This document shows, one piece after another, positions 1 to 64,000 of a stretch of DNA of 64,000 nt. Position 1 is the stretch's first letter. Every line of letters starts with the position of its first letter. Source of the stretch: Taenia hydatigena (Eukaryota; Platyhelminthes; Cestoda; Cyclophyllidea; Taeniidae); NCBI GenBank assembly GCA_036345935.2, contig JADWOT020000031.1, positions 188,550 through 252,549 of the forward strand, in the 5' to 3' direction. The notes under the pieces were generated by a model, which saw only the letters and a program-made list of their open reading frames with translations, searched no databases and had not been told where the DNA came from. The translations under genes and the position numbers were made by a program.

Positions 1-3000
1 AAAGGACGCCAACTGTTGTAGATTGCAAACAGTGTGGCTTTACAACAGACAAGTGAGGTCACCCTTGCCCTCCACATAATTCCTCTACGTAAACACAAAG
101 CTAACACTCCGCGTGCAATAAGTATAGGCGGCAAACACGCCTGCAAAGTCATTTTACTATCTGTTACCAGCAGAGGGCCTTGCCATTGGCTCAAAATTGC
201 AGTGGTCTCACCATCCTTACTTGGCGTTCAATCATTTAAAAAGACTCGCAAAAATGTAGGGCTTCACAACGCTACTTGTGGACTGAACACTTACTTTTGT
301 CAAAAGTAAATTCGTCTGATACGGGACTGTTGGATTGCAGTTTAACGGCACAGATGGTGGGTGCACTTCAAAGCGCAGACTCTATTTGGTGCTCTAAATC
401 AACTGTTAAGTATGTGGTGAATTGTCAAGAAGTGAAAAAACACCACCTCTTAGCCCGAGAAGGACTTTAAAGGTGCCGAACGCTTAACTTGTAGGTGGTT
501 GGGTGAGCTGATGTGAGGAGGAATGTTTGGGGGGAGAAGACAAGATTCTCCAAATTAATCTGTACAGGGCCATATATGTGAAGAGGGCAGGGGAGTAGGA
601 AGGCTGAATGCAGATTGAATGTACTCATGGTGTCTTTTACTTCGCTAATTGGTCCAAAATGTGGCTATGTTGCTGTACCTTTAAATCGGTGTGATGGCTA
701 GTACCACCATCGAGCAACTTGGCAGGATTGAACAATATGCTGAACAAATTGGTCAGATGAAATGGAGGTTACGGTAGGAGGTTATATTGTTAAACGGCTT
801 TTAATGATTCCCAAATGTCCATTGCACCCCACATGTGCCATGCAATGCATCTACATTTAGCTGTTGCATCAGCCATGCACCCAACACATAACTGGACAAC
901 ATGGTAAAAATGCGGCTGAGACAGCATTTTGGTGGCCATAAAATACTGATCACATAGGTTGATATAACGAAGCCAGCAAAGTCATAATTCGCCGTGGCTT
1001 AAGCACAGTATAGTGAGTTATGTCCTTTAAAAACTATCCTCACTTAGCAGATGCGAATGTATGCGGCAAGCAAATAGAGCACATGTAATCGGTCACATGG
1101 ATACTGGGGACAATAAAGGCAGTTGATGAAAGTGTCTGAATGAGTTAGTCCACATTCACTGGCCTGTGCCTGTCGTACACGCGGCGCACGCGAGTTTAAA
1201 CGACAAGGGATTAATCTTGGCATTCATACTCCTAGAACTAATGAAATGAATAGATAGAGCCTTAATTTATTCGCAGTTCATTAAACTCAGACCCAAAACC
1301 AGATTTTGCTTTTCTCTCATCAAAAACCGATGAAAACTACCCTGAAAAGAGATTTGCGTTCACTTGTTTTCTCACGTCTAATTAGAGCAATCAAGCAGAC
1401 ATTCCAGGTGCTCCCATTCTGAGTGGCCTAATCGTCTAAAATAATCTTGTCACCACTACAGATTTGACTTGAAATCAGGTCACCAGTTTCGGTGAGGTTA
1501 ACTTAACGAAAGTGCATAGACACTTACTTGGACGAAGCTATTCATGTATAGCTTCATAATAATATGTCGCTATATTGGTTAGCCGACAGATCCCACTTCT
1601 TTGTATGATTACTATCTAGCATTCAAAGTATTCAAGAGAGCAATTTTGTTCACCAGCGCTTGCCAGCCTTTACTAGCTTCATCAGCGTGAATGCAGTAGC
1701 ACGATCATACTGTTACTCTACAATTTGACCAATTGAAATGGACTGGAATTAGGGTATTTCGTGACTTTTGTCAGTGACTTTCAACTGTGCAATCCTTACA
1801 TGTGTTAAGGCCTGGTTGAGCTTTTTACGCTTTAATTGCTTCTTTTCTCAGCTTATGTGCTTGAAACACTAACACGGACAATCTGCATAGGTTCTTCTTG
1901 TATTTTTAGAGATTAGAATCGGTTTTCTCAAGCCCCTACCCAGCTATCGCCAGCGATCTCTCTACAATTGCACATACCATTGTTGCGAGGGTGTACGTGG
2001 GGTCAAGTGGACGCCAAAAAATCTTGTTCTGTCAAGTCTGATTGTTCGCTTCATGCGTTTTATCCTATTATGTAATTTTCCGTCATTCAGTAAAAGTGCC
2101 AGTGTTCACATAGAGTTTCACAGACAGCATAAAATTGATTAACAGCTCTTCTCAAGACGACAATATCCTCTGATAAATCAAATGAAAGCTATTGCCTTCC
2201 TTTCAACGAAAGAAGCTAGTCATTCAAGGCGGTTCCTCCTTAATCTGCTGAGGTGGCAAACCTCGTCATGATGCTTAAAATGCTTCCAATTGCGCCATTT
2301 AATAAATGGAAAGCTGTACTTACGATGCTAAAATGGGTGCTTTGACCTGATTTTGTGGTGATCGTAACCTAAAGTCTATCCTTAGTAAAAAAAGTGGGGT
2401 CCAGTGGAGCTGTGTCCGACGCCACCTTTATTAGGAGTCCAAATTTTAAGATCGTGACACTATTATCTGATGGGCAGTTCAGTCACGTCGCAGTTATTTA
2501 CTAATCACTAATCGCGGTTTTATGAGTTAGTGCGAAAGCCATAGGCAAGAGGAACGAAACGGTGTATACATCTTTGTCAAAATGCATTGGGTGTGATGTG
2601 AAATGACGGCTGACTACGTGGCCTACTGGGTCGGACGACTAAATGCAGATCAGAAAACTGCACTTTGGAGTCCTGCCGGAGCCGTAAAAGCTTTTGTCTC
2701 CCCGCTGCTCGTATATTACCAAGTCTGTCTAACAACGGATTGCAACAAAAAGGGTAAACGAGCTGCCTACTTTAACGCTAGAGGGAGGAGCAGTAGCTTT
2801 GACTAAAATTGGGAGATAAAATTTCATCATGCCTGGTGAGAGGCTAGATTCCTCGAAATTTACTTAATTAGGTTGATGCTCTAACCTACCGACATGTCTC
2901 ACCACCACCGACCATCTACCCCCATTTCCCCAGCACTGTCCCACTACCAACTCCCTCCTACTCCTTCACCTTCGTACTAACCCTTTATATTCACTTCTCA

Positions 3001-4329
3001 TGTCCTCTCACTTGGCTTATCCTGCTTACTTTATTCACCCCTGTTGTCATCCTCTCAACTTCGGCCAGATGCTATGCTTCGCGATAGTTGAAGTGTGATC
3101 AGTGGAGTTGCGTAATGCATTGGTGGACAAGGAAGCACCAGGGGAATTATGTTTAGCTGTGTCCGTAGCTCGGAGATTAGAGCAGCTTTGAACCAGGTGA
3201 GTTGCACGCAATCGCGCCATTCGTTTACGTCTCGTCCAGCTCAGCCACAATACAACCCAGATTTGAAAAATAAAGTGTGCTGAAACAAGTGAAAAAAGGG
3301 GGCGAACAAAAAGAAGATTAAGAATAGGACGAGTAACTCGTGCGTTTTACCTGAAGGTTGAAGTCTAAGTCAAAGATGTGCTTTTCTGCCTAGAGGCTAC
3401 GCATAAATCGATGTTTTGCTATCCAAGATACTCAGGGGATGAATAATGAGAGTCGACTCCGATTTTTCCTTATCAACCATGCCTCAGGACATATGCTGCA
3501 TCTGAATAAAGGCATGAAGAAAATGTTAAAATGCACACTGAGACATTGCCGGTGAGTTCAATCGGACAGAAGAAGAGTTCCGACAGGCATGGTCGATCCA
3601 ATGTCTACTGCAAATAAGAACTTATCCAAAAATACAAGCTGATAACCCTACCGAAAATCCTTTATATCTTCCTTGTAAAACGACTGTTGATTCATGCTAT
3701 TAGATGCAACAAATATGGCTCAAGATAATGATCCCGTCCCAAGAACAATCGCAAGGAATAGAAAGTTAATGAAGTCGTGTTAAAATTTGCGGGACGCCTT
3801 ACTTTTAGTTAACTCAAATCCCCTAAATTTACAGCAATTTAAGTAATTCGTAGATAAGCGTTTAGCGGTTGCTGTGAAGAGTGCCGCTGGATAGAGTTCT
3901 AAAACGTGAATTTGCGTGGATTGTAAAAATCTGCGATTCAAATGCCGTCAGCCATGGGCATTTGCATGTTTTTAGTTGGCAGCAATGTGCTTGCAATTGC
4001 ATGATACTACGGTGAGATCGCAAATAGCATTTGACGTAATTGAAGGCACCGAATCAGAAATTAGACAGCCACCTCTACTTTAAGATTCCCTTAGATTTTC
4101 CTCCCTCGACAGTAGGAGTCAAGAAGACCATTGTTATTTTTACATGGCTTAGGAAACGTAAGCATTTTGATGCCCAGATTAGTGTGTTGGTAGGTGAATG
4201 CCCATACATTGGTAAATGTAATCCGTGGATTAGTGCACGTAGCGAAACTAAAACTACAAGTTAAAAAAGATAATTGATGATATAGGAGACAGAACACAAA
4301 CAAAGAAAAGAGATTCGGTTGTTTCTAAC
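1..4329. other. Stretch with no recognised gene
   Basis: Open frames here are short: 34-309, 276-470, 2603-2806, 3047-3250 (minus) and 4040-4264. None shows a recognisable domain or convincing pair of splice sites. Pyrimidine-rich, low-complexity sequence runs from about 2895 to 3060. The block lies outside both the arms and the diverged outer homology seen in this window. Confidence 0.6.
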
Positions 4330-6390
4330 ACCGAAGTAGCACCACCTCAATGGCTGGGCGGACACCAGAGGTCTCTACGCCGTATCATCGCTGCCTGCGT
4401 GCACACCAGCGACTGCGAGCTTTCCACTGGCGTCACCCACATGTGTACTAACCCGCACCAACGTAGCACAACCTCCATGGTGCGACGCAGTCCACGGGCT
4501 GCAGTGGTGATGGAGATTTTGCAACCTCTTCTGCGCCTTTCGACCCTTTGTGCGTACTTACCATACGTCCCCTTGCTCACTACATTGGAGCCACCTCTTC
4601 AATTAGTCCATTTCAGCTGGCTACGATTAAGCCATATTATCGCAAACATTTTGCACTTTTAATTGCTGCAACTATTCCCTGCATATGCATGCTAATCCCT
4701 CCTATATCGGCTTTTTCTCCTCTGCCTTTTGCTATCTTTATTAGATGGCCATCCACACATGCATGATTTGCAGTGCAGTTGGTGGGCTCACCAAAAGGCT
4801 AAAGCATGAAAGCCTTTCACATTGATGACTTATTTGTTTGGATGAGATAAAGGCCATGGCGATGGCGTCATTGGTTGTAGGGCGATGCGTGATGAGAAGT
4901 GGCATGGGTGTAAAGGCGTGCCACTTATGAGTAGGGAAGGAGGCGCACGAATGAGGAGGAGGAGGAGGAGGGTAATGCTGTGTGGGGAGTAAGGAAGGAC
5001 AAATGAATAAAGTGGGCCAGCAACTGCGCGTCCTCGGGCTTTCCACTATGCTGCAACACGCATGTACTAACCCGCACCGACGTAGCACCACCTCAATGGC
5101 TGGGCCGACACCAGATATCTCTACGCCATCGCCATGGCATTTATCTCATCCAAACAAAAAAGTGATCAATGTGAAAGGCTTTCACGCTTCAGCCTTTTGG
5201 TGAGCCCACCAACTGCACTGCAAATCATGCACGTCTGGATGGCCACCAGGGCATGCGTGTGAGCATGCGAGTGGAAATTGCACCGAAACACTTCAGTGTG
5301 AATGCTTGTGTCAATGGATTGTGACTCTACGATTGACAGGATTGAATCGCAGACGAAAAGGCCAGCATGCATTTGCTGTGATTATGCAGTGGATAGCTGT
5401 TTTGGTAAGAGAAAGGGAAGAAGGCGTGAGCAATGAAGACCGGTAGACGCTGACGACCGCGCCACGTGGCAGCCATTGGTCTGCGTCGCACCATGGAGGT
5501 TGTGCTACTTCGGTGCGGGTTAGTACATGTGTGCTGGAGCATAGTGGAAAGCTCGCGGGTGGGCGGTCGCTGGCACATTTCATTCCTTTGTTCTTAATTA
5601 CTCCCCACTTAACATTACCACTCTCCTCCTCCTCGTCCTCGTCCTCCTCATTCATCCGCTTCCTTCCCTACTCATTTTTGAGCCTTTACAACCACGCCAC
5701 TTCTCATCACGCATCGCCCTAACAACCAACGACGCAATCGCCATGACATTTATCTCATCCAAGTAAGTAAAGTGTGATCAATATGAAAGGCTTCATTGCT
5801 TCAGCCTGTTAGTGAGCTTACGCACTGTAATGCAAATCATGCACGTCTGGATGGCGACCAAGGCATGCGTGTGGACATGCGACCAGAAAGTGCACCGAAA
5901 GAGTTCAGTGTGGATAAATGTGTCAACGTAATTGTGGCCCAAGGATTGGCAGGAGTGGATTGCAGACGAGAAGGCCGGCATGCATTTTCTGTGATGATGC
6001 AGTGGAAAGCTGTATTGGCTAGTAGAAGGGAAGAAAGGGTGAGCAATGAAGAATTGTAGACGCTGGCGACCGCGCCACGTGGCGGCCACTGGTCTGCGTC
6101 GCACCATAGGGGTTGTGCTACGTTGGTGCAGGTTAGTACACATGTGGGTGACGCTAGTGGAAAGCTCGCATTCGCTGGTCTCGACGCTGGCGATGAAACC
6201 ACGTAGAGAACTCTGGTGTCGGTCGAGCCATCGAGGTAGTGCTACTTCGGTGCGGGTTGGTACGTGTGTGCTGGAGCATAGTGGAAAGCTCGCGGGTGGG
6301 CGGTCGCCAGGACATTTCATTCCTTTGTTCTTATTTACTCCCCACCCAACATTACCATTCTCCTCCTCCTCATTCATCGGCTTCCTCGAT
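4330..6390. repeat. Mosaic cluster of direct and inverted repeat modules
   Basis: A core module of about 60 bases recurs with small changes. It contains GGTGCGGGTTAGTACATGTG followed by GGAAAGCTCGC. Plus-oriented copies lie at 5493-5552, 6112-6168 and 6233-6292; minus-oriented copies lie at 4412-4470 and 5037-5096. Larger blocks are shuffled: 5108-5730 recurs directly with a 612-base offset at about 5735-6340; 4742-5105 is an inverted version of modules between 5130 and 5760; and 4335-4530 is inverted against 6080-6255. Open frames here, such as the 201-codon minus frame at 5793-6398, repeat the same residues (for example TNxHxRSTT) because the DNA repeats, so I do not call them genes. Identity between copies is about 80-90% by eye. 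Confidence 0.85.
5622..5652 (+). repeat. CTC/GTC trinucleotide microsatellite
   Basis: A run of CTC units, some changed to GTC, sits inside one repeat module. The sister module at about 6360 has a shorter CTC run, and the inverted module near 4955 shows the complementary GAG run. Its length therefore varies between copies. Confidence 0.8.
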
Positions 6391-6499
6391 AATGTCAATC
6401 TTTTTGCCTTTTTTTATTGCTAGCAACTCACTCTTTATTTACTATCTTTTCTTTTACTCATTGTACTTTTTCTTTCTAGGCACTGCAGGATCCTTTTTA

Positions 6500-7395
6500 T
6501 CCAATTAATAATGATGTTTTGGCTACATTTGTAATTGTGATGGCGAATACAAGACTTGTTTTATGGCACTTGTTTTGCTGGAGTTGAAGTCTCGATTCAC
6601 TAAACTTCGTAACAAATGTCGTTCAAGAGATCCATCTTTTAATGCAGGGTTTTTTAAAACCTTAATTTGACATCTTTTATTCTTTTTTACTTATTATTCT
6701 TCTCACCTTCGTCCGCTTTCCTCACACCTCTTTTTAACGTTCCTTTATTTATTTATGTATTAAGTTCCCTTTTTGCGATTCGACCGACTTGATCTCTTGT
6801 TGCACAAATCATTCTCATATGTGTTAAATTTAGCATTTTTATACCGAATCCAATTCAAACATTCATAAACGGCTCCTACTTACGACGCATTTACACGCAT
6901 ACTTCTGCATAAAGACATACTTTTACTTATGTATTCATTCATATGCACATTAATGTAGATGCACATAACAATGTATCTTAAAATTACGATCTGCCTACAG
7001 TTGCGCTATCAATTTATTTGTGCCAAGCATAAGAAGAGGTTTCCTAATGACACCGAGCGATGTCCACATCTGTAAGCATCCATTTTGGTCAAGGGTAGAG
7101 CGAGTTGCACGAGATTCTGTGGCGAGGCTTACAGGAAATACAGTTCTCAACCAGACATGCAATTGCAACACAGAGCAGCAGTCTTTGCGTGTTTGGCCAA
7201 AACTTTTAGTGATACAGACGTGTGATCAAATTTACTGCAGCAAACTTGCTTTTCCGTTATGTGTCATCAGTGAAGGGCTCTTATAATCTAGTCTTTTTTT
7301 ACAGAATGCAAAATTGCTTATCAATGAAGACGTCTTAATGTAACGAGTATTCTGGACGACTTTATTTTAGCATGTTCAAACCAATGCTTCATCAG
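6500..7395. repeat. Diverged outer inverted homology, left side
   Basis: The reverse complement of 63093-63997 aligns along this whole block. Shared anchors include ACCGAATCCAATTCAA near 6845, ATTTACACGCATACT near 6890, ATTTATTTGTGCCAAGCATA near 7011 and GTGTGATCAAATTTACTGC near 7221. Identity by eye is about 85-90%, with small indels such as some 30 bases present only on the right near 63350. This is far below the level inside the arms, and the step occurs at 7395/7396. Confidence 0.85.
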
Positions 7396-9192
7396 CCAGC
7401 ATGATTAGCTAGATGTTTTGAATTTGGTCTTCCTTGTGAAGAACAGAACCTGCAAGTTAACAACTCAAAATGAGCAATATTTTGGAAAGCTAGAACTGAC
7501 GCCTCATCGCGATTTCGTCAGCAATGAGAAAATCTATAAAGCAAAAGCATAAAACACAATTGTGAGCCCTTGCTTCAAATTACCGAAAGTCAGTCTGTGA
7601 AATATATCTTTGATCCTCCTGATAGCTCCATGCATTATTGCCGCCCGGTATTATGTTCCGGCAACAATGGACGCAAAGTGTTGTCGTTGACTGATTGTGG
7701 CTGGTGACTGCAAGCGAGTTTAAACACGCAGTTTATTGTGGTGAATACATTAGATGCTTGCATAAAAAGACTTCTAAGCCGTGAAAGCATATCCTGCACA
7801 TCGCTGTTCAGAATGCATTGGGTTAACGAGGTGCACTTATGAAGAATGCAACTTATATTCCCTGAACAGAGTTTGTCATCACGACATTAGAGTGTGGTCA
7901 ACCCAACCACTTGATTAATTATACCTATGGGCGCCAAATATTAAGGCTCTATTCATCTTACATTATGGTTATTCGAGGTAACATTTAGACAAGCGACGTT
8001 TCCAGGAGAGAACATGGTGGATGGTATAGGCAGGACAAAAACCGGGTATACCGCAATAAAATCCGTCTCTCTCTCCCCCTTTCACTTTCGTGCTTTAACA
8101 TATTTAGCCTTTTCAGCCACCCCTTACATACAGGACGATAGCGAAGACGGCATACGTTAGCTATTTTGTAGCTTACTGCTTTACGATGGTGCAGCCACTG
8201 ATAATTATAGTCTTTGACTTATTTGTGATGATTGGATGCCGAGCGTAAGATAGTTGCTCCAAATTTTCAATAAAAGGAATAATTCTAGCATTTAAAACAA
8301 CGTTTAATGTTACATTACATTCATTTAAAGTCTTTATAAATGCATACGCTTGCCTTTAAATTATGTCCAATCTGTAGTCGCTTTATTGGGTCCACATTAT
8401 GGATATCAGCTGTAGTCAAGCTGTGCGAAAACGCAGGCTTTATTGCGATGTTGCCATTTGTTGATACACTTCGAACTTTCTATTCGCATCGATATCTCAT
8501 TTTTCGATAAGGTTGTCTTTAATATTATGGGATGGCCTTGCGATCTAGGCGACAATTATTGGTAGAATTTATGCCACATAAGGTAAAAAAGTCCTAAAAC
8601 TGGACTTTGTGTGAGCAAGGCGTATGCTATTTTACAAATATTTGGGTGATGAAAATGCTCCTGAGATTCGCCTCTGCTTAAAGGAATGCAGAAGACATTA
8701 AATGTAGTTGCCAGAAAGTTAGCACCGTCATTTGGGGATTGATACGAATGAATGGATATTCCTGTGGTATTCAATGTCTTTTAAGGAGGGAGTGTCACCC
8801 TTCGACATTCCTAAAAATGGTAGCGAATGGCGCGCTATTAGCAGCCTTCAATAATTACGTCCTTGGCGGTAACCGTACAGACAATTACCGTTTGTCTTAG
8901 TTGAGAAATGTTCCATATTTCATAAATTAGTCCATATATTCTTAGCGGCTATTCGGCAAGCGGAATGATGGTGTGACATGATCTCTAGCCGAGAGATCCA
9001 TTGTCTCGAGTGGCAACATTCCATAAAACTGAGCTTGGGAGTGCAGGTTAGAGGGATGAGACAGAATGCTTGGTTCGAGGTATGATTTCGGAGCCACGGT
9101 TGCTAAGGCGAATCCTTAATTGTCAAGCCACTATGAACACGTTTAAAATCAAGTCTCAACAAATACTTGCGTTCCTTGGGAAGGTGGTTAGG

Positions 9193-9219
9193 TGCTTACG
9201 TGGAAGCGTCACGTAAGCA
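9193..9219. repeat. Perfect 10-base hairpin (left arm; mirror 60976-61002)
   Basis: TGCTTACGTG, 7-base loop, CACGTAAGCA. Confidence 0.85.
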
Positions 9220-9409
9220 TCCAAAATGCCTGAATGAGTTTGCTTAGGCAATACGTTTAGGCGACCATCCACAGATGCGTATAGCAGTTAAGTTAACAAA
9301 ACACGTCAATGCTTTTTGATTCACATAATAACAAACAAATCAAAGACAAGTACTCCCACCGCAGTCACGTGTGCAACGTCAATTCATCAACAGACTAATA
9401 TTGTCAATT

Positions 9410-10390
9410 AACTCTCACTAAGTTTAAATAGGCAAAAAAGTACTAGACTACAGCGAACCTGTTCCTGTCATTTTACCCCAAATATAGGCATCAAACTAAA
9501 CATCTAATCTACAAAAATTCTCTATGGCAATTTATCCTCACTGAAGACGCGTAAATAAAATAAACTGATCTGCAAGAGAGTATTTTTTGTGTGAGTAAAT
9601 TCTCGCCTTAGTCGCGTGAAAAAAATGAATTAATGTGTGGCAAAACTATCTCAGTCAGTTACTTCTCACTGTGCTTAAAAACAAAAAGACCAATCTGTAA
9701 CCATACCTTTCTCTCCCTAAAGAAGAACAAAACGAACAGTTTTATAAGACCTTTTGTTAGTTAGTTCAGCTGTAGCCACACAGACAAAAACTGGCTAATC
9801 TACGGCAAAGCGTGTCCCTTTTTTCGCGATGACGAATGCTCGTGCAGCACTCCTTGTATCTGCACTTCATAACCTGCACTTTCGCAATAAAGCCTCGGTG
9901 CAAACACACTATGCTTCATGCAGTACACAATAAATAACGGAAACCAAGAAAAACGATGTCCCGGCAGAGGTTTGATAAAGTCGTCAGTGACGTTACTCTT
10001 ATTATTTTATAATTACGTTGCACAATTTTTGAGATTGGTGCTCTCACTGTGTTTATAAAAGCAAAGGCAACTAATCTGATGCTCTTGCTTTAGGTAATGA
10101 TTCCAATTCACTTCGCAACACTTGACAGTTTTGTTTACAAATAACGATTTTCGCGAATAACACGATGGGGTTTAGAGCGGTTTCCTTGCTGCAAGTGGAA
10201 ACGCTGATTTATCGCTCCTTATAAATGCTTTTATAACTGATACGTCCAACTCAAAGCCTCATTGCAAATTCACTAAGCTTCATAAAATATGTGATTACTG
10301 AAAAATGAGCAAAAGAATATTTCGGCAAGGTCTTTAAGAAGCCGTCAACGTTAAGGCTGTTCTTATACATTTATGGGCATGCAAACTGCA
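9410..10390 (+). repeat. Diverged tandem repeat (left arm; mirror 59805-60785)
   Basis: A motif like CTCACTGTGTTTAAAAAC, followed by an A-rich stretch and AATCTG, recurs at about 9414, 9538, 9663, 9779 (partial) and 10043. A second block starting AAAGCCTC..GTGCAAA..CACTA.GCTTCAT recurs at about 9890 and 10255, giving a higher-order period near 360 bases. Copies are strongly diverged. A related ATTCACTAAACTTCGTAA occurs at about 6596, outside the arms. Confidence 0.5.
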
Positions 10391-11336
10391 TTAATTTTAG
10401 CTGCTAAGAGTCATCGCTACACGCATTTAGCTGTCGATCTTATAAAATAAATTTTCTGGTTATGCACGCCTCTTTCTGAAAGGTTTATGCAGAGAGGATT
10501 AAGCACGCTCTAAGAAGGTCGCCTGCTCGCCGATCACATGACTAGTGTGCATGCACTCAATGGCCTCCGTGTTATGAATCAGACAAAATGTAGAATCTGG
10601 TGCCATCTCACCCCCTGCTTTTATCATCAAGCCTCATATCTCGTGTCACAAAATATACTTACGTCCTTTTGACGGTGGGTCTTCAGCTATCGTCCTCTGC
10701 ACCATTCACAGCATTGAACAATTCCGTGCTAAATACCAGTTCTCTTTTAAATGGCAGCAGAAAATATAAAGGCTTTACTTCTCTTTCTGTAGGTATAGTT
10801 TACTAAAGGATTTTCACGGTACAAAACCTTTCTTCTGTTCTTTCTTTGCTTGTGTTTCACAACAATGTGGAGGTTAATCGTCACATTATAAACAATGGCA
10901 AGATATCGAAAACAAATCGTTCAATTCAATTGCAGCCGTTAAAGTTGCATTTCGACAGACGTTTAGCCTTCAATGCTGCAAAGTAATTTTTTTGATTTTG
11001 CATGATTCCACATGAAAATGTTTTGCAGAAACCATGAGTCATTTAAAGAATTGGAGTTTCAGCATAGTGCGCCTTTAGATCACAAGGCTGACGTGCATGA
11101 TTCAACGCATTAGCCGATGGCTCATGAGTTCACGTTTGCTCGTACTTACGCTCACCTAATGATCCCTGCTTCAGCAATGATTTTCGTTACTTCTCATCAT
11201 CCATTTTCTCAATTGATCCTTCAACTGAGATTGAATGGAGAGCTGGCTGTTGGCGTAAGCTCTGCATTTATTACCGATTAACGGGTAATATGGTCGCCAA
11301 AGCTCATTATAGAGAATGTGATGTCCTGAATTCTCG

Positions 11337-11555
11337 TTACTGTCGCAATAAGCTGAGACTGTGCTGGAGAACATACTGATTACGACAGCGCAAAAAGGAT
11401 GAGAGGCCATTAGCATGACGTGAATGCCATTTCTTGGAGTGATTTACAGCTTCCAGAGCGCGAATCATCAGATTGCTACGCAAATTGCTTTGTTCTAGCA
11501 TAAAGTAGTTCTGTAAGAAGTAGTTGCTTGAGCGTGAGGCCCCTGTGATATTCAC
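11337..11555 (-). CDS. Candidate exon, longer allele (left arm copy)
   Basis: This is the mirror of 58640-58831 without the stop; it ends QHSLSLLRQ. A second frame on the same strand (11171-11416; right 58779-59024) overlaps it and ends QLRKWMMRSNENHC. I could not decide which is coding, or whether a very short intron joins them: the phases do not match for the obvious sites. Confidence 0.28.
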   Translation of the reverse strand: MNITGASRSSNYFLQNYFMLEQSNLRSNLMIRALEAVNHSKKWHSRHANGLSSFLRCRNQYVLQHSLSLLRQ

Positions 11556-14164
11556 CTGATTCTATGGTTGTAAGAATTGACTCGGTAAAGAATATTACGC
11601 ATCACAGTGCAGTAACGGAAGGATCATAGTTTGTAGTGGCATACCAATGTGCTGGGAATCCTCTAACTACAGTCAGAGCTCCTTTCTCTTCCAATATGAT
11701 CCTTAATCTGTTTTGTCATTAAGGCGCTATGGAGCGTCGAATTAATTCCCCTTAGCTGGTGTCGAAATGGCAAGCTTCTCTCTTCGCGACACTTTCTACA
11801 GCTGTTGGTGCACACGGTTGTCTAGCCAGTTTGACAAATTCTGATGGCCCTTATCCTCACACTTGAGTTCTGGCAGTAGCTGCTGCTGCTGGTTGGATAG
11901 GAAACTAGTCCAAAGGCTGGCTCATGAACCAAGATTCGCCACCTAAATTTAAACTCAGCACAAATCGAAACCTGTTTGCTACTGCCATCCAAATACCACA
12001 GGCTCATCTCTATCATTCTCTACCGTAACATCAAACGCAGACAGACTCACTCATTTTTATGACCGAAAATGCCTCATTATACGCTTCTAATAGCTGGTTT
12101 GCGCATAAAAGCTTAAATATCTTGAGGAACATGCACCGCATCGATTATGAGGATCCGCTTATAATCAAACGGTAAACCCGTCGAGATTCAGTGTCGACTC
12201 CTGCAATGGCTGCAACTAATGCACTGACTTACTGCAGCTCTATTTACTTCCGTGGTTCAAGTTCCATGGTCCGTGCAAATTGACTAAAATAAGCAACAAC
12301 TTACTTGAAGGTGAGCGTTGTTTCGCGACAGCAGGTTCGCCTAGGCGGACTCATTTGTTTTCATGCGAGCAACCATGAAGGTGAAAACTCTGAGACCATG
12401 GACAGGAACGTTTCCCTCGATTCGAAGAAATGCTCAGCGTTGTGCTGTGGCTTTCCATAGCCAAGCAATAAGTTTCAGCATACCAGCAAATTAATACAAT
12501 TGTTTTTCTACGCTTTGCCAAACGTACCCCATCAGAGCGGACCTACTTACACATCAATGGTAATGTGACGAAATGTCGAAAATTGCATCTGCCATTATAA
12601 AATAGTTTGCTGTGATCAATCCTCAATCGCTAAATAAGGCGCAAGATTGTCAGTCGATTCTTTTCTGGATCAGTATAATCCTGTAGTGAGATTAAGCGAC
12701 GCGTTTAACAAGTACAAAATTTGCGTTATAATAGTTGAAGTGAGCGGTGTAGGCAAACCCACCGGTGCTGGTAGTTGCTGACGATAGTGCAGACCCTCCT
12801 TAATTTCAATCATGTGGATGCTTTCCAATGCAAGTGCAGTCATGCATTCCTGTTTCACCCAAAACGGCCCAATGGCGGTGAGTTTTTACTGTGCATAAAG
12901 GCTTCTGAGGTCTTATTTTAGTTCATTGCATTTGTAATGGGCAGGCAAGGATAAATCCGGTAATCATGGTGACTACGTAGCTTTGTAGCAATGTGTTAAC
13001 GTAGCCCCAGCGCCAGCCGTTATAAACTCCCCATCCTTGGCACAAATCAAATCCACGGTGGCTTGCCCTGATAATCGCTGGCATTAGAAGCCTTTACATG
13101 TTCTGTTTCTAAGCTTTATCTCCCTTTGTTTATAAAGTTTACTTTCATTACATTTGGGTTAACTTATTCGCATTCCAATGGCGATCACTTACATTGCTAA
13201 AGGTTTGGGTACGAAATAGCTCACAACATGAAAATACTGATGCATATCTTAATTGGCTTCTAAGGTGTGCAGCTACCTTGACGCTTCCGGCTAAATGAGG
13301 ATGTTTGGATTCCTTCCGCACTTCAATTCCTCACCCTCAGACGGCAGCACGTTTGTAAGATTATTGTGCTAGACAACCGTCTTTGCCAGTCACTTTTCTC
13401 CAAACATTCTCGAATTCCACCAGAAATCCTTCCAAAGCTCTTCCATATAACGGAGGCGATCGGAACTCCACTGAAGTTTTCTATTCATATTTGACCCTAA
13501 CGCATGTTTTTGTTTAAAGCACCAAAAGTTTGATTCGCCAATTGATCCTTAAAAAATAAAAACGGTTGTTCTCGTAACCTGCGCGCGGTCAGAAGTACGC
13601 TTTTGTTCTAGCTAAGAAAGAGCGAAAACGACCAAAACTTTTACGCATTCAAAAGCATTGATGTGTTTTTCTTCTCTGCCTCTGATTTGGTTGGTTGGGT
13701 AATTTAACAAGTAATAACCCACTAAAGCCGTACGATTGTCATGCTAAGGGTCAACACGGCATTCAAATTGGTTCGATTCTGCGCAAGGGCTGATGCTCTG
13801 GGCTGCGACTAATAAGTTTTGTGGTGTTAGAATAAAACAATTGTCGTTTTCGCGGGGAGGATAAAGCGCCGCATGGGGTACAGCCAATAAAGCTGAAAGT
13901 AGGAATCAAATAGCGAACAACCGCCTATCTTCCTTGCCCGTCGTCGCCTACTGGCACGCCTGCTTCATAAGGCATCTACCGTAAGCACAGCCGCAAACAC
14001 TGCCACGGCGTCAATGGTAGCAGAATTGGTTTGTACTTACAGAAACTTTAAAACCACTGCATTACATTTGCGAAAAATGGACTGATATAAGGAGGATGCG
14101 CGCTGTTTGACTGCAGCAGTTGATAATGATGAAGAGGGAAAGAGAGTAAAGTTGAACGCTAATT

Positions 14165-14233
14165 TAGGTTCGTGGCCTGATGAGGAAAGCGTCTGACTCC
14201 AAATCGGAGGATTACGGGTTTGAGTTTTTTTAG
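14165..14233 (+). pseudogene. tRNA-Trp-like relic (left arm)
   Basis: The stretch GCGTCTGACTCCAAATCGGA matches the D-arm end and anticodon arm of a eukaryotic tRNA-Trp, with CCA anticodon at 14199-14201. Upstream GTGGCCTGATGAGG resembles an A box, and downstream CGGGTTTGAGT resembles a B box. The acceptor and T stems no longer pair and a T run follows. It is either a dead tRNA copy or the head of a tRNA-derived SINE; I saw no SINE body or second copy outside the arms. Confidence 0.4.
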
Positions 14234-15345
14234 GGCAATGAAATTCCCTCATCTCATCCGCTGCTTGTGATGGCACAAAGCTAATTTATGCAGCACCACA
14301 CGACTTCATTAGTGTTCTTGTTACCAAACTAATGGCGAATGCGTTGATGTCAACTTGGTTCTTGTAGGTGGCAACAAGATTATTGCCGCATAGCAAAGTG
14401 AGGAAGTTGAGCAGCTATGTCTTTACGAAGTAGAGCATAATTTAGACGCTTTAGCTATAATCACAGTTGTCGCCTGCAATGCGCAAATAGGCCTAATAAG
14501 GTAGACTATGTTCAGATAGATACGCCATTTATCGGAGAACTAAAAATGCTAATTAGAGTGAGATGGTATGCGTTAGAGCCTCATAATTGAGAATGAATGG
14601 CAGTCGCCAAAAGAGATGCGAAGAGATTGGTAAACTTTGTAGTCGCATCAGAGTAGGATCGAAGAAAATGGTTGGACATCGAGGGAGTGCGTATAAGGGC
14701 CACTTGCTTAATTAATTGGTAAATGATGGATAAGTGCGCAGGTGGGTGAACAGGCTACCCAATAATTGCTTTAATTTTGCTGCTAGTAGACTCACTATGG
14801 GCAGTTGCCATGTAAGTACGCTTGGATATTTGGATGGTCGAGTTGCAATACCACACACCATTGGTAAAGAACACGATGGAGTGGGTGAACGTTTCACTCC
14901 TTGCCATGAATGAGCAGCAGCCTTCACCCTCATCACCTCTGTTCTCTTTGTCAATGTTACTCTAAGTACCATCATTGTCGCTACGTCATTTATGCAAGCG
15001 ACGTTTTTCACATTACACGCTTACCTGCTTAGGTGTCTAAGGTACGTGGCTATAACTTAGGGCTTAATACCTCCTTTTCTAACAGCTACATTTTCCGGCA
15101 CAACCTTCTCTGTGCCTATCCGTATGCTACAGCGGTCACCTCCCATATTCGTTAAAAGTTCTGGTGTCCAAGTTGTCCACTTACGAGGCAAATTACTTAA
15201 TGTGGGTGGTGCTCGCTACAGTTTTAGCTGAATAACATTTCGATCTCCTGCAAATCACTTTTATTCTATTGGTATGAAGGTAACTTTTATAAGCGTTGAA
15301 GGCTTTAATAGGTTCTAACGCTATCCCCTTAACAGCGAAGAGCTG

Positions 15346-15364
15346 CCTACTGGCGCCCAGTAGG
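15346..15364. repeat. Perfect 8-base hairpin with 3-base loop (left arm; mirror 54831-54849)
   Basis: CCTACTGG, CGC, CCAGTAGG. Confidence 0.85.
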
Positions 15365-16625
15365 ATACTGCAAGAAAGGGAACTTACAAAAGCTGTAAAG
15401 ATTTTAGTATAGACTGCCTGTGAGAGAAAATCATGTTAACCTTATAGACCCCCCTATGCAGCATCACTGACAAACATTTCCCAAGCTTTGTAAAGCCAGT
15501 CTTATTTAATCAGGCACTCATTTTGAATTCTGAGCTTCACCTAATAGCATGAAGCAGCAGTTCCAAATACAACATCGGCCAGTGAGCTCTGATTTTAATG
15601 AGTGCGATATCAAGAGCACGTAATAAAATCGCGATCCACCACTTCCACTAGGCCAAACTTCAGCTGTTTCTGCGTTCACCGGTGGCTGGTTTGGGGTGTG
15701 TTCGATAGCATTTTACTTGAAGAAACTGTATAGTTTCCTCAAAAAGCACGACACTCCTAGCCTCTTCTTCTCCTCACTTCCCGTGCTTTTCTGTCCAACT
15801 ATCCATCCATCTGCCTGCCAAACCATCTATCAAGCAAAAATAATTAACATTCGTTTATTCTCGAACGTGCCTGCGATTCATTGAATAACACAAAAGACCT
15901 GCACATTCCTTCCCATACACACATAGAGCCTAAAAGTCAAAAAGGTGAAAGGCTAAAATAACTATTCCAATAAGCGTCGTCGACTTCTAAGTGCTTTGAT
16001 GTAGGGGCTTCCATTGACCGCTGCGTCAGAAACGTGCTTACTGCGATAGATGGTTACGACTATGAACTACATACTTAAGGCCTGCTGAGAATCTCTTTTT
16101 TGTCCTTTTGCATTTGACGGACGTGCAAATCCTTCTTCAGGTGGCAGTGTAGAGAGGAGGTCTGCATGCTGTGAGCAAATATCAAAGCGAAGACCTAGAT
16201 GAACTTAGAGTGAACTTTCGCAATGATAAATTTAGGCTAAGGTCCAACTTCTCACATCGACGTAGGACAGATCGGGCACTAGCGCCAAGATCAACTGCCT
16301 AATTCTTCTTGATAGCAGTGCTGGAATTGTTAATGATCTTGGTCGGCTTATAATCCGCATTAAAAGCCATTAAATCCAAACCTTTTGCATGCGCTGCGTG
16401 ACGCATCGATTTCAAAAGCTGGAAGAAACAAAAGGACGTCTATTGGGATTATATTTTCAAGACGGATATTTGAGCACTAATTTTCAAAGGCAAGCTTTCT
16501 ACACTCGTTTATCTGCATTGATTTGATGGATGTGGATGGCTGAGAGTCTGACAGGTTATCCAGTGGGTAGACTGGATTCTGTGCATCAAGTCCAAAAACA
16601 AAGCGAACCTCTCATCAACCTCTAA

Positions 16626-17060
16626 GTCCTCAACGATGACTGTGAGTGTACGGGGTGTTCACCTGCACAGAAACCAAATCACCAAATGAGAGGATTGAGA
16701 TTGACGAGAAGAAATTTGGAAACCGTAACCATTTACCTGTCATTCTTGCATGTAATCATCTCCATCAGGTGGGGCCACGTTGCCTACCATGATGCCTTGT
16801 CGAGCAATTGTAGAGCAATTACCGGACGTTCCACTAAATTTGAGAACCTGATAGCTGTTTCTACCACGCAAATGTATGAAAACTTACCTCTTGGACTGTC
16901 AAAGTGTGCATACTACGCATTGGGCTCCGCCTTGCTAACGGCCGGCCAATTCGAGTGCAGGGCCAGTTTTACAGTTAGAGGAAGATTGGATGGACATTTT
17001 TGCGCTCCTAATCTAGCAAATGAACCATCCACCGCTACTCTAGATAGAACTCCTTCGTGA
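16626..17060 (+). CDS. Open frame of 144 codons with an antisense rival (left arm; mirror 53135-53569 minus)
   Basis: The plus frame is open from 16626 to a stop at 17058-17060 and begins VLNDDCECTGCSPAQ. On the other strand a 71-codon frame (16913-17128; right arm 53067-53282) reads SRVAVDGSFARLGAQKCPSN and looks at least as protein-like. The strong donor-type sequence AAGAG|GTAAGT (right arm, near 53308) is on that antisense strand. One of the two may be an exon. I recognise neither product. Confidence 0.3.
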   Translation, partial: VLNDDCECTGCSPAQKPNHQMRGLRLTRRNLETVTIYLSFLHVIISIRWGHVAYHDALSSNCRAITGRSTKFENLIAVSTTQMYENLPLGLSKCAYYALGSALLTAGQFECRASFTVRGRLDGHFCAPNLANEPSTATLDRTPS

Positions 17061-17649
17061 CTGCTTCCATGTTTAGCTTCAATCTTGTTGACCCCTTGTG
17101 AGACATTAAGAGGAAGATTAGTGAGCCGTTATGTCTATTGCGTCGCCATACCGAATGGTTCTCAACCACCTGTCACAATCAGATTGCCTTTACGGTAGTC
17201 CAGAGCAGCATCAGACAATTTCGCTGCAGTCCGCGAGCGACATTTGTGTTTTCGTAGACATAAAAATCTTGGTGACATTCAGAAGTGGCTTAAAATACGT
17301 ACTGTCATTGTAGTCAATTTGGCAGTATCTTGATGAGAGACAAAGTGGATCTTGGTGGTAAAAATAGCGTACCATGGAGCCTGCACTGTTAGAATGTAGG
17401 ACCACTCCTTGATGAAAACCTGCGAAAACTCCCCACTTACTTGCCTGCCTACTTACTGGTCTCGTAATCGGCACAGATTGAATAACGAAACTTTGCAATC
17501 ATGTGATTTATAACATGGATTCGTTAACGAATAATTGGTTAACACATGAGCTGAAGACTTACCTACCACCAATAAGAGCGCTTCCGGTGACGATCCCTGT
17601 GCTAGCATATTCTATATCGCTCAACATCAAACATTTCTATTAAAAATAG

Positions 17650-17877
17650 ATTTGTGATTTGGCTGCAAGTGGTAGGCATATGCTGATGGTAATGCCCGTG
17701 AAACAAGCTTTAGCTCAATCAAAGTTTTCCACTGACGTACTACAGCATGGCTTAATAGTTAGGGCATGGACAAATGTAAAGGGATTAAAACGATGCATTA
17801 ATCACATGTGTGATGTAATCCCAGAAGAGTTTGAAGTGGGCAAAAGTTACGGCAACCCAAAGAAATTGGACAGATAG
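17650..17877 (+). CDS. Candidate terminal exon (left arm; mirror 52318-52545 minus)
   Basis: After an acceptor-like AAAAATAG (ending 17649), 75 codons run to TAG. The product includes KQALAQSKFSTDVLQHG, CINHMCDVIPEEFEVG and ends SYGNPKKLDR. Composition is balanced and hydrophilic at the end, like a real C-terminus. The family is unknown. Its strand is opposite to that of the zinc-finger exons of this arm. Confidence 0.3.
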   Translation: MCDLAASGRHMLMVMPVKQALAQSKFSTDVLQHGLIVRAWTNVKGLKRCINHMCDVIPEEFEVGKSYGNPKKLDR

Positions 17878-19605
17878 TTGGTAGAGTACAAATGAAGTAA
17901 AGTGGCGCCTCATAATACGAAACATTACCACGATGCCGTTTCGAGAGCAAACTTTGGAATTAGTTTGAGACTCGTATAGGTTCAGGTTTCACTAAACATA
18001 CAGGCAGCCGGGTCTAAAAGAACTAAGATTTGCTAAAATATTTGGTGCACATATGTCAGTCTAAATGCTTTGTTAACAAATGCGGTGAAAATGGGTGACC
18101 TTAAGTATGTCCTGCAATCAAACTTACACAGAATTAGAAAGCACTGTCGCGTACATGGAGGTAGGCGAACTCAGGCGGTGGCGGCACACCCGCACAATCT
18201 CTGAACTACGTCAAGTCATTTACCGTCTAAACACATAAATTTTACCTAACTGGACGAAAGAGAGTCGGATGTCGATCTCATCTCTGTCGTCCATGTTTAA
18301 CAACGAGATAATGAACAGCTAGCTTAAACCCTGCTATATAGAAGCAGATTATTTTTAAAGCCGCCTTAGCACCACATCACATCAGCATTTCTTAGCGCAT
18401 AGGATCACAACACATCAGTGCATAGTGCTTGGATAAGGTCTAGCTAAATAGATTAGTCCAAGAAGCCTTCTTTAGACTGGATACAAGACCATCAAAACTA
18501 TTGAACAAAAGTACAGGTACCATTTGTACCACAGAAATTCGCGCAGCAGTTCTATAGCAGCAGCGGCTAAAGAGGCTGGTAAACCTCAAAGCTTCTTTAT
18601 ATGTAAGCGTTAGACTACGTCTCTTAACGGCTTTGGTGCGAGAGAATTTACGTTTTAGATGTGCAACTGTCTTTGCAAGGTATGAGCCAAGAGGAATGGC
18701 AATTTAGATAAGTGGCTATGGGTTATATTGCCTAATTTTTCCTTACAGCTATTTGTTTGCAATTGGGGTGACTTACCCCATACCGAGTTAAACAACTTTT
18801 CTTGTTCAATGTGCAGCGCGAAGCACAACGGCAGCATTACATGCCCAACACACATTACTTATTATCCGATGGAACATGTGGTTTCGACTCGTGATGATGG
18901 CACCGGCGTCCTGCTCAGCAATTGCATGCACCCCGTTGACATACGTAATTCTTCATGCTAGCTACACGGCTGAAAATTCATCGCACTCTAGCAAAGAAGC
19001 ATGTGTGGGCTGTAGGTGGTTTCTTTAGAGAACTCAACATTTCCCACGACTTTAAATCTGGTGAATGCGTGTAGTTTTTTCAGAGAACCTTTATTATATC
19101 ACAGAATTACAAAAGTTGGAACCAAAAAAGCATCTCTAATGTTGTGCACGCGCCAGAGACATCGTCTCGAGCACTGTCAAGTCCTTTAAAGGATCACGTT
19201 CTAACAGCCCCATTCCATCAAATTTCACCCAGTTAAGAAAGCTCGCTTTATGGCACTTGGCACACCATCTTCTTCATTTTATCGGTATGAAAGGCGGCAA
19301 ACGACCATCGCAGAGACTGAGATTCTGAAGGAATATTACGAGACAGTCAACCTTCTTTGACGTATCTGTCATCGCACTTATGGTAACTGCAATAAGTCAA
19401 ACCTCATGAGCTGCGAGAGAATCTAACGTGGTTTTATATCATCCTTGGAAAACTGTAAAGATCCACCGCAATTTGGTTTTAGTCTCATCCTTTAAATGCT
19501 ACAATCCTTTAAGCAATGTTAAGTGTGCTGCTCTTTAGCCAAAATCAACCTATGCGTACAATCACCACAAAGAACACCACATGTGTATTCATTATAATAA
19601 AATTG

Positions 19606-19628
19606 GAACCGTTATCATATAACGGTTC
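19606..19628. repeat. Perfect 10-base hairpin (left arm; mirror 50453-50475)
   Basis: GAACCGTTAT, loop CAT, ATAACGGTTC. There is no T run after it and no known site type. Confidence 0.85.
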
Positions 19629-21346
19629 TATTCGTACTGCACATTCGTGATGTTGCAGTTGACTTGGATTTGCGCTCAAACTAACGAATAAAATGCAATA
19701 TAAGAATAACGATACAATGAACGGAAAGGATTAACTACAAATAAATAAGTATAAATAAATATTGGCCCCTGCATTTCATCATTACGGAGGGAGCTAACCT
19801 ATACGGATGACATGACAGGTGAGACAAATTTCAGATGTATTGTGTTGAGGGCCAAGTTTTCGATTGACCTCACCGTTACGACAACACATCGGTTCTCTCC
19901 TTACCATCCTGCCCGACATTCACGCAATCACGACGCATATCTGATTCTTCTTAGTTCAACTATGAATAATTTTGCTAAGTAACATGGAATGCGGAGTGAC
20001 ATCACAGCAAAAATGGCACTGACACCTGTGCATTTTCTCTGCTTAAAGAATACAGTTGCTTAAACGGCCCCCAAGCGACTTCATTCGATGCCATGTAGAG
20101 CAAAACACTGCATTTTGGTGTTGGTTTCAAACGAAATCCCCCATTAGCGCTTTATGCGTTCAACAAGTATAATTGTCGTCGAAACAAAAGGTTAGTATAA
20201 TAGGAGATATGCTGGAACTGGCGCAGACTAATTTTAATTTAGTCAATAGTATTGCGATCCACTAAATAACCTCGTCTAATGGGCGCGCAATGTGGTTTTA
20301 TTAGCAAAAATATGAGGATAGTGAGGGATCGCGTATTTTATATGCCACCCATAAAAATGTCTGAGACTTCGAATCTGTGAGCAGTGCTAAATGTTCCGCG
20401 GAAAAGTGGGGTCGGTGTAGTTAATGCAAGCAGAAGTGGCAAATTTGACCAACGCCATAAACTGGGATATTCTTTAGGAAAAAGTGCATAACACTTAAGA
20501 GGATTCGCATTCAAGCAGGTTTATGCATAAAAACTCATTAATCTATATCGACGCTCTTAGTAGCGCTATTTTTCCGGTCATTCTCCATCTTCCCCTTCTT
20601 CGCTGAATGACTTTTTGTGCATATTGCACTGCTATTCTTTGGCGAATTCGCTCCGTCTTCTTGCTTATGATTCGATTTGGGGTGGCTGTAAAAAAAGGGA
20701 AATCGGGGAGATAGAGTCTAGAATGTGACTTGAAATGGACAGTGCAAAATCAGCTGATGTTAAGTAAAGGCTAAGTAGAATTGTCAGCCAATGAGCCAAT
20801 CAACCACTCAGCAGGATTTAATCTGACTTAGGATGAAGCTGAATATTAGGTCGTCAGAGAAATATTACAGGGTATCATGGCATGATTGGACGCGCAAATT
20901 AAAATTACTCGTGCAAACGCTCAACTTTGCATGGTTTACTTCAACAATGTAAAAAGTATGCCTTCATAATCGTTTCTATGATGTGCTATTTGATCCGACT
21001 TTCCAAATCGTAAAATAAGAACCGGGATAATGGGACAGACACATGCATCTATGCTGTGCTATGCACAAGCGTACATACACATCAAACTTCCAGTATCAAC
21101 TAGAGAGTAGATGTGCATTCTTACCAGTTTCTGCGATGATCTGGGTACACAGATAACTAAAATGACAAAAAATGAACCTAGGTGGATGGTCATCTGCAGT
21201 TCAAACCGCTAACGTGCATATTTTCATACTTGAGAGTGCAATGGCGGAGAGACCAAATGAGGAGAGTTTGGGATGAGCCAAATGCATTATGATGAAGGAT
21301 GTCGGTGACTACATTACGTATAAATCTCTGATTTTTCCCCCAAATA

Positions 21347-21425
21347 AGGTTGGGGTACGTCAGCCCGGATTAGTACAGGCTTGGGTGAAGGGGATGGAAA
21401 GCTCGAGATTGCTGAGCCACTTTAT
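21347..21425 (+). repeat. Isolated diverged copy of the 4330-6390 core module (left arm)
   Basis: This stretch follows the same order as the core module: GGTTGGGGTACGTC, then CCCGGATTAGTACAGG, then GGAAAGCTCGAG and TTTATCTCACTTTCC. It is diverged from the cluster copies. It shows that the module is a dispersed repeat family and not confined to the cluster outside the arms. Confidence 0.6.
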
Positions 21426-21887
21426 CTCACTTTCCTTATCTGATTCTACTTCATCATATTGTCCTCTCTATTTACCTTCCTCCGCTCACTTCAATTGCGC
21501 TTGCATCTCGGCGCAACATAGTCTGGAATCTAAATCCCATTTGGTTGTTGACGAATTAAATGAAGTAATTTTCATTCATCAATGATTTGATGAATGGATG
21601 TTGTCACATAAGTTTAAACTATTTGCAACAGATGGCTTCATTTTGCATCAAAAAAGACACGTTAACGAGCCAAAAGAATCTACGTGATTTCGCTTCTCCT
21701 TCCTACTTCTTGCCTCCCACCTTCATCAGCGCGCCTTACTGAGTCGTTTCGGTACGGGAGGCAATTTATAGTGAACCATTAATTGAAACCGAAATAGAAG
21801 ATGCAGAAACTACAAGATCAGGACTAAACGGATGTCAAATGTATGCGAATTCTCATCCCAGTGAACAAGTGTTACAAATGTTTATAT

Positions 21888-22085
21888 TCAAGATGCACTT
21901 ATAATGCCACGTGTTTGGTCAAGATGGGGGATAAGGAACTTGAATTGCGCTGCAAATTCCTTTTGAACATCAGACAGGACACCACAGAATACCACGCGAC
22001 TCACTACACGTGCCGCTGCTTCTTGCACACTGTCGTCCTTCTTGAAAATTTGATCTAATCTCAGTGAAGCTCTTATGAATAGCCA
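21888..22085 (-). CDS. Probable terminal coding exon (left arm copy)
   Basis: This is the mirror copy of 47996-48193, with the same acceptor, frame and stop on the minus strand. Confidence 0.4.
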   Translation of the reverse strand, partial: WLFIRASLRLDQIFKKDDSVQEAAARVVSRVVFCGVLSDVQKEFAAQFKFLIPHLDQTRGIISAS

Positions 22086-22832
22086 CTGAAAAATCATTTT
22101 TGGTAGTCTTTATTATGGCATCTACTCTAAGGTCACTCTATTAATCATCCTCATGGAAATCCTGACATACCCAAAAACTGGGATAAAGATAGCTTAGAAC
22201 TTAAGTTCCTTTTTTAACTAAGTAGAATCCTACAATTTCAGTAGAAAACAGCCTAGTCAAATATCTAAGGATTTTTGCCATTCTGCTTCACATTTAATTA
22301 CCTTGTAACCTGTTGCGTCTAAGAGGAGTAGGTGCCAATGAACGCCATATAACTGCTATCTTCTCGTAATCTCTTCCATCTTTTTGGTGCCATAACACTG
22401 CCCGTGGATCAGAAGGACCCGTAGAAGATTAATGCATTCATTATTTTTTCTTTTAATGGCTAAACACAATGTACACCACCTTGCAGGAGCTTAGTTGAGC
22501 AGTATTGACAGTTTGCATGAACGGACGGTTGAGTAGAACGAATTCGGTGTCGACAAATCATTGTGTTGTTACTTTTCCTCCAGTAAACTATCATCATGTT
22601 GGGAATGCTTTACTCAACAATGGCATCATAGTAAGTTCAAATGCTGGACTAAGAGCGAGGAATAAGTCGTTTCTTAAACAAATGCACCACTCGCTTGGTC
22701 GCTTTCTTCCTTTTATCCTACGGTCCATAATACACTGCCGCCTAAATCCACTTAATCCCCATCTCTACCTCCAATAAATGTGATGATGAGTGGGCATAGC
22801 TTCAATGATAATAAGGATTCGAGAACTTGCCA

Positions 22833-23223
22833 CACTTTGTACCAGACACGGACTCTGGTGACGCGGCTGTGTGTAGTGTACTTTGGCAGAGGGCAAAGAA
22901 GGCAGAGAACACGTCATCACCTACGATAACGCTAGCCAGAACAAAAAGTGAGACAGAAGAGTGCAACAGAATGTGTACCATCCGCTATGCGCACGAAGGT
23001 TTGACACTTCAAGCACTACCTGATAGCGAAACAGTTCAAAGTAAAAACAGAACTTTAGGTACTGAGCTGATTAAAACAATGAAAGATATCGACTGTTTGG
23101 TTACACGCTGGTACGGAGAACTGCAATAATATGACGTTACAGTACAGTGCAGTGCAGTGCAGTGCAGATAAGGGAACAGGCATAGCAACGCAGATGCATT
23201 ATCCCACAGACCTTTCATAGCAG
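22833..23223 (+). pseudogene. Gypsy RNase H fragment (left arm)
   Basis: The frame opens with HFVPDTDSGDAAVCSVL, the usual start of a gypsy RNase H domain, which cleaves RNA in RNA-DNA hybrids during reverse transcription. It ends with NRHSNADALSHRP (23175-23213), the usual domain end, in a different frame. Between them lie a stop at 23127 and a CAGTG repeat run. The central catalytic part is not recognisable. Confidence 0.75.
23145..23167 (+). repeat. CAGTG pentanucleotide run inside the RNase H fragment (mirror 46914-46936)
   Basis: There are four and a half perfect CAGTG units. A 5-base unit changes the frame with every copy gained or lost, which fits the frame change between the two recognisable RNase H ends. 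Confidence 0.85.
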
Positions 23224-23240
23224 AAATAAATAGCGGTGCA

Positions 23241-24490
23241 TTGAGTGCGCTGTTTTTGAGCGAGCCTGCTAAACACCAGTTAAGAAACACGCAGAGTGCG
23301 AATCCCGACACGGCTCTGGTATACGAGCGATATCTGGCACTTTTATATAAGTCCACTGCGGAAGAGATGGACTCGCCCAGCATGACAACCAGGCGAATAT
23401 GGCAACAGTGGTCAAAACTCTTCCTCGAGGAGGAGTATCAATGTTCGCAAGAAGTTTCCACGTCTCCTAAGCACCCAGTTGTTCCACGTTCTCTGATACG
23501 AGTAGTCCTTTGAGAGTGGCACGAGTGATTGGGTCATTTAGGCACAAATAGATGGTGGAGGTCTCGTGCAAATGAAACTGGTGGTCCTTTCCTACCTTAG
23601 ACGTGCAAAACTTCTGCGGAACCTGCATTGCTTGCAGCAGTTTCAAGAAGCCTTACTCCGAAATTCTCGCATCTCTGCAGCCCATGCCTACGAAATTCCT
23701 GGGCATAAGAGTGGGTATATATATTATGGGTCCTCTGCCACTTACCGAGAAACGAAACCGATATCTTCCGGTTATGGCTGACTACTTCACGGAAGTATCC
23801 GAAGAGGAACCCATGAATTCGCAAGACGCTGAGATAGTCACGCTAATCTTCTTCTATTTTTGGATTTGTTAAAACAAGAACCTGAATCAGTCCATAGCAA
23901 TCAAAGTCCTAATTTCGAATGCCGACTCTTTACTGAACTATGAAAGGCCCTTGGAATCGCAAAGGTGCGCACGACACCTGGATGCCTGCAGAACAGCTTG
24001 TGAGTAGAGAGAACGAGTCACTTCCTAATGGGACTACATAAGACTTTTACCAAGGAGGCACGGCTTAAAGATTGGGATATAAACCTGGGATGCACTCTTG
24101 CGTATGGAGCTGCAGTCCATGCATCACCTGGTGTTTCTTTATGCAAGTTTCTCACAGCCCGTAAAATGAGATTCTCTCCTAAATCATCTCACCCAGCATG
24201 GAAGCGGCAACCGACAATGCCCCCGGAGTACGGACCGCGTCTAATAGAAGCAATAAAAAATACGTATTTTGCTCAGCGACACTCGTAAATGTCTCATAAT
24301 AAACAGAAGAAATACTGTGACAAGCGCTGTCAACCCAACGTCTACCACAAAGGACGTCTCGTCCGAATATGCAGACCCATTCCTCCGTCCAGAACGCATC
24401 GCAAGTTTTACCACCCATGGAGGAGAGACAGACTCTGTACCCAACCAATAACTTTCCATAACAATAGGATGCAACCCTACAAAGGTTCCT
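23241..24490 (+). pseudogene. Gypsy integrase, broken (left arm)
   Basis: The region reads in pieces: a linker with RIWQQWSKL and VVPRSL; an HHCC zinc-binding area (GHLG with a stop beside it, then NFCGTCIACSSFKK at about 23606); the core with MGPLPLTEKRNRYLPVMADY (about 23730-23790); the second core part with VHSNQSPNFE near 23890; FTKEARLKDWDI near 24040; NVYHKGRLVRICRP near 24340; and FHNNRMQPYKGSS near 24455. Integrase inserts the element DNA into the host genome. Family positions that should hold catalytic Asp read Tyr (in VGIYIMGPLP) and Asn (in HSNQ). With the stops and frameshifts, this excludes activity. Confidence 0.85.
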
Positions 24491-24789
24491 CGATGGTCTG
24501 TTACGAGGTTGAAGCCTGCACAACTGTCAAAGAAAGACAACCACTCGATGGCTGTGTAATACTTATGTTCTTTACCTGCGCTTCGTAGGCGAGAGGCAGG
24601 ATGACAATTTTAACCTGGTCGTTGACGCACGTGATAGTCGTGATAATTTTGGTCCTATCACCACATATCCGCCCTGTGTTTTATTTAAGATGGCTCGCAC
24701 CAGTCAATCTTCTTATAGCGACAGCAGAAGAAGAAGGGAGTGAAGAAAGGCGAAAATGCCTGCAAAGACACTCGTATTGAAAAAGTGGT

Positions 24790-24843
24790 CCAATCATCAG
24801 ATGATTGGTGACCAGTTGCACGCGAACCTGTACATCAGGTTCG
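24790..24843. repeat. Two adjacent perfect hairpins (left arm; mirror 45238-45291)
   Basis: CCAATCATCAGATGATTGG (24790-24808) has 9-base arms around one base. CGAACCTG, five bases, CAGGTTCG (24823-24843) is an 8-base stem. They are 14 bases apart and lie just past the possible 3' end of the gypsy pol remnant. Confidence 0.85.
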
Positions 24844-26347
24844 TTTACCAAACATGCAAGCCATCGTCCACACCTTTGACAAAGGACACGCTCATTCGAA
24901 GTGGGCTGAATCTCTGCTATGACCTTGTGCGTCATCCGATAAGCATGGGCAAAAAAACCATAACATGCCAACTAGAGTTTCAAAAAGTTAAGCATTAAAT
25001 TCTGGAAATCTGTGTCAAATCGTTAAGTCATTTTTTTAAATTTCAATGTGCTAGAATAACACACTCTTGGCTTTGAGAGCTTGCAGTGCTTAAACACCAG
25101 CGATTGGGCCATACAGTATCAGAATAACACGGTAAAATTCGCAAATCAAATAATTGAAAATCAATTTAGAGGTTCTGCTTTATGCGGTGGGTCAATATTT
25201 ACTAGAGCTCAATTTAAAGGACAGTAGGCGCGGGCCTTAGAGAAAAGGATTTGATTGTTCTGTATCAAATGGGTTATTGAGCTTCGTTGACGACGTTGAA
25301 TAGAATTCGTGGCATTCCTCGTGCCAAAATGCGTAAGTGGGAAGGTGAGTCGTTACTTAATCTGCAACTGCACTAGCTTTGCAAGCATTCTTATTGGTGG
25401 CAATCACAAATTACTCTACATCATCTTCCTTGCATTTTCGTGGTGTGCATCAAGAACTTTGCACAATGGTGGTCTTTTTCAACCAAGCTTGTAAGCGATT
25501 AATAGGTAGGAGAAGCTAGAGGAATGGAAACCCGATAAATGCTGTTTTGCTTGGTTCAGGATTAAACATGGTAAAGCAGGGGTGAGTGAGGGAGCTAAAG
25601 TGGAACAACTGTCTAGTTGGTTCGTTTATATTGGACGAGTTGGTCTTATCTCTGCCACGCCAACTGTCGACCTTAATTATTGGTGACTAATCACCGGGGA
25701 AAGAACTGAATTTATATTAAGGTGGATGATGAGGCCAAACTGGATTTTGTTGTCCTGAGTGGTCCAAACGGACGGTACCTTTTATGGCAGACGTGTAAGA
25801 AATGGTGACTAAGGAGGTTGAATGATTCCATTTGTTCGCTGACCTACTTAGGGCTAGTTTAAGCACAAACGCTCTGACACCAAGCTGAAAGCTGTCAAAG
25901 TTTTGTTCGATGACGTACTACTTGTTCATCTCAAACACGGATAAAGGAACAATCAGGCGTTTGAAGAAATGAATGTTGTGACGATGTGAGCCAGAACTAT
26001 CACGACCATTGCCATTATTGAGAGGTGATCTGCTCTAAGGTTCACTTCTTAGCTCCTTCGGTGCACATACAGGGAAGAGGAATTTGTTTCCGCACTGGTG
26101 CCTTTGGTCTACACCCCTTGCAGAGGACCACTTAAGTTCGAAACCATGTCAGTAACTTTCGTGCTCGCTATCGCCACTGACATGGATGTAGACGACGGTG
26201 CCAATGCCTTGGATACAAATGCTTGACTGGGGTGCCTTACCGTCATTTACAAACTAGGATCCCCCTCTCAGGGTTTGTCTTCGCACCAAGCTATGGTCCC
26301 ACCTTCTCTTCTGTCTATTTACTTACAAGTTTCGCAATTATGCTAAA

Positions 26348-26540
26348 ATGGCAAGAGCATAATCAAAAGTTGCATTATACAAAGCAGTTAAAGTGAGAGC
26401 AGAAGCCGGATCAGGCAAGGCAATTCATAAGGCTACAAAGGAACTAACAAAATTTTTTACGGAAGTAGCAAAACACGTCATTTCAGGGGATGGGAATCAG
26501 CGATGAGATTCTATTTCTTTGTCACTACTGATGTGCATGT
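26348..26540 (+). pseudogene. Histone-fold-like reading frame, broken (left arm; mirror 43539-43731 minus)
   Basis: An ATG at 26348 gives M-A-R-A and a stop. The same frame then stays open from 26363 to 26506 and reads KAIHKATKELTKFFTEVAKH (about 26424-26483) and ISGDGNQR. Just past it, another frame reads ISDEILFL. The order (basic start, long helix with KAT and FF, glycine turn, Arg, then a Thr/Ser-Asp-Ile-Leu helix start) resembles the histone fold of small chromatin or polymerase-epsilon subunits such as POLE3/POLE4 relatives. With one stop and one frameshift it would be a relic. The similarity is from memory and partial. Confidence 0.3.
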
Positions 26541-27041
26541 TGCGAGACTACAGAGGGTACAGAGACCGTTTGCAGCATGTCCATCTTCTACAAGGACAAA
26601 CGGAGCTCAGTTGGGAATTGTTTAGTCCTTCTGGGGCTTCTGACGCCATTTAAGTCACAGCCAGACGGGTTGCAGACATGAACTCAAAGAAACTGTGTAA
26701 AGTTTGCACCAGACAGCACCGAGAGACAACTCGCAATGACTTGTGCTGCTAATCGATTCACACATGTCACATTTGATTGATCCACCATACAAAAAAGAGC
26801 CATACATGCTCACACACGCCTTGCATTGTCTTCTACCATTCATCTTTCTTTGCGGTTTCGTCCCTGTAATTCTGTTGTTCGTCAATGCCTCTTGCTTCGT
26901 TTTCTACTAGCATGGGGTCTTATATTCATCCTTAACTTCCAATCGACCATTCCGGAGGCATAAAAAGGCCAAAGCCGATCGATATCTTAGAAATTAGGAG
27001 TAAGTCATGCTACCAGCCCCTCCTTCTCGCCTATCCTCTTC

Positions 27042-27533
27042 TTGTGCCATCTGTTTCCTCTCCTTTTCCTTACCTCTCGTTCCGGTGTAAGCCACTTAAA
27101 AAAGAAAACTGTGATTAACCTCAGCAAGTGGGCTACTCGAAAAACTTTGAATTTGTTTCATTGGGTCAATGGCTTCATGATTTCCTCAGTCAGATGGTTA
27201 GATCAGTTGGCAAGTGAATTAGCTCAGGAATAGATGGGAGAAAGAAGTAAAAGTGAGGCACGCTGCAATAAAGCACTGTTCAGAGTCATTTCACGGCGTC
27301 CATATTCCAAAGAAATGGCCGCCTTCGAGAACGTCAGCTTGCAGGATGCGAAACGCTCACCTGTAATTCCATATTACACTGACTCACCAGCAGTAAGTAT
27401 GGCACTAATGCAGCTTGCGCATTCCTTTCCTCAGGATATCTTTGAGGATGCAAATGGATGTCGAAGTCTACCTACCATACCACCGCCACCAGCACTGATG
27501 CAGGGGCGATCACAACTACTGCTAATGTGGTAG
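27042..27533 (+). CDS. Two abutting open frames, possible exons (left arm; mirror 42546-43037 minus)
   Basis: A frame at 27042-27233 is followed, after its TAG, by one at 27234-27533 in the same phase. The second reads RRPYSKEMAAFENVSLQDAK and reaches a strong donor-type site (CCAGCA|GTAAGT) near 27390. An acceptor-like ATTAACCTCAG lies near 27122. The strand is opposite to that of the zinc-finger exons in this arm. The product is unknown. Confidence 0.22.
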
Positions 27534-28831
27534 CGCCTTGCACCCACTAAGACCGGCCATCACTCATCTTTCTCAACCCTTACCCCCTCCCCTGTCTCCA
27601 CCTTCCCTGACTCTACCCTTTCTCACGTAAACATCATCGTTTCCTGACAATGACATCGAACACTTTGGTAAGTGCTTCCTTTTTTTCCTACTAAGGACCT
27701 CAGCATCCATTCCGCCCCCTTCACTTAGGTTCAAGCATTGTAATTTCTCTCCTTACTCGAGGCCCGCTTGCGGCATTTAGAGGGAAGCTGGGAACGGGAG
27801 TCTAAAGGGATCAGTTTAAAGCGCCGACAACAACGCAAAATTGGTGGAGGATGATGAGTCAGGATGTGACCAGTCCTGCCAGCTGGTTGTGACGATCTAG
27901 TGGTTGGACATGGATGAGCAAGCGGATTGGTGTCACTTGCCAGCCATTCAGATAAAATCCAACTCTCTCACGTCATCATCGCTAATCGTAGTGAAGCCAC
28001 TGTGGCAACGCGAATGAAGGAGATGGATTTGAGCAGAGGAGGCAAAGGTAGAGCCAGTTGAGGAGAAGAAGGAGAGAAGAGGAGAAAGATGTGAACGTAG
28101 AAACTACGACACATTTCACACTTTAAAATACCCTTTTTATTAACTCGTCTATTTTCGGCATTGCACTTATAACCAAGTTAATTAGCCAGCCAGTTGAGTC
28201 AAATAGTGATAGGGAAGAGAGCAAAGCAATGGAGAGAAAGTTGATGTGGTGTCTACTGTCTCTACTACAAGCGGTAGCCAGCAGATGCTTGACAAAAGAA
28301 AGTGCATCCACTAGTTCCTTATTCATGAATAACTTTTATAATGCTTCCTTAGTTTTCAATTTCTTGTTTTGCGCATCGCCAATTTATCAAATCCAGGTCG
28401 CTACTCATTTGTTAAGTTGTGCACTGTGGCTCCTCCTCTAATGTTCTAAATGAAAAAATGCTAGCGCTTATAATCGCTAACACTAATTTCTCATTATTAT
28501 ATCTATTCGCATGTATTACCATCGCATGCGCGCCTAATTACATAACTAAGCTCTCAATTGGTTCATTTATTTCAAGAGGTTAGTTGCGTGTTCTTAATGG
28601 CAGTCCTTATCGCACTACAGCAAATCAAACAACAGCCTAGAATGTAAATAAATTCCAATTTCTTAGCAAAACTTCCGCAGCTTTGTCACCTCGGACAACT
28701 CAAAAGCACGCTCCAGGTGAACCCTTAGTACATAGTATCTACTGTCATTTATCCCACTACACTACACTTTTGGTGAACTGCCTTATTTATCCACTCTCAT
28801 ACCCAAAGTACTGATGCTTTGGCTGTCGCCC

Positions 28832-28862
28832 TGCTACTACAATTTATAAATTGCAGGTAGCA
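28832..28862. repeat. Nested palindrome (left arm; mirror 41217-41247)
   Basis: TGCTAC and GTAGCA enclose CAATTTATAAATTG, itself a perfect palindrome, with only short unpaired bases between them. Confidence 0.8.
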
Positions 28863-29815
28863 TAACCTAAGGTCATCAGCACCTTCAGTGATTGCGAAAC
28901 ATTCAATCCACTTCACCTGACGTGACAATTGCAGTTTGCGAAGGGACCATAAGCATAAAATTAAAGAATGAGGAAGCAAAACGAAGAATTTAGACCCTTC
29001 CAAGCGGTCTTGATTAGCCTAGCCACCACAAGAATTGATTTATATGAGTGGCAAACTTGAGAAGCAATAAGGTGCTTGCTGGAAGTAGGGTTAGATGAGT
29101 CGTGAAGGCTGAATATCGTGAACCTCATTTGTAAAAGCGCAAGAAATTGAAAGTAATACGAATAAATTTCCTCATCATAATTAAGCTAGTATAATGCATG
29201 GAAATTTCGTCATACTTCAAAATGGGTGATTGGTGGTTAGTACACTACCTTTTATGATTTGGTGGGTGGGTGGTGCCGAATAAGAGAACTTGTACTGGGG
29301 AAAATGCCATCCAACTAGGTTGAGATATTGGTGCTATCATCACTCGAATGAAATGCGGAAAATATTAAAGCGAATTAAGCACAGGAATCGTAGGAGTGAA
29401 TGGCTTATTTTGTAGAAGCAATAAAAAACGAAAAATAAAATGGAATAGGCTACAGTGACTGAAGAACTCGTGGTAAGAACGTGGATGCAAAGAAGTCCAG
29501 CTTCTGATAAACCGCGATCAAACGCACAATGGTAGCAAAATAACACTCAAAATTAGTACATCGAAGACAGTTTTCACCTGAGTGTGGTACGCCTGAATCT
29601 CTGGCATAGTTTAATGTAACCTACTTTGAAAGTTGGCAGTCATAATTTTTCTCCTTTAGTGGCACCTCATACCCTATCGTCTTGACTAATTTTCACTTCT
29701 TCATTTCTGTTTTTTGTTCTCTGCTTTGATACTTACTTATTTTGACGCCTGATTTTCTCGTATACAGCATTCAAGCTCAACGCATCTGTCTTTTCTGCAT
29801 TCCTTAAACGCCTTC

Positions 29816-30232
29816 CTATTCTGCATTCTGATTACTCATCACCGCACAATGGTGCAGTAAGTCTTTTGTCGACCAGGGAACGAATAAGTCGTATGCCGTA
29901 ATGTAGTGGCTATTCTTCGCTTTAAAGGCGATTACCAAACATAATTCCAGTGCAAACATTGGGAAAAACTGACCGTTTTGACGTTCGCAGTAGAATCCTA
30001 TGAAGTTCCATGCCAAGCAGTATCGGGTAATGATGATCCGTTTTGCCATGTGGTTTTGAGAAACTTTGAAAATGGCTCTGCCATAGGTATGCCGATTTGT
30101 TTCAAGAAGAACGCCCTCTTTTACAGCCTCAAATTTATTGCCTGCTTTATGATCATTTTGATACACTATAACCTTTTCGCATTTTCGCCACATCATAATA
30201 TATAAGCGGCGATACACCTTCATGAGTAACAT
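29816..30232 (-). CDS. Unrecognised 138-codon open frame (left arm copy)
   Basis: This is the mirror copy of 39847-40263. The product is identical in both arms. Confidence 0.25.
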   Translation of the reverse strand: MLLMKVYRRLYIMMWRKCEKVIVYQNDHKAGNKFEAVKEGVLLETNRHTYGRAIFKVSQNHMAKRIIITRYCLAWNFIGFYCERQNGQFFPMFALELCLVIAFKAKNSHYITAYDLFVPWSTKDLLHHCAVMSNQNAE

Positions 30233-30855
30233 TGACCAGCATAAAAAATAGCAATAAAAGCATAATTCTCGCCATATTTATGGCACATGCCTATTGGCAA
30301 AGCTCATAGCTGAGTATATTTTTGCGGAAGGTAGATCAGGGCAGCTCGCCGGATAGCGCTGAAGCGCAGGTAAATGTGTATTTAATATATTTGTAGTTAC
30401 GTGTGCACCGCATTTAAAAAACCAATGGCTTGTAAAATCATGCCCAACTGTTTATTATTTAAAGGCACCATGTAGCTGTCTATTGTCATTAAGCTACTGA
30501 TGAGATTTGAAGCGACGCAATGCGATACGAGGTTTACATTGTCACATCGACCAAGCAACGCCCATTAAGTCCGTACAGTCAGGTCTGCTTACATGACGTC
30601 CGAAATGCCCTTTTGTCTTGAAGTCAAGACTTCGCTACAATGAATGCTCTCGTCTTAATAAGCCATCGGTTTCTACCAAAAAAGGGAATGAATTAACCTA
30701 TAGATCACCAAAACTTACATATTTTGCTGACGTAATAGCACACGCTTGTGTCCTACGTAAATATTGCGAACCAAATGCCTATAAAGCAGAAAATATTAGA
30801 GCGTTATAATAAATAGCCACTGCAAAATATGCCGGGTGGATGAAGCAGCACATAC

Positions 30856-30960
30856 CTAAATGGCATGATTGCATATGTTCTAGTAATGTTACTAGTGCTG
30901 CACATTCTGCGTAGCACTCTGTGCAGTGAATGCGGGTTTCTGAATTCTCCATTCTCACGA
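30856..30960 (-). CDS. C2H2 zinc-finger exon C (left arm copy)
   Basis: This is the mirror copy of 39119-39223 on the minus strand. The two gene copies point away from the palindrome centre, one on each side of the spacer. Confidence 0.58.
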
Positions 30961-31262
30961 CTGCGGTGTGATGCAACAAAATATGCAATTAAGAACAGTT
31001 TGCGGAAATAATCAAAGCTATGGCTGAGAATCAGTGCTCAGACTAAATTTAGCTGGAAGTATACGGAGGAAAACTCACAAATATGTGATACGAAGAAATG
31101 GCCGAGTAGTAACTCATAGGTTGCGAATGGAGCAAGACACAGACAACACACATGATGATTCCAGTCTATTTTTCAGAGTATGAAAGAAAGCACTTGTGTT
31201 AATTTTAACATATGTGCGGATTTGAAGCAAGAATATTGGAGGTGCTGAACAACTCTCTTTAC

Positions 31263-31337
31263 CTCTTTGGTGCCATAACAGCTGCCCAAATGTTCTGTAA
31301 AGCCTCCAGCAAACCGGACAACCCACAGCTACTTCAA
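31263..31337 (-). CDS. C2H2-type zinc-finger exon B (left arm copy)
   Basis: This is the mirror copy of 38742-38816 on the minus strand, with the same finger lacking a clear second His and the same phase-1 borders. Confidence 0.55.
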
Positions 31338-31592
31338 CTAAAGCGCATCAAGTATTTGAGAAAAAAAGGCTATAATTGTGCTGTAAATGGTCTAAATTAG
31401 CAACTACTTAAGCAGGTCATCTTTAATCCGATTGAAGCAGAAGTTATGCTACTCAAGGCATTTCATCTATTACAAACAGGCACAAACCTCTCATACACTT
31501 GCGTATCTATACACAAAGCCACTTCGAACATGAATTTTCGTGTTGAAAATATGTGCATGGTAAATTGCGCATAGAAATCGAAATCCGCTTAC

Positions 31593-31681
31593 TGTTGTGC
31601 ACGCGAAGCAAGTGCTTAATGCATAGGACGGTACTTCTCGATGACGCAGAACATAGCCTGCATTTGTAGACATCCATTTCG
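31593..31681 (-). CDS. C2H2 zinc-finger exon A (left arm copy)
   Basis: This is the mirror copy of 38398-38486 on the minus strand, with the same acceptor, finger residues and GTAAGC donor. I saw no base difference between the two copies in this exon. Confidence 0.6.
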
Positions 31682-32405
31682 CTAGGGATGATGATAAGTT
31701 GCTTAGGAAAATGGAACAGAACCTGCTGTGAATTTAAAGGTAAGCACGTTACCTCCTGAATCTGGCTTTAGACTTAGATGTGATTGAGACTCAGAGGAGC
31801 AGCACTCGCGTGTTCGATTGAAGCTTTGCACTATACCGACATAGATTAAAACTCACTGCACTTGAAACGCTTGCTTTTTCGTTATGCACTCCAAGCAATG
31901 ACCCACTCTCTTAATTTTTTCTGCAAATGATTAAAAGTTGTTTTTGCAGTAAGGTGTTTTAGCATACCAGATGCTTTTAAACCAGTGTCTGTCATTCTTG
32001 ACATTAAAGAGTAAAAGTTGTTTTCGAAGTATAAAGCATAAGGATTCAAAACAAGTTGTGATTTGTCGACTCGAATAACCCAAAATTTATGTTTACCGAA
32101 GAAGTCTTTGCTCAATCTGCTTGCTCTGCGTTCGCTATTTCTGCCTGATATTATGCCGCGTCAAGAGCAGACGCAACAGGCTAAACGCATAGTTTAAATT
32201 TTTTGACTGATTGTGGCCATCCGTTTCAGGAATTCCGCCCATCGAGCAAGTCCTGCTTCCTGGTAACTTGTCCTTGAAGAGGTGAAGTTTTCCTTGCAAT
32301 GATAAAGAGGGCACGTTCCCTTACTTTAAGCCGTAAGGCCTATAAGTTTTAATTCACCAAACACTATGGTAAGTAGAAGCAACATTTGGACAAGTGATGT
32401 CTTCG

Positions 32406-35400
32406 ATTGCGTTATTGCTAGGCCAGGGCAGTCATAAGGCACTTTTCTTAACTCCTGAGTTTGGGAGACAACAAAGTGTTCCCTCCATTTATTTATAGGA
32501 ACGGTCATCCTCCTACCCCTTTCTCACACAAAAACGTGACGTATTTTGATGACGCACACATTTGCACTGCTTTGGTAATTCGCACCTGTGTCTGAGACAA
32601 TGCCAGCACTGTCCACGAAGGTTGGTATGCCTCTGAGTACTTTCGACCAACCGAATAGATGTAAATGGTAGGAGCAGTAGTTGAGGCCTGAATTAATCTA
32701 GTTGTGTCCGGCTTAAATGGAACTGAAGCCGAAAATTATTCTTCCATCCTCTGATAATAACCGCCTTAATATGCCTGACGGCAGTCGATTTTATAGTATT
32801 TCTACCACACTTAACACTCAAAAACAGCTTTAACGCTTAGCTTAACTAACTAGCATGGTCACTTCTTCTTCAGTTGCTTACAACGATGCTGGTATTCTGG
32901 CTGTTTTTTTGCAGCTGACAGAATCCCTCACTCAAACTTCTGTGTCCTTAATGCAGTTTAGTCCTATTCAAGAAAATAAGAGCTTTTCTCCATGATATAA
33001 TGTACATTTGAAATAGATGGAGGAGGTTAACAAAAGAAGCAATTGAAAGGAGGCGTGTGGATGAAAGAGACGCCGCAAATCCCGAGTGCAAGACATATCT
33101 TAGTGGAGCATAATGCTTAATCGACACTTTAGAAGACATTTCACGTGTGGATCGTTTTGTTTGTGTCTTGTGTATGCTTGTTTTTCATTTTTTACTGCTT
33201 TTTAATGAATTATTTAATCTAATAGCTTTGATTTTTTGAAGGTTTCTTGCGCTATTCACTTCTTGACTCTAATGAAATTACAATCGCTATAGGTTATCTT
33301 CCGATATATGGCACAAAATTTTAGTTTTTGTACTGCTCATCAAATCAACAGTGAGTTATTTTGCTAGCCTCTTTGAAAATCATTTCCTCTGTTTACCATT
33401 TTATTTGTAAATTTGATGCTCGATCATTCGCTTGACGTCTCCTGAATTTTGGCGGGGCATCTTTTCATTTGTCAAAAATATGAAAACTCTCGAATCACAG
33501 GTTCTAATTTTTCGCCAAAAGGCTTAGGCTTAAAGTTAAAGAAGAAAGTGTCTTCTTGTGATGTTGCACCAGATAAGTTCAGGGATTGCTGAAAAAATCT
33601 ACACTTGATATTTAGCCCTTCTATCAGGCAGTGCTTAGCTTAGCCGCTAATGAGCTCAAACCCAGTAGTTGTTGTGACGCATCATGTGCCATGACGGTTG
33701 AATATACATATTTTAGGAGAGAAGTTGATGGCTATTGCCTTCCTTAATTCTTGAATATTACTCTGTGACATTTTCATTATCCGAGATTTCACGGTATCGG
33801 TGTTGCTTATTAAACTCGGCACTGCTACGTTACCCTTTGAAAGATGCATTAGCTTTCTTTCCTTCGTCAACGAACTGAATCACGTCTTATGTGACCTCAG
33901 CAGACGCGATTTGAACAATCTTAAGCCGAGGTAGTAAGAATCCTCTTACGATATAGAATTCACGTATTTTTGTAATACTACCTTCATACAGTTACATATA
34001 CTTTGCCTACAAAACTTATCGAAGTAAAGTGTGTTTATAGGTAGTGGCACAGAACCCACTCTACTGCTGCGGGAACTGGAGCGAATGCACTTTAAGTAAA
34101 TTTCTTAACTGGTTATCCATTGTGTTTAAATAGCATTAGGCTGGCTGCATGCAACGGATGTGGAAGCATATTTTACTGTTCAAATATAATCCATTCGCAG
34201 TGAATTTTTGCGTCAGTGCTGTTGCTGGTGCAATCTTTTGGTGCATAACTTCATCGAATATGCTTCATTTTGTGAATGATTGCATGCCTCAATTCACATT
34301 TGGGCATCAAGAGCAAACGCCTCATCTCTTGCTCTCATCTCCTGTTTCATTAGCCAACTTGAGTTTAGCACTCTGGTAGGCCATTCAATAAACAAACTCT
34401 CAAGCACTTTCACATGCAGTCTTATTATTGTGCATGCCTGGAGCCTTAGTAACGTTATCACATAGGTAGTGCTAGTACGAGCCAATGCTGTGCAGTAGCT
34501 CTTATATTTCGTTTTTGTTGGTGCTTTTTAGCCTTGAATGAATGCGAAAGCTGTGTTGAAGTTTCTACACAACGTCATTTGCATTAGTGGACCAAATGGG
34601 TTAACCAGGCTCTTTGATCGATTATGACTTCAAATTGCTTCAAAAAATGACCAAAATTATGCGCGCAAAATAAACATGTCACTTTTCTGCATATGCCGCA
34701 AAACAACAGACGGTCTGCAAATTAAGTGCGATGCCGTGTCCTGATAATATTCAAGTGTTAGGAAAGTGGGAACGCGAACGGCCGTATGCAATGCTCTTTT
34801 CTGTATGCGATTCAAGTATACTTGATGAGTTGTATCAGTTTGGATCCGATTGACTACTTTCTATTCAAAATTAGAGATAAATGCGCCAGATTGTTAGTGC
34901 AAAACACGCCAACTCCAAGAAAGTAGTACGTAGGTTAAAAAGTAGCAAAGCAAAACTGGTCCTCAAACTGCTTAGGAGGATGCTGCTTGCATGGTCGACT
35001 TAGAATAACCATAAGCTGGTCCCATTTCAATAGCATTCATTTTACAAAGCTAACACAGACAGGAACTCAATAGACGTCAGCATTTGCCTCTCCTCTGTGG
35101 GACGTAGAGTGATTTACTGCCAAAAATCATTATCATTGTACACGTAGATCGAGTTAGCTTACTACAGTCATTAATGCAGCATCTTAGATCATCTTCTTTG
35201 ATAAAATAAGGCAGTCTAGGCTTAAGAAATTTGTTTACGATTCATATAATTAGAACGACTCTGGATAAAGTAAATAATGCATTATCGTCTTGGATTATCA
35301 CCGCAGCCAGTAGCCTTTAGCAACAATCCACCTGTAGCAGGAATGCAAATCTCGCTCACATGGTCAATATGTTAAAATTTTTAATAGATATCCTGCCTAG

Positions 35401-37673
35401 ACGTAGGGGTGGGGAGCATTTTCCGTGGATGGTACTTCCTCAAAATGACTATCGAGTTCGGTGCAACGATCAACACCGTTGTGCACTTAAATTACATTTA
35501 ACTGAGACTGATTATGAAAGAAATAAACGCATGTAAAACATTAAAGCATTATTGCTGTTTGAAATAAGAATGCTTTTAACAAGTGGTCCGTAATATCAGT
35601 AAATTTTGTAAGGCTATCTCCTAATAGTGAAAAGCCGTTTGTCTTTTGTGACCAGTATATTGTATAAGAGAGCAAATTAAGAAACAGATCGTGCGATTGA
35701 CGTCGTAATTGCTAGGTCTTTAGCCTAATGCCCTTGTTTCACAAACTCTCCTCGTCTTTTGCATACAAGCAGGAAAATAACTGTACTCCAAGTACGAGGA
35801 GCAAGAAGCATTAATGCTTTAGACGTTAAAGTGGACGCAACCACAAAATGGAGGCAGAATAACACTCTGAATATGACTTGATGATAGTTTTCATTTGCCA
35901 GTTCACCCACTCAAACGATAATGCAGACCACTACTACCAGAGGGCGACATTATATGGCTCTTTCATGCCACGATAAGCGTAACGCAAGCCATCTCATTGG
36001 TGCAGCGAATGAAGGATTCGCACACTACTATCATGCACGGAATAAACCATCCTCAGCCTCATATGCTAAAGCAAAATCATCTTACTGATTTATTGGCGCT
36101 ACAAATTAATTCTACCTTCTATAAGCCTCTTTGCCTTCATTTTTGCATACCTTCGCGATATTACCTCAATCGGCAGTTGTTCTCCACTGCCACAGTGTAA
36201 CAGACTACCCGAGCCAACAATCTTAAGCATTACTGGCAAACTGCTGCTGTTGCTTGTGCAAAACTGGTGGCAACACTATCAGATTCTCTACCGCTTTATC
36301 ATAGCATTGCCTATTGTTGCGTGAGTCAGCGAGTCGGCACCGATTATTTATTATATTATTATTTAGGGAAAGCGCAACCTTAAAAGGTGCACTCAAATGT
36401 TACTCGGTACGTGCGTTCGGTACTAAAGCAAACCTACTCTCTCGCCCTCTCATTGCATGCGGAAGGTCCACACAAAGGTTCTTGCCAAAACTGATGATAA
36501 GCAGTCCTATGTTTGGACTCATGGCTACACATTAGTTGAAGAGTAACCTCAACAAATGGTCTCTTCATATCCAGTTATTAAGAATGCGGTAAACGAAGTC
36601 TCCTCATGCCACCATTGCTAAGAGATTATAAAATGTTAATAGGAGGCAGAGAAGCAGATTCACTTTCACCAATTTGTCAATATGCATTAGAAAGTGGCGC
36701 TAACGGTAGGCTATTTCGTCAGTTAATTTAAAAATAAGGCCAGTTTTCGAGTCGCCAATTACAAAATCCACTCAGTGAGCTCATTTCGACCAAGAAATTC
36801 GCTTGGTGAGATGCATATTTGTATGACCTTAATTCCTCACACGCAGTGGAGCAGTGATGAATGAACGCTTTTCCGTTGGTGAAGCCAACGCAAATTTGGG
36901 CAATGCCAAAAAATTACCTGCATTTCCAAGTGCTTGTAAACACTTTTACTGCATAAAAAATTTTTAGATTCCGAATGACAGAGATTCAAAAAAAAATGTT
37001 CATTTTGTAGATGTAGCAAAAAACATCAAACTAACAACAAATAAATGAGTAGTAGAACATCAACCTATGCAAAACTATTGTGTGATGTCTCAACAAATAG
37101 GATTGATAAGGCATCCGCCAAAGAATAATAAACAGCCCTAGTCAAATTTTTTTTGAGATCTTGGGTATAGTGCAGAGAAAGGGAGACAATTTTAGTACAA
37201 AGGAGATTGGGATGCAAATGAGGAGTCCTGATATTAACAATAATCAGCAATATGGTGACGAGGCCTGCACATTTTAAACAACCTAATCTTAGCTGAGACC
37301 CACATTTGTGAATCCAATGAATTGGAGTTATTGTAAATACAATGTAAAGGCTATTGAGGATATTCGCAAATGCTGTGGATTGAGGCAAAGTAACATTGCA
37401 CGTTGACTTAAAGGTCAAAATTATTCCATTATGTAAACAGGTAAAAAGCTTTAACCCAGCCTCCAAAATCACTTTATACCAAGGGCCATCACCGACAGTG
37501 GCTGTACGATTGAATGCCTTATGTGCACTATCCTCGCTCTCCTTCTGTTTATTCGAAATTGTTAAAAAAGACTAAGCATACGCCTGCAGCAAAGTAGGAA
37601 AAGAAAAAAGATGGATTTATTTGTGGTCAACATTGTACTCGTCTTGTCTATACCTCTGCATTATGGTTGCAAC
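32406..37673. other. Single-copy spacer between the palindrome arms
   Basis: The 5.27 kb between the arms has no inverted partner and no similarity that I can see to either arm. It is AT-rich. The longest open frame is on the minus strand at 37065-37472 (135 codons). Shorter frames lie at 34149-34379, 35997-36200 and 36314-36535 on the plus strand. None resembles a known domain. A spacer of this size is compatible with a real head-to-head duplication, since a simple hairpin artefact would have little or no spacer, but it does not prove one. Confidence 0.85.
37065..37472 (-). CDS. Unrecognised 135-codon open frame in the spacer
   Basis: This is the longest open frame in the spacer. The predicted product is hydrophobic and rich in Leu, Ile and Thr, with several Cys, and starts MILEAGLKLFTCLHNG. 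I recognise no domain, and splice signals do not clearly bound it. It could be chance in AT-rich DNA or part of an exon. It is present once in this window, unlike the arm sequences. Confidence 0.2.
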   Translation of the reverse strand: MILEAGLKLFTCLHNGIILTFKSTCNVTLPQSTAFANILNSLYIVFTITPIHWIHKCGSQLRLGCLKCAGLVTILLIIVNIRTPHLHPNLLCTKIVSLSLHYTQDLKKNLTRAVYYSLADALSILFVETSHNSFA

Positions 37674-38397
37674 CGAAGACATCACTTGTCCAAATGTTGC
37701 TTCTACTTACCATAGTGTTTGGTGAATTAAAACTTATAGGCCTTACGGCTTAAAGTAAGGGAACGTGCCCTCTTTATCATTGCAAGGAAAACTTCACCTC
37801 TTCAAGGACAAGTTACCAGGAAGCAGGACTTGCTCGATGGGCGGAATTCCTGAAACGGATGGCCACAATCAGTCAAAAAATTTAAACTATGCGTTTAGCC
37901 TGTTGCGTCTGCTCTTGACGCGGCATAATATCAGGCAGAAATAGCGAACGCAGAGCAAGCAGATTGAGCAAAGACTTCTTCGGTAAACATAAATTTTGGG
38001 TTATTCGAGTCGACAAATCACAACTTGTTTTGAATCCTTATGCTTTATACTTCGAAAACAACTTTTACTCTTTAATGTCAAGAATGACAGACACTGGTTT
38101 AAAAGCATCTGGTATGCTAAAACACCTTACTGCAAAAACAACTTTTAATCATTTGCAGAAAAAATTAAGAGAGTGGGTCATTGCTTGGAGTGCATAACGA
38201 AAAAGCAAGCGTTTCAAGTGCAGTGAGTTTTAATCTATGTCGGTATAGTGCAAAGCTTCAATCGAACACGCGAGTGCTGCTCCTCTGAGTCTCAATCACA
38301 TCTAAGTCTAAAGCCAGATTCAGGAGGTAACGTGCTTACCTTTAAATTCACAGCAGGTTCTGTTCCATTTTCCTAAGCAACTTATCATCATCCCTAG

Positions 38398-38486
38398 CGA
38401 AATGGATGTCTACAAATGCAGGCTATGTTCTGCGTCATCGAGAAGTACCGTCCTATGCATTAAGCACTTGCTTCGCGTGCACAACA
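38398..38486 (+). CDS. C2H2 zinc-finger exon A (right arm)
   Basis: After an acceptor (CCCTAG, ending 38397) one base completes a codon. The exon then reads E-M-D-V-Y-K followed by a finger: CRLC, 12 residues, H, 4 residues, H. The donor is ACA|GTAAGC at 38487. The exon ends one base into a codon, and that base joins cleanly with two bases at the start of exon B to keep the frame. C2H2 fingers bind DNA or RNA in the nucleus; the target is unknown. The upstream exon was not found. The 12-residue spacing, shared by exons B and C, and matching phases make a chance match unlikely. Confidence 0.6.
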
Positions 38487-38741
38487 GTAAGCGGATTTCG
38501 ATTTCTATGCGCAATTTACCATGCACATATTTTCAACACGAAAATTCATGTTCGAAGTGGCTTTGTGTATAGATACGCAAGTGTATGAGAGGTTTGTGCC
38601 TGTTTGTAATAGATGAAATGCCTTGAGTAGCATAACTTCTGCTTCAATCGGATTAAAGATGACCTGCTTAAGTAGTTGCTAATTTAGACCATTTACAGCA
38701 CAATTATAGCCTTTTTTTCTCAAATACTTGATGCGCTTTAG

Positions 38742-38816
38742 TTGAAGTAGCTGTGGGTTGTCCGGTTTGCTGGAGGCTTTACAGAACATTTGGGCAGCTG
38801 TTATGGCACCAAAGAG
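38742..38816 (+). CDS. C2H2-type zinc-finger exon B (right arm)
   Basis: The acceptor is GCTTTAG, ending at 38741, after a T-rich tract. The exon encodes EVAVGCPVCWRLYRTFGQLL and then W-H-Q-R. It has C-x2-C, the aromatic and Leu of the finger core at their usual places, and the first His after 12 residues. The donor is AGAG|GTAAAG at 38817. Incoming and outgoing phases are both 1, as in exon C. The second zinc-binding His is missing in the simple splice to exon C, so the finger is degenerate or a small exon was missed in the 302-base intron. Confidence 0.55.
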
Positions 38817-39118
38817 GTAAAGAGAGTTGTTCAGCACCTCCAATATTCTTGCTTCAAATCCGCACATATGTTAAAATTAACACAAGTGCTTTCTTTCATA
38901 CTCTGAAAAATAGACTGGAATCATCATGTGTGTTGTCTGTGTCTTGCTCCATTCGCAACCTATGAGTTACTACTCGGCCATTTCTTCGTATCACATATTT
39001 GTGAGTTTTCCTCCGTATACTTCCAGCTAAATTTAGTCTGAGCACTGATTCTCAGCCATAGCTTTGATTATTTCCGCAAACTGTTCTTAATTGCATATTT
39101 TGTTGCATCACACCGCAG

Positions 39119-39223
39119 TCGTGAGAATGGAGAATTCAGAAACCCGCATTCACTGCACAGAGTGCTACGCAGAATGTGCAGCACTAGTAACATTACTAGA
39201 ACATATGCAATCATGCCATTTAG
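39119..39223 (+). CDS. C2H2 zinc-finger exon C (right arm)
   Basis: The acceptor is CACCGCAG, ending at 39118. The exon encodes a lead of about 12 residues and then a finger: CTEC, 12 residues, H, 4 residues, H. The donor is TTAG|GTATGT at 39224, again one base into a codon. What follows is unclear: reading through the donor gives a stop at about 39298, and an acceptor at 39259 gives a short tail to the same stop. The gene may end here or continue through an exon I did not identify. Confidence 0.58.
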
Positions 39224-39846
39224 GTATGTGCTGCTTCATCCACCCGGCATATTTTGCAGTGGCTATTTATTATAACGCTCTAATATTTTCTGCTTTATAG
39301 GCATTTGGTTCGCAATATTTACGTAGGACACAAGCGTGTGCTATTACGTCAGCAAAATATGTAAGTTTTGGTGATCTATAGGTTAATTCATTCCCTTTTT
39401 TGGTAGAAACCGATGGCTTATTAAGACGAGAGCATTCATTGTAGCGAAGTCTTGACTTCAAGACAAAAGGGCATTTCGGACGTCATGTAAGCAGACCTGA
39501 CTGTACGGACTTAATGGGCGTTGCTTGGTCGATGTGACAATGTAAACCTCGTATCGCATTGCGTCGCTTCAAATCTCATCAGTAGCTTAATGACAATAGA
39601 CAGCTACATGGTGCCTTTAAATAATAAACAGTTGGGCATGATTTTACAAGCCATTGGTTTTTTAAATGCGGTGCACACGTAACTACAAATATATTAAATA
39701 CACATTTACCTGCGCTTCAGCGCTATCCGGCGAGCTGCCCTGATCTACCTTCCGCAAAAATATACTCAGCTATGAGCTTTGCCAATAGGCATGTGCCATA
39801 AATATGGCGAGAATTATGCTTTTATTGCTATTTTTTATGCTGGTCA

Positions 39847-40263
39847 ATGTTACTCATGAAGGTGTATCGCCGCTTATATATTATGATGTGGCGAAAATGC
39901 GAAAAGGTTATAGTGTATCAAAATGATCATAAAGCAGGCAATAAATTTGAGGCTGTAAAAGAGGGCGTTCTTCTTGAAACAAATCGGCATACCTATGGCA
40001 GAGCCATTTTCAAAGTTTCTCAAAACCACATGGCAAAACGGATCATCATTACCCGATACTGCTTGGCATGGAACTTCATAGGATTCTACTGCGAACGTCA
40101 AAACGGTCAGTTTTTCCCAATGTTTGCACTGGAATTATGTTTGGTAATCGCCTTTAAAGCGAAGAATAGCCACTACATTACGGCATACGACTTATTCGTT
40201 CCCTGGTCGACAAAAGACTTACTGCACCATTGTGCGGTGATGAGTAATCAGAATGCAGAATAG
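39847..40263 (+). CDS. Unrecognised 138-codon open frame (right arm)
   Basis: This is the longest open frame in the arm. The product is basic and rich in Cys, His, Tyr and Trp (for example CLAWNFIGFYCERQNG), with no domain I know. A 40-codon frame starting at 39804 overlaps its 5' end in another frame. That frame begins MARIMLLLLFFMLVNVTHEG, which looks like a signal peptide. The two could be exons of a secreted-protein gene or unrelated frames. No strong splice signals were seen. Confidence 0.25.
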   Translation: MLLMKVYRRLYIMMWRKCEKVIVYQNDHKAGNKFEAVKEGVLLETNRHTYGRAIFKVSQNHMAKRIIITRYCLAWNFIGFYCERQNGQFFPMFALELCLVIAFKAKNSHYITAYDLFVPWSTKDLLHHCAVMSNQNAE

Positions 40264-40532
40264 GAAGGCGTTTAAGGAATGCAGAAAAGACAGATGCGTT
40301 GAGCTTGAATGCTGTATACGAGAAAATCAGGCGTCAAAATAAGTAAGTATCAAAGCAGAGAACAAAAAACAGAAATGAAGAAGTGAAAATTAGTCAAGAC
40401 GATAGGGTATGAGGTGCCACTAAAGGAGAAAAATTATGACTGCCAACTTTCAAAGTAGGTTACATTAAACTATGCCAGAGATTCAGGCGTACCACACTCA
40501 GGTGAAAACTGTCTTCGATGTACTAATTTTGA

Positions 40533-40739
40533 GTGTTATTTTGCTACCATTGTGCGTTTGATCGCGGTTTATCAGAAGCTGGACTTCTTTGCATCCACGT
40601 TCTTACCACGAGTTCTTCAGTCACTGTAGCCTATTCCATTTTATTTTTCGTTTTTTATTGCTTCTACAAAATAAGCCATTCACTCCTACGATTCCTGTGC
40701 TTAATTCGCTTTAATATTTTCCGCATTTCATTCGAGTGA
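40533..40739 (+). CDS. Possible further zinc-finger exon (right arm; mirror 29340-29546 minus)
   Basis: An open frame begins after TTTTGAG and encodes L-F-C-Y-H-C-A-F, 14 residues after the second Cys to a His, then a Thr/Ser-rich and hydrophobic tail. The phase after that putative acceptor would be 1, like exons B and C. Spacing is two residues longer than in the three firm fingers, and a second His is lacking. It may be a degenerate finger or chance. Confidence 0.25.
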   Translation: MLFCYHCAFDRGLSEAGLLCIHVLTTSSSVTVAYSILFFVFYCFYKISHSLLRFLCLIRFNIFRISFE

Positions 40740-43193
40740 TGATAGCACCAATATCTCAACCTAGTTGGATGGCATTTTCCCCAGTACAAGTTCTCTTATT
40801 CGGCACCACCCACCCACCAAATCATAAAAGGTAGTGTACTAACCACCAATCACCCATTTTGAAGTATGACGAAATTTCCATGCATTATACTAGCTTAATT
40901 ATGATGAGGAAATTTATTCGTATTACTTTCAATTTCTTGCGCTTTTACAAATGAGGTTCACGATATTCAGCCTTCACGACTCATCTAACCCTACTTCCAG
41001 CAAGCACCTTATTGCTTCTCAAGTTTGCCACTCATATAAATCAATTCTTGTGGTGGCTAGGCTAATCAAGACCGCTTGGAAGGGTCTAAATTCTTCGTTT
41101 TGCTTCCTCATTCTTTAATTTTATGCTTATGGTCCCTTCGCAAACTGCAATTGTCACGTCAGGTGAAGTGGATTGAATGTTTCGCAATCACTGAAGGTGC
41201 TGATGACCTTAGGTTATGCTACCTGCAATTTATAAATTGTAGTAGCAGGGCGACAGCCAAAGCATCAGTACTTTGGGTATGAGAGTGGATAAATAAGGCA
41301 GTTCACCAAAAGTGTAGTGTAGTGGGATAAATGACAGTAGATACTATGTACTAAGGGTTCACCTGGAGCGTGCTTTTGAGTTGTCCGAGGTGACAAAGCT
41401 GCGGAAGTTTTGCTAAGAAATTGGAATTTATTTACATTCTAGGCTGTTGTTTGATTTGCTGTAGTGCGATAAGGACTGCCATTAAGAACACGCAACTAAC
41501 CTCTTGAAATAAATGAACCAATTGAGAGCTTAGTTATGTAATTAGGCGCGCATGCGATGGTAATACATGCGAATAGATATAATAATGAGAAATTAGTGTT
41601 AGCGATTATAAGCGCTAGCATTTTTTCATTTAGAACATTAGAGGAGGAGCCACAGTGCACAACTTAACAAATGAGTAGCGACCTGGATTTGATAAATTGG
41701 CGATGCGCAAAACAAGAAATTGAAAACTAAGGAAGCATTATAAAAGTTATTCATGAATAAGGAACTAGTGGATGCACTTTCTTTTGTCAAGCATCTGCTG
41801 GCTACCGCTTGTAGTAGAGACAGTAGACACCACATCAACTTTCTCTCCATTGCTTTGCTCTCTTCCCTATCACTATTTGACTCAACTGGCTGGCTAATTA
41901 ACTTGGTTATAAGTGCAATGCCGAAAATAGACGAGTTAATAAAAAGGGTATTTTAAAGTGTGAAATGTGTCGTAGTTTCTACGTTCACATCTTTCTCCTC
42001 TTCTCTCCTTCTTCTCCTCAACTGGCTCTACCTTTGCCTCCTCTGCTCAAATCCATCTCCTTCATTCGCGTTGCCACAGTGGCTTCACTACGATTAGCGA
42101 TGATGACGTGAGAGAGTTGGATTTTATCTGAATGGCTGGCAAGTGACACCAATCCGCTTGCTCATCCATGTCCAACCACTAGATCGTCACAACCAGCTGG
42201 CAGGACTGGTCACATCCTGACTCATCATCCTCCACCAATTTTGCGTTGTTGTCGGCGCTTTAAACTGATCCCTTTAGACTCCCGTTCCCAGCTTCCCTCT
42301 AAATGCCGCAAGCGGGCCTCGAGTAAGGAGAGAAATTACAATGCTTGAACCTAAGTGAAGGGGGCGGAATGGATGCTGAGGTCCTTAGTAGGAAAAAAAG
42401 GAAGCACTTACCAAAGTGTTCGATGTCATTGTCAGGAAACGATGATGTTTACGTGAGAAAGGGTAGAGTCAGGGAAGGTGGAGACAGGGGAGGGGGTAAG
42501 GGTTGAGAAAGATGAGTGATGGCCGGTCTTAGTGGGTGCAAGGCGCTACCACATTAGCAGTAGTTGTGATCGCCCCTGCATCAGTGCTGGTGGCGGTGGT
42601 ATGGTAGGTAGACTTCGACATCCATTTGCATCCTCAAAGATATCCTGAGGAAAGGAATGCGCAAGCTGCATTAGTGCCATACTTACTGCTGGTGAGTCAG
42701 TGTAATATGGAATTACAGGTGAGCGTTTCGCATCCTGCAAGCTGACGTTCTCGAAGGCGGCCATTTCTTTGGAATATGGACGCCGTGAAATGACTCTGAA
42801 CAGTGCTTTATTGCAGCGTGCCTCACTTTTACTTCTTTCTCCCATCTATTCCTGAGCTAATTCACTTGCCAACTGATCTAACCATCTGACTGAGGAAATC
42901 ATGAAGCCATTGACCCAATGAAACAAATTCAAAGTTTTTCGAGTAGCCCACTTGCTGAGGTTAATCACAGTTTTCTTTTTTAAGTGGCTTACACCGGAAC
43001 GAGAGGTAAGGAAAAGGAGAGGAAACAGATGGCACAAGAAGAGGATAGGCGAGAAGGAGGGGCTGGTAGCATGACTTACTCCTAATTTCTAAGATATCGA
43101 TCGGCTTTGGCCTTTTTATGCCTCCGGAATGGTCGATTGGAAGTTAAGGATGAATATAAGACCCCATGCTAGTAGAAAACGAAGCAAGAGGCA

Positions 43194-43424
43194 TTGACGA
43201 ACAACAGAATTACAGGGACGAAACCGCAAAGAAAGATGAATGGTAGAAGACAATGCAAGGCGTGTGTGAGCATGTATGGCTCTTTTTTGTATGGTGGATC
43301 AATCAAATGTGACATGTGTGAATCGATTAGCAGCACAAGTCATTGCGAGTTGTCTCTCGGTGCTGTCTGGTGCAAACTTTACACAGTTTCTTTGAGTTCA
43401 TGTCTGCAACCCGTCTGGCTGTGA
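43194..43424 (+). CDS. Cys-rich open frame (right arm; mirror 26655-26885 minus)
   Basis: The frame encodes a basic start (QRKMNGRR), then CKAC, 14 residues including SFLYGG, CDMC, and further Cys at SHC and VWC. Paired C-x2-C motifs suggest zinc binding. The first part recalls the first finger of a nuclear-receptor DNA-binding domain with one extra residue; the second part does not fit. A transposase C-terminal Cys cluster is another option. No splice sites were settled. Confidence 0.25.
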   Translation: MTNNRITGTKPQRKMNGRRQCKACVSMYGSFLYGGSIKCDMCESISSTSHCELSLGAVWCKLYTVSLSSCLQPVWL

Positions 43425-45109
43425 CTTAAATGGCGTCAGAAGCCCCAGAAGGACTAAACAATTCCCAACTGAGCTCCGTTTGTCCTTGTAGAAGATGGAC
43501 ATGCTGCAAACGGTCTCTGTACCCTCTGTAGTCTCGCAACATGCACATCAGTAGTGACAAAGAAATAGAATCTCATCGCTGATTCCCATCCCCTGAAATG
43601 ACGTGTTTTGCTACTTCCGTAAAAAATTTTGTTAGTTCCTTTGTAGCCTTATGAATTGCCTTGCCTGATCCGGCTTCTGCTCTCACTTTAACTGCTTTGT
43701 ATAATGCAACTTTTGATTATGCTCTTGCCATTTTAGCATAATTGCGAAACTTGTAAGTAAATAGACAGAAGAGAAGGTGGGACCATAGCTTGGTGCGAAG
43801 ACAAACCCTGAGAGGGGGATCCTAGTTTGTAAATGACGGTAAGGCACCCCAGTCAAGCATTTGTATCCAAGGCATTGGCACCGTCGTCTACATCCATGTC
43901 AGTGGCGATAGCGAGCACGAAAGTTACTGACATGGTTTCGAACTTAAGTGGTCCTCTGCAAGGGGTGTAGACCAAAGGCACCAGTGCGGAAACAAATTCC
44001 TCTTCCCTGTATGTGCACCGAAGGAGCTAAGAAGTGAACCTTAGAGCAGATCACCTCTCAATAATGGCAATGGTCGTGATAGTTCTGGCTCACATCGTCA
44101 CAACATTCATTTCTTCAAACGCCTGATTGTTCCTTTATCCGTGTTTGAGATGAACAAGTAGTACGTCATCGAACAAAACTTTGACAGCTTTCAGCTTGGT
44201 GTCAGAGCGTTTGTGCTTAAACTAGCCCTAAGTAGGTCAGCGAACAAATGGAATCATTCAACCTCCTTAGTCACCATTTCTTACACGTCTGCCATAAAAG
44301 GTACCGTCCGTTTGGACCACTCAGGACAACAAAATCCAGTTTGGCCTCATCATCCACCTTAATATAAATTCAGTTCTTTCCCCGGTGATTAGTCACCAAT
44401 AATTAAGGTCGACAGTTGGCGTGGCAGAGATAAGACCAACTCGTCCAATATAAACGAACCAACTAGACAGTTGTTCCACTTTAGCTCCCTCACTCACCCC
44501 TGCTTTACCATGTTTAATCCTGAACCAAGCAAAACAGCATTTATCGGGTTTCCATTCCTCTAGCTTCTCCTACCTATTAATCGCTTACAAGCTTGGTTGA
44601 AAAAGACCACCATTGTGCAAAGTTCTTGATGCACACCACGAAAATGCAAGGAAGATGATGTAGAGTAATTTGTGATTGCCACCAATAAGAATGCTTGCAA
44701 AGCTAGTGCAGTTGCAGATTAAGTAACGACTCACCTTCCCACTTACGCATTTTGGCACGAGGAATGCCACGAATTCTATTCAACGTCGTCAACGAAGCTC
44801 AATAACCCATTTGATACAGAACAATCAAATCCTTTTCTCTAAGGCCCGCGCCTACTGTCCTTTAAATTGAGCTCTAGTAAATATTGACCCACCGCATAAA
44901 GCAGAACCTCTAAATTGATTTTCAATTATTTGATTTGCGAATTTTACCGTGTTATTCTGATACTGTATGGCCCAATCGCTGGTGTTTAAGCACTGCAAGC
45001 TCTCAAAGCCAAGAGTGCGTTATTCTAGCACATTGAAATTTTAAAAAAAATGACTTAACGATTTGACACAGATTTCCAGAATTTAATGCTTAACTTTTTG
45101 AAACTCTAG

Positions 45110-45400
45110 TTGGCATGTTATGGTTTTTTTGCCCATGCTTATCGGATGACGCACAAGGTCATAGCAGAGATTCAGCCCACTTCGAATGAGCGTGTCCTTT
45201 GTCAAAGGTGTGGACGATGGCTTGCATGTTTGGTAAACGAACCTGATGTACAGGTTCGCGTGCAACTGGTCACCAATCATCTGATGATTGGACCACTTTT
45301 TCAATACGAGTGTCTTTGCAGGCATTTTCGCCTTTCTTCACTCCCTTCTTCTTCTGCTGTCGCTATAAGAAGATTGACTGGTGCGAGCCATCTTAAATAA
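45110..45400 (+). CDS. Open frame with C-x2-C near the gypsy end (right arm; mirror 24681-24971 minus)
   Basis: This 96-codon frame contains FFAHAYRMTH and then RVLCQRCGRWLACL, with a GTAAAC donor-like site after the latter. It could be a finger-type exon on the same strand as exons A-C. It runs antisense to the possible LTR remnant of the gypsy fragment, and two perfect hairpins lie inside it, so chance is also likely. Confidence 0.2.
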   Translation: MACYGFFAHAYRMTHKVIAEIQPTSNERVLCQRCGRWLACLVNEPDVQVRVQLVTNHLMIGPLFQYECLCRHFRLSSLPSSSAVAIRRLTGASHLK

Positions 45401-47248
45401 AACACAGGGCGGATATGTGGTGATAGGACCAAAATTATCACGACTATCACGTGCGTCAACGACCAGGTTAAAATTGTCATCCTGCCTCTCGCCTACGAAG
45501 CGCAGGTAAAGAACATAAGTATTACACAGCCATCGAGTGGTTGTCTTTCTTTGACAGTTGTGCAGGCTTCAACCTCGTAACAGACCATCGAGGAACCTTT
45601 GTAGGGTTGCATCCTATTGTTATGGAAAGTTATTGGTTGGGTACAGAGTCTGTCTCTCCTCCATGGGTGGTAAAACTTGCGATGCGTTCTGGACGGAGGA
45701 ATGGGTCTGCATATTCGGACGAGACGTCCTTTGTGGTAGACGTTGGGTTGACAGCGCTTGTCACAGTATTTCTTCTGTTTATTATGAGACATTTACGAGT
45801 GTCGCTGAGCAAAATACGTATTTTTTATTGCTTCTATTAGACGCGGTCCGTACTCCGGGGGCATTGTCGGTTGCCGCTTCCATGCTGGGTGAGATGATTT
45901 AGGAGAGAATCTCATTTTACGGGCTGTGAGAAACTTGCATAAAGAAACACCAGGTGATGCATGGACTGCAGCTCCATACGCAAGAGTGCATCCCAGGTTT
46001 ATATCCCAATCTTTAAGCCGTGCCTCCTTGGTAAAAGTCTTATGTAGTCCCATTAGGAAGTGACTCGTTCTCTCTACTCACAAGCTGTTCTGCAGGCATC
46101 CAGGTGTCGTGCGCACCTTTGCGATTCCAAGGGCCTTTCATAGTTCAGTAAAGAGTCGGCATTCGAAATTAGGACTTTGATTGCTATGGACTGATTCAGG
46201 TTCTTGTTTTAACAAATCCAAAAATAGAAGAAGATTAGCGTGACTATCTCAGCGTCTTGCGAATTCATGGGTTCCTCTTCGGATACTTCCGTGAAGTAGT
46301 CAGCCATAACCGGAAGATATCGGTTTCGTTTCTCGGTAAGTGGCAGAGGACCCATAATATATATACCCACTCTTATGCCCAGGAATTTCGTAGGCATGGG
46401 CTGCAGAGATGCGAGAATTTCGGAGTAAGGCTTCTTGAAACTGCTGCAAGCAATGCAGGTTCCGCAGAAGTTTTGCACGTCTAAGGTAGGAAAGGACCAC
46501 CAGTTTCATTTGCACGAGACCTCCACCATCTATTTGTGCCTAAATGACCCAATCACTCGTGCCACTCTCAAAGGACTACTCGTATCAGAGAACGTGGAAC
46601 AACTGGGTGCTTAGGAGACGTGGAAACTTCTTGCGAACATTGATACTCCTCCTCGAGGAAGAGTTTTGACCACTGTTGCCATATTCGCCTGGTTGTCATG
46701 CTGGGCGAGTCCATCTCTTCCGCAGTGGACTTATATAAAAGTGCCAGATATCGCTCGTATACCAGAGCCGTGTCGGGATTCGCACTCTGCGTGTTTCTTA
46801 ACTGGTGTTTAGCAGGCTCGCTCAAAAACAGCGCACTCAATGCACCGCTATTTATTTCTGCTATGAAAGGTCTGTGGGATAATGCATCTGCGTTGCTATG
46901 CCTGTTCCCTTATCTGCACTGCACTGCACTGCACTGTACTGTAACGTCATATTATTGCAGTTCTCCGTACCAGCGTGTAACCAAACAGTCGATATCTTTC
47001 ATTGTTTTAATCAGCTCAGTACCTAAAGTTCTGTTTTTACTTTGAACTGTTTCGCTATCAGGTAGTGCTTGAAGTGTCAAACCATCGTGCGCATAGCGGA
47101 TGGTACACATTCTGTTGCACTCTTCTGTCTCACTTTTTGTTCTGGCTAGCGTTATCGTAGGTGATGACGTGTTCTCTGCCTTCTTTGCCCTCTGCCAAAG
47201 TACACTACACACAGCCGCGTCACCAGAGTCCGTGTCTGGTACAAAGTG
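45341..47248 (-). mobile_element. Decayed Ty3/gypsy fragment (right arm copy)
   Basis: This is the mirror of 22833-24740. RNase H parts lie at about 46858-47248 and integrase parts at 45591-46840. The lesions are shared with the left copy, including both changed catalytic positions. One private difference lies at 47084, where a Glu codon of the left copy reads Asp. Confidence 0.8.
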
Positions 47249-47995
47249 TGGCAAGTTCTCGAATCCTTATTATCATTGAAGCTATGCCCACTCATCATCA
47301 CATTTATTGGAGGTAGAGATGGGGATTAAGTGGATTTAGGCGGCAGTGTATTATGGACCGTAGGATAAAAGGAAGAAAGCGACCAAGCGAGTGGTGCATT
47401 TGTTTAAGAAACGACTTATTCCTCGCTCTTAGTCCAGCATTTGAACTTACTATGATGCCATTGTTGAGTAAAGCATTCCCAACATGATGATAGTTTACTG
47501 GAGGAAAAGTAACAACACAATGATTTGTCGACACCGAATTCGTTCTACTCAACCGTCCGTTCATGCAAACTGTCAATACTGCTCAACTAAGCTCCTGCAA
47601 GGTGGTGTACATTGTGTTTAGCCATTAAAAGAAAAAATAATGAATGCATTAATCTTCTACGGGTCCTTCTGATCCACGGGCAGTGTTATGGCACCAAAAA
47701 GATGGAAGAGATTACGAGAAGATAGCAGTTATATGGCGTTCATTGGCACCTACTCCTCTTAGACGCAACAGGTTACAAGGTAATTAAATGTGAAGCAGAA
47801 TGGCAAAAATCCTTAGATATTTGACTAGGCTGTTTTCTACTGAAATTGTAGGATTCTACTTAGTTAAAAAAGGAACTTAAGTTCTAAGCTATCTTTATCC
47901 CAGTTTTTGGGTATGTCAGGATTTCCATGAGGATGATTAATAGAGTGACCTTAGAGTAGATGCCATAATAAAGACTACCAAAAATGATTTTTCAG

Positions 47996-48193
47996 TGGCT
48001 ATTCATAAGAGCTTCACTGAGATTAGATCAAATTTTCAAGAAGGACGACAGTGTGCAAGAAGCAGCGGCACGTGTAGTGAGTCGCGTGGTATTCTGTGGT
48101 GTCCTGTCTGATGTTCAAAAGGAATTTGCAGCGCAATTCAAGTTCCTTATCCCCCATCTTGACCAAACACGTGGCATTATAAGTGCATCTTGA
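47996..48193 (+). CDS. Probable terminal coding exon (right arm)
   Basis: A good acceptor (GATTTTTCAG, ending 47995) precedes 65 codons that end in TGA. The product runs from WLFIRASLRL through a charged, Ala/Val-rich middle to FKFLIPHLDQTRGIISAS. Composition is protein-like and probably helical, but I recognise no family. An AATATAAA-like signal follows the stop directly. Upstream at about 47687 there is a short sequence resembling the 3' end of zinc-finger exon B (GTTATGGCACCAAA). That may hint at duplication of that exon, though no cysteines remain there. Confidence 0.4.
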   Translation, partial: WLFIRASLRLDQIFKKDDSVQEAAARVVSRVVFCGVLSDVQKEFAAQFKFLIPHLDQTRGIISAS

Positions 48194-48655
48194 ATATAAA
48201 CATTTGTAACACTTGTTCACTGGGATGAGAATTCGCATACATTTGACATCCGTTTAGTCCTGATCTTGTAGTTTCTGCATCTTCTATTTCGGTTTCAATT
48301 AATGGTTCACTATAAATTGCCTCCCGTACCGAAACGACTCAGTAAGGCGCGCTGATGAAGGTGGGAGGCAAGAAGTAGGAAGGAGAAGCGAAATCACGTA
48401 GATTCTTTTGGCTCGTTAACGTGTCTTTTTTGATGCAAAATGAAGCCATCTGTTGCAAATAGTTTAAACTTATGTGACAACATCCATTCATCAAATCATT
48501 GATGAATGAAAATTACTTCATTTAATTCGTCAACAACCAAATGGGATTTAGATTCCAGACTATGTTGCGCCGAGATGCAAGCGCAATTGAAGTGAGCGGA
48601 GGAAGGTAAATAGAGAGGACAATATGATGAAGTAGAATCAGATAAGGAAAGTGAG

Positions 48656-48734
48656 ATAAAGTGGCTCAGCAATCTCGAGCTTTCCATCCCCTTCACCCAA
48701 GCCTGTACTAATCCGGGCTGACGTACCCCAACCT
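48656..48734 (-). repeat. Isolated diverged copy of the core module (right arm)
   Basis: This is the mirror of 21347-21425 in the right arm, with the same sequence in opposite orientation. Confidence 0.6.
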
Positions 48735-51204
48735 TATTTGGGGGAAAAATCAGAGATTTATACGTAATGTAGTCACCGACATCCTTCATCATAATGCATT
48801 TGGCTCATCCCAAACTCTCCTCATTTGGTCTCTCCGCCATTGCACTCTCAAGTATGAAAATATGCACGTTAGCGGTTTGAACTGCAGATGACCATCCACC
48901 TAGGTTCATTTTTTGTCATTTTAGTTATCTGTGTACCCAGATCATCGCAGAAACTGGTAAGAATGCACATCTACTCTCTAGTTGATACTGGAAGTTTGAT
49001 GTGTATGTACGCTTGTGCATAGCACAGCATAGATGCATGTGTCTGTCCCATTATCCCGGTTCTTATTTTACGATTTGGAAAGTCGGATCAAATAGCACAT
49101 CATAGAAACGATTATGAAGGCATACTTTTTACATTGTTGAAGTAAACCATGCAAAGTTGAGCGTTTGCACGAGTAATTTTAATTTGCGCGTCCAATCATG
49201 CCATGATACCCTGTAATATTTCTCTGACGACCTAATATTCAGCTTCATCCTAAGTCAGATTAAATCCTGCTGAGTGGTTGATTGGCTCATTGGCTGACAA
49301 TTCTACTTAGCCTTTACTTAACATCAGCTGATTTTGCACTGTCCATTTCAAGTCACATTCTAGACTCTATCTCCCCGATTTCCCTTTTTTTACAGCCACC
49401 CCAAATCGAATCATAAGCAAGAAGACGGAGCGAATTCGCCAAAGAATAGCAGTGCAATATGCACAAAAAGTCATTCAGCGAAGAAGGGGAAGATGGAGAA
49501 TGACCGGAAAAATAGCGCTACTAAGAGCGTCGATATAGATTAATGAGTTTTTATGCATAAACCTGCTTGAATGCGAATCCTCTTAAGTGTTATGCACTTT
49601 TTCCTAAAGAATATCCCAGTTTATGGCGTTGGTCAAATTTGCCACTTCTGCTTGCATTAACTACACCGACCCCACTTTTCCGCGGAACATTTAGCACTGC
49701 TCACAGATTCGAAGTCTCAGACATTTTTATGGGTGGCATATAAAATACGCGATCCCTCACTATCCTCATATTTTTGCTAATAAAACCACATTGCGCGCCC
49801 ATTAGACGAGGTTATTTAGTGGATCGCAATACTATTGACTAAATTAAAATTAGTCTGCGCCAGTTCCAGCATATCTCCTATTATACTAACCTTTTGTTTC
49901 GACGACAATTATACTTGTTGAACGCATAAAGCGCTAATGGGGGATTTCGTTTGAAACCAACACCAAAATGCAGTGTTTTGCTCTACATGGCATCGAATGA
50001 AGTCGCTTGGGGGCCGTTTAAGCAACTGTATTCTTTAAGCAGAGAAAATGCACAGGTGTCAGTGCCATTTTTGCTGTGATGTCACTCCGCATTCCATGTT
50101 ACTTAGCAAAATTATTCATAGTTGAACTAAGAAGAATCAGATATGCGTCGTGATTGCATGAATGTCGGGCAGGATGGTAAGGAGAGAACCGATGTGTTGT
50201 CGTAACGGTGAGGTCAATCGAAAACTTGGCCCTCAACACAATACATCTGAAATTTGTCTCACCTGTCATGTCATCCGTATAGGTTAGCTCCCTCCGTAAT
50301 GATGAAATGCAGGGGCCAATATTTATTTATACTTATTTATTTGTAGTTAATCCTTTCTGTTCATTGTATCGTTATTCTTATATTGCATTTTATTCGTTAG
50401 TTTGAGCGCAAATCCAAGTCAACTGCAACATCACGAATGTGCAGTACGAATAGAACCGTTATATGATAACGGTTCCAATTTTATTATAATGAATACACAT
50501 GTGGTGTTCTTTGTGGTGATTGTACGCATAGGTTGATTTTGGCTAAAGAGCAGCACACTTAACATTGCTTAAAGGATTGTAGCATTTAAAGGATGAGACT
50601 AAAACCAAATTGCGGTGGATCTTTACAGTTTTCCAAGGATGATATAAAACCACGTTAGATTCTCTCGCAGCTCATGAGGTTTGACTTATTGCAGTTACCA
50701 TAAGTGCGATGACAGATACGTCAAAGAAGGTTGACTGTCTCGTAATATTCCTTCAGAATCTCAGTCTCTGCGATGGTCGTTTGCCGCCTTTCATACCGAT
50801 AAAATGAAGAAGATGGTGTGCCAAGTGCCATAAAGCGAGCTTTCTTAACTGGGTGAAATTTGATGGAATGGGGCTGTTAGAACGTGATCCTTTAAAGGAC
50901 TTGACAGTGCTCGAGACGATGTCTCTGGCGCGTGCACAACATTAGAGATGCTTTTTTGGTTCCAACTTTTGTAATTCTGTGATATAATAAAGGTTCTCTG
51001 AAAAAACTACACGCATTCACCAGATTTAAAGTCGTGGGAAATGTTGAGTTCTCTAAAGAAACCACCTACAGCCCACACATGCTTCTTTGCTAGAGTGCGA
51101 TGAATTTTCAGCCGTGTAGCTAGCATGAAGAATTACGTATGTCAACGGGGTGCATGCAATTGCTGAGCAGGACGCCGGTGCCATCATCACGAGTCGAAAC
51201 CACA

Positions 51205-51403
51205 TGTTCCATCGGATAATAAGTAATGTGTGTTGGGCATGTAATGCTGCCGTTGTGCTTCGCGCTGCACATTGAACAAGAAAAGTTGTNNNNNNNNNNN
51301 NNNNNNNNNNNNNNNNNNTGTTCCATCGGATAATAAGTAATGTGTGTTGGGCATGTAATGCTGCCGTTGTGCTTCGCGCTGCACATTGAACAAGAAAAGT
51401 TGT
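51205..51403. other. Assembly gap with doubled flank (right arm)
   Basis: There are 29 Ns (51290-51318). The 85 bases before the gap (51205-51289) and the 85 after it (51319-51403) are identical. The left arm has this sequence once (around 18792-18876). The doubling is therefore most likely an unmerged overlap in scaffolding and not biology. Confidence 0.92.
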
Positions 51404-54400
51404 TTAACTCGGTATGGGGTAAGTCACCCCAATTGCAAACAAATAGCTGTAAGGAAAAATTAGGCAATATAACCCATAGCCACTTATCTAAATTGCCATT
51501 CCTCTTGGCTCATACCTTGCAAAGACAGTTGCACATCTAAAACGTAAATTCTCTCGCACCAAAGCCGTTAAGAGACGTAGTCTAACGCTTACATATAAAG
51601 AAGCTTTGAGGTTTACCAGCCTCTTTAGCCGCTGCTGCTATAGAACTGCTGCGCGAATTTCTGTGGTACAAATGGTACCTGTACTTTTGTTCAATAGTTT
51701 TGATGGTCTTGTATCCAGTCTAAAGAAGGCTTCTTGGACTAATCTATTTAGCTAGACCTTATCCAAGCACTATGCACTGATGTGTTGTGATCCTATGCGC
51801 TAAGAAATGCTGATGTGATGTGGTGCTAAGGCGGCTTTAAAAATAATCTGCTTCTATATAGCAGGGTTTAAGCTAGCTGTTCATTATCTCGTTGTTAAAC
51901 ATGGACGACAGAGATGAGATCGACATCCGACTCTCTTTCGTCCAGTTAGGTAAAATTTATGTGTTTAGACGGTAAATGACTTGACGTAGTTCAGAGATTG
52001 TGCGGGTGTGCCGCCACCGCCTGAGTTCGCCTACCTCCATGTACGCGACAGTGCTTTCTAATTCTGTGTAAGTTTGATTGCAGGACATACTTAAGGTCAC
52101 CCATTTTCACCGCATTTGTTAACAAAGCATTTAGACTGACATATGTGCACCAAATATTTTAGCAAATCTTAGTTCTTTTAGACCCGGCTGCCTGTATGTT
52201 TAGTGAAACCTGAACCTATACGAGTCTCAAACTAATTCCAAAGTTTGCTCTCGAAACGGCATCGTGGTAATGTTTCGTATTATGAGGCGCCACTTTACTT
52301 CATTTGTACTCTACCAACTATCTGTCCAATTTCTTTGGGTTGCCGTAACTTTTGCCCACTTCAAACTCTTCTGGGATTACATCACACATGTGATTAATGC
52401 ATCGTTTTAATCCCTTTACATTTGTCCATGCCCTAACTATTAAGCCATGCTGTAGTACGTCAGTGGAAAACTTTGATTGAGCTAAAGCTTGTTTCACGGG
52501 CATTACCATCAGCATATGCCTACCACTTGCAGCCAAATCACAAATCTATTTTTAATAGAAATGTTTGATGTTGAGCGATATAGAATATGCTAGCACAGGG
52601 ATCGTCACCGGAAGCGCTCTTATTGGTGGTAGGTAAGTCTTCAGCTCATGTGTTAACCAATTATTCGTTAACGAATCCATGTTATAAATCACATGATTGC
52701 AAAGTTTCGTTATTCAATCTGTGCCGATTACGAGACCAGTAAGTAGGCAGGCAAGTAAGTGGGGAGTTTTCGCAGGTTTTCATCAAGGAGTGGTCCTACA
52801 TTCTAACAGTGCAGGCTCCATGGTACGCTATTTTTACCACCAAGATCCACTTTGTCTCTCATCAAGATACTGCCAAATTGACTACAATGACAGTACGTAT
52901 TTTAAGCCACTTCTGAATGTCACCAAGATTTTTATGTCTACGAAAACACAAATGTCGCTCGCGGACTGCAGCGAAATTGTCTGATGCTGCTCTGGACTAC
53001 CGTAAAGGCAATCTGATTGTGACAGGTGGTTGAGAACCATTCGGTATGGCGACGCAATAGACATAACGGCTCACTAATCTTCCTCTTAATGTCTCACAAG
53101 GGGTCAACAAGATTGAAGCTAAACATGGAAGCAGTCACGAAGGAGTTCTATCTAGAGTAGCGGTGGATGGTTCATTTGCTAGATTAGGAGCGCAAAAATG
53201 TCCATCCAATCTTCCTCTAACTGTAAAACTGGCCCTGCACTCGAATTGGCCGGCCGTTAGCAAGGCGGAGCCCAATGCGTAGTATGCACACTTTGACAGT
53301 CCAAGAGGTAAGTTTTCATACATTTGCGTGGTAGAAACAGCTATCAGGTTCTCAAATTTAGTGGAACGTCCGGTAATTGCTCTACAATTGCTCGACAAGG
53401 CATCATGGTAGGCAACGTGGCCCCACCTGATGGAGATGATTACATGCAAGAATGACAGGTAAATGGTTACGGTTTCCAAATTTCTTCTCGTCAATCTCAA
53501 TCCTCTCATTTGGTGATTTGGTTTCTGTGCAGGTGAACACCCCGTACACTCACAGTCATCGTTGAGGACTTAGAGGTTGATGAGAGGTTCGCTTTGTTTT
53601 TGGACTTGATGCACAGAATCCAGTCTACCCACTGGATAACCTGTCAGACTCTCAGCCATCCACATCCATCAAATCAATGCAGATAAACGAGTGTAGAAAG
53701 CTTGCCTTTGAAAATTAGTGCTCAAATATCCGTCTTGAAAATATAATCCCAATAGACGTCCTTTTGTTTCTTCCAGCTTTTGAAATCGATGCGTCACGCA
53801 GCGCATGCAAAAGGTTTGGATTTAATGGCTTTTAATGCGGATTATAAGCCGACCAAGATCATTAACAATTCCAGCACTGCTATCAAGAAGAATTAGGCAG
53901 TTGATCTTGGCGCTAGTGCCCGATCTGTCCTACGTCGATGTGAGAAGTTGGACCTTAGCCTAAATTTATCATTGCGAAAGTTCACTCTAAGTTCATCTAG
54001 GTCTTCGCTTTGATATTTGCTCACAGCATGCAGACCTCCTCTCTACACTGCCACCTGAAGAAGGATTTGCACGTCCGTCAAATGCAAAAGGACAAAAAAG
54101 AGATTCTCAGCAGGCCTTAAGTATGTAGTTCATAGTCGTAACCATCTATCGCAGTAAGCACGTTTCTGACGCAGCGGTCAATGGAAGCCCCTACATCAAA
54201 GCACTTAGAAGTCGACGACGCTTATTGGAATAGTTATTTTAGCCTTTCACCTTTTTGACTTTTAGGCTCTATGTGTGTATGGGAAGGAATGTGCAGGTCT
54301 TTTGTGTTATTCAATGAATCGCAGGCACGTTCGAGAATAAACGAATGTTAATTATTTTTGCTTGATAGATGGTTTGGCAGGCAGATGGATGGATAGTTGG

Positions 54401-55183
54401 ACAGAAAAGCACGGGAAGTGAGGAGAAGAAGAGGCTAGGAGTGTCGTGCTTTTTGAGGAAACTATACAGTTTCTTCAAGTAAAATGCTATCGAACACACC
54501 CCAAACCAGCCACCGGTGAACGCAGAAACAGCTGAAGTTTGGCCTAGTGGAAGTGGTGGATCGCGATTTTATTACGTGCTCTTGATATCGCACTCATTAA
54601 AATCAGAGCTCACTGGCCGATGTTGTATTTGGAACTGCTGCTTCATGCTATTAGGTGAAGCTCAGAATTCAAAATGAGTGCCTGATTAAATAAGACTGGC
54701 TTTACAAAGCTTGGGAAATGTTTGTCAGTGATGCTGCATAGGGGGGTCTATAAGGTTAACATGATTTTCTCTCACAGGCAGTCTATACTAAAATCTTTAC
54801 AGCTTTTGTAAGTTCCCTTTCTTGCAGTATCCTACTGGGCGCCAGTAGGCAGCTCTTCGCTGTTAAGGGGATAGCGTTAGAACCTATTAAAGCCTTCAAC
54901 GCTTATAAAAGTTACCTTCATACCAATAGAATAAAAGTGATTTGCAGGAGATCGAAATGTTATTCAGCTAAAACTGTAGCGAGCACCACCCACATTAAGT
55001 AATTTGCCTCGTAAGTGGACAACTTGGACACCAGAACTTTTAACGAATATGGGAGGTGACCGCTGTAGCATACGGATAGGCACAGAGAAGGTTGTGCCGG
55101 AAAATGTAGCTGTTAGAAAAGGAGGTATTAAGCCCTAAATTATAGCCACGTACCTTAGACACCTAAGCAGGTAAGCGTGTAAT

Positions 55184-55483
55184 GTGAAAAACGTCGCTTG
55201 CATAAATGACGTAGCGACAATGATGGTACTTAGAGTAACATTGACAAAGAGAACAGAGGTGATGAGGGTGAAGGCTGCTGCTCATTCATGGCAAGGAGTG
55301 AAACGTTCACCCACTCCATCGTGTTCTTTACCAATGGTGTGTGGTATTGCAACTCGACCATCCAAATATCCAAGCGTACTTACATGGCAACTGCCCATAG
55401 TGAGTCTACTAGCAGCAAAATTAAAGCAATTATTGGGTAGCCTGTTCACCCACCTGCGCACTTATCCATCATTTACCAATTAA
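55184..55483 (+). CDS. Unrecognised 99-codon open frame (right arm; mirror 14712-15011 minus)
   Basis: The product is basic in its first half (LTKRTEVMRVKAAAHSW) and hydrophobic later (LLAAKLKQLLGSLF). A donor-like CAG|GTAAGC lies just before it at about 55169, which argues that the frame may be intronic. No family is recognised. Confidence 0.22.
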   Translation: MKNVACINDVATMMVLRVTLTKRTEVMRVKAAAHSWQGVKRSPTPSCSLPMVCGIATRPSKYPSVLTWQLPIVSLLAAKLKQLLGSLFTHLRTYPSFTN

Positions 55484-55961
55484 TTAAGCAAGTGGCCCTT
55501 ATACGCACTCCCTCGATGTCCAACCATTTTCTTCGATCCTACTCTGATGCGACTACAAAGTTTACCAATCTCTTCGCATCTCTTTTGGCGACTGCCATTC
55601 ATTCTCAATTATGAGGCTCTAACGCATACCATCTCACTCTAATTAGCATTTTTAGTTCTCCGATAAATGGCGTATCTATCTGAACATAGTCTACCTTATT
55701 AGGCCTATTTGCGCATTGCAGGCGACAACTGTGATTATAGCTAAAGCGTCTAAATTATGCTCTACTTCGTAAAGACATAGCTGCTCAACTTCCTCACTTT
55801 GCTATGCGGCAATAATCTTGTTGCCACCTACAAGAACCAAGTTGACATCAACGCATTCGCCATTAGTTTGGTAACAAGAACACTAATGAAGTCGTGTGGT
55901 GCTGCATAAATTAGCTTTGTGCCATCACAAGCAGCGGATGAGATGAGGGAATTTCATTGCC

Positions 55962-56030
55962 CTAAAAAAACTCAAACCCGTAATCCTCCGATTTGGAGTC
56001 AGACGCTTTCCTCATCAGGCCACGAACCTA
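55962..56030 (-). pseudogene. tRNA-Trp-like relic (right arm copy)
   Basis: This is the mirror of 14165-14233 with the same sequence on the minus strand. Confidence 0.4.
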
Positions 56031-57336
56031 AATTAGCGTTCAACTTTACTCTCTTTCCCTCTTCATCATTATCAACTGCTGCAGTCAAACAGCGCGCATC
56101 CTCCTTATATCAGTCCATTTTTCGCAAATGTAATGCAGTGGTTTTAAAGTTTCTGTAAGTACAAACCAATTCTGCTACCATTGACGCCGTGGCAGTGTTT
56201 GCGGCTGTGCTTACGGTAGATGCCTTATGAAGCAGGCGTGCCAGTAGGCGACGACGGGCAAGGAAGATAGGCGGTTGTTCGCTATTTGATTCCTACTTTC
56301 AGCTTTATTGGCTGTACCCCATGCGGCGCTTTATCCTCCCCGCGAAAACGACAATTGTTTTATTCTAACACCACAAAACTTATTAGTCGCAGCCCAGAGC
56401 ATCAGCCCTTGCGCAGAATCGAACCAATTTGAATGCCGTGTTGACCCTTAGCATGACAATCGTACGGCTTTAGTGGGTTATTACTTGTTAAATTACCCAA
56501 CCAACCAAATCAGAGGCAGAGAAGAAAAACACATCAATGCTTTTGAATGCGTAAAAGTTTTGGTCGTTTTCGCTCTTTCTTAGCTAGAACAAAAGCGTAC
56601 TTCTGACCGCGCGCAGGTTACGAGAACAACCGTTTTTATTTTTTAAGGATCAATTGGCGAATCAAACTTTTGGTGCTTTAAACAAAAACATGCGTTAGGG
56701 TCAAATATGAATAGAAAACTTCAGTGGAGTTCCGATCGCCTCCGTTATATGGAAGAGCTTTGGAAGGATTTCTGGTGGAATTCGAGAATGTTTGGAGAAA
56801 AGTGACTGGCAAAGACGGTTGTCTAGCACAATAATCTTACAAACGTGCTGCCGTCTGAGGGTGAGGAATTGAAGTGCGGAAGGAATCCAAACATCCTCAT
56901 TTAGCCGGAAGCGTCAAGGTAGCTGCACACCTTAGAAGCCAATTAAGATATGCATCAGTATTTTCATGTTGTGAGCTATTTCGTACCCAAACCTTTAGCA
57001 ATGTAAGTGATCGCCATTGGAATGCGAATAAGTTAACCCAAATGTAATGAAAGTAAACTTTATAAACAAAGGGAGATAAAGCTTAGAAACAGAACATGTA
57101 AAGGCTTCTAATGCCAGCGATTATCAGGGCAAGCCACCGTGGATTTGATTTGTGCCAAGGATGGGGAGTTTATAACGGCTGGCGCTGGGGCTACGTTAAC
57201 ACATTGCTACAAAGCTACGTAGTCACCATGATTACCGGATTTATCCTTGCCTGCCCATTACAAATGCAATGAACTAAAATAAGACCTCAGAAGCCTTTAT
57301 GCACAGTAAAAACTCACCGCCATTGGGCCGTTTTGG

Positions 57337-57525
57337 GTGAAACAGGAATGCATGACTGCACTTGCATTGGAAAGCATCCACATGATTGAAATTAAGGAGG
57401 GTCTGCACTATCGTCAGCAACTACCAGCACCGGTGGGTTTGCCTACACCGCTCACTTCAACTATTATAACGCAAATTTTGTACTTGTTAAACGCGTCGCT
57501 TAATCTCACTACAGGATTATACTGA
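57337..57525 (+). CDS. Candidate exon (right arm; mirror 12670-12858 minus)
   Basis: The frame reads QECMTALALESIHMIEIKEG and LHYRQQLPAPVGLPTPLT before a hydrophobic end. GTGAAACAG just before it can serve as an acceptor, and ACCG|GTGGGT inside it as a donor. It shares the strand of the zinc-finger exons but is 18 kb away. No domain is recognised. Confidence 0.28.
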   Translation: MKQECMTALALESIHMIEIKEGLHYRQQLPAPVGLPTPLTSTIITQILYLLNASLNLTTGLY

Positions 57526-58639
57526 TCCAGAAAAGAATCGACTGACAATCTTGCGCCTTATTTAGCGATTGAGGATTGATCACAGCAAACTATTTTATAA
57601 TGGCAGATGCAATTTTCGACATTTCGTCACATTACCATTGATGTGTAAGTAGGTCCGCTCTGATGGGGTACGTTTGGCAAAGCGTAGAAAAACAATTGTA
57701 TTAATTTGCTGGTATGCTGAAACTTATTGCTTGGCTATGGAAAGCCACAGCACAACGCTGAGCATTTCTTCGAATCGAGGGAAACGTTCCTGTCCATGGT
57801 CTCAGAGTTTTCACCTTCATGGTTGCTCGCATGAAAACAAATGAGTCCGCCTAGGCGAACCTGCTGTCGCGAAACAACGCTCACCTTCAAGTAAGTTGTT
57901 GCTTATTTTAGTCAATTTGCACGGACCATGGAACTTGAACCACGGAAGTAAATAGAGCTGCAGTAAGTCAGTGCATTAGTTGCAGCCATTGCAGGAGTCG
58001 ACACTGAATCTCGACGGGTTTACCGTTTGATTATAAGCGGATCCTCATAATCGATGCGGTGCATGTTCCTCAAGATATTTAAGCTTTTATGCGCAAACCA
58101 GCTATTAGAAGCGTATAATGAGGCATTTTCGGTCATAAAAATGAGTGAGTCTGTCTGCGTTTGATGTTACGGTAGAGAATGATAGAGATGAGCCTGTGGT
58201 ATTTAGATGGCAGTAGCAAACAGGTTTCGATTTGTGCTGAGTTTAAATTTAGGTGGCGAATCTTGGTTCATGAGCCAGCCTTTGGACTAGTTTCCTATCC
58301 AACCAGCAGCAGCAGCTACTGCCAGAACTCAAGTGTGAGGATAAGGGCCATCAGAATTTGTCAAACTGGCTAGACAACCGTGTGCACCAACAGCTGTAGA
58401 AAGTGTCGCGAAGAGAGAAGCTTGCCATTTCGACACCAGCTAAGGGGAATTAATTCGACGCTCCATAGCGCCTTAATGACAAAACAGATTAAGGATCATA
58501 TTGGAAGAGAAAGGAGCTCTGACTGTAGTTAGAGGATTCCCAGCACATTGGTATGCCACTACAAACTATGATCCTTCCGTTACTGCACTGTGATGCGTAA
58601 TATTCTTTACCGAGTCAATTCTTACAACCATAGAATCAG

Positions 58640-58831
58640 GTGAATATCACAGGGGCCTCACGCTCAAGCAACTACTTCTTACAGAACTACTTTATGCTAG
58701 AACAAAGCAATTTGCGTAGCAATCTGATGATTCGCGCTCTGGAAGCTGTAAATCACTCCAAGAAATGGCATTCACGTCATGCTAATGGCCTCTCATCCTT
58801 TTTGCGCTGTCGTAATCAGTATGTTCTCTAG
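58640..58831 (+). CDS. Candidate exon with an arm-specific stop (right arm)
   Basis: After CAACCATAG (acceptor-like) the frame reads NITGASRSSNYFLQNYFMLE, LRSNLMIRALEAVNHSKKWH and SSFLRCRNQYV. In this arm a TAG at 58829-58831 ends it. The left-arm copy (11337-11555) has CAG there and continues for nine more residues. A GTATGT at 58819 could be a donor instead, which would make the stop irrelevant. The product is unknown. Confidence 0.3.
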   Translation: MNITGASRSSNYFLQNYFMLEQSNLRSNLMIRALEAVNHSKKWHSRHANGLSSFLRCRNQYVL

Positions 58832-59804
58832 CACAGTCTCAGCTTATTGCGACAGTAACGAGAATTCAGGACATCACATTCTCTATAATGAGCTTTGGCG
58901 ACCATATTACCCGTTAATCGGTAATAAATGCAGAGCTTACGCCAACAGCCAGCTCTCCATTCAATCTCAGTTGAAGGATCAATTGAGAAAATGGATGATG
59001 AGAAGTAACGAAAATCATTGCTGAAGCAGGGATCATTAGGTGAGCGTAAGTACGAGCAAACGTGAACTCATGAGCCATCGGCTAATGCGTTGAATCATGC
59101 ACGTCAGCCTTGTGATCTAAAGGCGCACTATGCTGAAACTCCAATTCTTTAAATGACTCATGGTTTCTGCAAAACATTTTCATGTGGAATCATGCAAAAT
59201 CAAAAAAATTACTTTGCAGCATTGAAGGCTAAACGTCTGTCGAAATGCAACTTTAACGGCTGCAATTGAATTGAACGATTTGTTTTCGATATCTTGCCAT
59301 TGTTTATAATGTGACGATTAACCTCCACATTGTTGTGAAACACAAGCAAAGAAAGAACAGAAGAAAGGTTTTGTACCGTGAAAATCCTTTAGTAAACTAT
59401 ACCTACAGAAAGAGAAGTAAAGCCTTTATATTTTCTGCTGCCATTTAAAAGAGAACTGGTATTTAGCACGGAATTGTTCAATGCTGTGAATGGTGCAGAG
59501 GACGATAGCTGAAGACCCACCGTCAAAAGGACGTAAGTATATTTTGTGACACGAGATATGAGGCTTGATGATAAAAGCAGGGGGTGAGATGGCACCAGAT
59601 TCTACATTTTGTCTGATTCATAACACGGAGGCCATTGAGTGCATGCACACTAGTCATGTGATCGGCGAGCAGGCGACCTTCTTAGAGCGTGCTTAATCCT
59701 CTCTGCATAAACCTTTCAGAAAGAGGCGTGCATAACCAGAAAATTTATTTTATAAGATCGACAGCTAAATGCGTGTAGCGATGACTCTTAGCAGCTAAAA
59801 TTAA

Positions 59805-60785
59805 TGCAGTTTGCATGCCCATAAATGTATAAGAACAGCCTTAACGTTGACGGCTTCTTAAAGACCTTGCCGAAATATTCTTTTGCTCATTTTTCAGTAA
59901 TCACATATTTTATGAAGCTTAGTGAATTTGCAATGAGGCTTTGAGTTGGACGTATCAGTTATAAAAGCATTTATAAGGAGCGATAAATCAGCGTTTCCAC
60001 TTGCAGCAAGGAAACCGCTCTAAACCCCATCGTGTTATTCGCGAAAATCGTTATTTGTAAACAAAACTGTCAAGTGTTGCGAAGTGAATTGGAATCATTA
60101 CCTAAAGCAAGAGCATCAGATTAGTTGCCTTTGCTTTTATAAACACAGTGAGAGCACCAATCTCAAAAATTGTGCAACGTAATTATAAAATAATAAGAGT
60201 AACGTCACTGACGACTTTATCAAACCTCTGCCGGGACATCGTTTTTCTTGGTTTCCGTTATTTATTGTGTACTGCATGAAGCATAGTGTGTTTGCACCGA
60301 GGCTTTATTGCGAAAGTGCAGGTTATGAAGTGCAGATACAAGGAGTGCTGCACGAGCATTCGTCATCGCGAAAAAAGGGACACGCTTTGCCGTAGATTAG
60401 CCAGTTTTTGTCTGTGTGGCTACAGCTGAACTAACTAACAAAAGGTCTTATAAAACTGTTCGTTTTGTTCTTCTTTAGGGAGAGAAAGGTATGGTTACAG
60501 ATTGGTCTTTTTGTTTTTAAGCACAGTGAGAAGTAACTGACTGAGATAGTTTTGCCACACATTAATTCATTTTTTTCACGCGACTAAGGCGAGAATTTAC
60601 TCACACAAAAAATACTCTCTTGCAGATCAGTTTATTTTATTTACGCGTCTTCAGTGAGGATAAATTGCCATAGAGAATTTTTGTAGATTAGATGTTTAGT
60701 TTGATGCCTATATTTGGGGTAAAATGACAGGAACAGGTTCGCTGTAGTCTAGTACTTTTTTGCCTATTTAAACTTAGTGAGAGTT
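59805..60785 (-). repeat. Diverged tandem repeat (right arm copy)
   Basis: This is the mirror of 9410-10390. The copies within one arm differ strongly, yet each matches its partner in the other arm. The tandem array therefore predates the present identity of the arms. Confidence 0.5.
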
Positions 60786-61420
60786 AATTGACAATATTAG
60801 TCTGTTGATGAATTGACGTTGCACACGTGACTGCGGTGGGAGTACTTGTCTTTGATTTGTTTGTTATTATGTGAATCAAAAAGCATTGACGTGTTTTGTT
60901 AACTTAACTGCTATACGCATCTGTGGATGGTCGCCTAAACGTATTGCCTAAGCAAACTCATTCAGGCATTTTGGATGCTTACGTGACGCTTCCACGTAAG
61001 CACCTAACCACCTTCCCAAGGAACGCAAGTATTTGTTGAGACTTGATTTTAAACGTGTTCATAGTGGCTTGACAATTAAGGATTCGCCTTAGCAACCGTG
61101 GCTCCGAAATCATACCTCGAACCAAGCATTCTGTCTCATCCCTCTAACCTGCACTCCCAAGCTCAGTTTTATGGAATGTTGCCACTCGAGACAATGGATC
61201 TCTCGGCTAGAGATCATGTCACACCATCATTCCGCTTGCCGAATAGCCGCTAAGAATATATGGACTAATTTATGAAATATGGAACATTTCTCAACTAAGA
61301 CAAACGGTAATTGTCTGTACGGTTACCGCCAAGGACGTAATTATTGAAGGCTGCTAATAGCGCGCCATTCGCTACCATTTTTAGGAATGTCGAAGGGTGA
61401 CACTCCCTCCTTAAAAGACA

Positions 61421-61639
61421 TTGAATACCACAGGAATATCCATTCATTCGTATCAATCCCCAAATGACGGTGCTAACTTTCTGGCAACTACATTTAATGT
61501 CTTCTGCATTCCTTTAAGCAGAGGCGAATCTCAGGAGCATTTTCATCACCCAAATATTTGTAAAATAGCATACGCCTTGCTCACACAAAGTCCAGTTTTA
61601 GGACTTTTTTACCTTATGTGGCATAAATTCTACCAATAA
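61421..61639 (+). CDS. Unrecognised 72-codon open frame (right arm; mirror 8556-8774 minus)
   Basis: The frame reads NTTGISIHSYQSPNDGANFL and ends LGLFYLMWHKFYQ. It lies near the outer edge of the arm on the same strand as the zinc-finger exons. No domain or firm splice site was found. Confidence 0.2.
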   Translation: MNTTGISIHSYQSPNDGANFLATTFNVFCIPLSRGESQEHFHHPNICKIAYALLTQSPVLGLFYLMWHKFYQ

Positions 61640-62799
61640 TTGTCGCCTAGATCGCAAGGCCATCCCATAATATTAAAGACAACCTTATCGAAAAATGAGA
61701 TATCGATGCGAATAGAAAGTTCGAAGTGTATCAACAAATGGCAACATCGCAATAAAGCCTGCGTTTTCGCACAGCTTGACTACAGCTGATATCCATAATG
61801 TGGACCCAATAAAGCGACTACAGATTGGACATAATTTAAAGGCAAGCGTATGCATTTATAAAGACTTTAAATGAATGTAATGTAACATTAAACGTTGTTT
61901 TAAATGCTAGAATTATTCCTTTTATTGAAAATTTGGAGCAACTATCTTACGCTCGGCATCCAATCATCACAAATAAGTCAAAGACTATAATTATCAGTGG
62001 CTGCACCATCGTAAAGCAGTAAGCTACAAAATAGCTAACGTATGCCGTCTTCGCTATCGTCCTGTATGTAAGGGGTGGCTGAAAAGGCTAAATATGTTAA
62101 AGCACGAAAGTGAAAGGGGGAGAGAGAGACGGATTTTATTGCGGTATACCCGGTTTTTGTCCTGCCTATACCATCCACCATGTTCTCTCCTGGAAACGTC
62201 GCTTGTCTAAATGTTACCTCGAATAACCATAATGTAAGATGAATAGAGCCTTAATATTTGGCGCCCATAGGTATAATTAATCAAGTGGTTGGGTTGACCA
62301 CACTCTAATGTCGTGATGACAAACTCTGTTCAGGGAATATAAGTTGCATTCTTCATAAGTGCACCTCGTTAACCCAATGCATTCTGAACAGCGATGTGCA
62401 GGATATGCTTTCACGGCTTAGAAGTCTTTTTATGCAAGCATCTAATGTATTCACCACAATAAACTGCGTGTTTAAACTCGCTTGCAGTCACCAGCCACAA
62501 TCAGTCAACGACAACACTTTGCGTCCATTGTTGCCGGAACATAATACCGGGCGGCAATAATGCATGGAGCTATCAGGAGGATCAAAGATATATTTCACAG
62601 ACTGACTTTCGGTAATTTGAAGCAAGGGCTCACAATTGTGTTTTATGCTTTTGCTTTATAGATTTTCTCATTGCTGACGAAATCGCGATGAGGCGTCAGT
62701 TCTAGCTTTCCAAAATATTGCTCATTTTGAGTTGTTAACTTGCAGGTTCTGTTCTTCACAAGGAAGACCAAATTCAAAACATCTAGCTAATCATGCTGG

Positions 62800-63092
62800 G
62801 GCGCAATAAAAGAGCAAGGGAAGTGCGACGATTTTAAACATTATGACCATACTGTCCTAAGAATACCACAATATGCGGCTGTTGCTCCGCCGCGTTTTAA
62901 TTGCGTGCAAAATTAATATCGCATTCAGGGCATCACCCAAGTTACGTATTGAATGTTGCGGTAAGCTCTGTCACAAGATCTCACTCGAATTACCTTTCAT
63001 ATTTTGGGTTGCCCACAACGCCGGCTAATAAAATTTTGCACTCTCTATGCTCTACAGATTCGTAAAACCTGTTTTTACCCTGCATTTAAAGA
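62800..63092. other. 293-base segment without partner at the right arm border
   Basis: The left side passes directly from diverged homology (ending ATCAG, 7395) to arm (starting CCAGC, 7396). On the right these two points are separated by 293 bases. Either this is an insertion on the right or a deletion on the left. I see no terminal repeats, target-site duplication or poly-A tail that would identify a transposon, and no open frame of note. It marks the edge of the high-identity arm exactly. Confidence 0.75.
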
Positions 63093-63997
63093 CTGATGAG
63101 GCATTGGTTTGAGCATGCTGAAATAAAGTCATCCAAAATGCTCGGTGCATTAAGACGGCTCCTTCGACAAGCAGCTTCGCATTCTGTAAAGAAAAAGACT
63201 AGATTATAAGAGCCGTTCACTGACGACACATAACGGAAAAGCAAGTTTGCTGCAGTAAATTTGATCACACGTCTGTGCCACTAAAAGTTTTGGCTAAACA
63301 CGCAAAAACTGCTGCTCTGTGTTGCTATTACATGTTTGGATGAGAACTGATCAAGAAGGTTCCATGCCTACTCATTGCATTTGCAGTGAGCCTCGCTGCA
63401 TAGTCTCGTGCAACTCACTCTCCCCTTGACCAAAATGGATACTTATAGATGTAGACATTGCTCGGTGCCATCAAGAAGCATTTTCTTATGCTTGACACAA
63501 ATAAATTGAGAGCGCAACTGTAGGCAGTTCGTAATTTTAAGATACACTATTATATGCATCTGCATTAATGTGCGTATGAATGAATACCTACGTGAGCGCA
63601 TGTCTTTGTGCAGGAGTATGCGTGTAAATGCGTGGCAAGTAGGAGCAGTTTATGAACGGTTGAATTGGATTCGGTATATGAATGCTTGTTTTAACACAAA
63701 TGAGAAAGACTTGTGCAACAGGTGATCAAGTCAGTCGAATCACAACGAGGCAATTTATTCTATTAATTCAATGAAAGAACGTTGAAAAGGGGTGTGAGGA
63801 ATGCGGAGGAAGATGAGAAGAGTAAAAAGTAGAAAAGGAATAAAAGATATCTAATTAGAGCTTATAAAAACCTATATTATAAAAGTTGGATCTTCTAACC
63901 GATTTCCATTGCGAAATCTCCAGAATCGAGATTTCAACTCGAGGAAATCAAGCGGTATAAAACATGATATATTTGCCAAGGATCATTATAAATTGGA
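63093..63997. repeat. Diverged outer inverted homology, right side
   Basis: This is the partner of 6500-7395 in reverse orientation. The match is still present at the last bases of the window, so the older inverted homology continues past 64000. The repeat cluster that lies outside 6500 on the left may have a counterpart beyond the window, but that cannot be seen here. Confidence 0.85.
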
Positions 63998-64000
63998 AGG

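Follow-up and report, generated by a model that had tools for sequence, protein, structure and literature searches.

Recombinational copying between older inverted units as the probable origin of a near-perfect 25-kb palindrome in a tapeworm contig

Near-perfect palindromes have mostly been discussed for sex chromosomes, as a protection of genes from decay. The window analyzed here, a stretch of 64,000 nucleotides, contains a palindrome (P1) with arms of tens of kilobases, and the question it raises is whether the likeness of its arms comes from recombination between them, from a recent duplication, or from the way the sequence was assembled. We addressed this question through the arms and their dispersed relatives, the four arm borders, and other inverted pairs in the genome.

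Arms of P1 and the dispersed unit they belong to

Self-alignment confirmed the palindrome of the initial annotation, with arms of about 25 kb and a spacer of 5,258 bases, and the few substitutions, 2-base homopolymer change, and blemish described there were found as 8 substitutions, one indel at a T/A run, and a 29-N gap. The main features are as follows:

7396..32410, plus strand: arm A, the left near-identical 25-kb copy, truncated at 32410
37669..62799, minus strand: arm B, the right inverted copy, which holds the 29-N assembly gap; the rest of the unit follows it collinearly on both sides
51290..51318, no strand: gap of 29 N, flanked by an 85-base duplicate (51205-51289 = 51319-51403)
32411..37668, no strand: spacer without internal inverted homology, which consists of an element E, a second dispersed repeat, and the innermost part of unit B

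The outer inverted match (7396-18876 with 62799-51319) runs over 11,481 columns with 3 mismatches, and the inner one (18792-32410 with 51289-37669) over 13,621 columns with 5 mismatches and 2 gap columns. Apart from the assembly gap, base-by-base comparison left the 8 substitutions, 7 of which are transitions, and the 2-base indel (25037 / 45042-45043). The arm match is far above chance, and divergence amounts to 8 of about 25,000 sites within the arms versus 122 of 835 compared sites immediately outside. The 8 differences are spread more evenly than chance, as 19,978 of 20,000 simulations were at least as clustered, and with no patchiness among them there is no mosaic inside P1. On its own, P1 fits a single recent event. 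The 29-N run looks like two overlapping contig ends left unmerged. It is the sole gap in 144 kb around the window, with at least 40 kb on each side gap-free; thus, all four arm borders lie within gap-free sequence. The contig itself measures 360 kb and is not chromosome-sized.

A genome search, which covered the arm outside 23501-31900, showed both arms to be copies of a large non-coding unit that is dispersed and multi-copy, would span about 27 kb or more, and carries no recognizable coding domain. Other copies are 67-95% identical among the matches listed, and the arms are much closer to each other: for the first 7.6 kb of the arm the best-scoring outside copy reaches 91%, and in the next 8.5 kb no outside copy exceeds 95%, a value reached over just 711 and 123 bases. 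Of 57 match rows, 14 lie outside C1034 and span the arm border without a break, 11 of these entering the arm by more than 1.9 kb, so the layout of B is the standard one.

Six-frame translations of almost all the unique window sequence gave no Pfam family at E<=0.05, and scans of the window found no Rfam match, tRNA, or tandem repeat. A weak sub-threshold Integrase_H2C2 match (E 0.26) inside the arm would fit a decayed LTR element; no protein fell under the threshold among 18 candidates for this LTR-element remnant, nor among 33 candidates for the longest open reading frame of the window. Open reading frames of at least 120 aa number 10 in 1-37668 against a Markov mean of 4.0, five of them within arm and spacer, and the arms may hold a gene without a known domain. 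P1 has no evident function for the organism, and its effect is probably that repeats evolve in concert locally.

Borders of the arms and the probable history of P1

The borders of arm A differ from those of arm B at both ends. On the inner side, the spacer is composed as follows:

32411..33146, plus strand: element E, a dispersed sequence of about 0.74 kb, 81-83% identical in the 11 C7 matches listed
33153..35496, plus strand: second dispersed repeat, 82% identical to C8:2036914-2039298
35593..37668, minus strand: inner extension of unit B, into which the inner end of the arm runs on elsewhere

Nine of the 11 E matches listed in C7 begin at window position 32408 and the other two at 32443; thus, the end of E coincides with the inner border of arm A within 3 bases. 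Arm and inner extension are continuous in C5, C1 (two copies), C1059, and C390, at 88-93%, and the extension in unit B is C5-like (93.3%), as the arm is.

On the outer side, inverted homology extends beyond the arms (6385-7395 with 63093-64111) at 79-81%, and the unit goes on past both borders as two subtypes, alpha on the left and beta on the right, with flanks 79-83% alike:

5945..7395, plus strand: left outer flank, the alpha continuation (C5 about 90-95%, C1 88-90%), without some 293-303 bases at 7395/7396
62800..64000, minus strand: right outer flank, the beta continuation (C681 92%, C920 92%, C8 and C359 91%), which reaches past the window to at least 64566
62800..63092, minus strand: 293-base segment, found in B and missing beside arm A
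62745..62757, minus strand: beta-to-alpha switch in arm B, mirrored in arm A at 7438-7450

We had considered these flanks as the decayed outer arms of one old palindrome, and dropped this idea because they are two subtypes of the dispersed unit. The 293-base segment is present in all seven aligned outside copies (292 or 293 letters each). Subtypes were read at sites where C5 and C1 (alpha) agree against C920, C8, C681, and C359 (beta). Past 62799, the flank of arm B shows 50 beta sites, 1 alpha, and 1 neither; within the arm, all five sites from the border to 62757 are beta, and inward from 62745 there are 22 alpha and 3 beta. The flank of arm A is alpha at 30 sites up to 7368, with 1 neither, and beta at site 7395, after which the arm repeats the pattern of B, with five of five beta sites at 7399-7438 and 22 alpha and 3 beta from 7450 on. 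Arm A is thus beta in its outermost 43-55 bases and mainly alpha in the rest of its outer 1 kb. A second C920 unit, unused in the choice of sites, served as a control: in its flank 41 of 42 sites are beta and one is neither, in its arm all 26 are beta, and another 14 sites are gaps. The mosaic is based on two alpha and five beta copies and on 5 tip sites, with the assembly assumed to be right.

These borders support the earlier proposal of arm-to-arm gene conversion, through the subtype mosaic at the outer border and the beta tip shared by both arms, the control copy being beta throughout. Because arm A carries a B-type beta tip joined to an alpha flank, transfer would have gone from B to A. 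We therefore favor, as the probable explanation, that P1 is a real palindrome homogenized by gene conversion or break-induced copying between older inverted copies. Two old copies of the dispersed unit would have lain inverted on one chromosome, face to face, with a short run of other repeats between them; copy A would have been of alpha subtype with its inner end stopping at element E, and copy B would have kept its inner end and had a beta-type outer flank. Recent copying between them would then have rewritten the whole shared 25 kb, either by gene conversion, probably of a break in A repaired on the B template, or by break-induced replication. It may have proceeded from the point where A loses homology (the end of E, 32410) out to 62799, passing B's own alpha/beta switch by 43-55 bases, and its outer end may have been an imprecise join at which about 293 bases of A were lost. 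We infer the direction from B to A, the number of events, the repair pathway, and the recency from the sequence. Two observations weigh against this explanation: the differences inside P1 form no mosaic, and the inner extension of B resembles C5 just as the arm does, so B must already have been an alpha/beta recombinant. A two-step history, from A to B and then, at the edge, from B to A, would fit equally well.

The outer join of arm A has no base in common with the alternative neighbor and the inner join no more than 3, and neither join was met with anywhere else. The borders of arm A coincide with its 293-base loss on the outer side and the terminus of E on the inner side. Such joins, together with arms that are uniformly near-identical and without patchiness, also agree with a fresh inverted duplication, in which B was copied backwards by template switching (fold-back/MMBIR) and joined to an alpha fragment and to E, with no older arm A. 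A short single-copy spacer is usual in duplications of the fold-back/MMBIR type, and that of P1 is likewise short. However, the left flank is a collinear alpha continuation that resumes only about 293 bases from the end of the copy, and the inner join sits at the terminus of E. A random landing must hit both the continuation of the flank and the terminus of E, whereas overwriting needs neither, which argues against a fresh duplication; we consider this origin unlikely.

The geometry of P1, its dispersed relatives, the differing subtype flanks, the shared beta tip, and the positions of heterology are all read directly from the sequence, provided that the assembly is right. P1 might instead be an assembly product, made from two diverged units or from one locus, with correction, consensus, gap filling, or polishing having put one sequence into both arms. 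Two points speak for this: arm B contains the 29-N gap with its 85-base duplication, and short reads would map to both arms. The published Taenia hydatigena assembly was made with Canu 1.3 on PacBio reads, Pilon, and SSPACE (PMC8384839, partial text), a route that in our judgement, if it is the source of the data, could blend arms exceeding the read length, and consensus blending of long noisy reads could also inflate arm identity. However, the four borders are all gap-free, the two joins of arm A offer no overlap that an overlap-based assembler could use, and a second palindrome on this contig retains differences clustered within 2 kb, so there was no blind merging of arms there. Moreover, 4 arm differences were polarized with other copies: 19723 looks derived in A, 19923 and 32406 look derived in B (at 32406, five of five copies match A), and 15056 is undecided. 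The neighbors of the arms differ at both ends, which implies no fewer than two arm ends of each kind. We accordingly give an assembly product a low probability. The related suspicion of the initial annotation, that two haplotypes were joined head to head or one locus falsely duplicated, is disfavored, because the neighbors are non-allelic at both ends (alpha versus beta flank; E versus unit continuation); neither allelic nor dead-end neighbors were found, and no gap interrupts the 40 kb of sequence covered to either side.

Inverted pairs elsewhere and the host genome

An inverted pair of related sequence in C8 is 99.958% identical over 7,113 columns, and inverted pairs in C1 reach 99.964% over 2,763 columns and 99.836% over 3,041. 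The second palindrome, of unrelated sequence, is 99.876% identical over 14,509 columns, with 16 of its 18 differing columns inside 2 kb (matched by 0 of 20,000 uniform simulations); such patchy differences would be the pattern expected of conversion tracts. Counting against the favored explanation, several other inverted pairs are not homogenized: one in C920 is 87.4% identical over 1,945 columns, a third C1034 copy of the unit, inverted, stands at 83%, and C1034 has three more inverted pairs, made of other sequences and about 1-2.4 kb long, at 70-80%. One direct pair in C1 is also 99.9% alike.

The near-identical inverted pairs elsewhere suggest that copying between inverted units recurs. Tentatively, and with less confidence than for P1 itself, we propose that on several chromosomes rewriting often makes neighboring inverted dispersed non-coding units nearly identical, with no sex linkage or protected genes, that local concerted evolution keeps making palindromes, and that element insertions and deletions set the tract ends. 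The presence of the unit on many contigs, sometimes in inverted pairs, would also accord with the palindromic insertion of a giant mobile element whose terminal inverted repeats are long. However, the 14 outside match rows pass straight through its supposed outer end, the limits of the C8 palindrome fall elsewhere in the unit, a transposase or other Pfam domain is absent from the window at E<=0.05, and no target-site duplication accompanies the 293-base segment. This reading is already largely refuted, and we regard it as highly improbable.

To our knowledge, tapeworms of the taeniid group are hermaphrodites without sex chromosomes. The flatworm host presumed in the initial annotation is borne out by the sole GST_N exon found in the genome, which agrees with a solved sigma GST (9c0a) at 70 of 73 residues and is 73% identical to a Hymenolepis diminuta protein. 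A search for SL1 RNA, a nematode marker, gave no signal, and neither did its controls. Since the host genome is taeniid tapeworm-like, a sex-chromosome reading of P1, which had been raised at the outset, is unlikely, and the related near-identical inverted pairs on C8 and C1, two further large scaffolds, also count against it.

Comparison with known palindromes and inverted repeats

Fold-back inverted duplications consist of two inverted copies around a single-copy spacer, with blunt joins. P1 shares all of this; unlike in such duplications, however, an older inverted copy of the other subtype is still visible beside its arm A. As to tapeworm palindromes, no title on the subject occurred among the literature listed, from full-text searches mostly run without a tapeworm genus. 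A case such as P1, apparently without genes, in a hermaphroditic host and with subtypes that point to transfer between its arms, would suggest that inverted proximity by itself suffices. Its tract ends can be seen, at a deletion on one side and at the terminus of an element on the other, and would allow the limits of conversion to be studied in a natural setting. In genomes of this kind, old large repeats that were rewritten may pass for recent ones, so their dating would be biased, and such loci need read-level proof.

Conserved palindromes of the primate X have a median arm of 37 kb and an identity of 99.953% (PMC8981503, partial text), and for palindrome P6 minimum conversion tract lengths of up to 9 kb were inferred (PMC3723533, partial text). 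As far as these excerpts go, P1 is like the primate X/Y palindromes in having arms of tens of kilobases, identity near 99.95%, and a spacer, and its conversion tract would likewise be long. It is unlike them in that its arms are dispersed repeats, related pairs lie on several scaffolds, and no gene was found in the arms, where palindromes kept alike by conversion typically, though not necessarily, carry genes that are often testis-expressed. A further difference is that its host, as far as we know, is probably a hermaphrodite without sex chromosomes.

Among invertebrates, palindromes of collinear gene blocks number 11 in Folsomia candida and, as cited in the same report, 17 in Adineta vaga; those of Folsomia cover a wide range of divergence, which the authors say concerted evolution fails to explain (PMC5490193, partial text). 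P1 resembles them as inverted blocks in an invertebrate genome, but, by that partial account, theirs are gene blocks in parthenogens, whereas the arms of P1 are apparently non-coding and 99.97% alike. Lastly, at stalled forks in budding yeast, linked inverted repeats convert with or without inversion of the intervening stretch (PMC8748988, partial text). P1 is like this system in that conversion would have taken place between linked inverted repeats; however, the yeast case, as described in that excerpt, is an engineered reporter of two ade2 alleles, whereas the 25-kb tract of P1 is deduced from sequence alone.

Assembly state of the palindrome and its host genome

Self-alignment of the window resolves palindrome P1 into the following parts:

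G000:C1034:188550-252549, forward strand: the window, on contig C1034 (359,850 bases) of genome G000 (306,030,797 bases, 1,354 contigs)
Window 7396-32410, plus strand: arm A
Window 32411-37668: spacer, 5,258 bases
Window 37669-62799, minus strand: arm B

Between the arms there are 8 substitutions, of which 7 are transitions, and a single 2-base indel next to a T/A run. Within arm B, 29 N have the same 85 bases on either side, which is a site where two contig ends with an 85-base overlap were left unmerged. The near-perfect giant palindrome of the initial annotation is therefore borne out, with this one blemish. Apart from the 29 N, the 144 kb inspected in and around the window has no gap, so all four arm borders lie in continuous sequence. 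The suspected false duplication of one locus is disfavoured, because each arm has non-allelic neighbours of its own at its inner and outer end, and one locus cannot supply them. Joins made by mistaken overlap would share sequence, and the finding that those of arm A share 0 bases (outer) and at most 3 (inner) counts against such an origin. Blending of the arms by assembly or polishing is possible, which would put their true identity below 99.97%, but the flanks, 79-83% alike, indicate that the assembly did separate strongly diverged copies.

The presumed flatworm origin is supported by a GST_N exon on contig C9, of which 70/73 residues are identical to the solved sigma GST 9c0a, presumably a Taenia solium protein, and which is 73% identical to a Hymenolepis diminuta protein; these matches fit a taeniid tapeworm. 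It is the single GST_N exon found in all 306 Mb of G000, which seems few for an animal. Tapeworms of the taeniid group are hermaphrodites, which makes a sex-chromosome palindrome unlikely. The published account of the Taenia hydatigena genome gives 308.54 Mb, 43.0% GC and 63% repetitive sequence, with unclassified repeats making up 46.7% of the genome, and describes assembly by PacBio/Canu, Pilon and SSPACE, with Hi-C later (PMC8384839).

The arms as copies of a dispersed unit

Each arm is a copy of a large dispersed unit. The genome was searched with 7396-15000, 15001-23500 and the inner 0.5-0.9 kb of 23501-32410. The first query gave at least 55 rows, including, besides the two arms, a C5 copy at 91% over almost its full length and many further copies matching at 83-92% across long segments (such as those on C1057, C8 (two), C1, C920 (two), C359, C681 and C1287); of the 64 rows from the second, those outside C1034 stay at or below 95%. 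Outside copies were each traced in part of their length, the best being that on C5, with matched stretches within 422,709-448,781 and about 8.7 kb of the middle unchecked; the copy on C1, at about 15 kb between its inner end and the outer end of the arm, is shorter. Copies on C5, C1 (two), C1059 and C390 pass unbroken at their inner end from the arm into window 37668 to 35593, and the normal unit is therefore arm B plus 2.08 kb of spacer, while arm A halts at 32410. This stop coincides with the end of element E (32411-33146), another dispersed sequence.

Contig C7 holds 11 of the 37 E rows and most of the better-matching ones, which suggests a chromosome-specific expansion of E; of these 11 rows, 9 begin at window 32408. 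E-like rows at C2:23.25-23.50 Mb occur in both orientations, roughly mirrored, and are perhaps a larger old palindrome. Short related units, about 73-94% alike, cluster in both orientations at window 4329-6413; others like them lie upstream of the window and at 64348-64523, and the C5 and C1 copies have similar pieces in their outer region. A six-frame scan of nearly all unique window sequence, which in 37301-37668 covered a single ORF, gave no Pfam family at E<=0.05. A probable decayed LTR-retroelement remnant, with pieces in several frames, lies at 23172-23869 and is mirrored in arm B; a tail motif, which we take to be RNase H-like, precedes an Integrase_H2C2 match that falls short of the threshold (E 0.26).

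Subtype mosaic at the outer borders and proposed history

Inverted homology continues beyond the arms between 6385-7395 and 63093-64111 (79% over 1,047 columns), with 293 additional bases on the right. Since 14 of 57 rows, all of them outside C1034, cross this border unbroken, the layout on the right is the normal one and about 293-303 bases are missing on the left; the roughly 293 bases missing beside arm A were present in 7/7 outside copies aligned. The left flank is of the alpha subtype of the unit (94.9% to C5, 90.1% to C1, 82-87% to beta copies) and the right flank is of the beta subtype (90.7-92.4% to beta copies, 82-84% to alpha copies). Diagnostic sites were those at which both alpha copies (C5, C1) agree against all four beta copies (C920, C8, C681, C359). 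The second C920 unit, a fifth beta copy unused in site choice, served as control and was beta at 41/42 flank sites and 26/26 arm sites; with it, seven of the 14 border-crossing rows were covered. The arm B side is beta from 63802 to 62757 (50 beta, 1 alpha and 1 neither beyond 62799; 5/5 beta at 62796-62757) and mainly alpha from 62745 inward (22 alpha, 3 beta). The arm A flank is alpha to 7368 (30 alpha, 1 neither), site 7395 is beta, 7399-7438 is beta at 5/5 sites, and the arm is mainly alpha from 7450 (22 alpha, 3 beta). Trees place the B flank with beta copies (support 0.83 with C920/C681), the A flank with C5, and the B arm with C5 (0.94) and C1 (1.00). Arm A thus has a beta tip of 43-55 bases beside an alpha flank, and only in B is the beta flank continuous with this tip.

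This juxtaposition supports copying between the arms, in line with the arm-to-arm gene conversion originally suggested. On the simplest account, A was rewritten from B. A would have been an older inverted alpha unit, whose 25 kb were rewritten with B as template; copying would have begun at E, where A loses homology, reached just past B's own alpha/beta switch, and ended in a join that cost about 293 bases. The direction B to A follows from the beta tip, and hence from five sites; how many events there were, by which pathway (gene conversion with end joining, or break-induced replication) and when they took place are inferences. At assumed rates of 1e-9 to 1e-8 mutations per generation, which are illustrative rather than species-specific, a single event would date back about 1.6e4 to 1.6e5 generations. 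An earlier A-to-B transfer is a possible source of B's switch; the inner extension of B is 93.3% identical to C5, an indication that B already combined an alpha interior with a beta exterior before the last transfer.

Other repeat pairs and known palindromes

Further inverted pairs, each with both copies on one contig, were met by following the unit and are not a random sample. Two of the loci lie as follows:

C1034:68575-83082: arm of a second palindrome, with its inverted partner near the left contig end, outside the window
C1:5904558-5949328: trio of unit inner ends, 99.8-99.96% alike, forming two inverted pairs and a direct one

The second palindrome, unrelated in sequence to the P1 arms, has 14.5-kb arms 99.876% alike and a 51.5-kb spacer, and its outer left end adjoins a run of N. 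Of its 18 differing columns, 16 fall within 2 kb, matched by 0/20,000 uniform simulations, a patchiness not predicted by a single recent duplication. The 8 differences of P1 are unclustered (19,978/20,000 simulations at least as clustered). An inverted pair on C8 is 99.958% alike over 7,113 columns, and later rows show its arms nearly meeting. The C1 inverted pair reaches 99.964% over 2,763 columns, and the third copy on C1 is 99.836% alike in inverted and 99.929% in direct orientation, compared with about 87-95% for copies at other loci; near-identity is therefore not confined to inverted pairs. Unhomogenised inverted pairs also occur, on C920 (87.4%) and between a third C1034 copy and arm A (83%), and three more C1034 pairs of other sequences, about 1-2.4 kb, are 70-80% alike.

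P1 lies within the size and identity range reported for conserved X-chromosome palindromes of primates (median arm 37 kb, identity 99.953%; PMC8981503). Long conversion tracts have been inferred in the primate P6 palindrome (PMC3723533), and invertebrate palindromes are described from Folsomia and Adineta (PMC5490193). The comparison is of arm size and identity and does not extend to sex linkage, arm genes or long-term maintenance; P1 appears to work like arm-to-arm conversion between inverted repeats. Provided that the assembly is right, P1 is a member of the large palindromes homogenised by conversion.
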